Assembly: GCA_963576725.1 (NCBI GenBank)
Contig: OY755237.1
Span: 62,532,979 to 62,596,978, forward strand
Direction of reading: 5' to 3'
DNA length: 64,000 nucleotides
Source: Azorinus chamasolen
Taxonomy: Eukaryota > Mollusca > Bivalvia > Cardiida > Solecurtidae
In this document: piece by piece, positions 1 to 64,000 of the stretch
Layout of the letters: each line of letters starts with the position of its first letter
Numbering within the stretch: position 1 is the first letter of the stretch
Notes under the pieces: generated by a model
Databases searched by the model: none
What the model was told of the DNA's origin: nothing
Seen by the model: the letters and a program-made list of their open reading frames with translations, nothing else
Made by a program: the position numbers and the translations under genes

Positions 1-115
1 ACTGCATCATCGGATCTGTATTATTCTGTAAGCAAACAGAACAGACCCTGTAGAAGCTGTCGGATCTGGGTCTTCTCTGTTTGCAAAGGTGGGGTGGCGT
101 ATCTCAGGTTAAGGT
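1..115 (-). mobile_element. TTAA-A MITE, cut by window start
   Basis: Only the palindrome (about 33-86, GCAAACAG...CTGTTTGC) and part of the right shoulder are present. The centre of the palindrome is degraded and the terminal GGAGTAAAGGG is lost, so this is an old copy. Confidence 0.75.
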
Positions 116-271
116 TTAAAACATTTTTGAGAAAGTGTTATAAATGTTTTATAATGTGACCCAGGTAGAAATGCTACCATACCCTTTCATTACAGTGAGC
201 AATTGCATGAAACAATAGCAAGGGGACTGACATTGCAAACAGTATTTTCATTCACCCAAATGATGAGCATA

Positions 272-500
272 TTAACCCATTCCCTCATATTGACGACTTT
301 TGACGACTCTGTAAAAGCCACTTTGTGAACCATTGTGATAAATAGAGCATTTGCTCCTATAGGAGCAAATGCTCTATTTATCACAATGGTTTCTAACTAA
401 AAAATTCTAAAAAATTTCCTTTTCTCTAGTTAATGCTCCTTTTCGGTAGATTTATTCAAAGAGGTTGTATCTAAAAATAGCCTATGAGGTAATGGGTTAA
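272..500 (-). mobile_element. TTAA-B MITE, full length (229 bp)
   Basis: The element starts TTAACCCATTCCCTCATA and ends TATGAGGTAATGGGTTAA. Its centre is a perfect palindrome at 328-391, symmetric about CTCCTATAGGAG. The outer shoulders, including TTTTCGGTAGATTTATTC, are family-specific and not palindromic. A short reading frame on the minus strand across it is only a translation of the hairpin. Confidence 0.92.
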
Positions 501-515
501 TATTAAGTACATGTA

Positions 516-708
516 TACAGTAAAGACCCTCTAAACTGGAATTTCACCATTTTAGTATCAATGTTGACATTTAATGCACGGTGAAAGTCATACAGAGGGC
601 TACCAAAGCTTTGTGTATGACTTTCACCTTGCATTAAGCAACCACCTGCCTGAAAGTATCTAAATTCTTCTTTACTAAATGTCTGGTTTAGAAGGTTTAT
701 TTTCTGTA
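516..708 (+). mobile_element. TA-E MITE (193 bp)
   Basis: TA-flanked ends (TACAGTAAAGACC and TTATTTTCTGTA) enclose an imperfect hairpin built on GTGAAAGTCATACAGA and its complement. The right TIR is worn. Assignment to pogo-like MITEs is inferred from the TA flanks and CAGT tips. Confidence 0.8.
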
Positions 709-936
709 CATACTTGTTATAGAAGCATTATTAGGCTGTGAGTTAAATAGTCAATGAACTGCTTTTTAAAGGGAGTTAACTTTTGCGTAGTTACGTGCTT
801 TTATATATTGGAGGTATTCCGAAATGTTTATTGTTGAGCAAAGAAAGCAGGTGTGCTGATTTACTTTTCATTTTGTTTATCTCAGTTTTTAGAGATGCTT
901 AAATTAATGTGGTTTATTTTCACTATTTTGTTTGAA

Positions 937-1184
937 TTAACCCTATACTCCAAAAATACACCTTTCTGTGCCTTTGCGAACAGAGTAGACCCAGATCAGA
1001 TGACTCATAAAGGAGTCTTCTGATTAGGGTCTGCTCTGTTTGCTTATGATATGATATAGATATGGTTCTACAGTGTCTGCCATTGCAAAAGATTCCTGTG
1101 TCCATGTGCTATTATAACTGTTAATCTAATTAATATGCATGACATCATTATTTCTCACATGAATATTCATGGAGTAAAGGGTTA
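937..1184 (+). mobile_element. TTAA-A MITE (248 bp)
   Basis: It runs from TTAACCCTATACTCC to CATGGAGTAAAGGGTTA. The palindrome lies near the left end (about 980-1042), followed by the long A/T-rich shoulder with ATGACATCATTATTTCT that marks family A. Confidence 0.88.
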
Positions 1185-1661
1185 CATGAACATAGTGTAT
1201 GTGTATATCAACTATTCATGATATGGATGTGTTGTTATTTATACTATATATATATATGTATGTATATAGTGGTTAAATATTTGGTTATGTATTATATATT
1301 ATTATGATGATGTTAATTATAGTGATAAAAACTGCAAGTTACAACAGGTGATATTGAGGAAGTGAAACCTATATTTACTGGGCTGTGAGAAAAATACTGT
1401 CACCAAAAAACCCCAACCTGTCACCACATCCTGCATGTATCTGGTCAAGGTCAACAATGTTATCACAAATGCTGATTAGTGTCAGAATTTATATCTTTAT
1501 CAAATGCTGTAACATGTCAAACAATGTACATTGTAGATTGGCACTGGATTCAATTATTTTGAAATACTTATTTTAGATGCCTTTGAAAAAGCTGAATTAA
1601 ATATTTCAAAGTTTGGAACATTAATTGTTTGTTTATTTATTTGTATCAAGGTCTTACCGTT
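1185..1661. other. A/T-rich spacer with TA microsatellite
   Basis: I see no gene or recognisable MITE here. A short TA/TATG tract lies at about 1243-1270. The 63-codon frame in this stretch has no supporting features. Confidence 0.6.
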
Positions 1662-1911
1662 TTAACCCTTCACTTGCTATTCACGTCAATATACCTACCT
1701 GTAAATAGTGAAGACCCAGATGAGACAGCTCCTGCAGGAGCTGTCTCATCAGGGTCTGTACTATTTACAAGTTGATTGTGCAACCAGTGCACTCCACAGC
1801 AGTGATTGCACAGCGAAATACTTGTACACAGTGAAGATATATGTAATTATACAACAGGGCATGGGTAAAGAAGGAGAAATGTATTTTGAAATTCAGCAAG
1901 AGAAGGGTTAA
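1662..1911 (+). mobile_element. TTAA-C MITE, full length (250 bp)
   Basis: Ends are TTAACCCTTC and AGAAGGGTTAA. The palindrome centre is AGCTCCTGCAGGAGCT within the stem GTAAATAGTGAAGACCCAGA. Four further copies in the window are exactly 250 bp and one is partial, so family C looks young. The 67-codon frame seen in four copies begins at a GTG and changes amino acids freely between copies, so it is not a gene. Confidence 0.95.
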
Positions 1912-2159
1912 CAGTGTTTCAGTAATATCAACATTCAGCTAATTAGAAGTCGAGGAAGACACCGAAGGTTGTTTCCTTGCACAAAAATTTCATTGTTCTG
2001 TGCACAAAACACCTGGGAAGAACAACTGAAAGCCAGCTGGAGGCTTCCTCATATGAAAAATAACTTAATTTTATAATTATTTTGATATGAAACATTTTAC
2101 ATGTGAAATATCGAATCAAATCATCACATAAAGTTAATTTATAACCCATTACTTGTTGT

Positions 2160-2227
2160 AAATCAGAGTAGACCCTGATTCAGGTACTCCTAATGGAGCC
2201 TTATGATCAGAGTATGCACTGTTTGCT
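2160..2227. mobile_element. Degraded TTAA-A palindrome fragment
   Basis: Worn arms (CAGAGTAGACCCTGATTC and its partner ending CACTGTTTGC) without element ends. It abuts the chimeric element that follows. Confidence 0.6.
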
Positions 2228-2228
2228 T

Positions 2229-2583
2229 TTAACTCTTCGCTTGCTATTCACGTCAATATACCTACCTGTAAATAGTGAAGACCCAGATGAGACAGCTCCT
2301 GTAGGAGCTGTCTCATCAGGGTCTGCACTATTTACAAGTTGATTGTGCAACCAATGCATTCCACAGCAGTGATTGCATTTTTAGATCCAACCTCTTTGAA
2401 TAAATCTACCGAAAAGGAGCATTACCCAGAGAAAAGGAAATTTTTAGAATTTTGTAGTTTGAACCCATTGTGATAAATAGAGCATTTGCTCCTATAGGAG
2501 CAAATGCTCAATTTATCACAATGGGTTCAAGAAGTGACTATTACAGAGGCTTAGAAAGGTGTATTTATGGAGGAAAGGGTTAA
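2229..2583 (+). mobile_element. Chimeric TTAA MITE: C head, B middle, A-like tail
   Basis: A single TTAA-to-TTAA unit of 355 bp. Bases 2229-2377 match family C through its palindrome. From about 2378 the sequence is family B, including the palindrome at about 2465-2527 around CTCCTATAGGAG. The last 33 bases (AGAAAGGTGTATTTATGG, then AGGAAAGGGTTAA) match a family A end. It therefore carries two different hairpins. Confidence 0.85.
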
Positions 2584-2657
2584 GCAACCACCTCCTTATT
2601 TAAGACTCTTATGCTCAATAAATGAATGTTCGATTAGGATAGGCTCTACTGTATTTT
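2584..2657 (+). mobile_element. TA-F MITE, right end only
   Basis: GCAACCACCTCC through TCTACTGTA is the right part of family F. The preceding TTAA chimera begins where the F consensus has its own internal TTAA (GCATTAAGCAACC), so F was probably an insertion target. Confidence 0.7.
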
Positions 2658-2764
2658 GTTGCTGTATGGTATTTTATGGGCTTAATGCTTTTACCTGGTA
2701 GAAGAAACTAAACACACTTACATTATGCTCATACTGATATGAACAGTTTTATGGATATACGATA

Positions 2765-2897
2765 AAACCTGGTTAAGTAAAGAAGAATAGAAAATGTTTT
2801 AGGCAGTTGGCTTCTTAATGCAAGGTGAAAGTAATGCAGAAAGCTCCCAGAGGAGTTGTGTGCATGACTTTCACCCTGCATTATGCTGCCACCTGTC
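2765..2897 (+). mobile_element. TA-E MITE, interrupted
   Basis: The hairpin arms TAATGCAAGGTGAAAGTAA and TGACTTTCACCCTGCATTA are visible. The right arm runs into a family A remnant at a TTAA in CACCTGTCTTAA. Confidence 0.7.
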
Positions 2898-3044
2898 TTA
2901 ACCCTTTATTCAATGAATATTCATGTAAAAAATATTTACATCATAAATAGTAATTTTATTATTTTTTGTATCGGCACATGAGCACACGCATTTTTAGCCT
3001 TTTTTGCAAGCACATAGAAATGTGTATTTATGGAGTAAAGGTCA
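2898..3044 (-). mobile_element. TTAA-A MITE lacking its hairpin
   Basis: It starts TTAACCCTTTATTCAATGAA and ends ATGGAGTAAAGG. The whole central palindrome is missing, leaving TTTTTTGCAAGCACATAG at the junction. Loss of just the hairpin fits deletion by replication slippage. Confidence 0.75.
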
Positions 3045-3079
3045 AGGACAGATAATAATACTTGTTTGAGTGTTCAAAT

Positions 3080-3143
3080 GAGCAATTAATCTAATATCAT
3101 TATGTCATTATTTATTATAAGAATATTCATGGCATAAAGGGTT
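3080..3143 (+). mobile_element. TTAA-A MITE, right end fragment
   Basis: Matches the last ~60 bases of family A (ATTATGTCATTATTT... through CATAAAGGGTTAA). No left part is present. Confidence 0.65.
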
Positions 3144-3210
3144 AATATTCATGTACATGTAATAGGGACCATTACACCATTATGCTCACTGACAGAATTA
3201 TGCCTCATTA

Positions 3211-4834
3211 TACCCCCACAAACAGAGTTTGAGGGGTGTATACTGGAATCAGCCTGTCGGTTGGTCGGTCGTTGGACGTCGGTCGTTGGTCTGTCCGCAA
3301 AATCTTGTACTTTCAACTTCTCCTTCAGTTTCAACCTGATTCATTTGATACTTGGCATAAATGTTACTCAGGTGTAGTAGATGTGCAAGACACAAATTTC
3401 AAGTCTCTGTGACCTTGACCTTGACCTTTGGCCTTGAAATTTGTCTTGAAATTGGCAGGCAAAATCTTGTACTTTGAACTCCTCCTTCACTTTCAACCTG
3501 ATTCACTTGATACTTGGCATAAATGTTATTCAGGAGTAGTAGATGTGTAAGACACAAATTTCAGGTCTCTGTGACCTTGACCTTTGGCCTTGAAATTGGT
3601 CTTGAAATTGGCAGGCAAAACCTTGTACTTTGAACTCCTCCTTCACTTTCAACCTGATTCACTTGATACTTGGCATAAATGTTACTCAGGAGTAGTAGAT
3701 GTGCAAGACACAAATTTCAAGTCTGTGACCTTGACCTTGACCTTTGGCCTTGAAATTGGTCTTGAAATTGGCAGGCAAAATCTTGTACTTTGAACTCCTC
3801 CTTCAATTTCAACCTGATTCACTTGATACTTGGCATAAATGTTACTCAGGAGTAGTAGATGTGCAAGACACAAATTTCAAATCTCTGTGACCTTGACCTT
3901 TGGCCTTGAAATTGGTCTTAAAATTGGCAGGCAAAATCTTGTACTTTGAACTCCTCCTTCACTTTCAACCTGATTCACTTGATACTTGGCATAAATGTTA
4001 CTTAGGAGTAGTAGATGTGCAAGACACAAATTTCAGGTCTCTGTGACCTTGACCTTGACCTTTGGCCTTGAAATTGGTCTTGAAATTGGCAGGTAAAATC
4101 TTGTACTTTAAACTCCTCCTTCACTTTCAACCCGATTCACTTGATACTTGGCATAAATGTTACTCAGGAGTAGTATATGTGCAAGGCACAAATTTCAGGT
4201 CTCTGTGACCTTGACCTTGAAATTGGCAGGCAAAATCTTGTACTTTGAACTCCTCCTTCACTTTCAACCTGATTCACTTGATACTTGGCATAAATGTTAC
4301 TCAGGAGTAGTAAAATATCTGTGACCTTGACCTTTGGCCTTGAAATTGGTCTTAAAATTGGCAGGCAAAATCTTGTCGGCGAACTCCTCCTTCACTTTCA
4401 ACCTGATTTACTTGATACTTGGCATAAATGTTACTCAGGAGTAGTAGATGTGCAAGACACAAATTTCAGGTCTTGTCCGGAGCATATATCCTATACTTTG
4501 TTATCTAGCATTACCAAACCTGTTGTGTCAATACATATTGGGTAGTAGATATTCAGGTCTCTGTGACCTTGAACTTAATACCTGGCCTTGAAATGGAAAA
4601 AGAACCAGTGTCATTCTGCAAAATCGGACCAGCGCGAACATTTTCATTTTGGCATGAAACATGGGGATTTCGTGTCACAAATCCTCCTTCATTTTTAAAG
4701 TTTTCATATGTTTGTTGCAAGCATTGCAGAATTATCTCTTCTTTAACTTTGAGTATTTATGTGTTTTAGTCTTGTTACATGGATAGTTGGTGTCACAAAC
4801 TTGGATTCGCAATCAAAGCTGCCATGTGGGGGTA
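3211..4834 (+). mobile_element. Satellite-carrying TIR element 1
   Basis: Perfect 10-bp terminal inverted repeats, TACCCCCACA at 3211-3220 and TGTGGGGGTA at 4825-4834, bound 1.6 kb. The left end is followed by GGTCGGTCGTTGG-type sequence, then a tandem array, then unique sequence. It has no coding capacity. Short satellite units inside TIRs recall the non-autonomous 'pearl'-type elements described from bivalves; that link is from memory and unverified. Confidence 0.75.
3297..4470 (+). repeat. Tandem array, 8 units of about 156-162 bp
   Basis: Unit marker AATCTTGTAC recurs with spacings of 162, 156, 160, 156, 162, 137 and 135 bases; the last unit has AATCTTGTCG. The two short spacings are internal deletions. 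Each unit carries TGTGACCTTGACC, often followed by another TTGACC. Apparent proteins reading TFGLEIGLEIG are translations of the array. Confidence 0.93.
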
Positions 4835-4875
4835 TTCATCACCTTTAATGATAGTTCTAGTTGAAAATCCTATAT

Positions 4876-5060
4876 ACCCGTTTCCAACATCCAGGTACTT
4901 GAGGATTACCATTTTCACTGCAAAAAGGCGTCAGTACACGAGGTAAACGTGTTTTCACGCATCAAACAGAGTAGACCCAGATCAGATGGCTCCTATAGGG
5001 GCCGTCTGATCAGGGTCTGCTAGGTTTACACCCGTTTCCAACATCCAGGTACTTGAGGAT
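4876..5060. repeat. 31-bp direct repeat flanking a TTAA-A fragment
   Basis: An identical 31-bp sequence (starting ACCCGTTTCCAACATCC) occurs at 4876-4906 and 5030-5060. The 123 bp between holds a family A shoulder and an intact palindrome (about 4963-5026, CTCCTATAGGGG centre). This is far longer than a TTAA target duplication, so repair-linked insertion is more likely than normal transposition. Confidence 0.85.
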
Positions 5061-5981
5061 GAAATCTCCGACATACAGAACATGGCATCAAAGGAATAGT
5101 CTTTGCCTCGTGAGAAACAGATTATTCGATGAAATTTGATTTCTCTGAAGCTTATATACCGTAAATCATGTGTCATTCAGCTTGGTCAAAGTTTGCTCCA
5201 CAGTAGGTTTGGTTGCTGTTAGACGTTTACAGGTGTGAATGAGTAACACTAATTAATGCGTTTGTCGGCTTACCAACGCTGTTAGACGTAATTAAGCTGT
5301 CGGTGTGCGTGCTGTTTGCATTGCAAACAACTCATAATTACCGACTGTGATATTTGTGTATCAAAGCTGACATAAACTCGGCTTGCATGCTGAGTTATCA
5401 GTCAAACCTGACTTTTGCATTCATTTCTTAGTATTCCAAGAACGTTTGTGGGAAGCAGGGATACTTTCACATTAGTGAAATAGATTATTGTGGATTTATG
5501 TGAATGTGTCGTTAGTTAATAATCATAAGGAATTTTACTTATAAGTGGATCGACACTAAGGTGGGTAATTTATCTAGTCATTATTTTCAGTACTATTATT
5601 GCAATAGTATTCTATACCACGCATAATCCTATTGTTTCCCCCGTTAATATTATTTCGTTCATTCTTTTGAGCTTTAGTTTCTTCATCCCGAAAGTTAGAT
5701 AGCATCTGAACTTAGATTGGGCAGCTAATTATGCCTACTTTTGCATATAACGAACAGAAATGATTATATTTTAAAGTCTGCATACATTCTGCTTACAAGA
5801 AATAGTGTTACGAAATATATCTCACTTATCTAGGTGTGTAATTCGTCCAAATAAATGCATTTTAATCATGATATTAGAATGCTATCTGAATTTATTGCCG
5901 TATAATGTAACTCTCACGATGCGTGTGATTTTTACCCTGTCACCGGTTATAAAAATACGTGGCAATAGACACTCCGTTATT
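5061..5981. other. Non-repetitive spacer
   Basis: No gene, MITE or tandem repeat recognised. This is one of the longer MITE-free stretches outside the gene island. Confidence 0.6.
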
Positions 5982-6440
5982 AGCTCACCAGAGTACAAAG
6001 TGCTCAGGGTGAGCTTTTGTGATCGCCTGATGTCCGGCGTGCGTCGTGTGTCGTGCGTCGTTCGTCGTCAACAATTTGAACCTTTAAAGTTCTTCTCCTC
6101 TGAATCTACAGGGGTCTCAGCTTTCATCTTTGGCACATAGCATCATCTGTAGGTCCTCTACAAAAGTTATATAAATTATACCCCTGGGGTCAAAATTGGC
6201 CCTGCCCCAGGGGTTTTCAGTTTTCAAAAGAAACATATAGTGAAAACTTTGAACATCATCTCCTCTAAAACTAGAAGGTCCTCAGCTTTCATATTTGGCA
6301 CATAGCTTCAACTTCAGGACTTCTACAAAAGTTATATAAATTATGCCCCTAGGGGGTAAAAATTGGTCCCACCCAGGGATTGCCAGTTTTTTGTAGCTGA
6401 CTGCTTAAACAGCCCATGGGATCACTAGTTATGCATAGGA
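5982..6440 (+). mobile_element. Satellite-carrying TIR element 2, left part
   Basis: Begins GCTCACCAGAGTACAAAGTG, followed by GGTGAGCTTTTGTGATCG and a GTCGT-rich stretch. Two and a half units of the repeat with CCTCTACAAAAGTTATATAA follow. The matching inverted end TCTGGTGAGC lies at about 11407, so 5982-11443 may once have been one element, later split by satellite element 3. The 111-codon frame across its start is not supported as a gene. Confidence 0.65.
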
Positions 6441-6795
6441 AATACTTTAAAAATATTCTTGTCAGAAACTACATGTCCCAGAGCTTAGGTATTTGGTGTA
6501 TATATTTACTTAGTATAACTTTATGAGTATAACTTTATGAGTTTTATAAGTATCATAGTTCTGGGGTTAAAATTGGCCCTGCCCTTTGTGTATAGATTTC
6601 TTCACATCAGAAACTACAGTCTAAAGGTTTCTCCTTAATATATCAGCCTGCAGAGCTGAGACCAGAGTGAGTTCTTATATAATCACCCTTAGCCTGATCA
6701 GTAGAGTAGAAATTGTGTTTAGACAAATAACACACTCATTTAAGATTGAGAAAACTGGATAATTCTCAATATGCAGAACACTCTTAAAGCTTTTT
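6441..6795. other. Diverged element 2 sequence / spacer
   Basis: A weak match to the repeat (GGGGTTAAAATTGGCCCTGCC, about 6563-6583) suggests decayed element 2 units. Nothing else is recognised. Confidence 0.45.
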
Positions 6796-6857
6796 ATACG
6801 CCCGAAGGGTCGTATTATGTTATGGTCTCCATCGTCTGGCCGTCTGGCTGGGTGTCC

Positions 6858-8747
6858 GTCCGTCCGTCCGTTAGCAAATTCGTGTCCTGGCTATAACTTA
6901 CTCATTTTTTCTCCGATTTTCAAAATTCTTTCACACAAATGTTCAGTATCACTTGAAGGTGTGTCGCGTACAAAACCCAATTGTGAACTTTCAAGGTCAA
7001 GGTCACAAATAGGGCGTTAGCAATTTTCGTGTCCTTGCTAAAACTTACTCATCTTTTCACCAATTTTCAAAATTCTTTCACACGTATGTTCAGTATCACT
7101 TGAAGGTGTGTCGCGTACAAAACCCAATGGTGAACTTTCAAGGTCAAGGTCACAAATAGGGCGTTAGCAATTCTGTCCGTCCGTCCGTTAGCAAATTCGT
7201 GTCCTGGCTATAACTTACTCATTTTTTCTCCGATTTTCAAAATTCTTTCACACAAATGTTCAGTATCACTTGAAGGTGTGTCGCGTACAAAACCCAATTG
7301 TGAACTTTCAAGGTCAAGGTCACAAATAGGGCGTTAGCAATTTTCGTGTCCTTGGTAAAACTTACTCATCTTTTCACCAATTTTCAAAATTCTTTCACAC
7401 ATATGTTCAGTATCACTTGAAGGTGTGTCGCGTACAAAACCCAATGGTGAACTTTCAAGGTCAAGGTCACAAATAGGGCGTTAGCAATTCTGTCCGTCCG
7501 TTAGCAAATTCGTGTCCTGGCTATAACTTACTCATTTTTTCTCCGATTTTCAAAATTCTTTCACACAAATGTTCAGTATCACTTGAAGGTGTGTCGCGTA
7601 CAAAACCCAATTGTGAACTTTCAAGGTCAAGGTCACAAATAGGGCGTTAGCAATTTTCGTGTCCTTGCTAAAACTTACTCATCTTTTCACCAATTTTCAA
7701 AATTCTTTCACACGTATGTTCAGTATCACTTGAAGGTGTGTCGCGTACAAAACCCAATGGTGAAATTTCAAGGTCAATGTCACAAATAGGGCGTTAGCAA
7801 TTCTGTCCGTCCGTCCGTTAGCAAATTCGTGTCCTGGCTATAACTTACTCATTTTTTCTCCGATTTTCAAAATTCTTTCACACAAATGTTCAGTATCACT
7901 TGAAGGTGTGTCGCGTACAAAACCCAATTGTGAACTTTCAAGGTCAAGGTCACAAATAGGGCGTTAGCAATTTTCGTGTCCTTGGTAAAACTTACTCATC
8001 TTTTCACCAATTTTCAAAATTCTTTCACACATATGTTCAGTATCACTTGAAGGTGTGTCGCGTACAAAACCCAATGGTGAACTTTCAAGGTCAAGGTCAC
8101 AAATAGGGCGTTAGCAATTCTGTCCGTCCGTTAGCAAATTCGTGTCCTGGCTATAACTTACTCATTTTTTCTCCGATTTTCAAAATTCTTTCACACAAAT
8201 GTTCAGTATCACTTGAAGGTGTGTCGCGTACAAAACCCAATTGTGAACTTTCAAGGTCAAGGTCACAAATAGGGCGTTAGCAATTTTCGTGTCCTTGCTA
8301 AAACTTACTCATCTTTTCACCAATTTTCAAAATTCTTTCACACGTATGTTCAGTATCACTTGAAGGTGTGTCGCGTACAAAACCCAATGGTGAACTTTCA
8401 AGGTCAAGGTCACAAATAGGGCGTTAGCAATTCTGTCCGTCCGTCCGTTAGCAAATTCGTGTCCTGGCTATAACTTACTCATTTTTTCTCCGATTTTCAA
8501 AATTCTTTCACACAAATGTTCAGTATCACTTGAAGGTGTGTCGCGTACAAAACCCAATTGTGAACTTTCAAGGTCAAGGTCACAAATAGGGCGTTAGCAA
8601 TTTTCGTGTCCTTGGTAAAACTTACTCATCTTTTCACCAATTTTCAAAATTCTTTCACACATATGTTCAGTATCACTTGAAGGTGTGTCGCGTACAAAAC
8701 CCAATGGTGAACTTTCAAGGTCAAGGTCACAAATAGGGCGTTAGCAA
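6858..8747 (+). repeat. Higher-order satellite: 3 copies of an exact 630-bp unit
   Basis: Each 630-bp unit holds four ~157-bp subunits arranged as two dimers (313 and 317 bp). The dimers differ by GCTAAAAC/CGTATG versus GGTAAAAC/CATATG and by two or three GTCC repeats. Junctions TTCTGTCCGTCCG recur at 7488, 8118 and 8748, and at 7171, 7801 and 8431, exactly 630 apart. Only a few base differences are visible, for example at 7764-7778, so amplification is very recent or partly an assembly effect. Confidence 0.95.
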
Positions 8748-8995
8748 TTCTGTCCGTCCGTTAGCAAATTCGTGTCCTGGCTATAACTTACTCATTTTTT
8801 CTCCGATTTTCAAAATTCTTTCACACATATGTTCAGTATCACTTGAAGGTGTGTCGCGTACAAAACCCAATTGTGAACTTTCAAGGTCAAGGTCACAAAT
8901 AGGGCTTCAGTATCACTTGAAGGTGTGTTGCATACAAAACCCAATTGTGAACTTTCAAGGTCAAGGTCACAGATAGAGCGTTAGCAAATTTTGTG
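8748..8995 (+). repeat. Partial trailing units of the 630-bp array
   Basis: One subunit is followed by a half subunit that restarts at TTCAGTATCACTTGAAGG after an abrupt break at about 8905. These edge units have more base differences than the core, as expected at the border of an array kept uniform by unequal exchange. Confidence 0.85.
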
Positions 8996-9298
8996 TCAGA
9001 CAAATAAAAGATTACTATTACAATAAGCAGTTTTACTCTCCTTGCTATTGCCTTAGCCCTAATAGAGTCCTCATATGCGCAACTTCTGAAGGTTCACACA
9101 TTGTGTAAATAGAACAGCCTTCGGGCGTATATTGCCCCGTCTCGCGGTGCTCTTGTTTTCATACCTATGCCCTGCATTAAGCTACCAGATATCAATATAG
9201 AGCAGATCTGTTGTGAATTTCAGCTTAAATCTTTGCATGCTGGGTAATTTTTTCATCTGCTAAATTGTTGTCTGCAGCATATTCATAAGTTATCCTAA

Positions 9299-9576
9299 CT
9301 ACTCACTTTCTTTCTAAGTTTTTCAGAAGTTCAGTCTCATTGACAAACAGTTTGGATATCAGATCAGGCCCAACATTATGTTGGCCCTGATCTGGATCCA
9401 AACCGTTTGCATAGGTCATTAGTGGTGGGAGAATCCCACTACACACTTTCTTTTAAGTTTTTCAGAAGTTCAGTCTCATTTACAAACAATTTGGATATCA
9501 GATAGGCCCCACATTATGTGGGGCCTGATCTGGATCCAAACTGTTTGCATAGGTCATTAGTGGTGGGAGAATCCGC
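9299..9576 (+). repeat. HP-O: tandem pair of hairpin units, period 139 bp
   Basis: Units 9299-9437 and 9438-9576 each contain a hairpin with stem CAAACAGTTTGGATATCAGA or near variant. The loop-proximal stem reads CCCAACAT/ATGTTGG in unit 1 and CCCCACAT/ATGTGGG in unit 2, a paired change in both arms. Confidence 0.88.
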
Positions 9577-9629
9577 CTCTAGCATCCAAAGAATTAATTC
9601 AAGTTCCAGTGGTCTATGCTCTATCCATT

Positions 9630-11443
9630 CTTTCACTACATTCTTTCAGCATCATGTTTAGGTCCTCTACAAAAGTTATATAAATTGTGTTCCTGGGGTC
9701 AAAATTGGCACCGCCCCTGGGGTGTTAAGTTTTCAATAGGTACATATAGTGAAAACTTTGAAAATCTTCTCCTCTGATTGTCTGGTGAGCGATGTCAGGG
9801 CCATTCTGACCCTCTTGTATGAATTATGACCCTGGGGTCAAAATTGGCCCCGCCCCAGGGGTGGGAAGTTTTCAATAGAAACAAATAGTGAAATCTTTGA
9901 AATTCTTCTCCTCTGAAACTGAAAGGCTCTCATCTTTCATATTTGGCACAGAGCATCATGTTCAGGTCCTCTACAAAAGTTATATAAATTATGGCCCTGA
10001 GGTCAAAATTGGCCCCGCCCCAGGGGTGGGCAGTTTTCAATAGAAATATATAGTGAAAACTTTGAAAATCTTCTCCTCTGAAACTAGAAGGTTCTCAACT
10101 TTCATATTTGGCACATAGCATCATGTTCAGGTCCTCTACAAATATTATATAAATTATGGCCCTGGGTTTAAAATTGGCTCCGCCCCAGGGGTGGGCAGTT
10201 TTCAATGGAAACAAATAGTGAAATCTTTGAAAATCTTCTCCTCTGAAACTGGAAGGCGCTCAGCTTTCATATTTGGCACAGAGCATCATGTTCAGGTCCT
10301 CTACAAAAGTTATATAAAATATGCCCCTGGGGCCAAAATTGGCCCCGCCCCAGGGGTGGGAAGTTTTCAATAGAAACATATAGTAAATCTTTGAAAATCT
10401 TCTCCTTTGAAACCAGAAAGTTCTCAGCTTTCATATTTGGCACATAGCATCATGTTCAGGTCCTCTACAAAAGTAATATAAATTATGCCCCAGGGGTGGG
10501 CAGTTTTCAATAGAAACAAATAGTGAAATCTTTGAAAATCTCCCCTGAAGCTGGAAGGCTCTCAGCTTTCATATTTGGCACAGAGCATTATGTTTAGGTC
10601 CTCTACAAATGTTATATAAATTATACCCCTAGGGTCAAAATTGGCCCCGCCCCAGGGGTGGGCAGTTTTCAATAGAAACATATAGTGAAAACTTTGAAAA
10701 TCTTCTCCTCTGAAACTGGAAGGTTCTCTGAAAATCTTCTCCTCTGAAACTGGAAGGATCTCAGATTTCATATTTGGCACATATCATCATGTTTAGGTCC
10801 TCTATAAAAGTTATATAAATTATGGCCCTGGGGTTAAAATTGGCCCCGCCCCAGGGGTGGGCAGTTTTCAATAGAAACAAATAGTGAAATCTTTGAAAAT
10901 CTTCTCCTCTGAAACTGGAAGGCGCTTAGCTTTCATATTTGGCACAGAGCATCATGTTCAGGTCCTCTACAGAAGTCTATTAATTATTGCCCTGGGGTCA
11001 AAATTGTCCCCGCCCCAGGGATGGGCAGTTTTCAATGGAAACAAATAGTGAAAACTTTGAAAATCTTCTTCTCTGAATCTGGAAAGTTCTCAGCTTTCAT
11101 ATTTGGCGCATAGCATCATGTATAGGTCCTCTACAAAAGTATATGAATTATGGCCCTGGGGTCAAAATTGGCCCCGCCCCAGGGGTGGGTAGTTTTCAGT
11201 AGAAACATACAGAGAAAACTTGAAAATCTTCTCCTCTGAAACTGAAAGGTTCTCAGCTTTCATATTTGGCTCATAGCACCATGTTCAAGTCCTCTACAAA
11301 AGTTATATAAATTATGCCCCTGGGGTCAAAATTGGCCTGCCCCAGGGCCGGCTAGTATTCTATAGAAACATATAGTGAAAACTTTGAAAATCTTCTCCTC
11401 TGATTGTCTGGTGAGCGCTTCAGGGCCATTCTGGCCCTCTTGT
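9630..11443 (+). repeat. Satellite-carrying element 2, main array (~163-bp units)
   Basis: About ten to eleven units. The marker GGGTCAAAATTGGCCCCGCC recurs at roughly 163-bp spacing, with one short unit near 10480 and a small internal duplication near 10728. The array ends TCTGGTGAGCGCTTCAGGGC, then CTCTTGTTT. An internal copy of the same end motif lies at about 9780. Several short frames here (for instance reading NFDPRG) are artefacts. Confidence 0.9.
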
Positions 11444-11656
11444 TTCTTAACACATTGTCAGGCTGATACACAGTGTACATCATTATGAGACGCTGAGTTT
11501 CATGGTGTCTCATCTAGATCCAAACTACATGTAGTTATTTTAATGGTTATAACAAAGTCACAAGTACAGTGTTGAAGGTTGAAATACTAGACAAGATAAC
11601 TTGGGAGGAAAATAACCAAATTAGGTCAACTAGACATACAGGGATTTGTTTTCAAT

Positions 11657-11891
11657 TTAACACTTTGCATATTTTCATTCCTTTGCAAACAGAGTAGACC
11701 CATATTAGACGGCTCCTTGTAGGAACTGTTTGATCAGGACTTGCTCTCTTTGCTTATGGAATTACATGTATATAAGTTTGATATTGCTATTTTTGTTGAG
11801 GGAAAAGGTCCCTTGAATATTTTAACTTTTAAGTGAATGAATATTCATGAAGTGACATTCACGCATAAATGTTCACGAGGAAAAGAGTTAA
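11657..11891 (+). mobile_element. TTAA-A MITE, diverged (235 bp)
   Basis: TTAA at both ends with degraded tips (TTAACACTTTGC and AAAAGAGTTAA). The palindrome at about 11685-11754 has several unpaired changes. An older copy. Confidence 0.75.
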
Positions 11892-12476
11892 GTTAATTGT
11901 TAGAATTGCTGAATGCTAACATTTGAATGTAAGTCTGGATGCAGAGTATATTAGTGTGATAAAATGGCAGTAAAGAAAGGAAATTATAAATAACATATCA
12001 ATATCATATCCTCAAGGCTCCCAACGATCAGGACCTGCACTGTTTGTCGTTGAAAATTCTCGAGCACATTTTACCCTTTGATATTAAGTGCAAAAGATAC
12101 TATGATTAACAATACATGTATATGGAGACGAACAAGCATAATTAGAAAATCTAAACAAGATATTTTTAATAACACCTATCTTGCTGCAGCTCATTAGAAT
12201 AAAAGATATGGTTCAGCTGAGAAATAATAGATTTTGATAGATCTGGTCCTGATGTTATAAAACGTTATGCTTTAGTCTGAGATAATTCTCAAGCATCTGA
12301 TTGGTCAGATTCTGAGCTTGCTACTTGAGCATGATCCCAGACTCAGAAGTTATACAACATTGGACTCAGTATGCACCATATCTACAGCCTAGAATATGAC
12401 TGCAATCCTTCCATGACAGGAAGTGTAAGTTTCAAATACACTGATATAACCCTTTACCCAATAGATAAGTTTTTTT
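11892..12476. other. Spacer with MITE debris
   Basis: Contains half an A-type arm (about 12020-12060) and a worn HP-J hairpin (about 12255-12365). No gene seen. Confidence 0.55.
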
Positions 12477-12705
12477 TTAAACCTTTCCCTGTTCTATATC
12501 CTGTCCAAACACCTACTGAATATTCATGAGGAAAAATAATATAACGAAATATGGAAGGTTGAGCATTGTAGCCATTTTAGAAAGTAAAGAAACAGATCTT
12601 TCAAATTCCATTAGCAAACAGAGCAGATCCTCTAGGAGCCATCTGATCTTGGTCTACTCTGATTGCAGATGCGTTAAAACACGTTTATATGAGGGAAAGG
12701 GTTAA
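12477..12705 (-). mobile_element. TTAA-A MITE, second subfamily (229 bp)
   Basis: Tips are TTAAACCTTTCCCTGTTC and TGAGGGAAAGGGTTAA. This subfamily has a different long shoulder (AATATGGAAGGTTGAGC, then AGAAAGTAAAGAAACAGA). The left palindrome arm is shortened. Confidence 0.85.
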
Positions 12706-12710
12706 CTTCT

Positions 12711-12770
12711 TCGCAAACAGATTAGACAGCTGTATGAGTCATCTGATCAGGATCTGTTCTGTTTGCTTGT
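12711..12770. mobile_element. TTAA-A palindrome fragment
   Basis: GCAAACAGATTAGACAGC pairs with a downstream arm ending CTGTTTGC. No element ends. It directly follows the previous copy. Confidence 0.6.
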
Positions 12771-12836
12771 GGAATTGTATACATTAGATTAGTTTCTTCC
12801 AAGGCGGAGTCTCTTGTTTGTTAGTCGTTGTAATAA

Positions 12837-13063
12837 TTAACTCATTCTCTCCCAGACTATTTTTAGATCCAACCTCTTTGAATAAATCTACCGAAAAGGA
12901 GCATTAACTATAGAAAAGGGTAATTTTTGAACTGTGTAGTTTTGAAACCATTGTGATAAATAGAGCATTTGCTCTAATGAGCAAATGCTCTATTTATCAC
13001 AATGGTTTCAAAATTGACATTTACATAGGCGCAATAAAGCGACAGTAGGAAAGAATGAGTTAA
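12837..13063 (+). mobile_element. TTAA-B MITE (227 bp)
   Basis: TTAACTCATTCTCTCCCA to AAGAATGAGTTAA. The palindrome core here is GCATTTGCTCTAATGAGC, so the loop differs from other B copies (TAAT in place of CTATAG) while the arms still pair. Confidence 0.9.
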
Positions 13064-13127
13064 GCTTATTTTCTGTTCACAAACACATTTATATATCTTA
13101 CATGAATATCCATAGAGTAAAGGGTTA
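13064..13127 (+). mobile_element. TTAA-A MITE, right end fragment
   Basis: ATCTTACATGAATATCC through AGTAAAGGGTTAA, adjacent to the B copy. Confidence 0.6.
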
Positions 13128-13129
13128 AT

Positions 13130-13889
13130 TTCCATTATGTTTTCCACTATACGAGCACAGAAACGGGAAACAATTCATGCAATGCAAACAGTGTAGAGCC
13201 TGACCAGTATCTACGTGACTTGTGTGCTTTCATTGTTTGACGTCATTAGTATGTTGGTAGCAAACCTTGGAACAGTGTTGATCCTTATCAGATGTTACAT
13301 CTGTTTTTATCAAGTAAAGGATTTATTAATGGGAAGGGCTTTTAAAGCAAACCAATATAATTAGTTACCTGTAGACAACCGTGATAAACTTTGTTACCAT
13401 AATGTTGTATTCATATTTGAATAGTTTCAAGATGAATATTAAAGTGTCGATGGAGACTTCGTCTTGCCTTGTACTTTTCTTGTTTACCGACAATTATCAA
13501 GCTACTTCCAATCAACCCCTGAAACAGGTATCTTCCTCGTATGCAGCACAATTTGGTTCATATAAGGGTTTTTAGGACCTGGCATTGAAACTACAGGACC
13601 CCTATAAGAATCACATTTTCTGTCTGTACGTCCGCTCACACGAATTGATGGTTAGGTGACACTGAGAACAAAATCTTTTGTGTTTACAATGGGAAAACAT
13701 TGTTTTTATGCATGAAATATTTATTTAAAGATGGATTCAAGGGAAACTCGGGCACAGAGTTCCTGAAAAACGACGACACAGGTGGTTTAAATTTGATCTC
13801 GATCCGGTAAGAACTGAAAAAAATTCTCGATTCAAATTCAGTGACAAAGTAAATTGAAATGGACAGTAGGTAAAACTTTACTCAAGAAA
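13130..13889. other. Spacer with one degraded hairpin arm
   Basis: A worn arm (GCAAACAGTGTAGAGCCTGA, about 13177) is the only recognisable repeat. The 64-codon frame at 13381 has no other support. Confidence 0.5.
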
Positions 13890-14280
13890 AATGTTTTTCT
13901 ACGCTTTTGCAAACAGAGTAGAACCAGATCAGGCGGCTCCTGTAGGAGCAGTCTGGATCTGCTCTGTTTGCTTATGATATAATATAGACAATCCTACAGT
14001 TTCTGCCATGGCTAAACATTCCTGTACTATTATAAAAATAAATCTGGGTCCATGCTTATAAAACTTTTAGTTGAGTCTGAGTTCGTTCTCAAGTTTTTGA
14101 TTGGTCAGATTTGAGCCTTTGGCTCAAATCTGACCAATCAAAAGCTTGAGAACTCAAATCTGACCAATCAAAAGCTTGCGAACGAACTCAGACTCAACTA
14201 AAACGCTTTATAAGCAGTGACCCAGATGATATTCATGAGGTCGTTGTTACGTTCATGAATATTCATGTTGGAAATATTTA
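13890..14280 (+). mobile_element. TTAA-A MITE split by an HP-J insertion
   Basis: The A palindrome (about 13913-13974) and first shoulder up to TTATAAAAATAAAT are followed by HP-J, after which the A shoulder resumes at ATATTCATGA. The right terminus is degraded. Confidence 0.8.
14044..14225. mobile_element. HP-J hairpin element, nested in family A
   Basis: Inverted ends CTGGGTCCATGCTTATAAA (14044-14062) and its near-complement (14207-14225). The whole element is one long hairpin around GAGCCTTTGGCTC. The right arm carries a tandem duplication of about 30 bp (CAAATCTGACCAATCAAAAG twice), so the arms are now unequal. The superfamily is not evident. Confidence 0.85.
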
Positions 14281-14476
14281 TCCATTATCATACTGTACAC
14301 ATATCTACCCAAACTCTGCTATTTTCTAGCTTCCTATTCGTTCAAGCTACATGTATTTGATAACCCTCTGGCCAACTGCCAAATAGCTTGTATCCTAATC
14401 AGACGCCAATATGCCCGCTTGACTTTATTTGCTAACGAAAACTGCATATTGTCCTGCTATGGGCAGTTTTGTTTAC

Positions 14477-14696
14477 TTAACTCATTCCCTCCTAGATTAT
14501 TTATAGACCGACCTTTTTTAATAATTCTAAAACTAAAAGGAGCATTTACTAGAGAAAAATGATTTTTAGAAATGTGTAGTTTTGAAACCATTCTGATAAG
14601 TAGAGCATTTGCTCCTAAGGAACAAATGCTCTTTTAATCACAATGGTTTCAAAAAGTTGACTTTTATAGAGGCGTCAGTGGGAGGAAATGGGTTAA
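14477..14696 (+). mobile_element. TTAA-B MITE (220 bp)
   Basis: TTAACTCATTCCCTCCTA to GAGGAAATGGGTTAA. The hairpin arms have about four mismatches, indicating more age than the 272 and 61561 copies. Confidence 0.88.
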
Positions 14697-15010
14697 ACTG
14701 GCGTCTGACCCGGAACACGACGTGCTGAAGATGAGGTAATGGGATCACTTGTCAGCCGCTCACAATTTCCCTCAAACGATACACTAGAGACCGCTGATTG
14801 AAAGATATGCAACATGTGGGTGTTTTATCGAACTTGTTAACAGAATTGCAGTTTTTTTGTAAAACTCCGGAGGGAAGAAACAACTTTAATAACCAATTTA
14901 CTCCCACGATCCCTTAAATGGGGAATAGGCAAACAGTGGAGAGCTATATCAAACGGTTCATTAAGGAGTCCTGTGAACAGGGTCTGTATTGGGTTTTATA
15001 CCTGCCCAAA
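14697..15010. other. Spacer with a worn hairpin
   Basis: A degraded palindrome (GGCAAACAGTGGAGAG) at about 14928-14995. No gene seen. Confidence 0.5.
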
Positions 15011-15235
15011 TAACGCTTACTATGCGGGGCACGAGTAGACCCAGATGAGAGGGCTCCTAGAGGAACCCATACTGTGCGGGGCACAATTCACTATTGCCGT
15101 TTGCAAACAGTGTAGATCCAGATGAGAGGGCTCCTAAAGGAGCCCTCTCATCAGGGTCTACACTTTGTCATGTTGCACTATCTTTAGAACAATCCCTAAA
15201 TATTCACCGTAGGCCTGGCCTGTTACTATCAAATG
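15011..15235 (+). mobile_element. TTAA-G MITE with internal duplication
   Basis: The G left end (GCTTACTATGCGGGGCACGA) appears again at about 15068 (ACTGTGCGGGGCACAATTC), each followed by a hairpin arm. The second hairpin (15103-15165) is nearly perfect around GGCTCCTAAAGGAGCC. The right end is missing. Confidence 0.75.
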
Positions 15236-15328
15236 TTTTCAATTGCACATATTCCACCCACATGCGAAATGAATGGACTCTGAATTTCGATTTGGACAAG
15301 TTTATCAGACAAAATGGCAATACATGTG

Positions 15329-15566
15329 TTTACCCTATTTACTCCATAAATACGCCTTTGCAAAAAGAGTAGATCTAGATCGGACGGCTCCTATAGGTAC
15401 CGTCTAATCAGGGTCTGCTCTGTTTGCTTATGATATAATATAGATGTGATTCTTCAATTTTTGACATAACCAAAACTTCTGTCCATATGTTATTAAACAA
15501 TATTAATCTAATTAATAGCCATGATGTCATTATTTCTTAAATGCATATTCATGGAGTAAAGGGGTT
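15329..15566 (+). mobile_element. TTAA-A MITE (238 bp)
   Basis: Starts CCCTATTTACTCCATAAATA and ends CATGGAGTAAAGGGG. Both TTAA flanks are mutated (TTAC left, GTTT right). The palindrome at about 15360-15429 has CTCCTATAGGTA at its centre. Confidence 0.85.
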
Positions 15567-16009
15567 TGTAACAGTTCGTCTCATATCAATACCAGTGGGC
15601 AGACTATCAATCTGACTTGTTCAAACTTGTAATTTGTGAAATAACATGGCATGGGTTTGACAAATTTCAATCTGCCTCATTCAATACGAGTGCAGACCCG
15701 TCTTTTTGACGTGAATCAAATAGTGTGACATGTAATAACCTGATTAAATTGTAACTCTAGGGATGGTCAGGACGACTATCAATTTATTTCGTTTGCAAGC
15801 AACTGTCTGAAATTAGAAATAAATACATAAAGAAATATTACGATACTAACCTAGCGTGTTGTTGCAAAGTACAGAGACAAATGGTTGTTTAGCTAACATT
15901 TAGCTTCCGCAATAACATGCTTAATAACGTGGCTTTTAAAAACGTCATTGTGTTTAATGAGAAAATTGACCACAGCATGTCGATGTTTTCTTTTTGTTCG
16001 CTATACATG
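15567..16009. other. Non-repetitive spacer
   Basis: Nothing recognised apart from scattered A/T-rich sequence. Confidence 0.5.
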
Positions 16010-16215
16010 TACAGTAAAACCTCTATATAACGGCCACTAGATTATGTTAATTAGTTGATATTCAGGGCAGGTGGTAGCATAAAACAAGGCAAAAGTAAAA
16101 CAGAACGCTCCTATAGGAGCGTTCTGTTTAACTTTCACCTTGCTTTAAGCAGCCACCTGCTTTTAACACAAAATACTTGGTGTAATTCAGTGACCGTTAT
16201 AGAGAGGTTTTACTG
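16010..16215 (+). mobile_element. TA-D MITE, full length (206 bp)
   Basis: TACAGTAAAACCTCTATATA to GAGAGGTTTTACTGTA. Long central palindrome GGGCAGGTGG...CCACCTGC around CGCTCCTATAGGAGCG. TA is the target site. Confidence 0.93.
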
Positions 16216-16389
16216 TACTATTATATGTCATGTCATAAAACTACTGTATCTACACGACGACGTGTAATTGCAATGAGGTAAAAGTTCCTACAAGAATCTG
16301 TTCTGTTCTGGTCTGTTCTTATGTACTGGTATTTTTTGTAAAAATAAAAAACGTAAGTCATTGTTCTTCGTGATAGAGACAACATTTTA

Positions 16390-16440
16390 CGACTTTGCAA
16401 ACAAAGTAACAGTTTTGTCTGCTGGGTTTGCTTATGGAAT
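16390..16440. mobile_element. TTAA-A palindrome remnant
   Basis: GCAAACAAAGTAACAG and CTGCTGGGTTTGCTTATGG remain; the centre of the hairpin is deleted. Confidence 0.55.
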
Positions 16441-16444
16441 TGAA

Positions 16445-16652
16445 TACAGTAAAACCTCTCTATAACGGCTACTTAATTACATCAGGTATTTTGTGTTAAA
16501 GGCAAGTGTCTGCTTAAAGCAAGGTAAAAGTAAAACAGAACGCTCTTATAGGAGCGTTTTGTTTTACTGTCACCTTACTTTAAGCTGCCACCTGCCCTAA
16601 ATGCTAACTAATTAACATAATTCAGTGGCCGTTATAGAGAGGTTGTATTGTA
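16445..16652 (+). mobile_element. TA-D MITE (208 bp)
   Basis: Same plan as the copy at 16010. The right tip has decayed to GAGGTTGTATTGTA. Confidence 0.92.
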
Positions 16653-16712
16653 GCTCTGGTTTTACAGTTTTCTATTATACCAGTATAACAAAATAGTCAA
16701 TAAATAGTCGAG

Positions 16713-16890
16713 GTGCCATTGGTTCTTTCATGAATATTCAACAAGTAAATCACAACGTGTTTTTATTTTCAAGCAGCTTTGATCTAGAGGAGTCGCCAAG
16801 TAACTACTTACTAGGCGGTTCATTGGGACCCAATCTGTTTTAGACGCTGTCAAAAGTTCTCGAACGCTTGCACGAATTAGAGTAACAATA
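16713..16890. repeat. TTAA-H-like unit, copy 1 of a local duplication
   Basis: A worn H hairpin (GATCTAGAGGAGTCGCCAAG, then GGCGGTTCATTGGGACCC) with H shoulder AAAGTTCTCGAACGCTTG. It is paralogous to 17003-17132 plus 17578-17625 and supplies the 'empty site' for the insertion there. Confidence 0.8.
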
Positions 16891-16994
16891 AGCAAACGGA
16901 GAAAACCCTAATTAGACGGATCCTTCATGAGCCGTCTGGTCTGGATCTACTCTGTTTGCGAGGACGCATACGGTATTTATATAGCAAAGAGTTA
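16887..16994 (-). mobile_element. TTAA-A MITE, right half
   Basis: Palindrome with GGATCCTTCATGAGCC centre and tail TAGCAAAGAGTTAA. Confidence 0.75.
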
Positions 16995-17132
16995 ATGTAA
17001 TGGTGACGTCATTAGTTCTTTCATGCATATTCAAGAAGTAAATCCCGCCCCGTTTTTCATGTGCGAGCAGCTTGTTTCTAGAGGCGAGGCCGAGTAATTA
17101 CTAACTAGACGTCTCATTGGGACTCAAGCTGT

Positions 17133-17577
17133 TTAAGACCCTTTCCCTGTTCTATGTTTATTCCAAAGTTCAATACAGTAAAACCTCTCTATAGCGACGA
17201 CTAAATTACATCAAGTATTTTGTGTTAAAGGCAGGTGGATGCTTAAAGCAAGGTGAAAGTTTAACAGAACGCTCCTATTGGAGCGTTCTGTTTTACTTTC
17301 ACCTTGCTTTAAGCAACCACCTGCCCAAAATACCAACTGATTAACACAATTTAGTGGTCGTTATAGAGAGGTTTTACTGTACCAGCTGAATATTTATAGA
17401 CAAGACAGTGTTCATGAAATATGGAAGGTCGAACATTATAGTAAAGAAACACATTTTTCAAATTCCATTAGCATACAGAGCAGACCCTGATCAGATGGCC
17501 GTTATAGGTGCCGTCTGATCTGAGTCTAACCTGTTTGCAAATACGCGAAAACACGTTTATATGAAGGAAGGGATTAA
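17133..17577 (-). mobile_element. TTAA-A MITE (second subfamily) containing a TA-D MITE
   Basis: TTAAGACCCTTTCCCTG to GAAGGAAGGGATTAA, with TTAA on both sides. It is inserted in the duplicated H-like unit. Its own shoulder is split at CAATA by TA-D. The palindrome is at about 17470-17538. Confidence 0.9.
17174..17381 (+). mobile_element. TA-D MITE, nested
   Basis: TACAGTAAAACCTCTC to GAGAGGTTTTACTGTA with TA on both sides. Other copies of the host (36362, 50727) show the empty site TTCAATACC, which proves TA duplication. Confidence 0.95.
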
Positions 17578-17679
17578 AGGCTGTTAAAGGTTTCTCGAAT
17601 GCTTGCACGAATTAAAATAACAATCGAAACCTGTCAGCGGTTTTGCAAGCATTGTTCACATAACAAGTAGAGTTACATG

Positions 17680-17926
17680 TAACCCTTCCCTTGTTGGATA
17701 TTTATGTCAGAAATAAGTACATCGTGAATATTTATTAGCCGGATTTTAATAATGACGTGTACACAGGGCATGTTTTCGTATTGGTAGAAACTGTTGAGCC
17801 AGATCTATTATAAGTCCATAAGCAAACAGCAGACCCAGCTCTGACGACTCCTACAGGGGCCATCTGATCTACTTCGACTCTGTCTGCAAATGCGCGGAAA
17901 AGAGTTTGTATGAAGAAACGAGTTTT
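17680..17926 (-). mobile_element. TTAA-A MITE (247 bp)
   Basis: GTAACCCTTCCCTTGTTGG to AGAAACGAGTTTTACC. Tips and TTAA are mutated. The palindrome at about 17822-17889 is worn. Confidence 0.78.
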
Positions 17927-17938
17927 ACCCTTCCAACG

Positions 17939-18188
17939 TTAACCATTCGCTTGCTATGCACGTCAATATAACTTCCTGTAAATAGTGAAAACCCAGATGA
18001 GACAGCTCCTTCAGGGGCTGTCTCATCAGGGTCTGCACTATTTACAAGTTGATTGTGCAACCAGTGCACTCCACAGCAGTGATTGCACAGCGAAATACTT
18101 GTACACAATGAAGATATATGTAATTATACAACAGAGCATGGGTAAAGAAGGAGAAATGTATTTTAAAATTCAGCAAGAGAAGGGTTAA
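17939..18188 (+). mobile_element. TTAA-C MITE, full length (250 bp)
   Basis: TTAACCATTCGCTTGC to GAGAAGGGTTAA. The loop is CTCCTTCAGGGG, so one stem pair is a G.T wobble. Confidence 0.94.
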
Positions 18189-18272
18189 GATGCAGAGTGG
18201 AATAGCCCATCAGTGTTTAACTATAGATTCTACTCTGTGTGAAAGGCTTGACTTTGCTACAGAGCTTTGAAT

Positions 18273-18341
18273 TACAAACAGTATAGACTCGGATCAGAGG
18301 GCTCCTTCAGGAGCCCTCAGATCTGGGTATACGCTGTTTGC
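18273..18341. mobile_element. G/A-type palindrome without element ends
   Basis: ACAAACAGTATAGACTCGGA and a matching arm ending CGCTGTTTGC, centred on GGGCTCCTTCAGGAGCCC. The flanks are unrelated to known MITE shoulders. Confidence 0.75.
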
Positions 18342-19285
18342 AAATTACAGTACATGCATGCCCCGCATTCAATGGGTCAAGCTATTTAAAGACTGACCAA
18401 TAACTTGGACTACGTCCGTTTTCATAACATTCGTATAACAACAATAGGCCTACGCTGAAATATGATAAATGTACAGTGTTGAGTGAAGAGGACTAATTGC
18501 AACATTAGTGTAGGCCTACAGTTTGGAACGTATGAGACACAGAACAAACTGCATGACCCATTGTTTATGGAAACGACTTCCAAATAACGGTGACAACAGT
18601 TTAGAACCCTATGTGGAACAGAACAAGCTATAAACAGAGAAAAATCTTCCAAATAACGGATAGGCCTATAGAGGATCTGTTGCGAGTTGTCTTTTAAAAT
18701 CACATGTTCCTAAACGAGCCTTAGAAAATGTCATTAAGCGAGCCTTGGCGAGCTTAATAACATTTTCTTGGTGAGTTTTGGAACCTGTCATCTTAAAAGA
18801 CAACGAGCATCAGATTCTTTTTCTCACATAACAAATAAGTGCATTTTCGCCGTTTAAATGACATGTAAACATCGGTTTCCATGGTTTGACGTCATATCTG
18901 ATGTATGGCGTCATATATACGTTCTAAAGTGATCTTACACGTGTTACAGATTATAAGGGAACCCGTTGTTCTAACTCGGAGATAAGAGAAGGTATTTGAG
19001 AAACAACGGTTTGGAACTTTATGACACAGAATAAACTGCGTAACACACTGTTTATGAAAATAAACAGAGAAAATGCTTCCAATTAAGGAAGAAAAAAGTT
19101 TCAAAACAGTTTAAAATTTTCACGTGGGAGTTGTAATAGTTATGTACGAAGCCATTGATTCTGTGGTGTAGTTTAGAAGGTTTAGTTCACTTTATATCAC
19201 CCGCTTTATTGCAACAAAGAATAAGATATTACAACGAAAGCGTGTCGTAACAGTCTATTTATGTAACCATAAACCCAATGTCTCG
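18342..19285. other. Spacer with two diverged related blocks
   Basis: Two blocks (about 18520-18660 and 19000-19085) share GTTTGGAAC, TGAGACACAGAA/TGACACAGAATAAACTGC and ACAGAGAAAA. A hairpin at about 18726-18766 pairs AAAATGTCATTAAGC with GCTTAATAACATTTT. Two minus-strand frames (93 and 70 codons) overlay these blocks and are unsupported. Confidence 0.5.
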
Positions 19286-19499
19286 TTAACCATTTCCCTC
19301 ATATAAATGCAAGGTCACGCTTTTGCAAACAGAGTAGACCTAGATCAGACGGCTCCTGTAGGAGCCGTCTGATCAGGGTCTGCTCTGTTTGCTAAAGAAT
19401 TTGTCATAGATAGGACTAATCAGTTTCTAACAATACCAAAAATCCTCGTATACATATGTTATTATTGCTTAAGTGAATATTAAACAGGGAAAGGATTAA
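19286..19499 (+). mobile_element. TTAA-A MITE, second subfamily (214 bp)
   Basis: TTAACCATTTCCCTCATATA to ACAGGGAAAGGATTAA. The palindrome (about 19324-19392, CTCCTGTAGGAG) has intact arms apart from the conserved A/T mismatch. Confidence 0.92.
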
Positions 19500-19708
19500 T
19501 AAGCATATAAGAAATAATGACATAATGGATATTAATTGGATGATGTTTTGTAATGACATATGAACACACAGCTTTTTATTTGCTATGATAGAAAGTTTAG
19601 AATCAGATCAGTATTGTTTAATAAGCACACATGGCGCGGCTCCTACAAGAGCCATCTGATTTGGATCTACTCTGTTTAAAAAAGAGCCAAAATGCATAAA
19701 CATAGCTT
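19500..19708 (-). mobile_element. TTAA-A MITE, ends missing
   Basis: Shoulder ATAAGAAATAATGACATAAT and a worn palindrome (about 19618-19682). It abuts the copy to its left. Confidence 0.7.
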
Positions 19709-19898
19709 AAACAGTTCAGAAGCGTTTATTAGTTACAGAAGTCAAGAAAGATAATCACGCTGAAGACCATATCAAGAATGTAAACCGGCATAGTTATTTC
19801 CCCTTTTGAGCTACATTTTATATTTTCTGTAATTTATAATAATGCACGGGACATAGTTTGTCCTAAGATTGAACGAATCGGAAGGTAAATTTACGACA

Positions 19899-20075
19899 TA
19901 CAGTGAAACCTCTCTAAACCAGTATTCTAGTAGAGACTAATTTAGATAAGGCAGGTGTCTTCTTAATGCAGGGTGAAAGTCATGCAGAAAGTTTCACCCT
20001 GCATTAAGCAGCCACCTGTCTCAAAGACCGATATTTATACTAAATTGAACGTCCGGTTTAGAGGGTTTTACTGTT
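19899..20075 (+). mobile_element. TA-E MITE with collapsed hairpin (177 bp)
   Basis: TACAGTGAAACCTCTCTAAA to GAGGGTTTTACTGTT. The palindrome centre is deleted, so CATGCAGAAAG joins TTTCACCC directly. Hairpin loss has removed about 30 bp. Confidence 0.88.
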
Positions 20076-20240
20076 TAATATTTACAGGATACATGTCAAA
20101 TGTAGCATTACCCTAAATAACTAATACTTAGGACAGACGGACTTAGGCATATAGGGCAGACCCAGATCAAACTGCTCCAGGCCTCCTCTGTATCCAAACG
20201 TTATGCAAAGTTAATCACGGATTCGCTGGTCGCATGCGAA

Positions 20241-20429
20241 AGTCTGAACGTATAATCCAAGTCTGAACGTATAATCCAAGTCTGAACGTATAATCCAAGT
20301 CTGAACGTATAATCCAAGTCTGAACGTATAATCCAAGTCTGAACGTATAATCCAAGTCTGAACGTATAATCCAAGTCTGAACGTATAATCCAAGTCTGAA
20401 CGTATAATCCAAGTCTGAACGTATAATCC
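20241..20429. repeat. 19-bp minisatellite, 10 perfect copies
   Basis: The unit TCTGAACGTATAATCCAAG starts at 20243 and repeats every 19 bases to 20414. The copies are identical. Because 19 is not divisible by 3, the array reads as a 19-residue repeat (with YTFRLG and YVQTW) in open minus-strand frames. These are artefacts. Confidence 0.98.
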
Positions 20430-20467
20430 GCAAATACACAACTGTTTCTTATCTACGGAAATTACAT

Positions 20468-20672
20468 TACAGTAAAACCTCTCTATAACGGCCGCTAAAT
20501 TACATCAATTACTCGTATTTTGTATTAAAGGCAGGTGGGCAAGGTGAAAGTAAAACAGAACGCTCCTATAGGAGCGTTCTGTTTTACTTTCACCTTGCTT
20601 TAAGCAACCACCTGCCCTAAATACCAACTAATTAACATAATTTAGTGGCCGTTTTAGAGAGGTTTTACATTA
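20468..20672 (+). mobile_element. TA-D MITE (205 bp)
   Basis: TACAGTAAAACCTCTC to GAGAGGTTTTACATTA. The left palindrome arm lost about 10 bp (GGTGGGCAAGG in place of GGTGGCTGCTTAAAGCAAGG). Confidence 0.92.
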
Positions 20673-21075
20673 TAACGCTTCACCTGTTGTATAATGACTT
20701 TTGCTTGAAATACAGCCTGTTGTGGTTCGTATCTTTCTTTTATCGTTCAAGCTTTTGAGAAACAACTGGCCGACTGCCAGATAGTTTGGCTTCTGATCAG
20801 ACTGCACGTTACTCGATGTCACAACTGATCCCAACCTGTTTGTAAATGCGAGTTTGATCGATATTAGTAGTAGAAGAGTTAGCATTTACAAACAATATTA
20901 ATCTGTTTATATATCTGGCGGGTTTTGTCTCAATGTTTATAGCCTTTCATGGATTTTATTTATATGCATGTTTATTGCACTCGTCCAGATGCATGTATCG
21001 ACACGTGAAACATGTTTCGCGCCGACTCATCGTTTAAGTTCGAATATAGCATCGTTTATCAGTTATTTGGCATAT
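20673..21075. other. Spacer with worn TTAA-H hairpin
   Basis: H-type arms at about 20745-20860 (CTGCCAGATAGTTTGG and CCCAACCTGTTTG). Otherwise nothing recognised. Confidence 0.5.
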
Positions 21076-21350
21076 CTAACCCTTTACTCTATGAATATTC
21101 ATGTTAGGAATAATGATGTCATTAACATTAATAAAGTTTTTAAATAAGTTTTAGATAAGTTGTTAATTAAATTGTTAATATGGCATATTTACACAAGACA
21201 TTTTTACTCAAGCAGAAACCATATCTATATATCTATATTATTCCATAAGCAAACAGAGAAGATCCTGATCAGACGGCTCCTGTAGGAGGCGTCTGATCTG
21301 GGTCTACTTTATTTGCAAAGGCATAGAAAGGCGTATTTATGGAGGAAATG
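21076..21350 (-). mobile_element. TTAA-A MITE, extended (about 275 bp)
   Basis: CTAACCCTTTACTCTATGAA to ATGGAGGAAATGG. The shoulder has about 25 bp extra A/T-rich sequence. The palindrome is at 21248-21317. Confidence 0.85.
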
Positions 21351-21499
21351 GCAAAGTCAACAGTTTGTATCTGAGATAGCTGGCTAATTTATTACCCCAA
21401 AACGGGTGCTTAGTGAATAAGGTTCAGTTACACTTTACAAACAATCGCCATTAACACTTGAGCTCAAGATACGCTTTTTACGAATTTGCAAATCGCACA

Positions 21500-21605
21500 T
21501 TAACCCTTGTAATCATAAATACGCTTTCTACACCTTTGCAAACATAGTAGACCCAGATCAAAACCTCTTTTAGGAGCTGTCTGATCGAAGTTTTGTTATG
21601 TTTGT
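21500..21605 (+). mobile_element. TTAA-A MITE, left part
   Basis: TTAACCCTTGTAATCATAAA and a worn palindrome to about 21600. It stops where TA-F begins. Confidence 0.7.
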
Positions 21606-21612
21606 TGATGAA

Positions 21613-21992
21613 ATATACAGCGGAACCTGTCTTAACCCATTACCTCATAGGCTATTTTTAGATACAAACCCTTTGAATAAATCTACCGAAAAGGAGTATT
21701 AACTGGAGAAAGGGAAACTTTAAGAATTTTGCAGTTTGAAACCATTGTGATAAATAGAGCATTTGTTCCTATAGGAGCAAATTCTCTATTTATCACAATG
21801 ATTTCAACTACATGTAGTGACTTTTACAGAGTCGTCAAAAGTCGTTAATATGAGGGAATGGGTTAAGCGGCCATCAAAAACAGGTCTCATTATGGATCTA
21901 TAAGGCAGGCGGTAGCTTACTGCAGGTGAAAGATAATGCAGAAAGCTATTACATTTGCCCCACATTAAGCAATCACCAGCTTTTTTAAGACT
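21613..21992 (+). mobile_element. TA-F MITE interrupted by TTAA-B
   Basis: Left tip TACAGCGGAACCTGTCTTAA, then B, then GCGGCCATCAAAAACAGG onward through a worn hairpin to TTTTTTAAGACTTCATG, where it fuses into family A sequence. Its right TIR is lost. Confidence 0.85.
21632..21866 (+). mobile_element. TTAA-B MITE, nested in TA-F (235 bp)
   Basis: TTAACCCATTACCTCATA to GAGGGAATGGGTTAA. Removing it and one TTAA restores the F sequence CTGTCTTAAGCGGCC, which intact copies of F show (for example at 33120). This proves TTAA duplication. Confidence 0.95.
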
Positions 21993-22216
21993 TCATGTAA
22001 GAAATAATGACATCATGAATATCATATAGTTTATTTTATTTTGACACCTGAACACAGGGATGTTTGGTAATGGCAAAAACTGTAGAATCATATCTATATT
22101 ATATCATAAGCAAACAGAGCAGACCCTGATCAGACGGTTACTATAGGAGCCGTCTGAACTGGGTCTTTTCTGTTTGCAAAGGCATAGAAATGCGTATTTA
22201 TGAAGTAAAGGGTTAG
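21990..22216 (-). mobile_element. TTAA-A MITE lacking left tip
   Basis: CATGTAAGAAATAATGACAT through the palindrome (22110-22173) to AAGTAAAGGGTTAG. Confidence 0.85.
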
Positions 22217-22539
22217 ATCTAAAACTCTTGAACACGGAATGGAATTTGTCTGTCATGAATATTCATTAGATAAAGGTTTACCTTTGAGTGAAGACCCTCG
22301 GTGAAGTGGGGGACACATTAAATGCTCTGACGTTTACCCACCAGTGCCTGTATTTTGAATGAAACAATGTTTTAATGTAATATTGTTACATGTACGTCGG
22401 AGGCATTGTCTAATCGTGCAGGAGAACAGATATAAGAAACAGATTGATGAATATCAGTGCAATAAATGATTCTCCTATTCGAGATAAAAACATCTTCTAG
22501 CCAGATGACACATCTGTGTATTCTGTCCCTTCAAATGAG
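22217..22539. other. Spacer
   Basis: Only a short family A tip-like sequence (CATGAATATTCATTAGATAA, about 22244-22263) is recognised. Confidence 0.5.
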
Positions 22540-22735
22540 TTAACCTTTTCCTACATATAAACGTGTTTACACGCATTTGCAAACAAAGCAGACCCAGATC
22601 AGACGGATCGTACAGGAGCCGTCTGACCAGGATCTGCTCTGTTTGCTTACAGGTGGTAGCTTAATGCATCACCTTTGTGAGCTTTCTGTATTACTTTTGC
22701 CCAGCATGAAACAACCGCCTGCTTTTACAGACACG
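22540..22735 (+). mobile_element. TTAA-A left half fused to TA-F hairpin
   Basis: A tip and palindrome (to about 22648) run directly into GGTGGTAGCTTAATGCATCA and the matching arm TTTTGCCCAGCATGAAACAA of family F. The junction is within TGCTTACAGGTGG. Confidence 0.78.
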
Positions 22736-22833
22736 ACGTCAACCATTTTCGTGCTAAAAACATTATGTAGGCCTATGCCAAACCTGATCTGTTGCATGTT
22801 TACTGTTTTTCTGATTCGTACAAGCGTTCAAGA

Positions 22834-23060
22834 GTAACTTTCCTCCATAAATATGCCTTTCTGCGCCTTTGTAAAAATAACCCTTTGAAACCATTGTGAT
22901 AAATAGAGCATTGGCTAATATAGGAGCAATTGCTCTATTTATCACAATGGTTTCAAACTACAAAATTCTAAAATTTTCCTTTTCTCTAATTAATACTCAT
23001 TTTCTGTAGATTTATTCAAAGTGGTTGAATCTAGAAATAGCCTGTGGGGGAATGGGTTAA
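22834..23060 (-). mobile_element. TTAA-B MITE with an A-like left end
   Basis: The left end TTTCCTCCATAAATATGCC, then TTTCTGCGCCTTTG, is A-like. From about 22882 on, the element is B (palindrome 22886-22953) and ends GGGGGAATGGGTTAA. It has the same A/B junction type as 2229-2583, so a hybrid subfamily exists. Confidence 0.85.
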
Positions 23061-23065
23061 CCGAA

Positions 23066-23145
23066 TGTCAAACAGCTTGGCGCCTGATGAGACGCCAAGT
23101 CACTCGGCGTCTCATCTGGATCCAAGCTGTTTTCAAATGCGAGTC
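23066..23145. mobile_element. TTAA-H hairpin
   Basis: CAAACAGCTTGGCGCCTGAT pairs with GGATCCAAGCTGTTTTC around GACGCCAAGTCACTCGGCGTC. Confidence 0.75.
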
Positions 23146-23162
23146 AGGCCGCGCTGAGCAGT

Positions 23163-23412
23163 TTAACCCTTCGCTTGCTTTTCACGTCAATATATCTACC
23201 TGTAAATAGTGAAGACCCAGATGAGACAGCTCCTGCAGGAGCTGTCTCATCAGGGTCTGCACTATTTACCAGTTGATTGTGCAACCAGTGCACTCCACAG
23301 CAGTGATTGCACAGCGAAATACTTGCACACAGTGAATATATATGTAATTATACAACAGGGCATGGGTAAAGAAGGAGAAATGTATTTTAAAATTCAGCAA
23401 GCGAAGGGTTAA
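23163..23412 (+). mobile_element. TTAA-C MITE, full length (250 bp)
   Basis: TTAACCCTTCGCTTGC to AGCGAAGGGTTAA, directly followed by GGGTTAA. Arms pair fully except for the conserved mismatch. Confidence 0.95.
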
Positions 23413-23814
23413 GGGTTAATGAAATACGTGGTCAGATTATCGAGACTCTACTGTGCTAGGGCATACTACATTCTAATCACGGGTGACAAAGACCTAGTAG
23501 GACCGGAATGTTAGATAAGAGTTTTCATAACATTAATAATATATCAATTCTCACCCAGGAAAGTGTAAGTACTTATTACTAAATACTGGGGAGATTTTAC
23601 CCTTTTTGTGCTACTTACGACAAGACTGGCGTATGAAATTAGATTGGATACAAGCTATTTGTTAAATGACCAAATTGGTATTTCTTTAAAATAAATGAAT
23701 TACAACGAAACTTGCACAAAATGGCATTCACTTTCTTATAGTCTAACTCTTATTTAAAACACTTTACGGTAATAAAAACAGAATCGATATCATTATACTG
23801 GCATTTACAGACCG
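23413..23814. other. Non-repetitive spacer
   Basis: No gene or repeat recognised. Confidence 0.5.
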
Positions 23815-24007
23815 TTAACCCTTATTAGCTATTTTTAGATCCAACCTCTTTGAATAAAAATAACAAACTGGAATATTTACTAAAGAAAGGGGCAAATTTG
23901 GGATTGTGTAGTTCTGAAACCATTGTGATAAATAGATTTATCGCAATGGTTTCAAAAAGTGACTTCTACGGATGCGTCAAAAGGCGTCAATATGAGGTAA
24001 TAGGTTA
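23815..24007 (+). mobile_element. TTAA-B MITE with collapsed hairpin (193 bp)
   Basis: TTAACCCTTATTAGC to GAGGTAATAGGTTAT. The centre of the palindrome is deleted: ACCATTGTGATAAATAGA joins TTTATCGCAATGGT. Confidence 0.85.
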
Positions 24008-24014
24008 TGCTGAA

Positions 24015-24115
24015 AAAATAGTTTGGATCTTGAAGAGACGCCAACTTGTTCGGTGGCTCGCCAGGAACAAAGATGTTTGCAAATGCCACCCAGGTCCCGC
24101 TTAGCATCAAAAGGG
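24015..24115. mobile_element. TTAA-H hairpin, worn
   Basis: AGTTTGGATCTTGAAGAGAC and GATGTTTGCAAATGCCACCC with a decayed centre. Confidence 0.55.
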
Positions 24116-24132
24116 TTAACACATGTTGTGGG

Positions 24133-24344
24133 TTAACCCTTAAAGAGCTGAATCTTCAGATGGACTATTCCAAATTGAAAAAGGTCAAGCTTATGACGGA
24201 TATTTAGGGATTTTTCTAAAGAAAAGTATAACATGACAAACAGTGCAGATCCTGATGAGAGAGCTCCTCTATGAACCCTCTCATCAGGGTCTACACTGTT
24301 TGCTGAGATCATGTGTGACTCATGTCCCGCAATGTAACGGTTAA
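24133..24344 (-). mobile_element. TTAA-G MITE (212 bp)
   Basis: TTAACCCTTAAAGAGC to CCCGCAATGTAACGGTTAA. Palindrome ACAAACAGTGCAGATCCTGA...ACACTGTTTG at 24239-24302. Confidence 0.9.
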
Positions 24345-24615
24345 GTCTCTTTTCATTCCATAGGCCTATGATTGATTATTACCACAGCAAAAATAATATT
24401 GAAAAGTTTCTCCCCCGGATTGCCCGATCTTTAACATGCGGAATCAAATATCGTCATCTAAACGACCCGCCTCACGTTTGAAAATATAAGTATGATTCTC
24501 TTTTTTCTACAAAACACAATTTATGTGTCATCTTGGACATGATGCAGGAATTTTATTTTTCAAAATCACAATTGTTCGTAATAGAGATACAATGTAATAA
24601 ATGGGCCATTTACTG
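24345..24615. other. Non-repetitive spacer
   Basis: No gene or repeat recognised. Confidence 0.45.
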
Positions 24616-24929
24616 TACTAAGAAGCCTTTTAACGCTTTTGGAAACAGAGTAGACTCAGATCATACAGTTCCTGTGGGGAATGACTGACAAGGGTATGCT
24701 CTGTTTGCTTATAAAACATTACAAATATTATGCAACAGTTTATTTCATGATTAAATATTCCTTTGTTCATATCGAGGGTTTGGCGCAAAACTATTGTAAC
24801 TCCTTCACAAAGTGAAGGAGTTACAATAGTTTTGCACCAAGCCCTCGATATGTCATTATGAATAATTAGTTGATTATTATTCATAAATTCTTTATTTCTT
24901 ACTAGAATATCTCAGGGAGTAAAGGGTAA
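24616..24929 (+). mobile_element. TTAA-A MITE split by hairpin P
   Basis: Worn left tip (AGCCTTTTAACGC), palindrome at about 24640-24709, shoulder to CTTTGTTCATAT, hairpin P, then ATATGTCATTATGAATAATT to CAGGGAGTAAAGGGTAAA. Confidence 0.85.
24773..24847. mobile_element. HP-P: minimal 75-bp hairpin insert
   Basis: The element is almost nothing but two 36-bp arms (CGAGGGTTTGGCGCAAAAC... and complement) around AAA, with two mismatches. It interrupts family A and is flanked by ATAT at 24769-24772 and 24848-24851. Uninterrupted A copies read TTCATATG once. The superfamily is unknown. Confidence 0.92.
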
Positions 24930-25171
24930 ACCCTTTCCCTCTTATAAACGCATTTTCACGCATTTGCAAACAGAGTAGACCCAGATCAGACGGCTCCTAT
25001 AGGACGATCAGGGTCTATTCTGTTTGGGTATGACATGATATAAATCTGATTCTACAGATTTTATCAAAGCAAAACGTTTCCTTGAACAATTCACATTATT
25101 TAAAAAATCAGCTTATAATTATTCATGATGTCATTATTTCTTTCTTGAATATTGAACAGGGAAAGGGTTAA
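24926..25171 (+). mobile_element. TTAA-A MITE (246 bp), abutting its neighbour
   Basis: The left CCCTTTCCCTC follows the right GGG of the previous A copy across a single shared TAAA. Right end ACAGGGAAAGGGTTAA. Part of the right palindrome arm is deleted (TATAGGACGATCAGG). Confidence 0.9.
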
Positions 25172-25385
25172 TAACACATTTACGTACAGCATGCCTCAGG
25201 TGTAAAATACGAGAGCCATTCAGTTTGTATAATCCTTCAATCACATGCTGTTCAACACACATAACTAGTGTCACAACGTGCTATTTATTTCTAAAACTTA
25301 TTCAAACTTTTACAAATCTAACTTACGGTTTTTTAGTTAAAACCTACTAGGTCACTAGGCTACCTTCATCATCCTGTTACTCAGT

Positions 25386-25978
25386 TTCGACCACAAACTT
25401 CTGACATTGTAGTTTACCTATTGTCAATGGTGAGTTGTAGTTTACTTACTTCCCAGGATGAGTTGTAGTTTACCTATTGCCCAGGTCGAGTTGCAGTTTA
25501 CCTATTGTCCGGGGCTAGTTGTACCTTACCTACTGCCCAGGGTGAGTTGTAGTTTACCTATTGCCCGTGGCAATTTGCAGTTTACCCATTGTCCAGGGTG
25601 AGTTGTAGTTTACCTACTGCCCAGGGTGACTTGTAGTTTACCTACTGTCCAGGGTAAGTTGTAGTTTACCTACTGCCAAAGGTGAGTTGTAGTTTACCTA
25701 TTGTGCAGGGCGAGTTGCAGTTTACATATTGTCCAGGGCGAGTTGTAGTTTACCTACTGCCCAGGGTGAGTTGTAGTTTACCTATTGCCCAGGGTGAGTT
25801 GTAGTTTACCTACTGCCCATGGTGAGTTGTAGTTTACATATTGCACAGGGTGAGTTGTAGTTTGCATATTGTCCAGGGTGAGTAGTACAATGTAGTTTAC
25901 ATATTGCACAGGGTGAGTTGTAGTTTACCTATTGCCCTATTGCACAGGGTGAGCTATAGTTTACCTACTGTCCATACA
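25386..25978. repeat. 28-bp minisatellite, about 20 copies
   Basis: The unit is near GTTGTAGTTTACCTAYTG followed by YCCAGGGTGA. Copies vary at a few positions, and a few are shortened near 25880 and 25940. No frame stays open across it. Confidence 0.95.
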
Positions 25979-26167
25979 TCGACGGTCCGATCGTCCGTCA
26001 ACAATAAATTCAAATTAATTAAAAACTACTGCATTGAAGTTCCTTAGCTGTGCATGGGTTTGTCTTAGAAATGACCCACTACACCACACATGGTATTGGC
26101 TTCCATGATGGGTACAGCAATCAACATAATCATTCACTGGTACCAACCATTGACATCGTTAGGTTCA

Positions 26168-26238
26168 GGAAACAGTACATGGCCCTGATCGGAAGGCTCC
26201 TTCAGGAGCCATCATATCTGGGTCTACATCGTTTGACT
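26168..26238. mobile_element. A/G-type palindrome without ends
   Basis: GGCCCTGATCGGAAGGCTCC pairs with GGAGCCATCATATCTGGGTC. The surrounding 26050-26280 frame is an artefact of it. Confidence 0.6.
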
Positions 26239-26399
26239 ATGTCCTTTGTAAGGGACACTGTGAACAAATGGGGTAAATAGAGAAAGATTACTTTATAAGT
26301 TTTCATGTCTCAGATTTGTACGTTTTGTACACACATAAAACGATATGACAAAACATGCTCAATTTGAAATATTAATGTTGTTTTCAGGTTTTGTTCGGC

Positions 26400-26903
26400 A
26401 TTAACTCTTTACTCTGTATATACCCTTGCGAACGGAGAAGCCTAAATTAGATTGCTCGTTTGATACAAAATTAGATAAGACAGGATTAGATACATGTACA
26501 AATATACAATTTATTTAAAGTCGGTAAGACAATCAACACACAGCATACGCACTCAGGAGCTTTGGAACCGAATGTAGAAGCCGTATGGTAATGATCTGTG
26601 TCCATGCTTTTAAAGCTTTTTAGTTGAGTCTGAGTTTGTTCTCAAGCTTTTGATTTGTCAGATTTGAGCCAAAGGCTCAAATCTGACCAATCAAAAGCTT
26701 GAGAACGAATTCAGACTCAACTAAAATGTTTTATAAGCATGGATACAGGTCTGTTTACATGTACGTATGGGACAATGTAGATCTGAGTCGATAGTTTCTG
26801 CCATGACCAAACCTGCATGTGTTCATATGAAAATCGAAAAAAAATCATCTATTTGATATTCATGGAGTTATATTTTGTTATATGAATATTTATTAGGTCA
26901 AGG
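26400..26903 (+). mobile_element. TTAA-A MITE remnant split by HP-J
   Basis: A-like tip ATTAACTCTTTACTCTG at 26400 and later shoulder GATAGTTTCTGCCATGACCA to TTAGGTCAAGGG. The hairpin of A is gone; HP-J lies between. Confidence 0.6.
26596..26748. mobile_element. HP-J hairpin element (153 bp)
   Basis: CTGTGTCCATGCTT and its near-complement AAGCATGGATACAG at the ends. Hairpin centre GAGCCAAAGGCTC. It lacks the 30-bp arm duplication seen at 14044. Confidence 0.88.
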
Positions 26904-27057
26904 GTTTATATGCTCTAGATTGCTGAGCAAAGCACACGCCATTCAGAGTAACTGAAAACGTGTTTGTCAGTTTAATAGAACAGATCATATCTTTATTTAT
27001 GGACCTCATGGCAAAACAAACCTACAAATACATTTAAATCATCTTCTGACTTGTTAG

Positions 27058-27260
27058 TACAGTAAAATCCTTCTAAAGGGACCACCAATAAAGAGGTCTA
27101 GTTCTAGGTATTAAAGACGGATGGTAGCTAAAAGCAGGGCGAATGTTATGCAGGAAGCTTTTACATGAGTTATCTACATTACTTAAGCCCTGCATTAAGC
27201 AACTGCATGCTTTTGAAGACACTTAAGTTCATATGAATGACTTAGAGGGTTTTTACTGTT
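27058..27260 (+). mobile_element. TA-F MITE, worn (203 bp)
   Basis: TACAGTAAAATCCTTC to GAGGGTTTTTACTGT. The hairpin has many unpaired changes. Confidence 0.8.
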
Positions 27261-27377
27261 CAATGGAGTTCATAAGTAATCCGGGGATATTGAACCGGCA
27301 ATGTGTAAAAAGGCGAAGTTAAACCCACACATTTTCCAATCCTTTCAACACTATGGATACATTTGTGACGAGACTTG

Positions 27378-27450
27378 CAAAAGATTTGGGTCCAGATAAT
27401 ACACTGAGCAACTTGGTATCTCACCAAGGTCCAAACTGTTTGACACTAAG
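27378..27450. mobile_element. TTAA-H hairpin, worn
   Basis: GATTTGGGTCCAGATAATAC and AAGGTCCAAACTGTTTGACA. Confidence 0.6.
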
Positions 27451-27515
27451 ATACTGTACAGAGGTCAAGATAAGATGCGTAAATTAAACCATTTTTAAGA
27501 ATAACTTCTTTATTT

Positions 27516-27604
27516 CTCCACCAAACCCTATCATGTGACCACTCTTTAGAATCGTCTCTTCGAGACGATTCTAAAGAGTGGTCACATCATAGGGTTTGGT
27601 GGAG
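27516..27604. mobile_element. HP-K hairpin, nearly perfect (89 bp)
   Basis: Arms of 43 bp (CTCCACCAAACCCTAT... and complement) around TTC, with a single mismatch. The right flank GAATGACGATTATAGTATTT is shared with other K copies, so the mobile unit is longer than the hairpin. Confidence 0.93.
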
Positions 27605-27694
27605 GAATGACGATTATAGTATTTGGGTACGAACCTTTGTCTGTAGCTCTGCAGTCATTACGTCAACGAATCATACATGTACAAGTATAACAAT

Positions 27695-27795
27695 ATGTCG
27701 AGATGATTCTGTAGAGTGGTCACAACATAGGGTTTGGTAGAGTAATCAGGATTTTAGTATTTGAGTACGCACATTATTATGTTGCTCTGCTTGCC
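27695..27795. mobile_element. HP-K right arm and flank only
   Basis: GAGTGGTCACAACATAGGG, then the family flank with ATTTGAGTACGCAC. No left arm. Confidence 0.7.
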
Positions 27796-28010
27796 TGTAT
27801 GCTGAAAATAATTGGAGGAAAATATGCCTTGAGAACTCTAGTAGACGACAATGTTTGCAGACAACATTTACATAGTGTTGAAAGGATGAACTCTTTTGCT
27901 ACCATTGAATAATCTGTGAGCGTATGTGTACACTGTTTGGATCCAAATCAGACCCCGAATAAATCGAAATATCACCACAGTCCATTATAGCTGTGTAGTA
28001 TTGTTGGTAT

Positions 28011-28126
28011 GTTTTTGCAAGAAAAGGCAAGACATTTAAACAATAAAACTTGCAGCTGAAGACAAAGTTTTTTTGCAAGAAAAGGCAAGACATTTAAACA
28101 ATAAAACTTGCAGTTGAAGACAAAGT
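28011..28126. repeat. 58-bp tandem duplication
   Basis: Two copies (28011-28068, 28069-28126) with GCAAGAAAAGGCAAGACATT; only one clear base difference (AGCTG versus AGTTG) besides poly-T length. Recent. Confidence 0.9.
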
Positions 28127-28312
28127 TTGCAAATGAAAAAGAATCTTATTCTTGGAAGGATTAAGGCAGAAATAATCACAAAACCTAACAGCTGTGTGCC
28201 GTATTGTATAAGACTTCGTTCCCTTTCTGGAGCAAGAGTTTCCAGGAACAGTTCAGTGCAAAAGGTTTGTACATGTAGCTACATCATTTGGTGTTAACAG
28301 TAGATCTTCTCC

Positions 28313-28704
28313 GAAGTCGCCATTCATTTATTGAACAATAGAAGTCTTACAAAGCAGGTGGTAGCTTAATGCAGATCAAATGTAATACAGAAAGCTCCTA
28401 TAGCAGGCTTCGGCATTACTTTTGACCTGTATTAAACTACCACATGCTTTTTAAGACTTCTATTGTTCAATAAATGAATGGCGACTTTTGACGACTCTAT
28501 AAAAGTCACTCTGTGAAACTATTGTGATAAATAGAGCATTTGGCCCTATATGAGCAAATACTCTATTAATCACAATTGTTTCAAACTACAAAATTCTAAA
28601 ATTTTCATTTCCTCTAGATAATGCTCCTTTTCGGTAGATTTATTCAAAGGAGTTGTATCTAAAAATAGCCTATGAGGTAATGGGTTAAGGCAGGTTCTAC
28701 TGTA
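28313..28704 (+). mobile_element. TA-F MITE interrupted by TTAA-B
   Basis: F arms are unusually extended: GTCGCCATTCATTTATTGAA and its complement pair outside the usual hairpin. The right tip AAGGCAGGTTCTACTGTA follows the B insert. Confidence 0.82.
28488..28688 (-). mobile_element. TTAA-B MITE nested in TA-F, left tip deleted
   Basis: TTTTGACGACTCTATAAAAG through the palindrome (about 28512-28576) to GAGGTAATGGGTTAA. The right TTAA lies in the F context CTTAAG..CAGG. Confidence 0.88.
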
Positions 28705-28896
28705 TAAGCATTTACACAAAATACAAATATAACTTCTTCTTCAGCTTGTGTGTTGATTTTTCTGTCAATACTAGTGAAAACTGCATTCAGAGTTATTCTG
28801 GCTCGTCTGTATTCCAATCGTGTGCAAAGGTATTTATCACCAGTTATTTCCATAGTACTGTAATTCCCATCTAAAGCGACCACCGATGATTTGTTA

Positions 28897-29105
28897 TACA
28901 GTAAAACCTCTCTATAACGGCAACTAAATTGTGTTAATTAGTTGGTATATTAGGGCAGGTGGCTGCTTAAAGCAAGGTGAAAGTATAACAGAACGCTCCT
29001 ATAGGAGCGTTCTGTTTTACTTTCACCTTGCTTTAAGCAAGCACCTGCCTTTAACACAAACTATTTGATATAATTTAGTGGCCGTTATAGAGAGGTTTTA
29101 CTGTA
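28897..29105 (+). mobile_element. TA-D MITE, nested (209 bp)
   Basis: TACAGTAAAACCTCTC to GAGAGGTTTTACTGTA. Near-perfect palindrome around CGCTCCTATAGGAGCG. Confidence 0.94.
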
Positions 29106-29191
29106 TGTCTAATCCTACTAACAGAGACAGGTGCTAGCTTAATGTAAGACGACATTTCCACCAATACAACCTATACAATGTAACTTTCGCA

Positions 29192-29421
29192 TTAACCCTT
29201 TCCTTCATATAAACGTGTTTTCAGGCATTGCAAACAGAGTAGACCCAGATCAGCCGTCTGACCAGGGTCTACTCTATTTGCTAATGGAACTATGATAAAT
29301 ATGTTTCTTTAGTTTTTAAAATGGCGATGTTCTACCTTTTATATTTCATTATAACTATTTGGCCATGCATATTCGGTGGGTATTGAAATTTGGACTAAAT
29401 ATAGAACAGTGAAAGGGTTAA
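29192..29421 (+). mobile_element. TTAA-A MITE, second subfamily, nested (230 bp)
   Basis: TTAACCCTTTCCTTCATATA to ACAGTGAAAGGGTTAA. Removing it restores CGCATTAAGCAACCGCC of the F host. Palindrome centre deleted (CCAGATCAGCCGTCTGACC). Confidence 0.92.
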
Positions 29422-29585
29422 GCAACCGCCTTCTTTTAAAAGTCACTATAGTTAATGATTAAGTGATCACTATAGAGGGGTTTGCTGTTGTTGAAACAGT
29501 TTTGCACTCAATTATCGAGACATAAATGAACATTATAGAAGTTATTATGTACCGCATATGTCATTCGGAATGGCAAAAGTGTTCA

Positions 29586-29800
29586 TTAACCCGTTCAGCA
29601 CTGAATATTTAAATGGACTATACCAAAATCAAAACCGGTCAAGCTTACTGTGAATATTCAGGGATGTTTTTAATGAAAAGTATAAACTGAACGAACAGTG
29701 CAGTCCCTGATGAGAGAGCTCCTCTATGAGTCCTCTCATCTGGATCTGCACGGTTTGCAAAGGACATTAGTTACTCGTTTTCCGCACTGAAAAGGGTTAA
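29586..29800 (-). mobile_element. TTAA-G MITE (215 bp)
   Basis: TTAACCCGTTCAGCACTG to CGCACTGAAAAGGGTTAA. Palindrome AACAGTGCAGTCCCTGATGA...GCACGGTTTGC. Confidence 0.9.
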
Positions 29801-30034
29801 TTGTTTTTCATAGTGTTTACATGTAAAATAAATTGCAATTTGCTGCTGTGAAACCAAGTCACGTTTACAGTCATCAGACTTGCATGTATATATACACGCT
29901 GAATCCTGTATCACAAGGAGCTCGTTAGGTATCAAACTGTTTGAATTGGCGTCTCATGTTGAAATAAATTGTTTCACACTATGATTACATTTTTGTGTAG
30001 AAATGTGTGTGGCTATACATTGAACTTTGAAAAT

Positions 30035-30185
30035 GAAAAGACAGTCTCAGAGCTACAGATAAAGATGCGTACCCAAATAATAAAACTCGTTTCTCCACCA
30101 AACCCTACACTGTGACCATTCTTTAGAATCGTCTCATATTGGTCACAGACTATGGTTAATTTGAGAAAATAAAGGAGTATTGTCT
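30035..30185. mobile_element. HP-K element, reverse, hairpin partly collapsed
   Basis: Family flank GATGCGTACCCAAATAATAA, left arm TTTCTCCACCAAACCCTACA, then a shortened right arm (GGTCACAGACTATGG). Confidence 0.75.
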
Positions 30186-30316
30186 GAGTCCTAACATGTT
30201 TGTACAACCATTTTTCTCAGCATGCTAAATGTCAAGTATAAGTTAATACACGGAACAGTGCAGACCTTGATCAGATAATGCCTCTGTGATTTCTCATGAC
30301 CCTTGCTATCCTCGAC

Positions 30317-30460
30317 CTGACTCGCATTTGCAAACGGCTTGGATCAAGACGAGACGTCGGGTAACTCGGCGTCCCACCAGGGTCCAAGATGCTTGGCATT
30401 TGGTCAAAAGTTTTTCAAAAGCTTGATCGAATCGGAAGTCGTCAAGATTGCACTGGATCC
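30317..30460 (+). mobile_element. TTAA-H hairpin and right shoulder
   Basis: GCAAACGGCTTGGATCAAGA, centre GACGTCGGGTAACTCGGCGTC, shoulder AAAAGCTTGATCGAATCGGA. Confidence 0.75.
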
Positions 30461-30517
30461 AATAGACATTATTTGTTTCAGCAGAGCCAGTGTAAATTGA
30501 GTCTGAAACTGTCTGCA

Positions 30518-30767
30518 TACAGTAAAGCCTGATCATAGTGGCCATTCATTTATTGAACATAGGAGTCTAAGGAAGCAAGTGGTTGCTTAATGCAGGGCAA
30601 ATTTAATACAGAAAGCTCCAATAGGTGGTTTAATGCAGGGCAAAGTAATACAGAAAGCTTATAGGAATTTTCTGCAGTACGTTTGACCTGCAATTAAGCT
30701 ACCACCTGCCTTGCAGACCCATAAATAGACCTCGTTTTGATGGTAGCTCAAGACAGGTTCTACAGTA
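30518..30767 (+). mobile_element. TA-F MITE with internal duplication (250 bp)
   Basis: TACAGTAAAGCCTGATC to GACAGGTTCTACAGTA. The left arm motif TTTAATGCAGGGCAAA/CAGAAAGCT occurs twice (about 30590 and 30628). Confidence 0.85.
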
Positions 30768-30816
30768 TGCCATCGTTGATATGTATGAATAGTGTACTAA
30801 CTGTTTATCGTATAGG

Positions 30817-30819
30817 CTC

Positions 30820-30864
<45 letters not shown>
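30817..30864. repeat. (CT)n microsatellite
   Basis: About 24 CT dinucleotides with one G interruption. Confidence 0.97.
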
Positions 30865-30983
30865 TCTGTTTATTTAACCCTTTAACTACCATAATATCAT
30901 AGTGACAAATACAAATGTGTAACCCATCCAGAGGTAAGATACCTAAATCAAAACACAACCTTTTCAAAAACAACTTATTTATT

Positions 30984-31047
30984 TCTCCACCAAAGTCTAT
31001 GCTCGAGACGATTCTAAAGAGTAATCACAGCATAGACTTTGGTGGAG
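30984..31047. mobile_element. HP-K hairpin with co-varied arms
   Basis: CTCCACCAAAGTCTATGCT pairs perfectly with AGCATAGACTTTGGTGGAG. Compared with 27516 (CCAAACCCTATG/CATAGGGTTTGG) both arms carry matching changes. The inner stem has collapsed. Flank GTGGAGAAATGACGGCTTTA is shared with other K copies. Confidence 0.88.
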
Positions 31048-31175
31048 AAATGACGGCTTTAATATTTGAGTACGCACTTTTATTTGTTGCTCTGCCATCC
31101 ATGTTACATGTAATGGGTTCCTGTAAAAATACATATGCTGGTGAACCTCTTTGACATTCCAGTATAATTCGTATA

Positions 31176-31279
31176 TAGCAAACAGTGAAGACCAATATCA
31201 GGGAGCTCCTCTGATCTTGGTCTAAACTGTTTGCCTATGACTCTTGTATGGGATGGGGTCGCGGGATAATAAGGGTTAA
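31176..31279 (+). mobile_element. TTAA-G MITE remnant
   Basis: AGCAAACAGTGAAGACCAAT and GGTCTAAACTGTTTGCC, right end GATAATAAGGGTTAA. Confidence 0.65.
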
Positions 31280-31520
31280 AAGGGGGAAATTAATATTAAG
31301 ATATTAATGGTATTTTGACAGTACTAGAACAAATCAAATGTTCATTCGTCGAAGCTCCATTCAATAAAGGTTGCGGTTGATTTGTCTGGAATGAAGGTGC
31401 ATGGAAGGTATATAAGCAAGATTAATTAGGCCGACCAGGTTCAATGACATACTATTTATATTACTAACAATTACTTTTTATATCATAAAGTCTCCTAGTG
31501 TGGTGATAACAGAGACCATG
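31280..31520. other. Spacer
   Basis: No repeat or gene recognised. Confidence 0.45.
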
Positions 31521-31735
31521 TGCAGTAAAACCCCTCTAAACCAGACCTCTAGTAAAGAGTATTGTAGATACACGTACTTTTAGTCAGGTGGCTGCTTAAT
31601 GCAGGGTGAAAATCATGCAGAAAGCTCCGCTAGGAGCTTTCTGCATGGCTTTCATCCTGCATTAAACTGCCACCTGTCTCCAAGACCGATATTTAAACCA
31701 AATTCAGCGTCCGATTTAGATAGGTTTTCTTGTTT
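31521..31735 (+). mobile_element. TA-E MITE (about 215 bp)
   Basis: GCAGTAAAACCCCTCTAAAC to GATAGGTTTTCTTG. Hairpin around AGCTCCGCTAGGAGCT nearly intact. The left TA is mutated. Confidence 0.86.
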
Positions 31736-31817
31736 ATTTCTTAATACTCACGACTTTATAACTGCCACCCTTCTCATGCTGATACAAAATGCTTACTCAG
31801 ACTGGTCATCTGATATT

Positions 31818-32044
31818 TTAACCCGTTCCATCATATAAACACATTTCCACGTGTTTACAAACAGAGTAGACCAGATCGGACGGTTCCTGTATAGGAGCCG
31901 TCTGATCAGAGTCTAATCTGTTTGTTTATGATAGTATTTAGATTTGTTTGTACAGTTTCTGCCAACGTGAATATGATAATTCAGCTGATAAATATTCATG
32001 ATGTCAGTATTTCTTACATGCATATTAAATAGGCAAATGGTTAA
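31818..32044 (+). mobile_element. TTAA-A MITE (227 bp)
   Basis: TTAACCCGTTCCATCATATA to ATAGGCAAATGGTTAA. Loop enlarged by GT (TCCTGTATAGGAG). Shares its right TTAA with the next element. Confidence 0.9.
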
Positions 32045-32175
32045 CCCAGCCCTTCATATTAACGTGTTTTCAAGTGTTTGCCCAAACAGTAGACGCATAT
32101 CAGACCGGTCCTATACGAGCCAAAATATATTCTGTTTGCTTTTGACATGCTATAGAGCTGATTCTACGGTTTTGT
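32041..32175 (+). mobile_element. TTAA-A MITE, left half
   Basis: TTAACCCAGCCCTTCATATT and worn palindrome; ends before the shoulder motif. Confidence 0.7.
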
Positions 32176-32202
32176 GATGATTGTTAATGAATGATAATGC
32201 AA

Positions 32203-32393
32203 TACATTATGGCATAATGGATATTCTTTAGCTGATTTTTATAATGGCATGTGGTCACATGAATGTTTGAATATGGCAGAAACTGTAGAACAAGATTTTT
32301 ATTATTTCATAAGCAAGCAGAGTGGACCTAGATCAGACGGCTCCTTCTGACCCGGGATTACTTTATTTGCAAAGAAGCCAGAAAGCTTTCTAT
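32203..32393 (-). mobile_element. TTAA-A MITE, ends missing
   Basis: ATTATGGCATAATGGATATT through TGGCAGAAACTGTAGAAC to a hairpin whose right arm is shortened (GGCTCCTTCTGACCCGGG). Confidence 0.7.
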
Positions 32394-32639
32394 CAAGCAA
32401 AAGGTTATCACGAGAAAGTGTGTGGTCCTGCAAAATATTTTTAACAACCATGGAGAACTTAATCAATTTAAATTGCCATTCAATTAAGTGCCATATTTGC
32501 ATGTTTCACTTTCAGTTCAAACCAGTCCGTGTTGTTTCGGTAAACAGGGTGTTGTTATGTATTTAGCCAATGTCATTGTTTGGATACACAGGAAATAATT
32601 TTGATGACTTTTAACACGCAACAGGGTCATTTACTATAA

Positions 32640-32715
32640 TATTTGAAACCAGATTGGATCCAGATGTGACGCTGTGCATCTTGGGATCTCACCAGGACCC
32701 GAACTTGGATGTTTT
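32640..32715. mobile_element. TTAA-H hairpin, worn
   Basis: CAGATTGGATCCAGATGTGA, then CACCAGGACCCGAACTTGG. Confidence 0.55.
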
Positions 32716-32858
32716 GATGGTGAATGTGAAGGAAAACAAAACAATATTTGTTTCGGGAAATAAAGCTAACCACAATATTCATAGCGTGTTAAAACCCATC
32801 TTATTAACACTAGAATAAAAGCTTTTAATACTGATGACGTGAAAACAAATCCCTACTC

Positions 32859-33055
32859 CTTAACCAGCTACTCGCATTTGCAAATAACTTGGATCCAGAG
32901 GAGACGCCGAGTAACTCGGCATCTCATCAGGATCCAAGCTGTGTGTCACTCGGATAACATTTTCTTAAAAATCTTGGACGAACCAAAATAAGGGAAACAT
33001 TTGCACCGGATCAACATTTGAGCAGATGTTACTTTCTATACAGCGAGATAAGAGT
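32859..33055 (+). mobile_element. TTAA-H MITE (about 197 bp)
   Basis: Left TTAACCAGCTACTCGCA, palindrome GCCGAGTAACTCGGC in the stem TGGATCCAGAGGAG, shoulder ending GCGAGATAAGAGTTAC. Confidence 0.82.
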
Positions 33056-33106
33056 TACTATTATCCACAATATGCATTCAGCCTATTGTGTGAGGTATTG
33101 TATATG

Positions 33107-33315
33107 TACAGCAGAACTTGTCTTAAGCGACCAGCAAAACCAGGTCTAATTATGGATCTGTAAGGCAGGTGACAGCTTAATGCAGGGTAAAAGTAATACA
33201 GAAATCTCCTATAGGAGCTTTCTGCATTACTTTTGCCCTGCATTAAGCAGCCACCTGCTTTTTAAGACTCCTGTGTTCAATAAATGAAATGTCGCTTAGG
33301 ACATGTTCTACTGTA
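33107..33315 (+). mobile_element. TA-F MITE, full length (209 bp)
   Basis: TACAGCAGAACTTGTC to GGACATGTTCTACTGTA. Hairpin of about 100 bp around TCTCCTATAGGAGCT. A reference copy showing the uninterrupted CTTGTCTTAAGCGACC. Confidence 0.94.
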
Positions 33316-33579
33316 CTATAATACTATTGTGTTCAGTACATTCAATCATTTAAATGTCTTTATATTAGGAACAGCCATTACTTTATTGCAGATTATAACC
33401 TCGCTGCATAACAAACCAACAAAGGTGTAAATAAAATTGATTGAATACCTATTTACTTCACCTCCATGTCACCATGCATACATTGATTAACTCTAATTAT
33501 ATTAAATATCTTTAGTCTGCAATAAACATCGCATGCTTCATCGTCCGGGCACCTGCCCTTTCAATTATAGTTGAACCAT

Positions 33580-33738
33580 TACACGACCATTAATTAATTG
33601 ACCACAGATATCTTGAAAAGCATGTGGTTGATAACTGCATGACAAAAGTAACTTGCATTAAGCTACTATCTGTCTTAAATACCTAAATTATACATCCTGT
33701 TTATGGTCGGTTAAGACAGGGTTTGTTTTGTACGTTAA
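33580..33738 (+). mobile_element. TA-F MITE, worn
   Basis: AAAGCATGTGGTTGATAACT and AACTTGCATTAAGCTACTAT; right tip AAGACAGGGTTTGTTTTGTA. Confidence 0.55.
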
Positions 33739-33867
33739 AGAAAATTTCAACTTTTTGTCAAGAAGGTTGGGTCCTAATGAGAACCTGAAGTACTCTGCAT
33801 TTAATTTAGACTCGCACTGTTTCCATAGACCACAGCAAAACACTAAGCTAGGTACCGTCGTCAATAG

Positions 33868-34090
33868 TTAACCCTTACTGTGCGGGACACGAGTCACTAA
33901 TGTCCTTTGCAAACAGTGTAATCACAGATGACCCAGATGAGAGGGCTCATAGACGTGCCCTCTCACCTGGGTCTGTTCTGTTTGTCATATTATACTTTTC
34001 TTTAGAAAAATCCCTAAACATTCACCATAAGCTTGTTCCTGTTTGGAATTTGGAATAGTCCATTTGAAAAGTCAGCGTAGTAAGGGTTAA
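33868..34090 (+). mobile_element. TTAA-G MITE (223 bp)
   Basis: TTAACCCTTACTGTGCGGG to GCGTAGTAAGGGTTAA. Hairpin with a small insertion in the left arm (ATCACAGATG). Shares the right TTAA with the next G copy. Confidence 0.9.
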
Positions 34091-34286
34091 CGCTATCAAC
34101 GATGAAGTTCCAAAATTCAAATATAAGTCAAGTTTGCCGTGAATATTCAGTGATTTTTAAAAGTAAAGTATAAAAAGACAAACAGTGTAGATCCTGATGA
34201 GAGGGTTCCTCTAGGAGCACTCTCAAGTAAGCCTACACTGTTTGCAAATGACATTAGTGACTCGTTTCCCGTATTGAAGGGGTTAA
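34087..34286 (-). mobile_element. TTAA-G MITE, opposite orientation
   Basis: TTAACGCTATCAACGATG to GTATTGAAGGGGTTAA. Hairpin ACAAACAGTGTAGATCCTGA...CTACACTGTTTGC. It forms a tail-to-tail pair with the previous copy. Confidence 0.82.
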
Positions 34287-34290
34287 AAAG

Positions 34291-34438
34291 ATGGCTGCTT
34301 AATGCCGATTGAGCATACATTTAATATAAAAAGCTCTTCCCAGGACTGCATGGCTTTTGCTCTGAATCATATAACCACTCGACTAAAAGGCCTCGGTTCT
34401 TCTTCACTAAACGCTCGGTTTAGAGAGGGTTGGCTGTA
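34291..34438 (+). mobile_element. TA-E MITE, right part
   Basis: Worn arms, then TCTTCTTCACTAAACGC and GGTTTAGAGAGGGTTGGCTG. Confidence 0.6.
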
Positions 34439-34775
34439 TATATTGAATCCCCCGCAGTACTAAAATAGTTGAATATACCGGCAATAAAATGAACTTATAC
34501 TGTACCTATACAATCAGATAAGCCCATTATAATGGTTATGGAATCCTTTCATTCGCCCTGCATGCCATTATCTCAAAATTAAATTGGCAGTTTCAAACAA
34601 ATGTTTTATTTCATTTGAAATAAAACTTGGAAATGACGCAGTGGAAAATATGCACACTCATGGTATATGTTCGATATATACCATGTAACCTCTAGCATTG
34701 TGAACACTTTTACAGTTTGGTTCCAGAGGAGTAGCCAAGTTACTCGATAACTTTATAGCTTCAATATATTGAAAG

Positions 34776-34921
34776 CACTGCATTCAACACAACGACTCAA
34801 ACACAGCTTCCTCCAATACCCCATACATACTGAATGGTTCCAAACACACACTGCATTCAACACAAAGACTCAAACACAGCTTCCTCCAATACCCCATACA
34901 TACTGAATGGTTCCAAACAAA
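34776..34921 (+). repeat. 73-bp tandem duplication
   Basis: Two copies (34776-34848, 34849-34921) starting CACTGCATTCAACACAA; one clear difference (AACGACT versus AAAGACT). Very recent. Confidence 0.95.
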
Positions 34922-35109
34922 ATCTGTACTTGGTTCCATATTCAGATCTGCTTAAACATGTTCATCTTATGTCTATTCCGTCCCAATCTTTACTCCTTTG
35001 CATTCCTTATAGCGACCCAACGCTTACAGCTGTTAATTCTACGTAGATATCATTGTTGATTTTTAACTATGAGTTTAAAACACACGAAAATGTGGGATAT
35101 GAACAGAAA

Positions 35110-36062
35110 ACACTTACCTCGGTATGGGAATTGAGGTTTCGGGGCAATGAGTCACATTGCGAGCAAAATGCAGTTTTGGAACTGTAAGTAACACCACGGT
35201 AAAACTGGTTTCGGGGTTTTGAGCGAAACCACGGGAAGGCTGGATACTGCTGTTGTTAAACCACCACGAGAAAATACAGCTTTGGTGCTGTTAACCGCGC
35301 AACGAGAAATGCAGTTTCACAAAACAGGAAAATGTGCGTTCGGTGCGATGAGCCACACCATGGGAAGCTATGGATCAAACAACAGGAACACGCATTATCG
35401 GGGCTATGAGTCACGCCAAGGGAATATGTTGTGTCAGAACTATGAATCAAACAATAAGAAAGTATGGGTTCTGGGCAATTGTGGTTTCAGAGCTGTTGTC
35501 CCATAACAGTACAATGTGGTATCGGGGCTATGCCCCACATCACGGGAAATGTAATTTCGGGGCTACGGGTCACACAAGAGGAAAATGTGGTATCTGTGAG
35601 TCAAGCCACAAGAAATATTATGTTGGGGATATGGGTCACACAACAGGAAAATGTGTTTTTGGAATTGTGAGCCACATAATAGGAACAGTGGTAATTATCG
35701 GAGCTGAGTCACATCACGTGAAAATGTGGTTTCCTTCGGGGTTATGGGTCACACCATGGGAAATTGTTGTATCCGGGCTATAGGTCACACAACAGGAAAA
35801 TGTGGTATCGGGGTAATTCGTCAATTCACGGAAAATGCGGGTTTGGATGCTATGAGCCACGCCGCGGGAAAATGTGGTACATGTATTGGGGCTATTGGTC
35901 GCACCCACTGGAAATGGTGGTATCCGGCTTACAGGTCACACAACTGGAATATGAATGTAGTTTGGGTACTAGTATCCGCACCGCAGGAAAATGTGTTATC
36001 AGGGCTATAGGTCACATTACTGGAAAATGTCAAAGTACTGGAAAATATGGTTTCGGAGCATA
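35110..36062 (+). repeat. 36-bp minisatellite, about 25 degenerate copies
   Basis: The unit is near GGGCTATGGGTCACACAACA followed by GGAAAATGTGGTWTCG. Because 36 = 12 codons, several overlapping frames of 64-137 codons stay open, reading a 12-residue repeat like GAxGHTxGKCGx. Copies differ by indels that switch frame, so no single frame spans the array. I treat it as non-coding, with some doubt. Confidence 0.85.
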
Positions 36063-36361
36063 GTTACATAATGAAACAATATAAATATATATTCTTAATG
36101 CCAGCTGATGCAATGGATAGAGAATACATACTAACATATAGTAATGCTGATGGATTGAGGGAGACATGGCAGTAACACAAAAAGAATGGCATAGGACAGA
36201 GCATTGGAACAAGAAAGAGAGAGGAAGTATAGAACAAAGGCAATCGAAAGAGAGGCGAAGGAAGAAACAAGAGGTTAAACTTATACTTGTAGAAAGTAAG
36301 AAAAGTTGAATGAGAACGAATATGACGATGAACAGTAGTATTGCCAATCAATATGTGCATA

Positions 36362-36552
36362 TTAACCATTTCCCTGTTCTATGTTTATTTCAAATTTCAA
36401 TACCTTCTTGATATTCATGGACAAAATTGTTATAATGAGACATGGAAGGTGGAAAATTATAGCCACTTTAGAAAGTAAAGAAACAACTCTTACAAATTCT
36501 ATTAGCAAACACAATAGACTCTTATCAGACGGCTTCTACAGGAAGGGGTTAA
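36362..36552 (-). mobile_element. TTAA-A MITE, second subfamily, right end shortened (191 bp)
   Basis: TTAACCATTTCCCTGTTC with full long shoulder; the right palindrome arm is lost and GGCTTCTACAGGAAGGGG runs directly to TTAA. Shows the empty TA-D site TTTCAATACC. Confidence 0.85.
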
Positions 36553-36611
36553 TCGACTTGCATTTTGTATGTGTAGTTTAAAATTTGTTTGATTAATCAT
36601 CATCCTGAAAA

Positions 36612-36703
36612 GCGTGACCAGTGACTTGCATTAAGCGTGACCAGTGACTTGCATTAAGCGTGGCCAGTGAATTGCATTAAGCGTGACAAGTGCCTTGCAT
36701 TTG
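36612..36703 (+). repeat. 23-bp minisatellite, 4 copies
   Basis: GCGTGACCAGTGACTTGCA plus TTAA, repeating at 36612, 36635, 36658 and 36681. Confidence 0.95.
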
Positions 36704-36797
36704 TCAAACAACATAGATCCAGATGAGACGCTAAGTAACTCAGCATCCAATAAGGATCCAAAATGTTTGCCACTCGATCAATAGTTTCTAAAACGCT
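36704..36797 (+). mobile_element. TTAA-H hairpin and shoulder
   Basis: ACATAGATCCAGATGAGACG, centre CTAAGTAACTCAG, then GATCAATAGTTTCTAAAACG. Confidence 0.65.
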
Positions 36798-37019
36798 TAT
36801 CCCATTCCCTCATAGGCTATTTGTAGACCCAGCATCTTTGAATGAATCTACCGAAGAGGATCATGTACTAGAGAAAAGGAAAATGGGGATCTGAAACCAT
36901 TGTGATAAACAGAGCATTTGCTCCTTCGGAGCACTACTGAGTAAACGATCTAATTATCAATATGGTTTCATATCTTTTACAGAGGCGTCAAAATGCGTAG
37001 ATATGAGGGAATGGGTTAA
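36798..37019 (+). mobile_element. TTAA-B MITE (222 bp)
   Basis: CCCATTCCCTCATAGGC to GAGGGAATGGGTTAA. The right hairpin arm is scrambled (GGAGCACTACTGAG). Left TTAA mutated to TTAT. Confidence 0.85.
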
Positions 37020-37699
37020 GTTTCGTACGTACGTTGATATTACAAATGATCAGAATTCATGCAAACTAAATATTTTTCGGCAGAATAAAAGTAACCCATT
37101 TATTCCCCTATTATTTAAGGAAAATTCGCCCAGATCTTACTTTGGAACCCATCCATTTTTCATGTTGAGGTGTCACAGCAAACAAAATAGTTGCTGGTAT
37201 AAACCATTGATATGCATGGGTTCAGCAAACAGTGTAGATCCAGATCAGATGGCTCTTTCAGATGCCTGTCATTTTAAGGGACACTTGGCTCACATGTGTT
37301 AAGAAGAATTTACATGTAATTGCCTAAGCCAATAGAGACTTAATCGTTTTGTAAGAAAACACCATAATCAGATTTGCGGGTCATGGCTAGGTCGTAAAAA
37401 CGAATGGGTTCAAACGTTAGTTAGACTAGACGGTTCGTTAACCAGTTAAATTATGAAAGCGGGTGTAGTTGCATTTGCTAACAGTGTATACCGAGATAAG
37501 AGGGTTCCTACAGAAGCCCTTCTCTCTCTGGAGCACGTGCTGTTTGTTATTCAAAATCCGCTGGCAATCTATACCCCTTCACACTGGATGAATTCTTTCT
37601 TTAATGATGACGGGTCAAACTACTTTGAAACATCAGCGTTGAAATGGTTTAGACGATTAACGATGACAATGTGTATACAGAGGAGTCTATGTCAATTCT
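37020..37699. other. Spacer with two hairpin remnants
   Basis: A G-type half hairpin at about 37210-37270 and a worn G palindrome at 37477-37549 (ACAGTGTATACCGAGATAAG). Two frames of about 90-100 codons here translate these arms (ANSVDPDQ...) and are not genes. Confidence 0.6.
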
Positions 37700-37931
37700 T
37701 TCCATGTTCAATATTCATATAAAAATAATGACAAGAAAATTATTATATTAGCTGAATTTGTATGATAGCCTATGTACACATCTTGTTTTGACTTAGTCAG
37801 AAATCTGTATTATGCTGTAAGCAATCAGAGCAGACCCTGATCAGATGGCTCCAATAGGAGCCGTCTGGTCTGGATCAACTCTGTTTGCAAATGCGTAAAA
37901 ATGCGTTTATACATGTATGAAGGAATGGGTT
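37700..37931 (-). mobile_element. TTAA-A MITE (about 232 bp)
   Basis: CAATATTCATATAAAAATAA through palindrome 37819-37888 to GAAGGAATGGGT. Confidence 0.78.
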
Positions 37932-37934
37932 TCC

Positions 37935-38110
37935 GCATGGATACTTATGTAGGAAATGGTAACACTATGATTACGATTGAACACAGGGATTTTCAGTCTT
38001 GGTGGAAATTGTAGAATCTGATACATAAGAAAACAGAGAAGACTCTGGTCAGATTAGTCCTTCAATAACCGTCTAATTAGGGTCTACTTTTTGCCGTCTT
38101 TGTAATGTAA
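37935..38110 (-). mobile_element. TTAA-A MITE, worn
   Basis: ACTTATGTAGGAAATGGTAA, palindrome ACAGAGAAGACTCTGG...GGGTCTACTTTTTGCC. Confidence 0.65.
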
Positions 38111-38138
38111 AGGATATTTATGATGACAATACATAAGG

Positions 38139-38303
38139 TATAGAAGTAGAACCTGTCTGGAGCGGTCACCAAAAAGAGGTCTAAGTATGGGTCTGTAAGT
38201 CAGGTGCAGGAGTAATGCAGAAAGCTCCTATAGGAACCAGCTGGTTTTTAAGACATCTATGTTCAATAAATGAATGGCCGCTTAGGAGAGGTTGTATTGT
38301 ACA
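38139..38303 (+). mobile_element. TA-F MITE with collapsed hairpin
   Basis: AGTAGAACCTGTCTGGAGCG to GGAGAGGTTGTATTGTA. The right arm is mostly deleted after CTCCTATAGGAACC. Confidence 0.8.
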
Positions 38304-38410
38304 CAGGAACCGGTATTAACAGAGCAGAACAGATATTTTATTAAGATTTATACATGTTAGTACATCGTCTAGTTCACATGAAAATAGAAATTAATACATG
38401 TATTAATAAA

Positions 38411-38642
38411 TAAACCCATTTGCTCCCGCAATCCCATATATGGGACGTAGGCAAACAGTGTAGACTCTGATCAGACGCCGCATAATGCGGCGTCTGATCA
38501 GAGTCTACACTGTTTGCTGATAGGAATTTCAATATAAAACAAACGAAAATTGAAAATTTAGGCCAGGCACCCCTTAAATAAAAAAAATTGGACTAATCCA
38601 ATATATAAACATGGAAGAATCCACTGGTAGCAAATGGGTTAA
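38411..38642 (+). mobile_element. TTAA-S MITE with a perfect 67-bp palindrome
   Basis: Ends AAACCCATTTGCTCCC and GGTAGCAAATGGGTTAA. The palindrome at 38451-38517 has two perfect 33-bp arms (GCAAACAGTGTAGACTCTGA...) around one base. A second small palindrome TCCCATATATGGGA lies at 38432-38445. The only copy of S seen here. Confidence 0.9.
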
Positions 38643-38823
38643 CCCTGTGGATATTGGACACGTTTGTACTAGCAATGTAGACCCAGATCAGAGGGCTCAT
38701 AAAGGAGCCCTCTGACCAGGGTCTGCACTGCTTTTCATTCCAAATCCACTAGCAAGTTTAGACCTTTGATATTCAGTGGACGTGATAGTCCAACACTGAA
38801 GGGCTATTCCACTGAATATTCAG
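38639..38823 (+). mobile_element. TTAA-G-like MITE, abutting S
   Basis: TTAACCCTGTGGATATTGG, hairpin GTAGACCCAGATCAGAGGG... around GGCTCATAAAGGAGCC. A second inverted pair (CTTTGATATTCAGTGGACG with CCACTGAATATTCAG) lies at its right side. Right TTAA not found. Confidence 0.65.
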
Positions 38824-39031
38824 TATAGTAAAACCTCTCTAAACCGGAAGTTAAATTTAGTATAAATATCGGTCTTGGAGACAGGTGGTAGCTTAATGCA
38901 GGGTGAAAGTCATGCAGAAAGCTCCTCTAGGAGCTTTCTGCATGACTTTCACACTGCATTAAGCAGCCACTTGCCTGAAAGTATCCAAATTCTTCTCTAT
39001 TAGAATTCCGGTTTAAAGGGGTTTTACTGTA
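38824..39031 (+). mobile_element. TA-E MITE, full length (208 bp)
   Basis: TATAGTAAAACCTCTCTAAA to AGGGGTTTTACTGTA. Palindrome of about 100 bp around AGCTCCTCTAGGAGCT almost perfect. Reference copy for E. Confidence 0.94.
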
Positions 39032-39115
39032 TTATGACTAGTGAATGAGTACAAGGATCTATAATTTACATGCACTGAAAAGACAGGCATGGCTGTGCTT
39101 GTGTTAGCATGTTCT

Positions 39116-39312
39116 TTAACCATTTACCCCATGGGTATTTATTCAAGTAAAATAATAACATCATGATTATTTGTTAAATGACACTACAAATAACAGATTT
39201 TTTATAATGAAATAAATTTTAGAACCAGATCTATAATTATTTCACAAACAATCAGAGCAGACCCTGATCAGACAGTTCCTGTTCTGATCAGAGTCTGCCC
39301 TGCTTGCCGAAA
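39116..39312 (-). mobile_element. TTAA-A MITE, right end missing
   Basis: TTAACCATTTACCCCATGG, palindrome collapsed at its centre (CAGACAGTTCCTGTTCTG). Confidence 0.75.
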
Positions 39313-39437
39313 AGAAGAAAAAAAACTATAATATATTATATCGGATGCTACATGTTCAGACTAAAGTATGTCATAAATTCTCAGCTAATTGATACACATA
39401 AGCACAAAATCACTGTTTCTTACATTAGGTCGAGGTT

Positions 39438-39595
39438 CAACCCTTTACCTGTTCAATATTCACGTAAGAAATAATGACATCATGAATATTAATGAGCCAA
39501 ATTAATATTTGAAAGGAACGTTTTTGCTGTGGCAGAGAGCTTGGAATCTGACCTGAATGAGCCGCCTGATCAAAGTCTGTAGCTCTGAAACACCC
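39438..39595 (-). mobile_element. TTAA-A MITE, left part
   Basis: CAACCCTTTACCTGTTCAA through ATGACATCATGAATATTAAT to one worn arm. Confidence 0.65.
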
Positions 39596-39624
39596 AAAAA
39601 AGTACATGTATTATTATCGGTTGG

Positions 39625-39712
39625 TAAGACAGGTGGCGGCTTAATGCAAGGTGAACGCAATTTACTTTGGGAGCTGTCTGCATGCCTTTTACAACTACAA
39701 TGAACAGTCATC
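39625..39712 (+). mobile_element. TA-E hairpin fragment
   Basis: GACAGGTGGCGGCTTAATGC and GGAGCTGTCTGCATGCCTTT only. Confidence 0.55.
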
Positions 39713-39747
39713 TCATAAAAAAGTTCGGTCTCTGGTTTGCCTAATCC

Positions 39748-39987
39748 TTAAACCCATAAATATTCATATAAGAAATAAAGATACCATTAATATTAATGAT
39801 GTTAATTCTTACAACAGCACATGGACAGGAATTTTTGATCGTGACCAGAAACTTTGAATCATATCTATATCACATCATAAGCAAACAGAACAGACCCTGA
39901 TCAGACCTCTCCTATATGAGCCGTCTGATCTGGGCCTACTCTATTTTGTAAATGCGTAGAAAGGCGTATTCATGGAGTAAAGGGTTA
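39748..39987 (-). mobile_element. TTAA-A MITE (240 bp)
   Basis: TTAAACCCATAAATATTC to ATGGAGTAAAGGGTTAA. Palindrome about 39882-39951. Confidence 0.9.
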
Positions 39988-40181
39988 ACTTAAAGTTTGG
40001 ATTAGCGAAGTTCAACTGTAGTTTATATTTATGATGTCATTATTTCTTACATTCACGAGGCAAACGTGGCCTACAAAACCTTGATCTCCTACATTCATGC
40101 TTCATACCACGGTCTGCATGTTTCTTTATCCTGGATTTCATGGGTCTTTGTACGCTAGCGGCGAAACCGATATTACATATG

Positions 40182-40300
40182 TAAACAGTTTAGATCCAGA
40201 TGTAACGCCGCATAATGCCGTAAAATTTGACACATTGACCATATTTTGCAAAGAAATGGGAGACATTTGTTTTAGGAATTCAAACAGATGACAAGTGTTG
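40182..40300 (+). mobile_element. TTAA-H-like hairpin, worn
   Basis: GTAAACAGTTTAGATCCAGA and CGCCGCATAATGCCG; no right arm. Confidence 0.5.
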
Positions 40301-40400
40301 CAGACGAAACCTCACCTTTCACTTGAACTTAGTTCAAGTATAACCTTATAGATCAACTCTTTGCACGCGCTGAGTATATTCGCTACTAACTATACAAATA

Positions 40401-40646
40401 TTAACCCTTTCGCCGCCGCAGTCGCATAAATGCACCACGACAAATAGTGCAGTCCCAGATCAGACGCCGCCTTGAAAAGGCGGCGTCTGATCTGGGACTG
40501 CACTATTTGTCTCATTCGCTATTTATATGTTTATACTTTATTCCTTTGAAATGTACATTTATTTATCCAATTTCCTTATTGTATCGAATGATTTAACAAA
40601 ATTGGATTGCAGACGACAATTATAAATTTGGCACCGAAAGGGTTAA
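40401..40646 (+). mobile_element. TTAA-I MITE with a perfect 73-bp palindrome (246 bp)
   Basis: TTAACCCTTTCGCCGCC to GGCACCGAAAGGGTTAA. Palindrome 40439-40511 has perfect 35-bp arms (GACAAATAGTGCAGTCCCAG...) around GAA. Shares its right TTAA with a G element. Confidence 0.94.
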
Positions 40647-40854
40647 CCCTTACTATGCGGGAAACGAGTCACAAATGCCCTTTGCAAACAATGTAGAACC
40701 AGATAAGACGGCTCCTAGAGAACCCCTATCATCAGGCTCTGCACTGTTGTCATGATACACCTTTTTTAAAAAAAATCCCTAAATATTTGCCGTTAGCTAG
40801 GCCCGTTTGAGTTTTGGAATAGTCCATTTGAATATTCAGTATTGTAAGGGTTAA
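40643..40854 (+). mobile_element. TTAA-G MITE (212 bp)
   Basis: TTAACCCTTACTATGCGGG to AGTATTGTAAGGGTTAA. Hairpin worn at the loop (CTCCTAGAGAACCCC). Confidence 0.92.
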
Positions 40855-41153
40855 CAGGGTATCTGGTCAGGATCCAAACTGTTTATAAGAAACTATTAAC
40901 ATGTATGTAAATACAATACACTTTTGGAATATGTAGCGAAAGCCACTTATTCCCCAAATCATTTTCCAAACGACCAACCAGTTAGAGGAATGACATATAC
41001 ACATGTATGCCTTGTCTGTTTAACATTTTTAAATTCCAATTTTATATAATATAAACTAGTTCAAATGGAACGTTGGAACCCGTCCACGTTTCCTGCAAAA
41101 TATCTACATGCTGGCGAAATGGTTTCATGTTGATTGAAATACATTGTAGAAAG

Positions 41154-41220
41154 CAATGTAAACCCACTAATCAGAGGATTTCTTCAGGAGCCCTTTAATC
41201 TGCGTCTACACTGTTTGTCT
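41154..41220. mobile_element. G-type palindrome without ends
   Basis: AAGCAATGTAAACCCACTAA pairs with CTGCGTCTACACTGTTTGTC; centre TTCTTCAGGAGCC. Confidence 0.6.
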
Positions 41221-41257
41221 GATTTATGGAGTTATGGGTTTATTGATAAACCCTGAT

Positions 41258-41552
41258 GTCTCCCTGGCCGAGTGGTTATGGTCTTCGACTGATACCCACT
41301 TGGCCCCTCGCTGCTGTGGCTCGAATCCGGGTCTGGGTATTTGTTGTTGTTTTTTCAAGTGAGGGAACCTTCCAGTTGGTTTGTGGTATGTTGATGGTCT
41401 TACCTGGGTGTTCTTATGTGCACGAAACAATGCAAGTTATTCCGTGCACGGAAGAACCTCTAGGATCCCCCAACCCGTCTGTAATTAACTGGACCTCGCG
41501 CGATATGATTGAAACGAGGCTTAAACCCCCGATACAAAACAATCATACTTAT
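41258..41552 (+). mobile_element. tRNA-derived SINE
   Basis: An RNA polymerase III A box (TGGCCGAGTGGTT, 41265-41277) and B box (GGCTCGAATCC, 41318-41328) are spaced as in a tRNA with a long variable arm, pointing to a Ser- or Leu-tRNA head. The T-rich linker and body (GAGGGAACCTTCCAG, GCACGAAACAATGCAAG, CGGAAGAACCTCTAGGATCC) follow. It ends near CGAGGCTTAAACCCC and AAAACAATC, a tail type known from bivalve SINEs. The open frames of 100 and 68 codons here are not genes. No clear target duplication seen. Confidence 0.85.
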
Positions 41553-41611
41553 GCATAAATCACTTATTAAAATTAGATTGTATTAATACAATGGTTCCTT
41601 TAAGAATTGAA

Positions 41612-41630
41612 CTCATATATATATATATTT
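41612..41630. repeat. (AT)n microsatellite
   Basis: Short run of AT dinucleotides. Confidence 0.9.
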
Positions 41631-41773
41631 AGTACATTTTACATGTCATATACATGTCACAAAACTTCTGTATGACTCTTAACTTTCTGTATTGCATTTA
41701 AACAGGGTAGATCGTGATCAAATGCCTTATATGGGGATAACACTGTTCAAACGTTTTGTATAAACACATGTAC

Positions 41774-42155
41774 AATAGAACCGAATAGAACATTATAAGT
41801 CTTAAAAAGCAGGTGGTTGCTTAATGCAAGGCAAAAGTAATGCAGAAAACTCCTATAGGACCTACGCTAAGCTACCACCTGTCTTACAGACTGATAATTA
41901 GACCTCATTTTGGTGGCCCTTGAACGCGTCCCCTCATATAAACGTGTTTTCACGTATCTGCAAACAGAATAGACCCAGATCAGACGTCTGATCTGGGTCT
42001 ACTCTGTGTGCTAATGGAATTTGATAGATCCGTATCTGTACTTTCTGAAATAGCAACAATGTTCCACTTTCCATGTTTCATTATGGATATATTGTCAATG
42101 GATATATTTTGTAATAAACGTAGAACATGGAAAGGGTTAAGACAGTTTCTACTGT
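41774..42155 (+). mobile_element. TA-F MITE interrupted by TTAA-A
   Basis: AGAACCGAATAGAACATTA, hairpin with short right arm, TGGTGGCCCTTGAA, insert, then AAGACAGTTTCTACTGTG. Confidence 0.8.
41920..42140 (+). mobile_element. TTAA-A MITE, second subfamily, nested in TA-F (221 bp)
   Basis: CGTCCCCTCATATAAACG to ACATGGAAAGGGTTAA. The palindrome lost its central GGCTCC..GGAGCC, leaving a perfect shorter stem AGACCCAGATCAGACGTCTG. Confidence 0.9.
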
Positions 42156-42227
42156 GCATGTACATCATTATAATCCGTCTCTTGCTTTGTTTCTTCAATT
42201 TCAATACTGTTTTCTTTAACAATTTCT

Positions 42228-42414
42228 TTACGGGAAACGAGAAACTAATAGTCTTTGCAAACAATGTAGAGCAATGTGAGAGGGCTCCTACAGGAACCCT
42301 CTCACCAGGGTCTGCACTGTTTTTATGTTACACGTTTCTATACCCCCCTGAATATTCAAGATAAACTTGACCTATTTGGATTTTTGAATAGCCCATTTGT
42401 ATATTCAGGGTTGA
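42228..42414 (+). mobile_element. TTAA-G MITE, ends worn
   Basis: CTTTACGGGAAACGAGAAAC, hairpin AACAATGTAGAGCAATGTGA with CTCCTACAGGAACC centre, tail CATTTGTATATTCAGGGTTG. Confidence 0.78.
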
Positions 42415-42596
42415 AACAGTATTGACAGACTATATAGCGCATCTGATCTTGGTCCAGGCTATTGGAAAACGTCAAATGTTTAATAATGAATGGCCGTTTA
42501 AGGCAGGTTCTATTGTATGGAGGAAAATTTGCGTAGCAGACTAAAGTTGTCTAGTAATTAACCTATGCCCTGTTGTTAAAAAAAAAAGTCGTCTGC

Positions 42597-42826
42597 TTAA
42601 CCCTTTTACCACCAATATCGGAAAAATGCACCACGACAAATAGTGCAGTCCCAGATCAAGGCGGCGTCTGAACAGGGACTTCACATTTTGTCTTAAACTC
42701 TGTTTCTATATCTGTGCTTTATTCCTTTGAAATTTGCATTTATTTATCTCATTTCCTTATTTTACCGAATAATTTAACGAAATTGGATTGCAGACGATAA
42801 TTAGAAATTTGGCGCCGAATGAGTTA
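42597..42826 (+). mobile_element. TTAA-I MITE (230 bp)
   Basis: TTAACCCTTTTACCACC to GGCGCCGAATGAGTTAA. Left arm lost CAGACGCCGCC, so the hairpin is unequal. Confidence 0.92.
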
Positions 42827-42861
42827 AATATGGATCTGTTACAATTTGACTATTTCCGATG

Positions 42862-43036
42862 TTAGAGCCGTCTGATAAGGGTCTGCTCTGTTTGCATATG
42901 CTATAATATAGATATGATCCTGTAGTATCGTCCATGGACGAAAATTCCTGTGTTCATGAGCCAATATAAAAATAAATCTAATTAATATTAACGATGTCAT
43001 TATTTCTTACATGAGTATTCATGGAGAAACGGGTTA
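42862..43036 (+). mobile_element. TTAA-A MITE, left arm missing
   Basis: Starts in the right arm (AGCCGTCTGATAAGGGTC) and ends ATGGAGAAACGGGTTAA. Confidence 0.8.
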
Positions 43037-43066
43037 AATCAAAGCAATATGGTTGTTTATTGACTG

Positions 43067-43316
43067 TTAACCCTTCGCTTGCTTTTCACGTCAATATACC
43101 TACCTGTAAATAGTGAAGACCCAGGTGAGACAGCACCTGTAGGAGCTGTCTCATCAGGGTCTGCACTATTTACAAATTGATTGTGCAACCAGCGCACCCT
43201 GCAGCAGTCATTGCACAGCGAAATAGTTGTACACAGTGAAGATATATGTAATTATACAACAGGGTATGGGTAAAGAAGGAGAAACGTATTTCAAAATTCA
43301 GCAAGAGAAGGGTTAA
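43067..43316 (+). mobile_element. TTAA-C MITE, full length (250 bp)
   Basis: TTAACCCTTCGCTTGC to GAGAAGGGTTAA. In this copy the first ATG of the shared short frame is lost (CAGGTGAGACAG), further evidence that the frame is not coding. Confidence 0.94.
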
Positions 43317-43372
43317 AAGCGGACACGTGTAAAGCGTTTACACTTTACTTGGCAATCCAACCTTTAACCTGA

Positions 43373-43592
43373 CACCCCTGCGTTTTTAAGTATTTGCAAA
43401 CAGAGAATATCCAGATCAGATAGCTTCTATGGTAGCTGTATGGTCAGGGTCTGCACTGTTTACTAATGTGCTAGTTCTCTACTATTTACTGTAGCAATAA
43501 AATGCTTATTTTATGATTTTAATCCAACTTATATGATTATTATTCACAATTGGTCGATATCGGTATGAATATTCACCGAGTAAAAGGATTAA
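43373..43592 (+). mobile_element. TTAA-A MITE, diverged (220 bp)
   Basis: TTAACCTGACACCCC to ACCGAGTAAAAGGATTAA. Several unpaired hairpin changes. Last MITE before the gene. Confidence 0.82.
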
Positions 43593-44444
43593 GACATATT
43601 CGCGTTGATCTTTGTAATATTTGTTAAAGAAAGGCTGATTCTGGGTTACCTCTCAGTCCAGATTTATGTGTCAATATCTGTTAGCATTTTTGCGTCAACA
43701 TTTCACCGCCCGCCATTTATCAGCGGAGGCATACACGTTTAACACAGCACTGCTAACACCGGTGGGAATTATTTGATCAGCAATGGGTAAAACGGTGTGA
43801 ACTAAATCTATCTATCGATTATTGGCAGAAAACAATGCTATTCATAAGTTATGCCGTTGACAGATATTTAATAGCTGATAATAGGGTAGAATATTAATTT
43901 ATTCAACTCGGCTAACCGGTCAGCGCGTCAGGTAACGTGTCACATATTCAGTCCCAACAAAACCTACTTGACTTTTCACATGGATTATTTCATTATTGTA
44001 CTTGCTTTCTATTTAAAAGCGCCATTGAAGGGAATGATTGACAGAACCCATGTCGGCGTTAAATTGAATTAAATGGACTTACATAGAGAAGAAGAGAGGA
44101 CACAACAAGTGTATTGTCATTTTCAAATGATAAGTCGTAGCCCAAGTTCTAATTCATTGAGATATATATTAAGTTTAAAGAACGACAAAAATGAATTGTG
44201 AATAATGGATTTAAGACGGTCGAGAAAGAGATCGACAGAATTTACAATGGTTGGAGGCTTTAAAGACTATGACAGGGTGATTTAACGCGGGGATAAGCCA
44301 CTGTCAACAGAAGATTCTTTTGAACCGACAAACAATTCAAATAATGTAGTGTATTTTGGTACGTTCACATTGAATACCTCCAAGGATATTATGACAGTAT
44401 AATGCTGTTTTGAATATGGATAAAAACCAGGGGACTGTCTAACC
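43593..44444. other. MITE-free region upstream of the gene
   Basis: No repeat seen. A TATA-like TATTTAAAAG lies at 44010-44019, about 430 bp before the start codon; I cannot show that it is used. The frame of the downstream gene is closed by a TAA at 44421-44423. Confidence 0.5.
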
Positions 44445-46205
44445 ATGAAACTTAATACTAGAGCGCCTTTACATACAAGGTCGTCACTACATCGACCGAA
44501 AGTTTCGTTCAATGTGGATGACGATATGTCATCGAGCAAGGACTCGGATTCGAGCCCTCCTCTGCCTATTGTGGAATTAAAACCTTTCGTACAAAAAGTA
44601 TGGAGACGTGAAAAGAGCTTACCAAGTTTTTATAATAAAGTTGATAACACCTACAGCAATGGTCGATCTTCAAGTCGAAGTAAGGAATCAGAGCCTGAAG
44701 TTGAGGTCAAGACAGAGGATCTTTCTCCTCCACCTCCGCGAACATCGAACTCGCTACCATCATCACTCTCGTCACAACGATTGTTTCAATTTCAAATGGC
44801 AAGCCCACTTGGAGATTCTAGATCGCAGAAAGACTATCCCGTTTTTGGCTTACAACAGGAGCCTGGAGTTCGCCCGAAATCAAGAATTCATCCAGCAGCT
44901 GATTCAAAAACGGAACGACACCCTGAGCATGCTGTTAGTTTGATACCCGGTTTTATAACTCGCGAGGACAGGGAGAAAACAACACTAATTGATATATCAG
45001 AAGGTGACTTTACCAACCGATCGTATAGTTGTAGTCCCAAGAGCGTCCGACAAGAGGATACAAAAAAGTTTGAGGATATGAAAGTGACAGGAGAGAATGT
45101 TACTCGCGTTTTGCCTCCAAAAGGTTATGCATGTTCTAATCCATGGCGTGCAAACGGCAGTTATCAGGGGATCCGTCATGGCAGTCCCGCCAGTATGATG
45201 TATTTCCATCGCACGACGTACGCGAAACCTAAGAAAAGAGGCGACGCGCAAGTGTATGACAATCTGGATCGGAAAGGAGTCCTACCGTCCCTTACAGTGC
45301 AGGCAAAGAGTCTTAAAAAGCGAATTTCTAAACACTATGATGAAAATCTAAGCGAAGACTACCGGGACTATAGAGATGCGTACGATGTAAATGGAAGGCA
45401 CAGTATAGGTGGTATTGAAAACTCCCTCAAAGTTCTCAGTGAGCAGGGCTCGCCAACAAAGATAGAGAGAATGCTTACTTTTCAACTGGAACTTAACCTG
45501 AACCGGTTCCGAACGTTTAAAGACTATTCCCCACTGGAGACTAGTCCGTCTGAACTAGCAAAGTATTATTCCACCCCTGCGTTTAATCTAACGCAAGGGG
45601 AGGTTGATATACGCAAAGGGTTGCAGTCAAACACATCGAAAACTAGGAGAGCAAATTTACGAAATATTAATCCCCTATCTAAAGAAGCGCTTATGTCTTT
45701 AACAACTTCAACAGATTTTCTCAAGCTACAGCACAGAAAGACTCAGCTGTTTGACCAGTTGAGAGCGTTAGAAAACAGAATGCCAGAGTACGGCGTGTTT
45801 GAAAGGAACGACTCTAGGGGGATGTCTAACGACAAGGAAAAGATATACATGACTCCATCAGAAGACGAGTTAGTTGTTCCCAATGACACACCAAGATCTT
45901 ATCTGGACTCACGTATAAGTTTCAAACCAACTGAAGTTGCCATAGAGGAACAGACGAAGGAGACACAAACCTCCCCAGAAAACGTGAGTGAGGAGGAAGC
46001 ACCGAATAAGAAGAAAACAGAACATCCTAATGGCAACAATATAATGGCAAGTACGCCAAGGAAGGGCAAGATGGCACAAAGACTAGAAATTAGTAAAGAG
46101 AATATAGAACCCAAACTTCCAATCGCGAATGGTGTTGGATACGATACAGACGGAAAGACGTTTATTACATCGGACACCAGGGCACATATAACTGTCACCG
46201 GATAA
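44445..46205 (+). CDS. Uncharacterised, largely disordered protein (586 aa)
   Basis: I do not recognise the family. The frame is long, uninterrupted and free of repeats. The ATG has a favourable A at -3 and an in-frame stop 24 bases upstream, so the start is well supported. No signal peptide or membrane segment is visible. The protein is hydrophilic and rich in Ser, Pro, Lys and Glu: an acidic Ser/Pro stretch (about 28-41), a segment with VWRREKSLPSFY (52-63), a Pro run (SPPPP, 94-98), a Tyr/Asp-rich stretch (HYDENLSEDYRDYRDAY, 297-313), a probable helix (about 423-446, LKLQHRKTQLFDQLRALENR) and a Lys/Glu-rich tail. KETQT (505-509) matches the dynein light chain LC8-binding pattern, KEN (551-553) the APC/C degron, and SLIP (165-168) the SxIP pattern. 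All three are short and unproven. A scaffold or cytoskeletal regulator is possible. Further exons could exist. Confidence 0.85.
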   Translation: MKLNTRAPLHTRSSLHRPKVSFNVDDDMSSSKDSDSSPPLPIVELKPFVQKVWRREKSLPSFYNKVDNTYSNGRSSSRSKESEPEVEVKTEDLSPPPPRTSNSLPSSLSSQRLFQFQMASPLGDSRSQKDYPVFGLQQEPGVRPKSRIHPAADSKTERHPEHAVSLIPGFITREDREKTTLIDISEGDFTNRSYSCSPKSVRQEDTKKFEDMKVTGENVTRVLPPKGYACSNPWRANGSYQGIRHGSPASMMYFHRTTYAKPKKRGDAQVYDNLDRKGVLPSLTVQAKSLKKRISKHYDENLSEDYRDYRDAYDVNGRHSIGGIENSLKVLSEQGSPTKIERMLTFQLELNLNRFRTFKDYSPLETSPSELAKYYSTPAFNLTQGEVDIRKGLQSNTSKTRRANLRNINPLSKEALMSLTTSTDFLKLQHRKTQLFDQLRALENRMPEYGVFERNDSRGMSNDKEKIYMTPSEDELVVPNDTPRSYLDSRISFKPTEVAIEEQTKETQTSPENVSEEEAPNKKKTEHPNGNNIMASTPRKGKMAQRLEISKENIEPKLPIANGVGYDTDGKTFITSDTRAHITVTG

Positions 46206-46620
46206 ATAATTTTGGATTAACTTAATACTTGGTCAATCACGTTTCTTCACCTTAAAAGGTAATTGTTTATAAAGTGTGACACGTGTCTTTCAATATGTAT
46301 TCAGTGCTAATATTGTAGTTCTAGATTCCCCAGCATCACAGAGAGTGTTAAAACACCTAGCATGTTCCTAGAGAGTGTAACAACCGAATAATAAAAATGT
46401 GTAAAATAGAGAGTGTTAAACACCGATGTGTAAAAACTCCCTTTGCATATTATGCGACCAGAGAGTGTCAAACACCTATTCTTTTACTAGAGAGTGTAAA
46501 CACCTATAGATCAAAAGTTTAGTTCTGTCACCAGGGAGTGTGAAACATGTATTCTGCACAAGGGAGTGTTAAGCATATATTCTGTGATGGCTGTATTTCA
46601 TATAAAATGGAACAGTTAAG
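46206..46620 (+). repeat. Gene 3' flank with seven GAGTGT-type repeats
   Basis: The motif G(A/G)GAGTGT, usually followed by N-AAACACCTAT, starts at 46341, 46371, 46409, 46461, 46490, 46534 and 46562, at irregular 28-52-base spacing. GTGTT/AACAC makes each unit a near-palindrome. A polyadenylation signal AATAAA at 46390-46395 lies between units, so the motif may sit in or just past the 3' UTR. Confidence 0.8.
46390..46395 (+). promoter_or_regulatory. Possible polyadenylation signal
   Basis: AATAAA 185 bases after the stop codon of the gene; the first such hexamer I see downstream. Confidence 0.45.
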
Positions 46621-46704
46621 TTTTTATATATTACTGACCGATTCTGCTACGCAATGTCATATATATGTATGTGCGGCCTTTTGAATGCACGAAACGATTG
46701 CACT

Positions 46705-46782
46705 CGCATTTTAAAGCAGTACAGACCCAAATCAGAGGGTTCTAGAGCAGCCCTTTGCTTATGGTCTGCACTGTTTGTCATT
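46705..46782. mobile_element. G-type palindrome, worn
   Basis: AGCAGTACAGACCCAAATCA and TATGGTCTGCACTGTTTGTC. First MITE remnant downstream of the gene. Confidence 0.6.
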
Positions 46783-46817
46783 CACTGCACGCCTTTCCCA
46801 GTGAATGGTGTTCATAG

Positions 46818-47063
46818 TTAACTCTTTCGGCGCCTAATTTCTATTTGTCGTCTGCAATCTAAGTTTGTTAAATCATTCTGTAAAATAAGGAAATGAGATA
46901 AATAAATGCAAATTTTAAAGGAATAAAACACATATATATAAATAGAGATTGGGACAAAAAGTGAAGTTCCTGATCAGACACCGCCTTGAAAAGGCGGCCT
47001 CTGATCTGGGACTGCACTATTTGTCGTGGTGCATTTTGGCGACATTGGTGGTGAAAGGGTTAA
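46818..47063 (-). mobile_element. TTAA-I MITE (246 bp)
   Basis: TTAACTCTTTCGGCGCC to GGTGGTGAAAGGGTTAA. Hairpin around CCGCCTTGAAAAGGCGG with a few mismatches. Confidence 0.92.
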
Positions 47064-47269
47064 GTACTATTGACTCATTCCGAATCGACTATTCAGCAAT
47101 CAAAGGGTTAACAGATAATAGATAATATACAGCCCTGTGGTCAAACGAGCTCATGAACAGACAACTATGCTATTTCTGAGTAAGTTTCTGAATACGTAAG
47201 TTTCCATTTGTAAACCGTTAAGTTACCATCATTCAAATGAGCTATAATCCCATGTTCCTTACGTTCGTT

Positions 47270-47449
47270 CAGTAGAACCTGTCTTAAGTGACTTTCAAAA
47301 CGAGACCTAATTATGGGTCTGTAAGACAGGTGGTAGCTCATAGCTATAGGAGCTTTCTGCATTATTTTACCCTGTATTAAGCAACCACCTGTTTTTCAAT
47401 ATTCCCCTTTCCAATTAATATAAGGTCGCTTAAGACAGGCTCTACAGTA
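47270..47449 (+). mobile_element. TA-F MITE, left hairpin arm missing (180 bp)
   Basis: CAGTAGAACCTGTCTTAAG to GACAGGCTCTACAGTA. Left arm deleted after GGTGGTAGCTCATAG. Confidence 0.85.
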
Positions 47450-47576
47450 TTTATAGAATTTGACACACGTTGTAGCCATTGACCAACTATATTATATAGA
47501 AAGTCAGGGAACAACCCATTCTCCCTGACGATTACCATATTGTAACCATTATCCTGCTAAGCTCGACTTGAATATG

Positions 47577-47735
47577 CAGTGAAACCCCTCTAAATCGGAC
47601 GTTCAAACAAGTGTCTTTCGTTAAGACGTGTGTCAGCTCAATGCATAGTGAAGTTTAAAATTCTTTCTGTATGACTGTAACCCTGCCTTAAGTTGATACC
47701 AGCCTGAACAATATTCTTTAATCAAATTACGGTAT
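47577..47735 (+). mobile_element. TA-E MITE, worn
   Basis: GCAGTGAAACCCCTCTAAAT and broken arms; right tip absent. Confidence 0.65.
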
Positions 47736-47841
47736 AGGTTTTGTTTATTGTATATGTAATGTTCAAAAGCATTGCTCTATTAGGATTCCAGTTGTTTGAT
47801 ATTTGGCAGGTAGTTTCTCAAAAGCTTGGACGAATTGGGAG

Positions 47842-48055
47842 TACAGTAAAACCTCTCTATAACGGCCAATAAATTACATCAATTATTTTGTGTTAAAGGC
47901 AGGTGGCTGCTTAAAGCAAGGTGAAAATGAAACAGAACGCTCCTATAGGAGCGTTTTGTTTCACTTTCACCTTGCTTTAAGCAGCCGCCTGTCCTAAATA
48001 CCAACTAATTACATGTAACACAATATAATGGCCGTTATAAAGAGGTTTTACTTTA
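47842..48055 (+). mobile_element. TA-D MITE with co-varied arms (about 214 bp)
   Basis: TACAGTAAAACCTCTC to AAGAGGTTTTACTTTA. Where other D copies read GTAAAAC/GTTTTAC, this one has TGAAAC/GTTTCA in both arms. Confidence 0.92.
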
Positions 48056-48304
48056 AATGAAAGTTGCCCATGAGACATCATTTTTACAGCATAATACTGG
48101 TTAAAGATTTGACAAGAGCACTAATAGGTTCGTATATTGGTTTCGGTGTATCAAAATATTTATCTTGATTAATGTGGTTGCTAATACTATCAACACGATG
48201 TTTAGTGTGCCCTTGTTCATGTAAGTTCAATATTGGATCGTTGTAAATTCTTAACAAACTACCAGTGTGCTGTTAGAAAATATACTGTCCGTGTGTAGCA
48301 TTAT
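48056..48304. other. Spacer
   Basis: No repeat or gene recognised. Confidence 0.45.
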
Positions 48305-48553
48305 TTAACCCTTTGTTTCATGAATATTGATGAAAGAAGTGATGACATCACGAATATCAATCATATTTATTTCTATAATGGTGTATTAACACATTAAAGT
48401 TTTGCCAAAGCAGAAACTGTGCATCCAGATCTATATTACTCTACAAGCAAACAAAGCAGACCCTGATCAGAAGGCTCCTATAGGAGCCGTCTGATATTGG
48501 TCTACTTTGTTTGCAAATGTGTAGAAAGACGAATTTATGGAGAAAAGGATTAA
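48305..48553 (-). mobile_element. TTAA-A MITE with co-varied arms (249 bp)
   Basis: TTAACCCTTTGTTTCATG to GAGAAAAGGATTAA. The palindrome 48447-48514 has CAAACAAAG on the left and CTTTGTTTG on the right, where the family has CAAACAGAG/CTCTGTTTG. Confidence 0.93.
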
Positions 48554-48688
48554 ACGGTGTCATATTGTCTGTTTTATCGGGAATTTAATTGATTTATTTT
48601 CACATTTAGTCAAGCTTTTAATTATCTAATGTTAATATTTCAGAATATATAACTAGATACTGCACTAGAAAAAACACCATACATTTAA

Positions 48689-48945
48689 TGACCCTTTACC
48701 TTACGTATTAATTATAGTAGGCTACACTCCGCCCTATCAATATCAATTAACCAATTCTTCTTTTATTGTTATAGAAACAAGTGAATGCATTGCTGTGGCA
48801 ACTAGTGCAGAATTATATCTTAAATATTCTATTAGTAAGCAGACCAGACCCTGATCAAACGGCTCCTACAAGAGTGGTCTGATCTGGGTGTATTCTGTTT
48901 GCAAAATACGCCAAAATGCGTCAAAATGCGTCTCTAGCAGGTAAA
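48689..48945 (-). mobile_element. TTAA-A MITE, diverged
   Basis: GACCCTTTACCTTACGTATT, palindrome about 48834-48903, tail AGCAGGTAAAGAG. Confidence 0.78.
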
Positions 48946-48981
48946 GAGACCAAACGTTGGTTGTTTCACCTATACAGCACT

Positions 48982-49075
48982 ACCGTAGAACCGTGTCTTA
49001 AGCAGCCTTTTTTATTGAACATAGGAGTCTTAAAGGCATTTGATTGCTTAATAAAGGTCAGAGTGATACAAAAAA
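48982..49075 (+). mobile_element. TA-F MITE, left part
   Basis: CCGTAGAACCGTGTCTTAAG and GAACATAGGAGTCTTAAAGG. Confidence 0.65.
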
Positions 49076-49223
49076 ATCCTATTGTGTTTTATTTTGTACT
49101 CTGTTTTGAATTCGCTAAAGCGTTTGAGTAGTTATTTAGCGAGTTTCAAACATCTCTGACGAGACTCATTTGGGTTTAAGTTGTTTGTAAACTGATTTTA
49201 AGTCGAGTCCAGTAGGATAATGC

Positions 49224-49721
49224 TTAACCCATTCCCTCAATGGATATTTCTGATTCATTCTCTCATAGGTTATTTTTAGGCACATTCTTCCTTAGGCTAT
49301 CTTATATATACTGAAAAAGAGCATTTACTAGAAAAAAAAGATTTGTTTTAGACTTGTGTAGTTTTGAAACCATTATGATGTATTAAGCGTTTGCACATAT
49401 GGAGCAAATGCTCTGGTTATCACAGTGGTTTTAAAACGTGACTTTAACTCATTCTTTCCTAGGCTGTTTTTAGACCCAACCTTTTTGAATTAATCTACCG
49501 AAAAGGAGCATTGACTAGAGAAAAGGAATTTTTTTAGAATTTTGTAATTTGAAACCATTATGATAAATAGAGCATTTGCTCCTATAGGAACACATGCTCT
49601 ATTTATCACAATGGTTTCACAATGTGAATTTTATAGGGGCGCAAAAATGCGTCACTAGGGGGTAATGTGTTAATTAATTAACAGAGGCGTCAAAGACGTC
49701 AATATGAGGGAATGGATTTAA
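49224..49721 (+). mobile_element. TTAA-B MITE containing a second TTAA-B
   Basis: Outer ends TTAACCCATTCCCTCAATGG and GAGGGAATGGATTTAAG. Its hairpin (about 49365-49432) is worn. It is interrupted at GTGACTTTAA. Confidence 0.88.
49444..49673 (+). mobile_element. TTAA-B MITE, inner (230 bp)
   Basis: TTAACTCATTCTTTCCTA to GGGGGTAATGTGTTAA, followed by two more TTAA. The outer sequence resumes with ACAGAGGCGTC, so the target was the ACTTTTACAGAGG region of the outer B. Confidence 0.92.
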
Positions 49722-49800
49722 GCATTGTACACATGTTTAGTCCTTGCCAGTGGCATGGACTTGAAAGTAGATTAATGCGACGTATAGCCAGCCATACCAT

Positions 49801-50051
49801 TTAACCCTTTACTCCATGAATATTCATGTATGACATAATGCCATCGTGAACATTAATAAATTTATTTTTTTGCAATCACACAGCGGTCACAGGAATAGTT
49901 CGCCATGGCAGAAACTGCAGAACCATATCTATATTATTTCATAAGCAAACAGAGGAGACCCTGATCAGACGGCTCCTGTAGGAGCCGTCTGATCTTGGTC
50001 TACTCTGTTTGCAAAGGCGTAGAAAGGCTTGTTCATAGGTTAAAGTGTTAA
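49801..50051 (-). mobile_element. TTAA-A MITE, full length (251 bp)
   Basis: TTAACCCTTTACTCCATGAA to TAGGTTAAAGTGTTAA. Clean palindrome 49947-50012 around CTCCTGTAGGAG. Confidence 0.93.
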
Positions 50052-50327
50052 ACACAATTGCGTGTAATGTTACCTCAACTGATCACTCTTGTTTGTTCAA
50101 TTACATGAATTATTCACATGAATTCAGGTATAATCCCAATCTACACGGGTAGGTTCATTTGTTGTTTTTGTTTCTAAACTCATATCGTCTTCGTGGGAAT
50201 TTAGCTGTATTGTATCTTCGGACAGGCATGTCACTGCATTTAACAAACCATGTCTCAACAATGTTGCTCAACAATACTATTGAACATGTTTGATACATTC
50301 GCATACAAACTGTGATCCAATCAAACA

Positions 50328-50349
50328 TTCGTAAAACTAGTTTTACGAA
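50328..50349. repeat. Perfect 22-bp palindrome
   Basis: TTCGTAAAACT and AGTTTTACGAA meet with no loop at ACTAGT. Not part of any MITE family seen here. Confidence 0.95.
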
Positions 50350-50379
50350 CCTTCGCTCTTAAATGGTTTTTTGAGGTTA

Positions 50380-50492
50380 CAGTAAACCCCCTCTAAACCG
50401 GAATTCTAGTAGAGAAGAATTTAGATACCTTTATCTACTCTGTTTACAAAAGGCGAAAATGCGCATAAATTTATGGAGCAAAGAGTTAAAAA
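50380..50492 (+). mobile_element. TA-E left end fused to TTAA-A right end
   Basis: CAGTAAACCCCCTCTAAACC to GAATTTAGATACC, then CTACTCTGTTTACAAAAGGC to GAGCAAAGAGTTAA. Confidence 0.7.
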
Positions 50493-50494
50493 TT

Positions 50495-50730
50495 TAGCAA
50501 AGGACAACTTTGTGATTAGATCAAGATGAGACGCAAAGGAAAGTTGTGTATCATCTGGATTCAAACAAGTTGACTCCCGGGTTGTACGCTTGAAAAACAA
50601 TGATACCACTGTCCATTTTGCTGAATGCAGGTCAAACGTAATGCAGAAAGCTCCTATAAGAACTTTCTGCATTACTTTTGCCCTTCATTAAACATTCATT
50701 GTCCATTTTGACATACGAAGCATGTTCTAC
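50495..50730. mobile_element. TTAA-H hairpin followed by TA-F hairpin
   Basis: Worn H arms at 50505-50575, then a good F hairpin (GCAGGTCAAACGTAATGC... around CTCCTATAAGAAC) at 50625-50695 with no F ends. Confidence 0.65.
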
Positions 50731-50957
50731 ATTTATTCCAAATTTCAATACCCACTGAATATTCATTGAAATATAGTTACAACGAAATATGAAAGGTAAA
50801 ACATTGTAGCCATTTGAGAAAGTAAAGAAACAAATTTATCAAAATCCATTAGCAAACAAAGGATACCCTGATCAGACGGCTCCTGTAGGGGCCGTCTGAT
50901 CTAGATCTACTCTGTTTGCAAATGCGTAAAAACACGTTTATATGAAGGAAAGGGTTA
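50727..50957 (-). mobile_element. TTAA-A MITE, second subfamily, left tip missing
   Basis: TTTATTCCAAATTTCAATAC to GAAGGAAAGGGTTAA. Shows the empty TA site used by TA-D at 17174. Confidence 0.88.
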
Positions 50958-51150
50958 ACTTTTATCCAGCTAATCGCGACCCGACTCGCAGACAGCTTGG
51001 ATCCAGATGAGACGCCGAATAACTCGGCGTCTCATCAGGATAAAAGCCGTTCGACACTTGTTCAGTAGTTTATCAAAAACCTGATTTAATCGGAAATAGT
51101 TAAAGCTGCATCAGCTTTAAATTCAACAAGACATTATATAGAGTTTTCCC
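50954..51150 (+). mobile_element. TTAA-H MITE
   Basis: TTAACTTTTATCCAGC, hairpin AGCTTGGATCCAGATGAG around GCCGAATAACTCGGC. Shares its left TTAA with the preceding A copy. Right end unclear. Confidence 0.8.
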
Positions 51151-51243
51151 AGAGGGGCAATGGTTTAAGTGTAGAGCGAAAGATGACTTAGCAAACTCCA
51201 AGAAAATATCAAAACACGGCAATTCGCTTTCTATATCTTTATG

Positions 51244-51450
51244 TTAACACATATCCCCTTTTGCGACCAGACTCGCAGTTACAAAAAGACTGCATCCAGA
51301 TGAGACGCCGAGTAACTCAGTGTCTCATCAGGATCCAAGCTGTTTGACACTCGGACAATAGTTTCTCAAAAGCTTGATCGAATCGGACCTAGTCAAACTT
51401 GCCCAATATTACAATGTGATTAGACGTTGTCAGAGCGTGATAAGAGTTAA
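51244..51450 (+). mobile_element. TTAA-H MITE (207 bp)
   Basis: TTAACACATATCCCC to GCGTGATAAGAGTTAA. Hairpin around GCCGAGTAACTCAG, shoulder AAAAGCTTGATCGAATCGGA. Confidence 0.88.
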
Positions 51451-51590
51451 AAACTACGGTTACCTTGTTTAAAGGTTTATTCAAAAGATATACAGTTCGA
51501 TGGAGATTAGCAGATCTATTAAATCCAGCCGTTATAATACTTGTATAAATTATGTAAAACATGGTTTTCAAACACTTGTGAAACATATAT

Positions 51591-51803
51591 TTAACCTTTA
51601 GCCTGCTATGGGCGGATGAGTGAATACCTATGCAAACAGTTTGGATCCAGATGAGACGCCGAGTAACTCGGCGTCTCATCAGGATCCAAACTGTTTGACA
51701 AATTGATTGCATTGTGGTAGACACATTGATATAACTTGAATTTTGAAAATGTAGTAGGTGAAAAATTATGTAAAAATAATTTGCTCAGCAGGCTAAAGGT
51801 TAA
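51591..51803 (+). mobile_element. TTAA-H variant with clean ends (213 bp)
   Basis: A perfect 17-bp TIR, TTAACCTTTAGCCTGCT and its complement. Palindrome 51633-51697 (CAAACAGTTTGGATCCAGA... around GCCGAGTAACTCGGC) differs between arms only at the conserved A/T site. Shoulders differ from other H copies. Probably the youngest H-type element here. Confidence 0.95.
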
Positions 51804-51874
51804 ACGGTTAAATCTTTCTCCACGGCGGTCACCGGAAAGTGACTCCAAGGGCTTGCTGTAACTGATGAATATGT

Positions 51875-51955
51875 GGTTACATTTACAAACAGTTTCGATC
51901 CAGATTAGACGCTTTATGACTTGACGTTACATCAGGATTCAAAATGTTTGACACT
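51875..51955. mobile_element. TTAA-H hairpin, worn
   Basis: ACAAACAGTTTCGATCCAGA and CAGGATTCAAAATGTTTGAC. Confidence 0.6.
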
Positions 51956-51959
51956 CCAC

Positions 51960-52389
51960 GCATGTTTTGAGAAGAAATTGAAGGGAAATCCACCATACAC
52001 TTTAAGACGACAATGTGCGCAGATGAAAATTAGTTTGCACCAAAATAGTTCAAATTAATATTGATTTTGGCCTATTGAAAAATTCAGGCGAGTTTCAAAT
52101 GTTAGCTTCTTCTATAAAACCGCTGTGTTTAATTTCACATTAATGTTTGTGCCTGTTATTTGAATATAACTTGGCAAAGTTATTTTTCGTTAGAACAACC
52201 CATGACTGTAAATATTGCAGTTCCTTAAAGACCCAAACTATATTATTCTTCTATTATTATTTTTTTAAAAAAAACCCCCAAACCAACAAAAAACAAACAA
52301 ACCACGATTCCAATGTCAAACATCTCATGAGACTCAAAGATTCAAGTCCAGGCCTAATTTTAAGAGAAGAAGGATTTACATTAGAGCTT
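51960..52389. other. A/T-rich spacer
   Basis: An A/C-rich run at about 52262-52305. The 82-codon frame over it is not supported. Confidence 0.45.
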
Positions 52390-52471
52390 AGCTAATCCGA
52401 ACACTCGCTAATCCAAACAGTCCAAACATTCGCTAATTCGAACACTCGCTAATTCAAACACTCGCCAATCC
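52390..52471 (+). repeat. 16-bp minisatellite, 5 copies
   Basis: GCTAATYCGAACACTC, with one copy altered (CAAACAGTCCAAACATTC). The last copy leads into TA-E sequence. Confidence 0.88.
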
Positions 52472-52606
52472 GTTTGACATGTTGCAGCTTAATGCAGGGT
52501 AACTGTTATACAGAAAGCTGGGAGTTTTCTAAATGACGTTTACCAAGCTAATTTCCTATAAAAGTCTAGATTCTTCTTCACTAAAAATTCCGGTAAACGC
52601 AGTTTT
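52472..52606 (+). mobile_element. TA-E MITE, right part
   Basis: GTTGCAGCTTAATGCAGGG to CGGTAAACGCAGTTTTACTT; hairpin worn. Confidence 0.7.
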
Positions 52607-52698
52607 ACTTCTCAGTCAATCTCTTTTGTTTATGGTACTCGGAGAGGAGATTCTAACGAGTACCAAAACTATAGAGTATGGTGGTATAATGCAGAAAA

Positions 52699-53114
52699 TA
52701 TAGTAGAACCTGTCTTAAGCGACCTCACATTAATTGGACACAGGCATCGTGAAGAGCAGGTGGTTGCTTAATACATGGTAAAACTAATACAGAAAGCTCC
52801 TTTATGAGCTTTCTGTATTACAGTAAAATGCCGCTAATGCGACCACATAAAAGAGGTATAATTCTGGTTGCTAGATGCAGGTGGTAGCTTAATGCAAGAC
52901 AAGAATAATGCAGAAAGCTCCTAGAGGAGCTTTCTGCATTACTTTTGTCCTGCATTAAGCAACCACCTGCTTATAAAGACACCCATGTGTATTTATTAAG
53001 TGGTCGTATTAGAGGGGTTCTACTGTACTTTTCTCCTGCAGTAAGCTACTACATGCCTTATAGACCCATAATTAGACCTCATTTTTATGGTCGCTTAAGG
53101 CATGTTTTACTGTA
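52699..53114 (+). mobile_element. TA-F MITE containing a second TA-F
   Basis: Outer tips TATAGTAGAACCTGTC and GGCATGTTTTACTGTA. Its right arm is split at TTTCTGTATTAC. Confidence 0.9.
52819..53027 (+). mobile_element. TA-F MITE, inner (209 bp)
   Basis: TACAGTAAAATGCCGC to GAGGGGTTCTACTGTA. Hairpin around AGCTCCTAGAGGAGCT nearly perfect. Taking it out with one TA restores the F arm TATTACTTTTCTCCTGC. Confidence 0.94.
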
Positions 53115-53204
53115 TACTATAATGTATGTAAATATCCTAGATACTCCTCTTGTTACAACGCTGCCAACTGTTTGGGTTACAGAATTTCACCAATTCAACA
53201 AGAG

Positions 53205-53372
53205 GAAGCTAAATTCTTTCGCTGCCAAAGGTTGCCGTCTGCAAACTTTATCGTCTGCTACAATTTTCATTTTCTTTTTGTTTCAAATAGTAAGAAACAG
53301 TTTTGACGCTAATGAGACACTGAGTTACTCGGCGTCTCATCTGGATCAAAACTGTTTGAAAATATAATAACA
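53205..53372 (-). mobile_element. TTAA-T element remnant with H-type hairpin
   Basis: TTTCGCTGCCAAAGG, then CAGTTTTGACGCTAATGAGA and matching arm TGGATCAAAACTGTTTG. It resembles 57279-57488, with the hairpin relocated. Confidence 0.65.
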
Positions 53373-53576
53373 GGTTTGAAATGGGCAACGAAAGAGATCA
53401 AGACAAGAAGTATTTCTTTCATGTTTGTTATGTGACTATTTTATAAATGGGTATTGATTTGAACAGGTATCGTATATACGCAGCTTGTTGTATTGTTAAA
53501 GGAATAATAAATGTTAAATATATGAAAAATATGCACGTTGTTTCGTTTGTATGAATTGTCCATTTCCAGTATGTAC
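53373..53576. other. A/T-rich spacer
   Basis: No gene or repeat recognised. Confidence 0.45.
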
Positions 53577-53626
53577 AGTAGAACCCGTCCTAAGCGGTCA
53601 TTCATTTATTGAACATAGAAGTCTTC
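53577..53626 (+). mobile_element. TA-F MITE, left tip only
   Basis: TACAGTAGAACCCGTCC to TTGAACATAGAAGTCTT, broken by a trinucleotide tract. Confidence 0.75.
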
Positions 53627-53632
53627 AAATCA

Positions 53633-53720
53633 GATGAAGAAGAAGAAAAGAAGAAAAAGAAGAAGACGAAGATGTTGTTGTTGTTGATGATGATGAAGAT
53701 GATAATTATGATGTTGCATA
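53633..53720 (+). repeat. GAA / GTT / GAT trinucleotide tract
   Basis: Imperfect GAA repeats pass into GTT and then GAT repeats. The 66-codon frame over it is a low-complexity artefact. Confidence 0.92.
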
Positions 53721-53824
53721 TGTGTCGAGTTTATAATTCGCCCAGTTGTTTCAGTTTTGACCCAAGCCTGCACTTATCATATAAGCATGAGAAATGGGGG
53801 ATTCTATAAATATTGTCAACCCCC

Positions 53825-54016
53825 ATAGAGCGATAACTTTGTGAATAAACAAAAGTGTCTTTAAAAGTAGGTGGTTACTTAATGCAGGCTAAAAGCAATG
53901 CGGAAAGCTCCTACACAGGAGCTTTCTGTATAATTATTGTATTGCATTAAGCTACCACCTGCCTTTAAGACCCATAATAAGATCTCTTTCGGTGGTCGCT
54001 TTAGGATAGTGACTGT
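53825..54016 (+). mobile_element. TA-F MITE, left tip missing
   Basis: AGTGTCTTTAAAAGTAGGTG, hairpin around AGCTCCTACACAGGAGCT (loop enlarged by CA), right tip GGATAGTGACTGTA. Confidence 0.82.
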
Positions 54017-54017
54017 A

Positions 54018-54227
54018 TGCAGTAAAAACCCTTTAAACTAGTCGTTCAATTTAGTACCAACCTCAGTCTTGGAGACCGGTGACAGCTTAATGCAGGATGA
54101 AAGTCATGCAGAAAGCTCATCTATGAGCTTTATGCATGCCTTTCGGCCTGCATTAAGCATCCGCCTGTCTGAAAGTGTCTACATTCTTCTCTACTATAAT
54201 TCCGGTTAAGAGGGGGTTTACAGTAAT
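54018..54227 (+). mobile_element. TA-E MITE (about 210 bp)
   Basis: TGCAGTAAAAACCCTTTAAA to GAGGGGGTTTACAGTA. Abuts the previous F. Confidence 0.87.
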
Positions 54228-54452
54228 TATATTTTGGGAAAATTACTGGACATCATATTCACAAGTAAATTGAGTTCTGCAATCATCAATCCGGTATACA
54301 TTCATGTGAATTCAGGCTGAAAACCACGTTACCCGGTATAAGCTCAGTGCACATCATATGATCATTAACAAGACGAAGTTAGTTACATATCTACGTGCCG
54401 TGCAATTTGATGACAAACACAGATAATTGATTTGTTTCGATATAGCTTAACA

Positions 54453-54661
54453 TACAGTAGCACGTTCGTAATTCGAAGTTTTAGTAAATATGATTTTAGA
54501 CCTATTAAGGCATGCGATTGCTTCATGCAGGTTGAAAGTCATGCAGAAAAATCCTCTGGGAGTTTTCTACATTACTTTTACCCTGCATTAAACTGCCACA
54601 TGTCTTAAACAACGATATTGCTACTTGTTTGAAGGCTGGGATTAATAAGGGTTGACTGTAT
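54453..54661 (+). mobile_element. TA-E MITE, diverged
   Basis: AGCACGTTCGTAATTCGAAG, hairpin GCAGGTTGAAAGTCATGC... around TCCTCTGGGA, right tip AATAAGGGTTGACTGTA. Confidence 0.72.
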
Positions 54662-54832
54662 AATGCTGTTAATAGCAAGTTATAGTATGGGTGAATACGT
54701 TATAATCCCTGTATACATATATTGATGTTTACAATGACAGGAAATACGGGCTCTCGGGATCATTGTGGCACATACAGATGCGTGGGTCTAAGCAAACACC
54801 TTCTCACATCGATTGGTGACCATTCTGAAAGG

Positions 54833-55082
54833 TTAAGCCTTCGCTTGCTGAATTTTAAAATACATTTCTCCTTCTTTAACCATGCCCTGTTGTATAATTA
54901 CATATATCTTCACTGTGTACAAGTAGTTCGCTGTGCAATCACTGCCGTGGAGTGCACTGGTTGCACAAACAACTTGTAAATAGTGCAGACCCTGGTGAGA
55001 CAGCTCCTGCAGGAACTGTCTCATCTGGGTCTTCACTAGTTACAGGTAGGTATATTGACGTGAATAGCAAGCGAAGGGTTAA
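54833..55082 (-). mobile_element. TTAA-C MITE, reverse, full length (250 bp)
   Basis: TTAAGCCTTCGCTTGC to AGCGAAGGGTTAA. The inner copy of CTTCGCTTGCT at both ends gives this family a 15-bp TIR in this copy. Confidence 0.94.
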
Positions 55083-55164
55083 GCTTTGTTATAACCGTTT
55101 TAACTAGTCGACATTCAGATAGGACGTAATGATGCAATTTTATTTACCTGTTGAATGTGCTTTT

Positions 55165-55399
55165 GAAACACTTTCCCTGTGGAATATTCATACTTGAAAT
55201 AATTACATCATGAATATATATAAGCTGAACGGTTAAAATGTCATAGTACACAGTATAGTTTAGTTTTGCTAGAAAATGTAGTGTCAGATCTATTATAGAT
55301 TCATAAGCAAACAGTAGAGACCCTGATCAGGAACCATCAGATCTTGATCTACTCTATTTGCAAAGGCGTGGAAAGGCGTTATACAAAGGAAAAAGTTAA
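55165..55399 (-). mobile_element. TTAA-A MITE (235 bp)
   Basis: AACACTTTCCCTGTGGAATA to CAAAGGAAAAAGTTAA. Palindrome partly lost (CTGATCAGGAACCATCAG). Confidence 0.82.
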
Positions 55400-55606
55400 T
55401 CCTTTCCCTCATGTAAATGCCTTTTAATGCAGTTGCAAACTATAGGAGCCGTCTGGTCAGGGTCTGCTCTGTTTGATAGATATGTTTCTTTACTTTCTGA
55501 AATAGCTACAATGTCCCAGCTTCAATATTTTAATATAACTGTTTTGTCCATGAATACTCATTAGGTATTGAAATTTGGAATAAACATAGAACACGGAAAA
55601 GGTTAA
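55396..55606 (+). mobile_element. TTAA-A MITE, second subfamily (211 bp)
   Basis: TTAATCCTTTCCCTCATG to ACACGGAAAAGGTTAA. Left hairpin arm deleted (GCAAACTATAGGAGCC). Shares TTAA with the previous copy. Confidence 0.87.
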
Positions 55607-55619
55607 AGAAAGGCAAGTC

Positions 55620-55872
55620 AGCTTTCAAAGTGGACAGTCTTGTTAAGCAGATGGATTTTTAACATGGCATATGAACACAGGCATGCTTGGCCAGGGCAGA
55701 AACTATAATAGTGTAACCAACATATCTCGAACTTCAAGTGACCATACACATTACTTAGAGTTTCCAATTGTGACAATTTCAGCATTAAAGTTAAACAGCT
55801 GATTGCTGATTTAAAGTAATCCTGAAAGCTCGTGTAGGAACTATCAGCATAACTTTCGACCTGCATTAGTTC
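55620..55872. mobile_element. Mixed A and F fragments
   Basis: A shoulder at 55650-55715 (ACATGGCATATGAACACAGG) and a worn F hairpin at 55800-55868. Confidence 0.5.
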
Positions 55873-55943
55873 GCATAGTAATATATATTACAACATTATG
55901 TATTGTAAATTTTGCAAAGGACCGAATTTGAGATTCAAGTCTA

Positions 55944-56152
55944 TGCAGTGAACCCTCTCTGAAAGGACCACTTAATGGGTAAATAGTAGTGTCTTTAAAA
56001 GCAGATGGTTGCTTAATACAGGACGAAAGTAATGCAGAAAGCTCCTACAGGAGCTTTCTGCATTACTTTCATCCTGCATTAAGCGACCACATGCCTCTAA
56101 GACTCAGAATTATACCTCGTTTTGATGGTCGCATTAGAGGGGGTTTACTGTA
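55944..56152 (+). mobile_element. TA-F MITE (209 bp)
   Basis: TGCAGTGAACCCTCTC to GAGGGGGTTTACTGTA. Near-perfect hairpin around AGCTCCTACAGGAGCT. Confidence 0.92.
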
Positions 56153-56328
56153 TTAAATGTATTTAAAACAACCAGAGCAAATGTTCTGAAGGTTTTGTAA
56201 TAGTGTCGCTCTGGGCCCACCCATGTATGATACAAGGTACAATAAAACAGTCTCCTCCTATGTATCAAGGGACAATGCAGACATATAAACACTATTATCT
56301 CCTTAAACATGGGAAACGAGTGTACTGG

Positions 56329-56404
56329 CATTTACAAACTGTGTAGATCCAGACTAGAACGTTCTCAAAATGAGTCCTCTAATCAGAGTCTACACTGTTT
56401 GTCT
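56329..56404. mobile_element. G-type palindrome without ends
   Basis: ACAAACTGTGTAGATCCAGA and TCAGAGTCTACACTGTTTGT; centre worn. Confidence 0.65.
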
Positions 56405-56473
56405 TTCCAATTCCTATCGCAAAATATACCTCTTCATACTGAATGGATTGTAAAGTTAATCAATGATGGACAC

Positions 56474-56714
56474 TTAACGCTTTACTCCATACATATTCAT
56501 GTAGGAATGAATGACATCATGGATATCAATTAAATTAAGTATTAGAATAGCACATGGACACATTTTTTGTGACTATGGTAGTAAATATAAAATCATATCT
56601 ATATTAGATCTATATCAATAGCAAACAGAGCAGAGCGCCTCAAGGAGCCGTCTCATCTGGATTTACTCTGTTTGCAAAGGCGTAGAAGGGCGTATTTATG
56701 GAGTAAAGAGTTAA
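56474..56714 (-). mobile_element. TTAA-A MITE (241 bp)
   Basis: TTAACGCTTTACTCCATAC to ATGGAGTAAAGAGTTAA. Left arm shortened (CAGAGCAGAGCGCCTCAAGG). Confidence 0.9.
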
Positions 56715-56777
56715 GAATTCAACATAAGGTCATCGTTAAGTCATACCATGTGATCGGCTGGTTGTCACCGGGAAACA

Positions 56778-57028
56778 TTAACCCTTTACCCAATAGCCTG
56801 TTTCTAGTTTTGAAGACATATGACCACTTAAAGCAGGTTGAAAGTAAAGCAGAATGCGCATTAAGGCGCATTCTGCTTTACTTTCAGCCTGCTTTAAGCT
56901 ACCACCCACTAGGATATAGAAAATATTTATTATGCAATATGTTCATGACTGTATGAATTTGAACTATTTTCTTCAGCGGAGGAATAAATCAAACACGCTA
57001 AAAGCCGCTTCTATCAGGTAAAGGGTTA
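56778..57028 (+). mobile_element. TTAA-U MITE carrying a TA-family hairpin (251 bp)
   Basis: Ends TTAACCCTTTACCCAATAG and CAGGTAAAGGGTTAA are TTAA-type. Its palindrome at 56827-56898 (CTTAAAGCAGGTTGAAAG... paired with CTTTCAGCCTGCTTTAAG) is the D/F type, with the following TACCACC also shared. Arms are 33 bp with one T/C difference. Single copy here. Confidence 0.92.
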
Positions 57029-57278
57029 AACAAACTCCGGGAAGTGTATGGGAGTTCGATATAAATTCTTATAACCCGTTTGACTATCATTATTCTGACA
57101 CTAGTGTTTTATTATTCTATTATTATATGACCGGTGTTTATCGAAATTTCGCGTGAATAATGTATCCCCATTATTTGCTACTAGTGTTTCTTTCATTATT
57201 CTTCGAACACTAAGTTAGAAATAAAGTTTGTATATTATCTGAGACAATATTTCGATTTAGTGCAATTTAATTTCTTTC
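57029..57278. other. Spacer
   Basis: Two similar stretches share TATTATT..ACTAGTGTTT, but nothing further is recognised. Confidence 0.45.
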
Positions 57279-57488
57279 TTAACACTTTCGCTGCCAATGT
57301 CGCATCTGTGATTACATATGCAAACGTTTTGGATCACAATGAGACGCCGAGTAACTCGGGGTTTCCTCTGTATCCAAATAGTTTGTTAATGTGACTATTT
57401 GTTGAACAAAAATGAAGACAAATAAACACGAAAATTGTAGCAGACGACAAAGTTTGCAGACGACATAATTTGGCAGCGAAATAGTTGA
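57279..57488 (+). mobile_element. TTAA-T MITE (210 bp)
   Basis: TTAACACTTTCGCTGCCAA to TTGGCAGCGAAATAGTTGA. Hairpin GGATCACAATGAGACG... around GCCGAGTAACTCGG, related to H. Confidence 0.85.
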
Positions 57489-57549
57489 GTTTTAACATGC
57501 TGCTAACGCATTTCGCCAAACGTCTGGTTTCAGATGAAACCCGAATTAG

Positions 57550-57776
57550 TCCATTCACTCTTAGTGACGCCGTTTGACGCCTGTGTAAAAGGTCATTTTG
57601 AAACCACTGTGATAAATAGAGCATTTGCTCCATAGGAGCAAATGCTCTATTTATCACAATGGTTTCAAAACTACACAATTCTAAAATTGTCATTTTTTCT
57701 AGTAAATATTACTTTTCGGTAGATTTATCCAAAGAAGTTGGGTCTAAAAATAGCCTAGGAGGTGGGTGGGGGGGGG
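57550..57776 (-). mobile_element. TTAA-B MITE with a G-tract end
   Basis: AGTGACGCCGTTTGACGCC, perfect hairpin around TTGCTCCATAGGAGCAA (57599-57666). The right end becomes a G run (GGAGGTGGGTGGGGGGGGGC) at 57757-57776, replacing GGGAATGGGTTAA. The G run could form a quadruplex. Confidence 0.85.
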
Positions 57777-57777
57777 C

Positions 57778-58275
57778 TTAGTTGGCGACTTATCACGATT
57801 CTAGTTGTTTGTCACCCAGTCCGTGCTTCGGAAAGGAAGTGGAACTGAATGTGGAATTGGGAATGTAAAGGATACGAGTTCTGTTGCCAACACAAACCAT
57901 CTCCGCATGCTTAAGGTTAAACAGAATTAGTTATTTGTTTTCGTGCAGTAACGCATTAAATTGGACTACGTTATAAGAGTGCTATGATGGGAACCAATGA
58001 CATAGCTATAAAATTTTAATAATGTACATGTACAAACGTATTAAAGTACGGTAATTGAACATATCAAGGGATATAGATAAGAAGCATACTGCTGTAGCAA
58101 ATCTCTTAATTCTCAACCTATACGTCTCTTGCTGCCACTCATCTGAGTTGTCTCGGTTTGAACGAGGTACAACAAGACAGGGGTTGGCCGAGAAATATCA
58201 AACTATTTTCATTAGATTTTCTAAATAACTTTCTTATCTAATATCCTGATATCGTAGCTGTGGTGAAATTCTCTT
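57778..58275. other. Non-repetitive spacer
   Basis: No gene or repeat recognised. Confidence 0.45.
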
Positions 58276-58526
58276 TTAACCATTTCCTTCATACAAACGC
58301 TTTTTTCATGTCTTTGCAAACAGAGCAGGCACAGATCAGACATCTCCTATAGGAGCCGTCTGACCAGGGTCTGTTCTGTTTGCTTATGAAATTATAACAT
58401 ATCTGACTATATAGTTTCTACCAATACCAAACACAAATGTATACACATGCCATTATGAAAAATCAGGTAATTGATATTCATGATGTCATTATTTGTTTAA
58501 TGAATATTCAACTGGCATTGGGTTAA
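58276..58526 (+). mobile_element. TTAA-A MITE, full length (251 bp)
   Basis: TTAACCATTTCCTTCATACA to ACTGGCATTGGGTTAA. Palindrome 58316-58383. Shares its right TTAA with an H-type element. Confidence 0.92.
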
Positions 58527-58700
58527 CTAATCTATGACACGTATTTGCAAATAACTTGGATTCATATTTGACACAGGGTAACCCGGCGTATCATCAGGAT
58601 CCAAACTGTTTGACACTCGGTCAGTGCTTTCTCAAAAGCTTGATTGAATCGGAAGTAGTCAATATTGTATTAGATCTAAATTGGATCAGGTAGAAAATGC
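58523..58700 (+). mobile_element. TTAA-H MITE, right end worn
   Basis: TTAACTAATCTATGACACG, hairpin around CAGGGTAACCCGG, shoulder AAAAGCTTGATTGAATCGGA. Confidence 0.78.
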
Positions 58701-58793
58701 ACGTGAAAGACGGGTCTATATATAGGATTTACTATGTTGTCCAGTCCCGTCGCGTTGCTTTACAGTCAGAAAGCTTTTACAAAGAGTACATAC

Positions 58794-58865
58794 AGTAGAA
58801 CTTATCTTAAGCGGCCATTAAAAACTGGTCTAATTATGGGTTTGTAAGGCATGTGGTATGCGCAT
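58794..58865 (+). mobile_element. TA-F MITE, left part
   Basis: TACAGTAGAACTTATC, then GCGGCCATTAAAAACTGG to AAGGCATGTGGTATGC. Confidence 0.75.
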
Positions 58866-58956
58866 GTTTCCTATGGACCACAGCGTAATTGGTAGCGAGT
58901 ATCAAATAGTCAACTCTCGATTATTCGAGATTTTAATAAAGAAGAAAGCAGTGTGA

Positions 58957-59102
58957 AAAACAGCTTAATGCAAGATTAATGTCGTGCAGAAAGCTCCTCT
59001 GGGAGGTTTCTGCACGACATTCATCTTGCATTAAGCTGTCACCTGTCTTGAAGATCGATAATGATACTTATTTGAATGTTCGCATAATCGTGATTTAACT
59101 GT
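58957..59102 (+). mobile_element. TA-E MITE, left end missing, strongly co-varied hairpin
   Basis: Palindrome 58961-59048: left AAGATTAATGTCGTGCAG, right CTGCACGACATTCATCTT. Both arms share at least four changes from the family's AGGGTGAAAGTCATGCAG. Confidence 0.88.
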
Positions 59103-59640
59103 GTTTGCTCATCGTATGGAAAGGGTAATACAATCGTTTACCATTGCTGTAGATAAGAACCGCATTAAGGAAATCTAAGTAAAGCATTTCTTATATTTCT
59201 GTGCCAAAACGTATCTTGCTGTTACTCACTACTCTCTCAGGGGTGATTCTAATGAGTGACCGATATATAAGAGTTTGGCTGAGAAACATGTGCTTTTGAT
59301 AGAGCAGTACGCATCTTACTGTATCTAAAGACCTGATTCAGCCTTAGAAGTAATGAATATTTAGGATCTGCCAATGTTATCGCATATATGTATATTCTCA
59401 GCTGTATAACTAATGTGTGGACTTGTTTATGACATTGCCCACATTGTGTTTTGGTAATGTATCGAGGAAGACGTGAACTATGCCGTGTGACATAAAACTG
59501 TTGGCATATTATCAAAGCCTATGTCTCTGTCAGTGTGACATTGTTAATTCAACTGTATCTTCTTGTTAAAGCATAAGTAGATATAGGCGAGCTCTAAAAT
59601 ATATTTGCCTTCCTCTGAAATGTAATGATTCTAAGCTAAT
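59103..59640. other. Non-repetitive spacer
   Basis: No repeat recognised. The 88-codon minus-strand frame at 59249 has no supporting evidence. Confidence 0.45.
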
Positions 59641-59760
59641 CCATGTGCAAAGTACATCTATATGAGTGGAAGAAAATCTTTCGTCCGGTATTAAGCTATC
59701 ACCTGAGTGTTAGGTATCCTTCTAGCTGTCGCTTTAAATAGATATGTTTTTATTGTACAC
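59641..59760 (+). mobile_element. TA-F/E right-end fragment
   Basis: CGGTATTAAGCTATCACCTG and TAGATATGTTTTTATTGTAC. Confidence 0.5.
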
Positions 59761-59894
59761 GTAACATACTGACTCTTCGTGTTGTTGTATATACATGTAC
59801 TTTATTACTATAATATTTCGCAAACAGTCATGATTTGCCACATCGTTTTACAGATATTGTACACGTATGTTCGAATATACATTGTATGCAGAAT

Positions 59895-59950
59895 CACACA
59901 CGCTTTATTTCCCACTAAACCCTATGTTGAGACAACTCTTTAGAATACAG
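59895..59950. mobile_element. HP-K left arm remnant
   Basis: TTTCCCACTAAACCCTATG, then ACTCTTTAGAAT. Confidence 0.6.
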
Positions 59951-59954
59951 TGGT

Positions 59955-60072
59955 TCTAGGATAATCTAGGAACTTTCTGCATGACATTCACACTGCATTA
60001 AGCAGCCACCTGCCTAAAAGTATCTAGATTCTGCTCTACTAAAATTCCGGTTTAGAAAGGTTTTACTTTATA
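59955..60072 (+). mobile_element. TA-E MITE, right half
   Basis: TAGGAACTTTCTGCATGACA to AGAAAGGTTTTACTTTA. Confidence 0.8.
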
Positions 60073-60074
60073 CA

Positions 60075-60598
60075 CTGTTCAAAATGGGCAGAGTTTGCAA
60101 TGAATATCCGTGGAGTAAAGATGTAAAGGCCAGGGTTTAACTTGATTAAAGACTGCGTAAATCTGCAATTCTTTGTTAAAATCTACACTCTTACATTCGC
60201 CTGTTGAAAGTCATAATACAAATCTAATCGAAATATTAACGTGTTAATTTGTCAATTTTCCACCTGTAAATGCTAGCAATTACCGAGATAGAAGCTACCT
60301 TATTCATTCTGTTCACTACTGGTTCGGTGTAATATACTTGAATAGCGATAAGGTTAAATGCCAGTTTGCGAGTAGGCTTGTAGTCTATACATGTCAATTT
60401 CACACATACTGCAAACTTTGAAAGCAGTTTGGACCCATATGAGACTTGGACTAACTTGTCGTCTCAGAACGATCCTGTCCGCATTGGTACACTGGTCACG
60501 ATTTTAAAAGAAATGTAAGACAGCATCTACACTGAGAATTGAAACATAAGACATTTTATGCCTAGCAGTGTCACTTTGTTTGTTAAGTGGTAGCTCTT
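60075..60598. other. Spacer with A tail and worn H hairpin
   Basis: An A right end at 60095-60130 and an H-type hairpin at about 60415-60480 (AGCAGTTTGGACCCATATGA). Confidence 0.5.
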
Positions 60599-60599
60599 A

Positions 60600-60775
60600 A
60601 ATGCCTGTAAAAAGTTATATCTGCTCAAATCTAGTTCAATTTTAAATACTTCCGATTCGATTAAGTTTATTTTAGACAGTATTGCTTGAGTGCTGATCAG
60701 AGTGGATCCTGATGAGACGCCGATTAACCCGGTCTCTCATTTGGATCCGATCTGTTTGCAAATGTTAATCAACGG
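60600..60775 (-). mobile_element. TTAA-H element, worn
   Basis: Shoulder TACTTCCGATTCGATTAAG, hairpin GAGTGGATCCTGATGAGACG around GCCGATTAACCCGG. Confidence 0.72.
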
Positions 60776-60902
60776 GAGCTAAATACTTTAGCGGAATAAG
60801 CGTAACCAGTCTTATCGACACCGAGGACTATTTGAGACGAGTAATTTTACCCGGCGTTTAATTCTATTTGCTATTCTGTAAGATATGGGTCACAGAACTT
60901 AC

Positions 60903-61111
60903 ATCCCTTAATCGCAACCTGACTCGTATTTTGTAAACGACATAAACATGATAAACCTAGACGAAACGCCGAGTTACTCGGTGTCTCAACAGGATCCAAA
61001 CTATTTGACACTCGGTCAATAATTTCTTAAAACCCTGACTGAATCGGAATTAGATCACATATTCGAATTTAAGCAAACAATATATTTTTTTAAATTCCGG
61101 GATAAGGGTTG
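60903..61111 (+). mobile_element. TTAA-H MITE (about 209 bp)
   Basis: CATCCCTTAATCGCAACCTG to CCGGGATAAGGGTTGA. Hairpin around GCCGAGTTACTCGG, shoulder GGTCAATAATTTCTTAAAAC. Confidence 0.8.
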
Positions 61112-61224
61112 AGATATTGGTCTAGTGTCTGTTTTACCATTGTAATGCCGTAGGCTTGTTTTTTCGATAGAAACTGTATACTAATTCGGATTTTGATATA
61201 CATAATCTTCTATTTCTTTTCAAA

Positions 61225-61310
61225 TACTAAAGCAGAGGGCAAAACAGTGTTGATCCTGACGTGATGCCACTTTACCAGGCATCTCAGCTTGATCCAGTCC
61301 TCGAGTATAC
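61225..61310. mobile_element. H-type hairpin, worn
   Basis: AAAACAGTGTTGATCCTGAC and CAGCTTGATCCAGTCCTCG. Confidence 0.5.
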
Positions 61311-61494
61311 GCCTGTTACATTGTGAATATTATTAAGGCCAGTTCCATTTAAACAGATTGGTTTAAATCAGAAGCAAACTTAAGCACCGTTTGGTCTGAG
61401 GCATGCGTGAGGTACATGTAGAAGAAAAACGAAAATTTAGGAGAAATAGACAGACAACGGCAACCCAATATTTGCAAACAAAACGTGTAAGCTG

Positions 61495-61918
61495 AACCGA
61501 TTACCATACAGGCTATTTTAGACGCTTACTCTTTCAATAAATCTATTGAAAAAGAAAACATTAACCTATTCCCTCATAGGCTATATTTAGATCCAACCAC
61601 TTTGAATAAGTCTACCGAAAAGGAGCATTAACTAGAGAAAAGGAAACTTTTAGAATTTTGTAGTTTGAAACTATTGTGATAAATAGAGCATTTGCTCCTA
61701 TAGGAGCAAATGCTCTATTTATCACAATAGTTTTAATAGGTGACTTTTGCAGAGGCGTCAAAAGGCGTTAATATGAGGGAATGGGTTAATTAGAAAAAAA
61801 GGAAATGGTGATAACTGTTTAGTTTTGAAACCATTGTAATAAATAGAGCATTTTCTCCATAGTTTTAAAAAAGTGGCATTTACATAGGCGTCAAAAGGCG
61901 TCAATATCAGGGAATTAA
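61495..61918 (+). mobile_element. TTAA-B MITE containing a second TTAA-B
   Basis: Outer sequence from ACCGATTACCATACAGGC to GGGAATTAATT. Its own hairpin is half lost (GCATTTTCTCCATAG). Confidence 0.88.
61561..61789 (+). mobile_element. TTAA-B MITE, inner, near-perfect (229 bp)
   Basis: TTAACCTATTCCCTCATAGG to GAGGGAATGGGTTAA. Perfect palindrome around GCTCCTATAGGAGC. It sits in the outer copy's CATTAACTAGAGAAAAGG site, with TTAA on both sides. Confidence 0.96.
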
Positions 61919-62025
61919 TTAAAAAGGTAAACGAATAACATTTATTGGTACAATGTACATGTGTAGGCAAAAAAGGTATATGTCAAATGAGTGTCAGTTC
62001 AACTGATACATGTAACAAGATCCTG

Positions 62026-62275
62026 ACTAACCCTTTATGTGATGAATATTCATGTAAAAAAGAATAACATCATGCATGGATGCTAATTAGACAATTTTTT
62101 ATTCTAGTATATGACCATATGAATCTGTTGCACTTGCAGAAACCACAGACTCAGATTTATATTATATAATAAGCAAAGCTAATAGACCCTGATCATACTG
62201 CTCCTACATATACCGTCTGATCTGGGTCTAATCTGTTTGCATAGGCATACAAATGTCTCTAGCAGCTAAATGGTT
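62026..62275 (-). mobile_element. TTAA-A MITE (250 bp)
   Basis: CTAACCCTTTATGTGATGAA to AGCAGCTAAATGGTTAGG. Palindrome worn. Confidence 0.82.
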
Positions 62276-62298
62276 AGGAAAGAGACATACATAAGACA

Positions 62299-62540
62299 TA
62301 GAGTAAAACCTCTCTTAACCGGAATTTTATTTTACTATAATATCGGCATTGGAGACAGGTGGCAGCTTAATTCAGGGTAACGTGCAGTGTGAAAATGCAG
62401 GATGGCAGCTTAAAGCAGGATGAAAGTCATATAGAAAGCTCCCATAGCTTTCTGCGTGACTTTCACCCTGCATTAAGCAGCCACCAGCCTATCTAACACC
62501 TTATCCACTAGAATTCCAGTTTAGATAGGTTTTTACTGTA
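62299..62540 (+). mobile_element. TA-E MITE with partial duplication (242 bp)
   Basis: TAGAGTAAAACCTCTC to GATAGGTTTTTACTGTA. The left arm start occurs twice (GGTGGCAGCTTAATTCAGGG and GATGGCAGCTTAAAGCAGGA). Confidence 0.88.
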
Positions 62541-62713
62541 TTTAAGCAGTTCATTATCGTCTGATTCAGATATTAAGGTAGAGTTTCCTTTCAATTTCCT
62601 TTTCAAAGATATAAAAAGAATATACATGTATTACGTACGGTTAGCCTGGGTAATCGATGTATCACCCGATCTTTTTGCGATGGTTGTCAGTGATTAGTCT
62701 ATTATGGCAAAAT

Positions 62714-62978
62714 GAATAAACCATTTACCATATAGAGACACGTTAGTTGAATTTACAAACATAGTATACCCCGATCAGATGGCTCCTGTCGGAATCGTCT
62801 AATCAGCGTCTACTCTGTTTGCTTATGGAATGATATAAATTTGATTCTACTGTTTATGTCAATGTAGTACATTCCGGTGTTCATATTCCATTAGAATATG
62901 TTCAGCTAATTAATTCAGCTAATTAATTTTCACACATTTATTATTTGTTTCATGCATATTCATCAAGTAAAGTGCTGA
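62714..62978 (+). mobile_element. TTAA-A MITE (about 265 bp)
   Basis: AAACCATTTACCATATAGAG to CATCAAGTAAAGTGCTGAA. The shoulder has a 15-bp tandem duplication of TTCAGCTAATTAA. Confidence 0.8.
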
Positions 62979-63028
62979 ATTGACACTTTCAGTAAACCCC
63001 CACCAATGCTACAATTTTGTAAGTAAAT

Positions 63029-63234
63029 ATTAAATCTCCCCTAAAGCAGACGTTAGATTTAGTATAAATATCGATATTGTAGACAGGTTGCAGCTTAATG
63101 CAGGGTGAAAGTCATACAGAAAGCTCCTCTAGGAGCTTTCTGTATGTCTTTCACCCTGCATTCAGCAGTCATTTGCCTAAAAGTATCTAAATTCTTCTCT
63201 TCTAGAATTCCGGTTTAGAGGGGTTTTACTATTA
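63029..63234 (+). mobile_element. TA-E MITE (206 bp)
   Basis: ATTAAATCTCCCCTAAAGCA to GAGGGGTTTTACTATTA. Near-perfect hairpin around AGCTCCTCTAGGAGCT; left tip worn. Confidence 0.88.
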
Positions 63235-63330
63235 ATGTTGCCATGCATTAAGTCACCACCGGTAGGCTATTTAAGACCCAGATTTCAACCGCCTTTTTAT
63301 ATCATTTTAGCGGGGGTTCAATGCACTTAC
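63235..63330 (+). mobile_element. TA-F MITE, right end
   Basis: GCCATGCATTAAGTCACCAC to TTTAGCGGGGGTTCAATG. Confidence 0.55.
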
Positions 63331-63537
63331 ATTGTAAGGATTGCCGCGCTCAAGGGAAATGACGTGTAATTTTGCAAGTTAGAAATCGTTTTGTTCGATA
63401 CCATTTTCAAAAACAAATCTCATTTCATATGTCATTGTGTGAATATTAACAATTAGCCTCATGTAGTTTCCTACTTATATCAATATACATTTACATCCGA
63501 TTAAATGTAGTTCACACTTTTGAGAAACTCTAGACCG
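63331..63537. other. Spacer
   Basis: No gene or repeat recognised. Confidence 0.4.
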
Positions 63538-63605
63538 AGCGTCAAACAGCCTGGTTCCTGATCAGACGCCGTGTCTCATCTGGATCCAAGCTGTTTGACA
63601 CTGCC
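63538..63605. mobile_element. TTAA-H hairpin
   Basis: GTCAAACAGCCTGGTTCCTG pairs with GGATCCAAGCTGTTTGAC; centre shortened (GACGCCGTGTCTC). Confidence 0.7.
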
Positions 63606-63643
63606 AATCTGATGGTGCCTGGTATGCGAAGAGTTAGATATTG

Positions 63644-63840
63644 TACAGTGAAACCTGTATAAGGCGAACAACAAAACGACGTGTAATTATGGGTATATAT
63701 GTAGGGCAGGTGGTAGCTTAATACAGGTCAAAAGTAATAGGAGCTTTCTGCATTACGTTTGACCTGTATTAAGCAACCACCTGCTTTTTAAGATGCCTGT
63801 GTCCAATTTATATAAGGTCGCTTAAGAAGGTGCTGCTGTA
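63644..63840 (+). mobile_element. TA-F MITE with shortened left arm (197 bp)
   Basis: TACAGTGAAACCTGTAT to AGAAGGTGCTGCTGTA. Left arm is cut (CAAAAGTAATAGGAGCTTTC). Confidence 0.87.
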
Positions 63841-64000
63841 TCAATTCTGGTTAGTTGAATAACAGACAATTCCACATGGAATGCATTTGTTTCCATGAAG
63901 CTTTAGGCCACACTTTATACCAGATGGTATTTACAGTATCGCAGACACAGGCCTTTGGCGTGTTTAAAACGCTTTCGTAAACTCTTTGGCTGCAAATCGA
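63841..64000. other. Window end, unassigned
   Basis: A sequence near the end (CGTAAACTCTTTGGCTGC) weakly resembles the tip of family T; otherwise nothing is seen. Confidence 0.35.

Follow-up and report, generated by a model that had tools for sequence, protein, structure and literature searches.

The classification of MITE families rests on their tips, and what lies between has mostly been regarded as filler. PiggyBac-type MITEs are defined by a TTAA duplication and CCC termini, and pogo/Tigger-type (Tc1/mariner) MITEs by a TA duplication and CAGT-type termini (TA flanks, CAGTA tips); to our knowledge, an internal near-perfect hairpin with a common apex is part of neither definition. REP palindromes and zebrafish Angel-type hairpin MITEs are, like the elements described here, abundant hairpin repeats, and we know of no apex in either that is common to dissimilar shoulder lineages. 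The same kind of observation as ours has been made in the haemoglobin genes of Lucina pectinata, where two palindromic MITE-like repeats have a short segment in common: consensus 1 is 210 bp long with 30-bp inverted ends and a 77-bp central palindrome (96%), and consensus 2 has a different palindrome of 68 bp (PMC4732748). In the section that describes these repeats the common segment is left uninterpreted, and target-site duplications could not be identified by the authors (PMC4732748). Consensus 1 is built much like the TA-flanked elements of about 200 bp reported below. The MER6 MITE, which carries the SINE V highly conserved domain (PMC6887750), resembles the present elements in having a conserved internal module of one class inside a DNA-transposon MITE of another; the MER6 module derives from a SINE, whereas the module here is a hairpin that occurs in two MITE classes. 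We propose such a hairpin cassette as a possible DNA-transposon counterpart of the SINE highly conserved domains.

The elements considered here lie in a window of 64,000 bases, the whole stretch of DNA that was analysed, and have the properties of MITEs, being short and non-coding with inverted ends and a target-site duplication. Four of them end in TTAA, namely those of family B (229 bp, 272–500), family C (250 bp, 1662–1911) and family A (251 bp, 49801–50051) and an element designated K (252 bp, 56778–57029), while the representatives of families D (20470–20670), E (38826–39029) and F (55946–56150) are of about 200 bp and have inverted ends of the CAGTA type; all seven are given on the forward strand. 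The ends of B, C and K read TTAACCC..GGGTTAA and those of A read TTAACCC on the left and a decayed GTGTTAA on the right, matching the TTAA flanks and CCC tips of piggyBac-type MITEs. Families D (CAGTAAAACCTCTCTATAACGG on the left, a variant on the right), E and F have TA-type ends, with TG instead of TA at the left end of the F example, and their TA flanks and CAGTA tips are those of pogo/Tigger-type MITEs. In 20 of 35 hairpins of the Y lineage (defined below), one or both sides had TA directly before the tip (≤5 mismatches in 20 nt); the other 15, K included, lacked this arrangement. Judged by their ends, the TTAA elements thus appear to be of piggyBac type and the TA elements of pogo/Tigger type, and the flanks listed in the initial annotation were recovered as TTAA at both ends of A, B and C and as TA-type ends in D, E and F.

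The hairpins within these TTAA- and TA-flanked elements carry at their apex a common core, GCTCCTNNAGGAGC, which occurs exactly 21 times in the window and in none of 100 dinucleotide-preserving shuffles; 68 sites in the window match it with ≤2 mismatches. In a census of 93 hairpins with both arms recognised, the exact 14-nt middle was found in 19, and the majority 14-nt middle was the exact core in every group from A to G (middles of 14 nt were usable in 20/32 A, 7/12 B, 6/6 C, 7/7 D, 7/9 E, 7/9 F and 9/12 G hairpins). Twelve fixed bases are common to the tips of three dissimilar hairpin sequences in two insertion-site classes. Exact cores are GCTCCTATAGGAGC (353–366) at the apex of the family B hairpin (323–396), GCTCCTGCAGGAGC (1728–1741) at that of the family C hairpin and GCTCCTGTAGGAGC (49972–49985) in family A; the core lies at 15130–15143 in a family G hairpin (15103–15170, forward strand), at 20562–20575 in D, at 38921–38934 in E and at 56041–56054 in F. 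When folded as DNA, five hairpins, including those of B (z −14.6), C and D, were all far stabler than shuffled sequences (z −11.4 to −14.6). Of the cores quoted in the initial annotation, those of five families (A, B, C, D and E) are present letter for letter. None of the 21 exact sites has the outer letters quoted for F or for G, and these two quoted cores reflect a consensus read from decayed copies. The hairpin is internal to the element but not always central, lying nearer the left end in C and nearer the right end in A.

The families had been counted as seven independent cases, which their shoulders contradict. Because shoulders are common within A, C and G and within D, E and F, the hairpins represent three independent lineages, X (A, C, G), Y (D, E, F) and Z (B), to which 56, 25 and 12 of the 93 hairpins in the census belong. 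All 9 within-lineage pairs of shoulders were alike at the floor of the test (p=0.0003), and the 19 between-lineage pairs tested gave no convincing similarity (smallest p 0.0497), those of A and B being dissimilar (p=0.38). Recombination at the core yielding hairpins with arms of mixed lineage was considered and rejected, no such hairpin being found in the window census (0/93).

Two observations indicate that whole hairpins behave as cassettes, with probable exchange between different types of element. Element K has TTAA ends with matching inverted tips and a Y hairpin, the type characteristic of TA elements, both arms of which match Y (p=0.001, the floor; 15 Y copies were used); its flanks show no Y match (p=0.21 and 0.50), and in controls all 6 flanks of three Y elements did match (p=0.005, floor). 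Families A and B, the hairpins of which are dissimilar, have right tips that are alike past the terminal repeat in 3/3 copy pairs (p=0.0005, 0.0037 and 0.0005) and left tips that are not (p=0.79). Past the terminal repeat the right tip of K bears a weak resemblance to that of A (p=0.075) and none to that of B (p=0.50). Since K carries a different core, GCGCATTAAGGCGC (56856–56869), it represents transfer of a hairpin and not of the core, and evidence of this kind comes from one copy. The earlier suggestion that a module may have been acquired or exchanged between unrelated MITEs is supported for whole hairpins, by K and by A and B, but not for the core alone, given the absence of mixed arms and the other core of K. 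Exchange of the core itself may nonetheless have taken place.

Several other explanations of the common apex have to be weighed. Convergence of hairpin tips by chance or composition has, in our estimation, next to no probability: two lineages with some common 6-mer in loose placement are not rare in simulation (0.14 with 7 lineages), but three lineages with the same 6-mer at one fixed place never arose in 200,000 simulations of 7 lineages and arose at a rate of 3 in 100,000 for 12, and loose placement raised this only to 0.0007 and 0.004, respectively. The initial judgement that chance is implausible thus holds even after the seven families are reduced to three lineages. Deep common descent, in which X, Y and Z derive from one ancestral palindrome, with diverged shoulders, a constrained apex and no recent core exchange, is unlikely but deserves real weight. 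It would account for the identical place of the core in all three lineages, and for the CAGA that is found two bases outside the core in both X (family A) and Y; however, shoulders of different lineages are no more alike than expected by chance, and within X it is the shoulder that is kept and the core that is replaced, opposite to what a frozen core amid drifting shoulders would show. X shoulders also occur with CCGAG, CCGCA or CCGCCTT tips, and such other cores include CCGAGTAACTCGG (51659–51671) in an H-type TTAA element (51591–51803, forward strand) and, from the near-core scan and the hairpin census, CCGCCTTGAAAAGGCGG (40467–40483) and CCGCATAATGCGG (38478–38490). The core is therefore replaceable and not essential.

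It is also conceivable, though distinctly improbable, that GCTCC-TNNA-GGAGC acts as a seed which primes fold-back copying of the flank, so that each landing produces a new long hairpin in which the apex is constant and the shoulders are arbitrary. Such a process accounts for a constant apex between dissimilar shoulders and for arms that pair almost perfectly, and in D, E, F and B the majority arms are indeed paired throughout; the X subfamilies A, C, G and H, however, keep an arm mismatch at position 18 although positions on either side of it have changed on both arms, which counts against re-copying of the arms, as this should have erased the mismatch. (Position 18 oriented the arms in the pairing script, which by itself is therefore no proof of the mismatch; it is also visible in individual copies.) We consider it very unlikely that K is the product of scrambling, i.e. 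a fusion of densely packed elements by nesting and deletion, and not a cassette swap. Fusions are present in the window: near 22660 a Y arm adjoins an X hairpin, and near 28450 a TA element is joined to a B element. The two ends of K, however, bear matching TTAA tips, no Y flank could be detected to its left or right, and scrambling leaves one core on three shoulders unexplained.

Selection acting on the core in place was not seen, as in dead copies the core decays much as its surroundings do: it is better kept than the shoulders in 4/7 groups and worse in 3/7 (0.838 vs 0.852 for the shoulders in family A). Most differences between subfamilies sit on both arms with pairing kept (16 on both arms and 0 on one in Y; 29 on both, 8 on one and 2 of another kind in X, the pairs compared overlapping and so not being independent), and individual copies mostly change one arm (424 one-arm vs 59 both-arm changes). 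Deletions in 117 loci touched the 14-nt core in 32 cases and the shoulders only in 34; tip instability as a sign of extrusion in vivo was dropped, the count being raised artificially by long deletions and by copies that carry a different core.

The best explanation, which we advance tentatively, is that the hairpin is a transferable cassette with an apex that is read by one host factor for both target-site classes. Short non-coding transposons of two target-site classes in the window carry internal hairpins of three lineages that are detectably alike only in the apex; the hairpin would probably move between elements as a cassette, what is recognised at its apex might be DNA with two-fold symmetry or the tip of an extruded hairpin, and a single host factor could serve TTAA and TA elements alike. 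Pairing may have been under selection while source elements were active, binding or processing of the apex may be why it was gained or retained, and swaps may arise by template switching at extruded hairpins. The two-fold symmetric form of the core with its free centre would suit a site recognised by a factor of the host or of the transposon, as originally suggested. With greater reserve, we suggest the more specific possibility that the interchangeable cassette with its fixed apex acts in cis and is recognised by a host factor, and that the X form of the cassette is ancient and was taken up by both TTAA and TA classes. If hairpins are cassettes that cross transposase classes with a fixed apex, then the middle of a MITE has a job, the tip would be the working part passed among unrelated elements, and the apex would offer a concrete 14-bp bait for a protein that acts on the hairpin.

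The pattern CAGANNGCTCCTNNAGGAGCNNTCTG had no matches in viral or in prokaryote genome contigs. Looser patterns matched 65 loci in viral contigs; the 52 from full-core patterns (L014–L065) reached at best 19/27 complementary positions, the 7 of the half-core included, the other 13 (L001–L013) showed no long hairpin in a comparison that was centred only roughly, and the viral loci were read as chance matches. Nothing relevant was found in literature text with the core and shoulder strings, an RNA gene was rejected (0 Rfam matches at gathering scores) and a protein search with the G-type ORF gave no candidates, while a Y/Z protein query returned 3 relatives in a search that requires three exact 5-residue words. 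Annotators should be warned that the X hairpin, which reads in frame as ANSVDPDQTAPxGAVWSGSTLFA, is found in translation in public data, where thousands of predicted proteins contain it.

The sequence GCTCCTNNAGGAGC is present in 21 exact copies in the window, where 100 shuffles contained none, and at 68 places if up to two mismatches are allowed; its copies form the apex of long hairpins contained within short elements. The TTAA-flanked elements of families A, B and C measure 229–251 bp, and those of D, E and F about 200 bp, with CAGTA-type ends adjoining TA or a variant of it. Of 35 hairpin centres of the D, E and F kind, 20 have TA directly before the tip on at least one side (tip with at most five mismatches in 20 nt), the remainder being decayed, truncated or with unclear ends. 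The initial annotation had quoted a core for each of seven families, five of which read as written, two lacking a letter-for-letter match. The shared apex itself is confirmed, but the families do not represent seven independent cases. The shoulders (the hairpin arms outside the core) of A, C and G match one another (p=0.0003, the floor of the test), as do those of D, E and F, and among 19 pairs compared between lineages the smallest value was 0.0497 (element K, described below, versus B), which is unremarkable for that number of tests; the seven families are therefore three cases, referred to here as X (A, C and G), Y (D, E and F) and Z (B). A census based on shoulders only recognized both arms of 93 hairpins (56 X, 25 Y and 12 Z), with 54 unpaired arms set aside; arms were matched ungapped at 70 % or more, and decayed hairpins were therefore missed.

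The earlier judgement that chance convergence is implausible holds for three lineages as well. In simulations of random hairpin tips, agreement of three lineages at a fixed place occurred in 0 of 200,000 trials with seven lineages (X, Y, Z and four other palindromes of the window, 14118/26671, 18744, 24809 and 27559) and three times in 100,000 with 12; loose placement raised these values to 0.0007 and 0.004, respectively. Because the observed cores sit at a fixed place, chance is a very unlikely origin of the shared core. All four other palindromes lack it. The family at 14050–14190 and 26620–26720 is long, with TTTTGATTGGTCAGATTTGAGCC, a 3-nt centre and a different apex, while the palindromes at 24786–24835 and 27536–27585 have 3-nt centres, 20/20 inner positions paired and other sequence.

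The initial annotation had also suggested a module exchanged between elements, and our data support this for whole hairpins only. Element K (56778–57029, 252 bp) ends in TTAA on both sides and has inverted tips that match each other, and both arms of its hairpin match lineage Y (p=0.001, the floor); the flanks of this hairpin showed no match to those of 15 Y copies (p=0.21 and 0.50), whereas in a control with three Y hairpins 6/6 flanks matched (0.005, the floor). K is the only one of the 35 Y centres with the exact tip TTAACCCTTTMC, and comparison of its tips with those of A and B gave no convincing match (right, p=0.075 and 0.50; left, 0.41 to 0.51). The right tips of A and B remain similar outside the terminal repeat (p=0.0005, 0.0037 and 0.0005), but their hairpins are dissimilar (p=0.38), as are their left tips (p=0.79). 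X shoulders carry several cores (GCTCCT, CCGAG, CCGCA and CCGCCTT) and occur in elements of differing terminal sequence, such as A, C and H, another TTAA element type; the right ends of A and C are alike when compared together with the X arm (p=0.0017). Tips, shoulders and cores are thus combined in more than one way. None of the 93 hairpins joined arms of two lineages, so that exchange, a case built on one window and one copy of K, involves either the entire hairpin or its apex on both arms at once. The locus at 58920–59090 (centre 58998) is possibly another TTAA element bearing a Y hairpin; its core is decayed, and a TTAACCC-like tip (two mismatches) is found on the right side only.

In dead copies, core and shoulder are preserved to a similar degree (core versus shoulder match: A, 0.838 and 0.852; B, 0.917 and 0.933; C, 0.958 and 0.948; D, 0.940 and 0.924; E, 0.869 and 0.909; F, 0.869 and 0.846; G, 0.889 and 0.819), so that no clear protection acts on the core once an element has inserted, and its agreement was already fixed in the source elements. 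Differences between subfamilies mostly affect both arms, with pairing kept (both arms/one arm: D–E 6/0, D–F 7/0, E–F 3/0; A–C 5/1, A–G 3/2, C–G 4/1 plus one other; A–H 5/2, C–H 7/1 plus one other, G–H 5/1), whereas within copies 424 one-arm and 59 both-arm changes were counted (90 hairpins, excluding K and two copies of group A whose middles are 17 nt long). Pairing was therefore maintained in the source hairpins, through selection or through one arm being copied from the other. X hairpins of four subfamilies retain a mismatch at position 18, a position that also served to orient arms in this count; the mismatch is visible in individual copies, and its retention argues against wholesale re-copying of arms. 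At 13 Z loci (e.g. 12971, 14611 and 57627), seven deletions touch the core, six of them of 1–2 nt, and none is confined to the shoulders.

Our favoured hypothesis is that the hairpin is a cassette, seated in elements of both target-site classes, whose apex would be read by a putative host factor, since two such classes are not expected to share a transposase site. Template switching at extruded hairpins is the likeliest proposed route by which whole hairpins would move between elements. Competing explanations are deep common descent of the hairpins and fold-back copying for which the core acts as seed. That a MITE can contain a conserved module from a different class of element has a precedent in MER6 (PMC6887750), and the Lucina pectinata repeats (PMC4732748) have the same build as the elements here and include two palindromic repeats with a short segment in common, a likeness at the level of architecture. 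No report of a hairpin apex common to TTAA and TA MITEs was found in the literature searched, which covered few subscription journals.

Several further arrangements were observed. At 50610–50720, a Y hairpin without recognizable TA-type ends is flanked by the near-direct repeat CA[C/T]TGTCCATTTTG (14 bp, one mismatch), a single case that could be insertion of a hairpin alone. In an A-type element at 22540–22720, the X hairpin is followed directly by a Y hairpin beginning CAGGTGGTAGCTTAATGCA, and at 28297–28688 a TA-type element with a Y hairpin is fused, close to CGACTT, with a B element whose right tip has lost its outer portion.

Some copies of the X hairpin are open in frame, giving readings like ANSVDPDQTAPxGAVWSGSTLFA, which occur in thousands of predicted proteins; the in-frame hairpin is a source of false gene models. 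The X apex itself reads AP-x-GA, and a composed query containing this reading matched at least 7,532 protein clusters (E up to 10) among at least 7,999 scored. The 120 clusters among the matches listed all came from ENA, some on megabase contigs, and held DPDQT or DPDQI plus five residues at 159 places, with AP-x-GA at 112 of these and x encodable by NNA, as GCTCCTNNAGGAGC demands, in 111 of the 112, counts that are a biased measure of conservation because the query itself held the apex. The flanking peptide in these 120 clusters varies by group (35, 39, 4 and 4, with 38 other), and X therefore sits in several contexts. Queries with Y and Z readings yielded three relatives: ESSYRSF is present in the two Y relatives and APIGA in the single Z relative, and both peptides are readings of the same core. 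Subject to the requirement for three exact five-residue words, X appears to be much more widely distributed in the protein collection than Y and Z. The longest open reading frame among those listed in the window (44424–46205, 593 residues) is probably a host exon.
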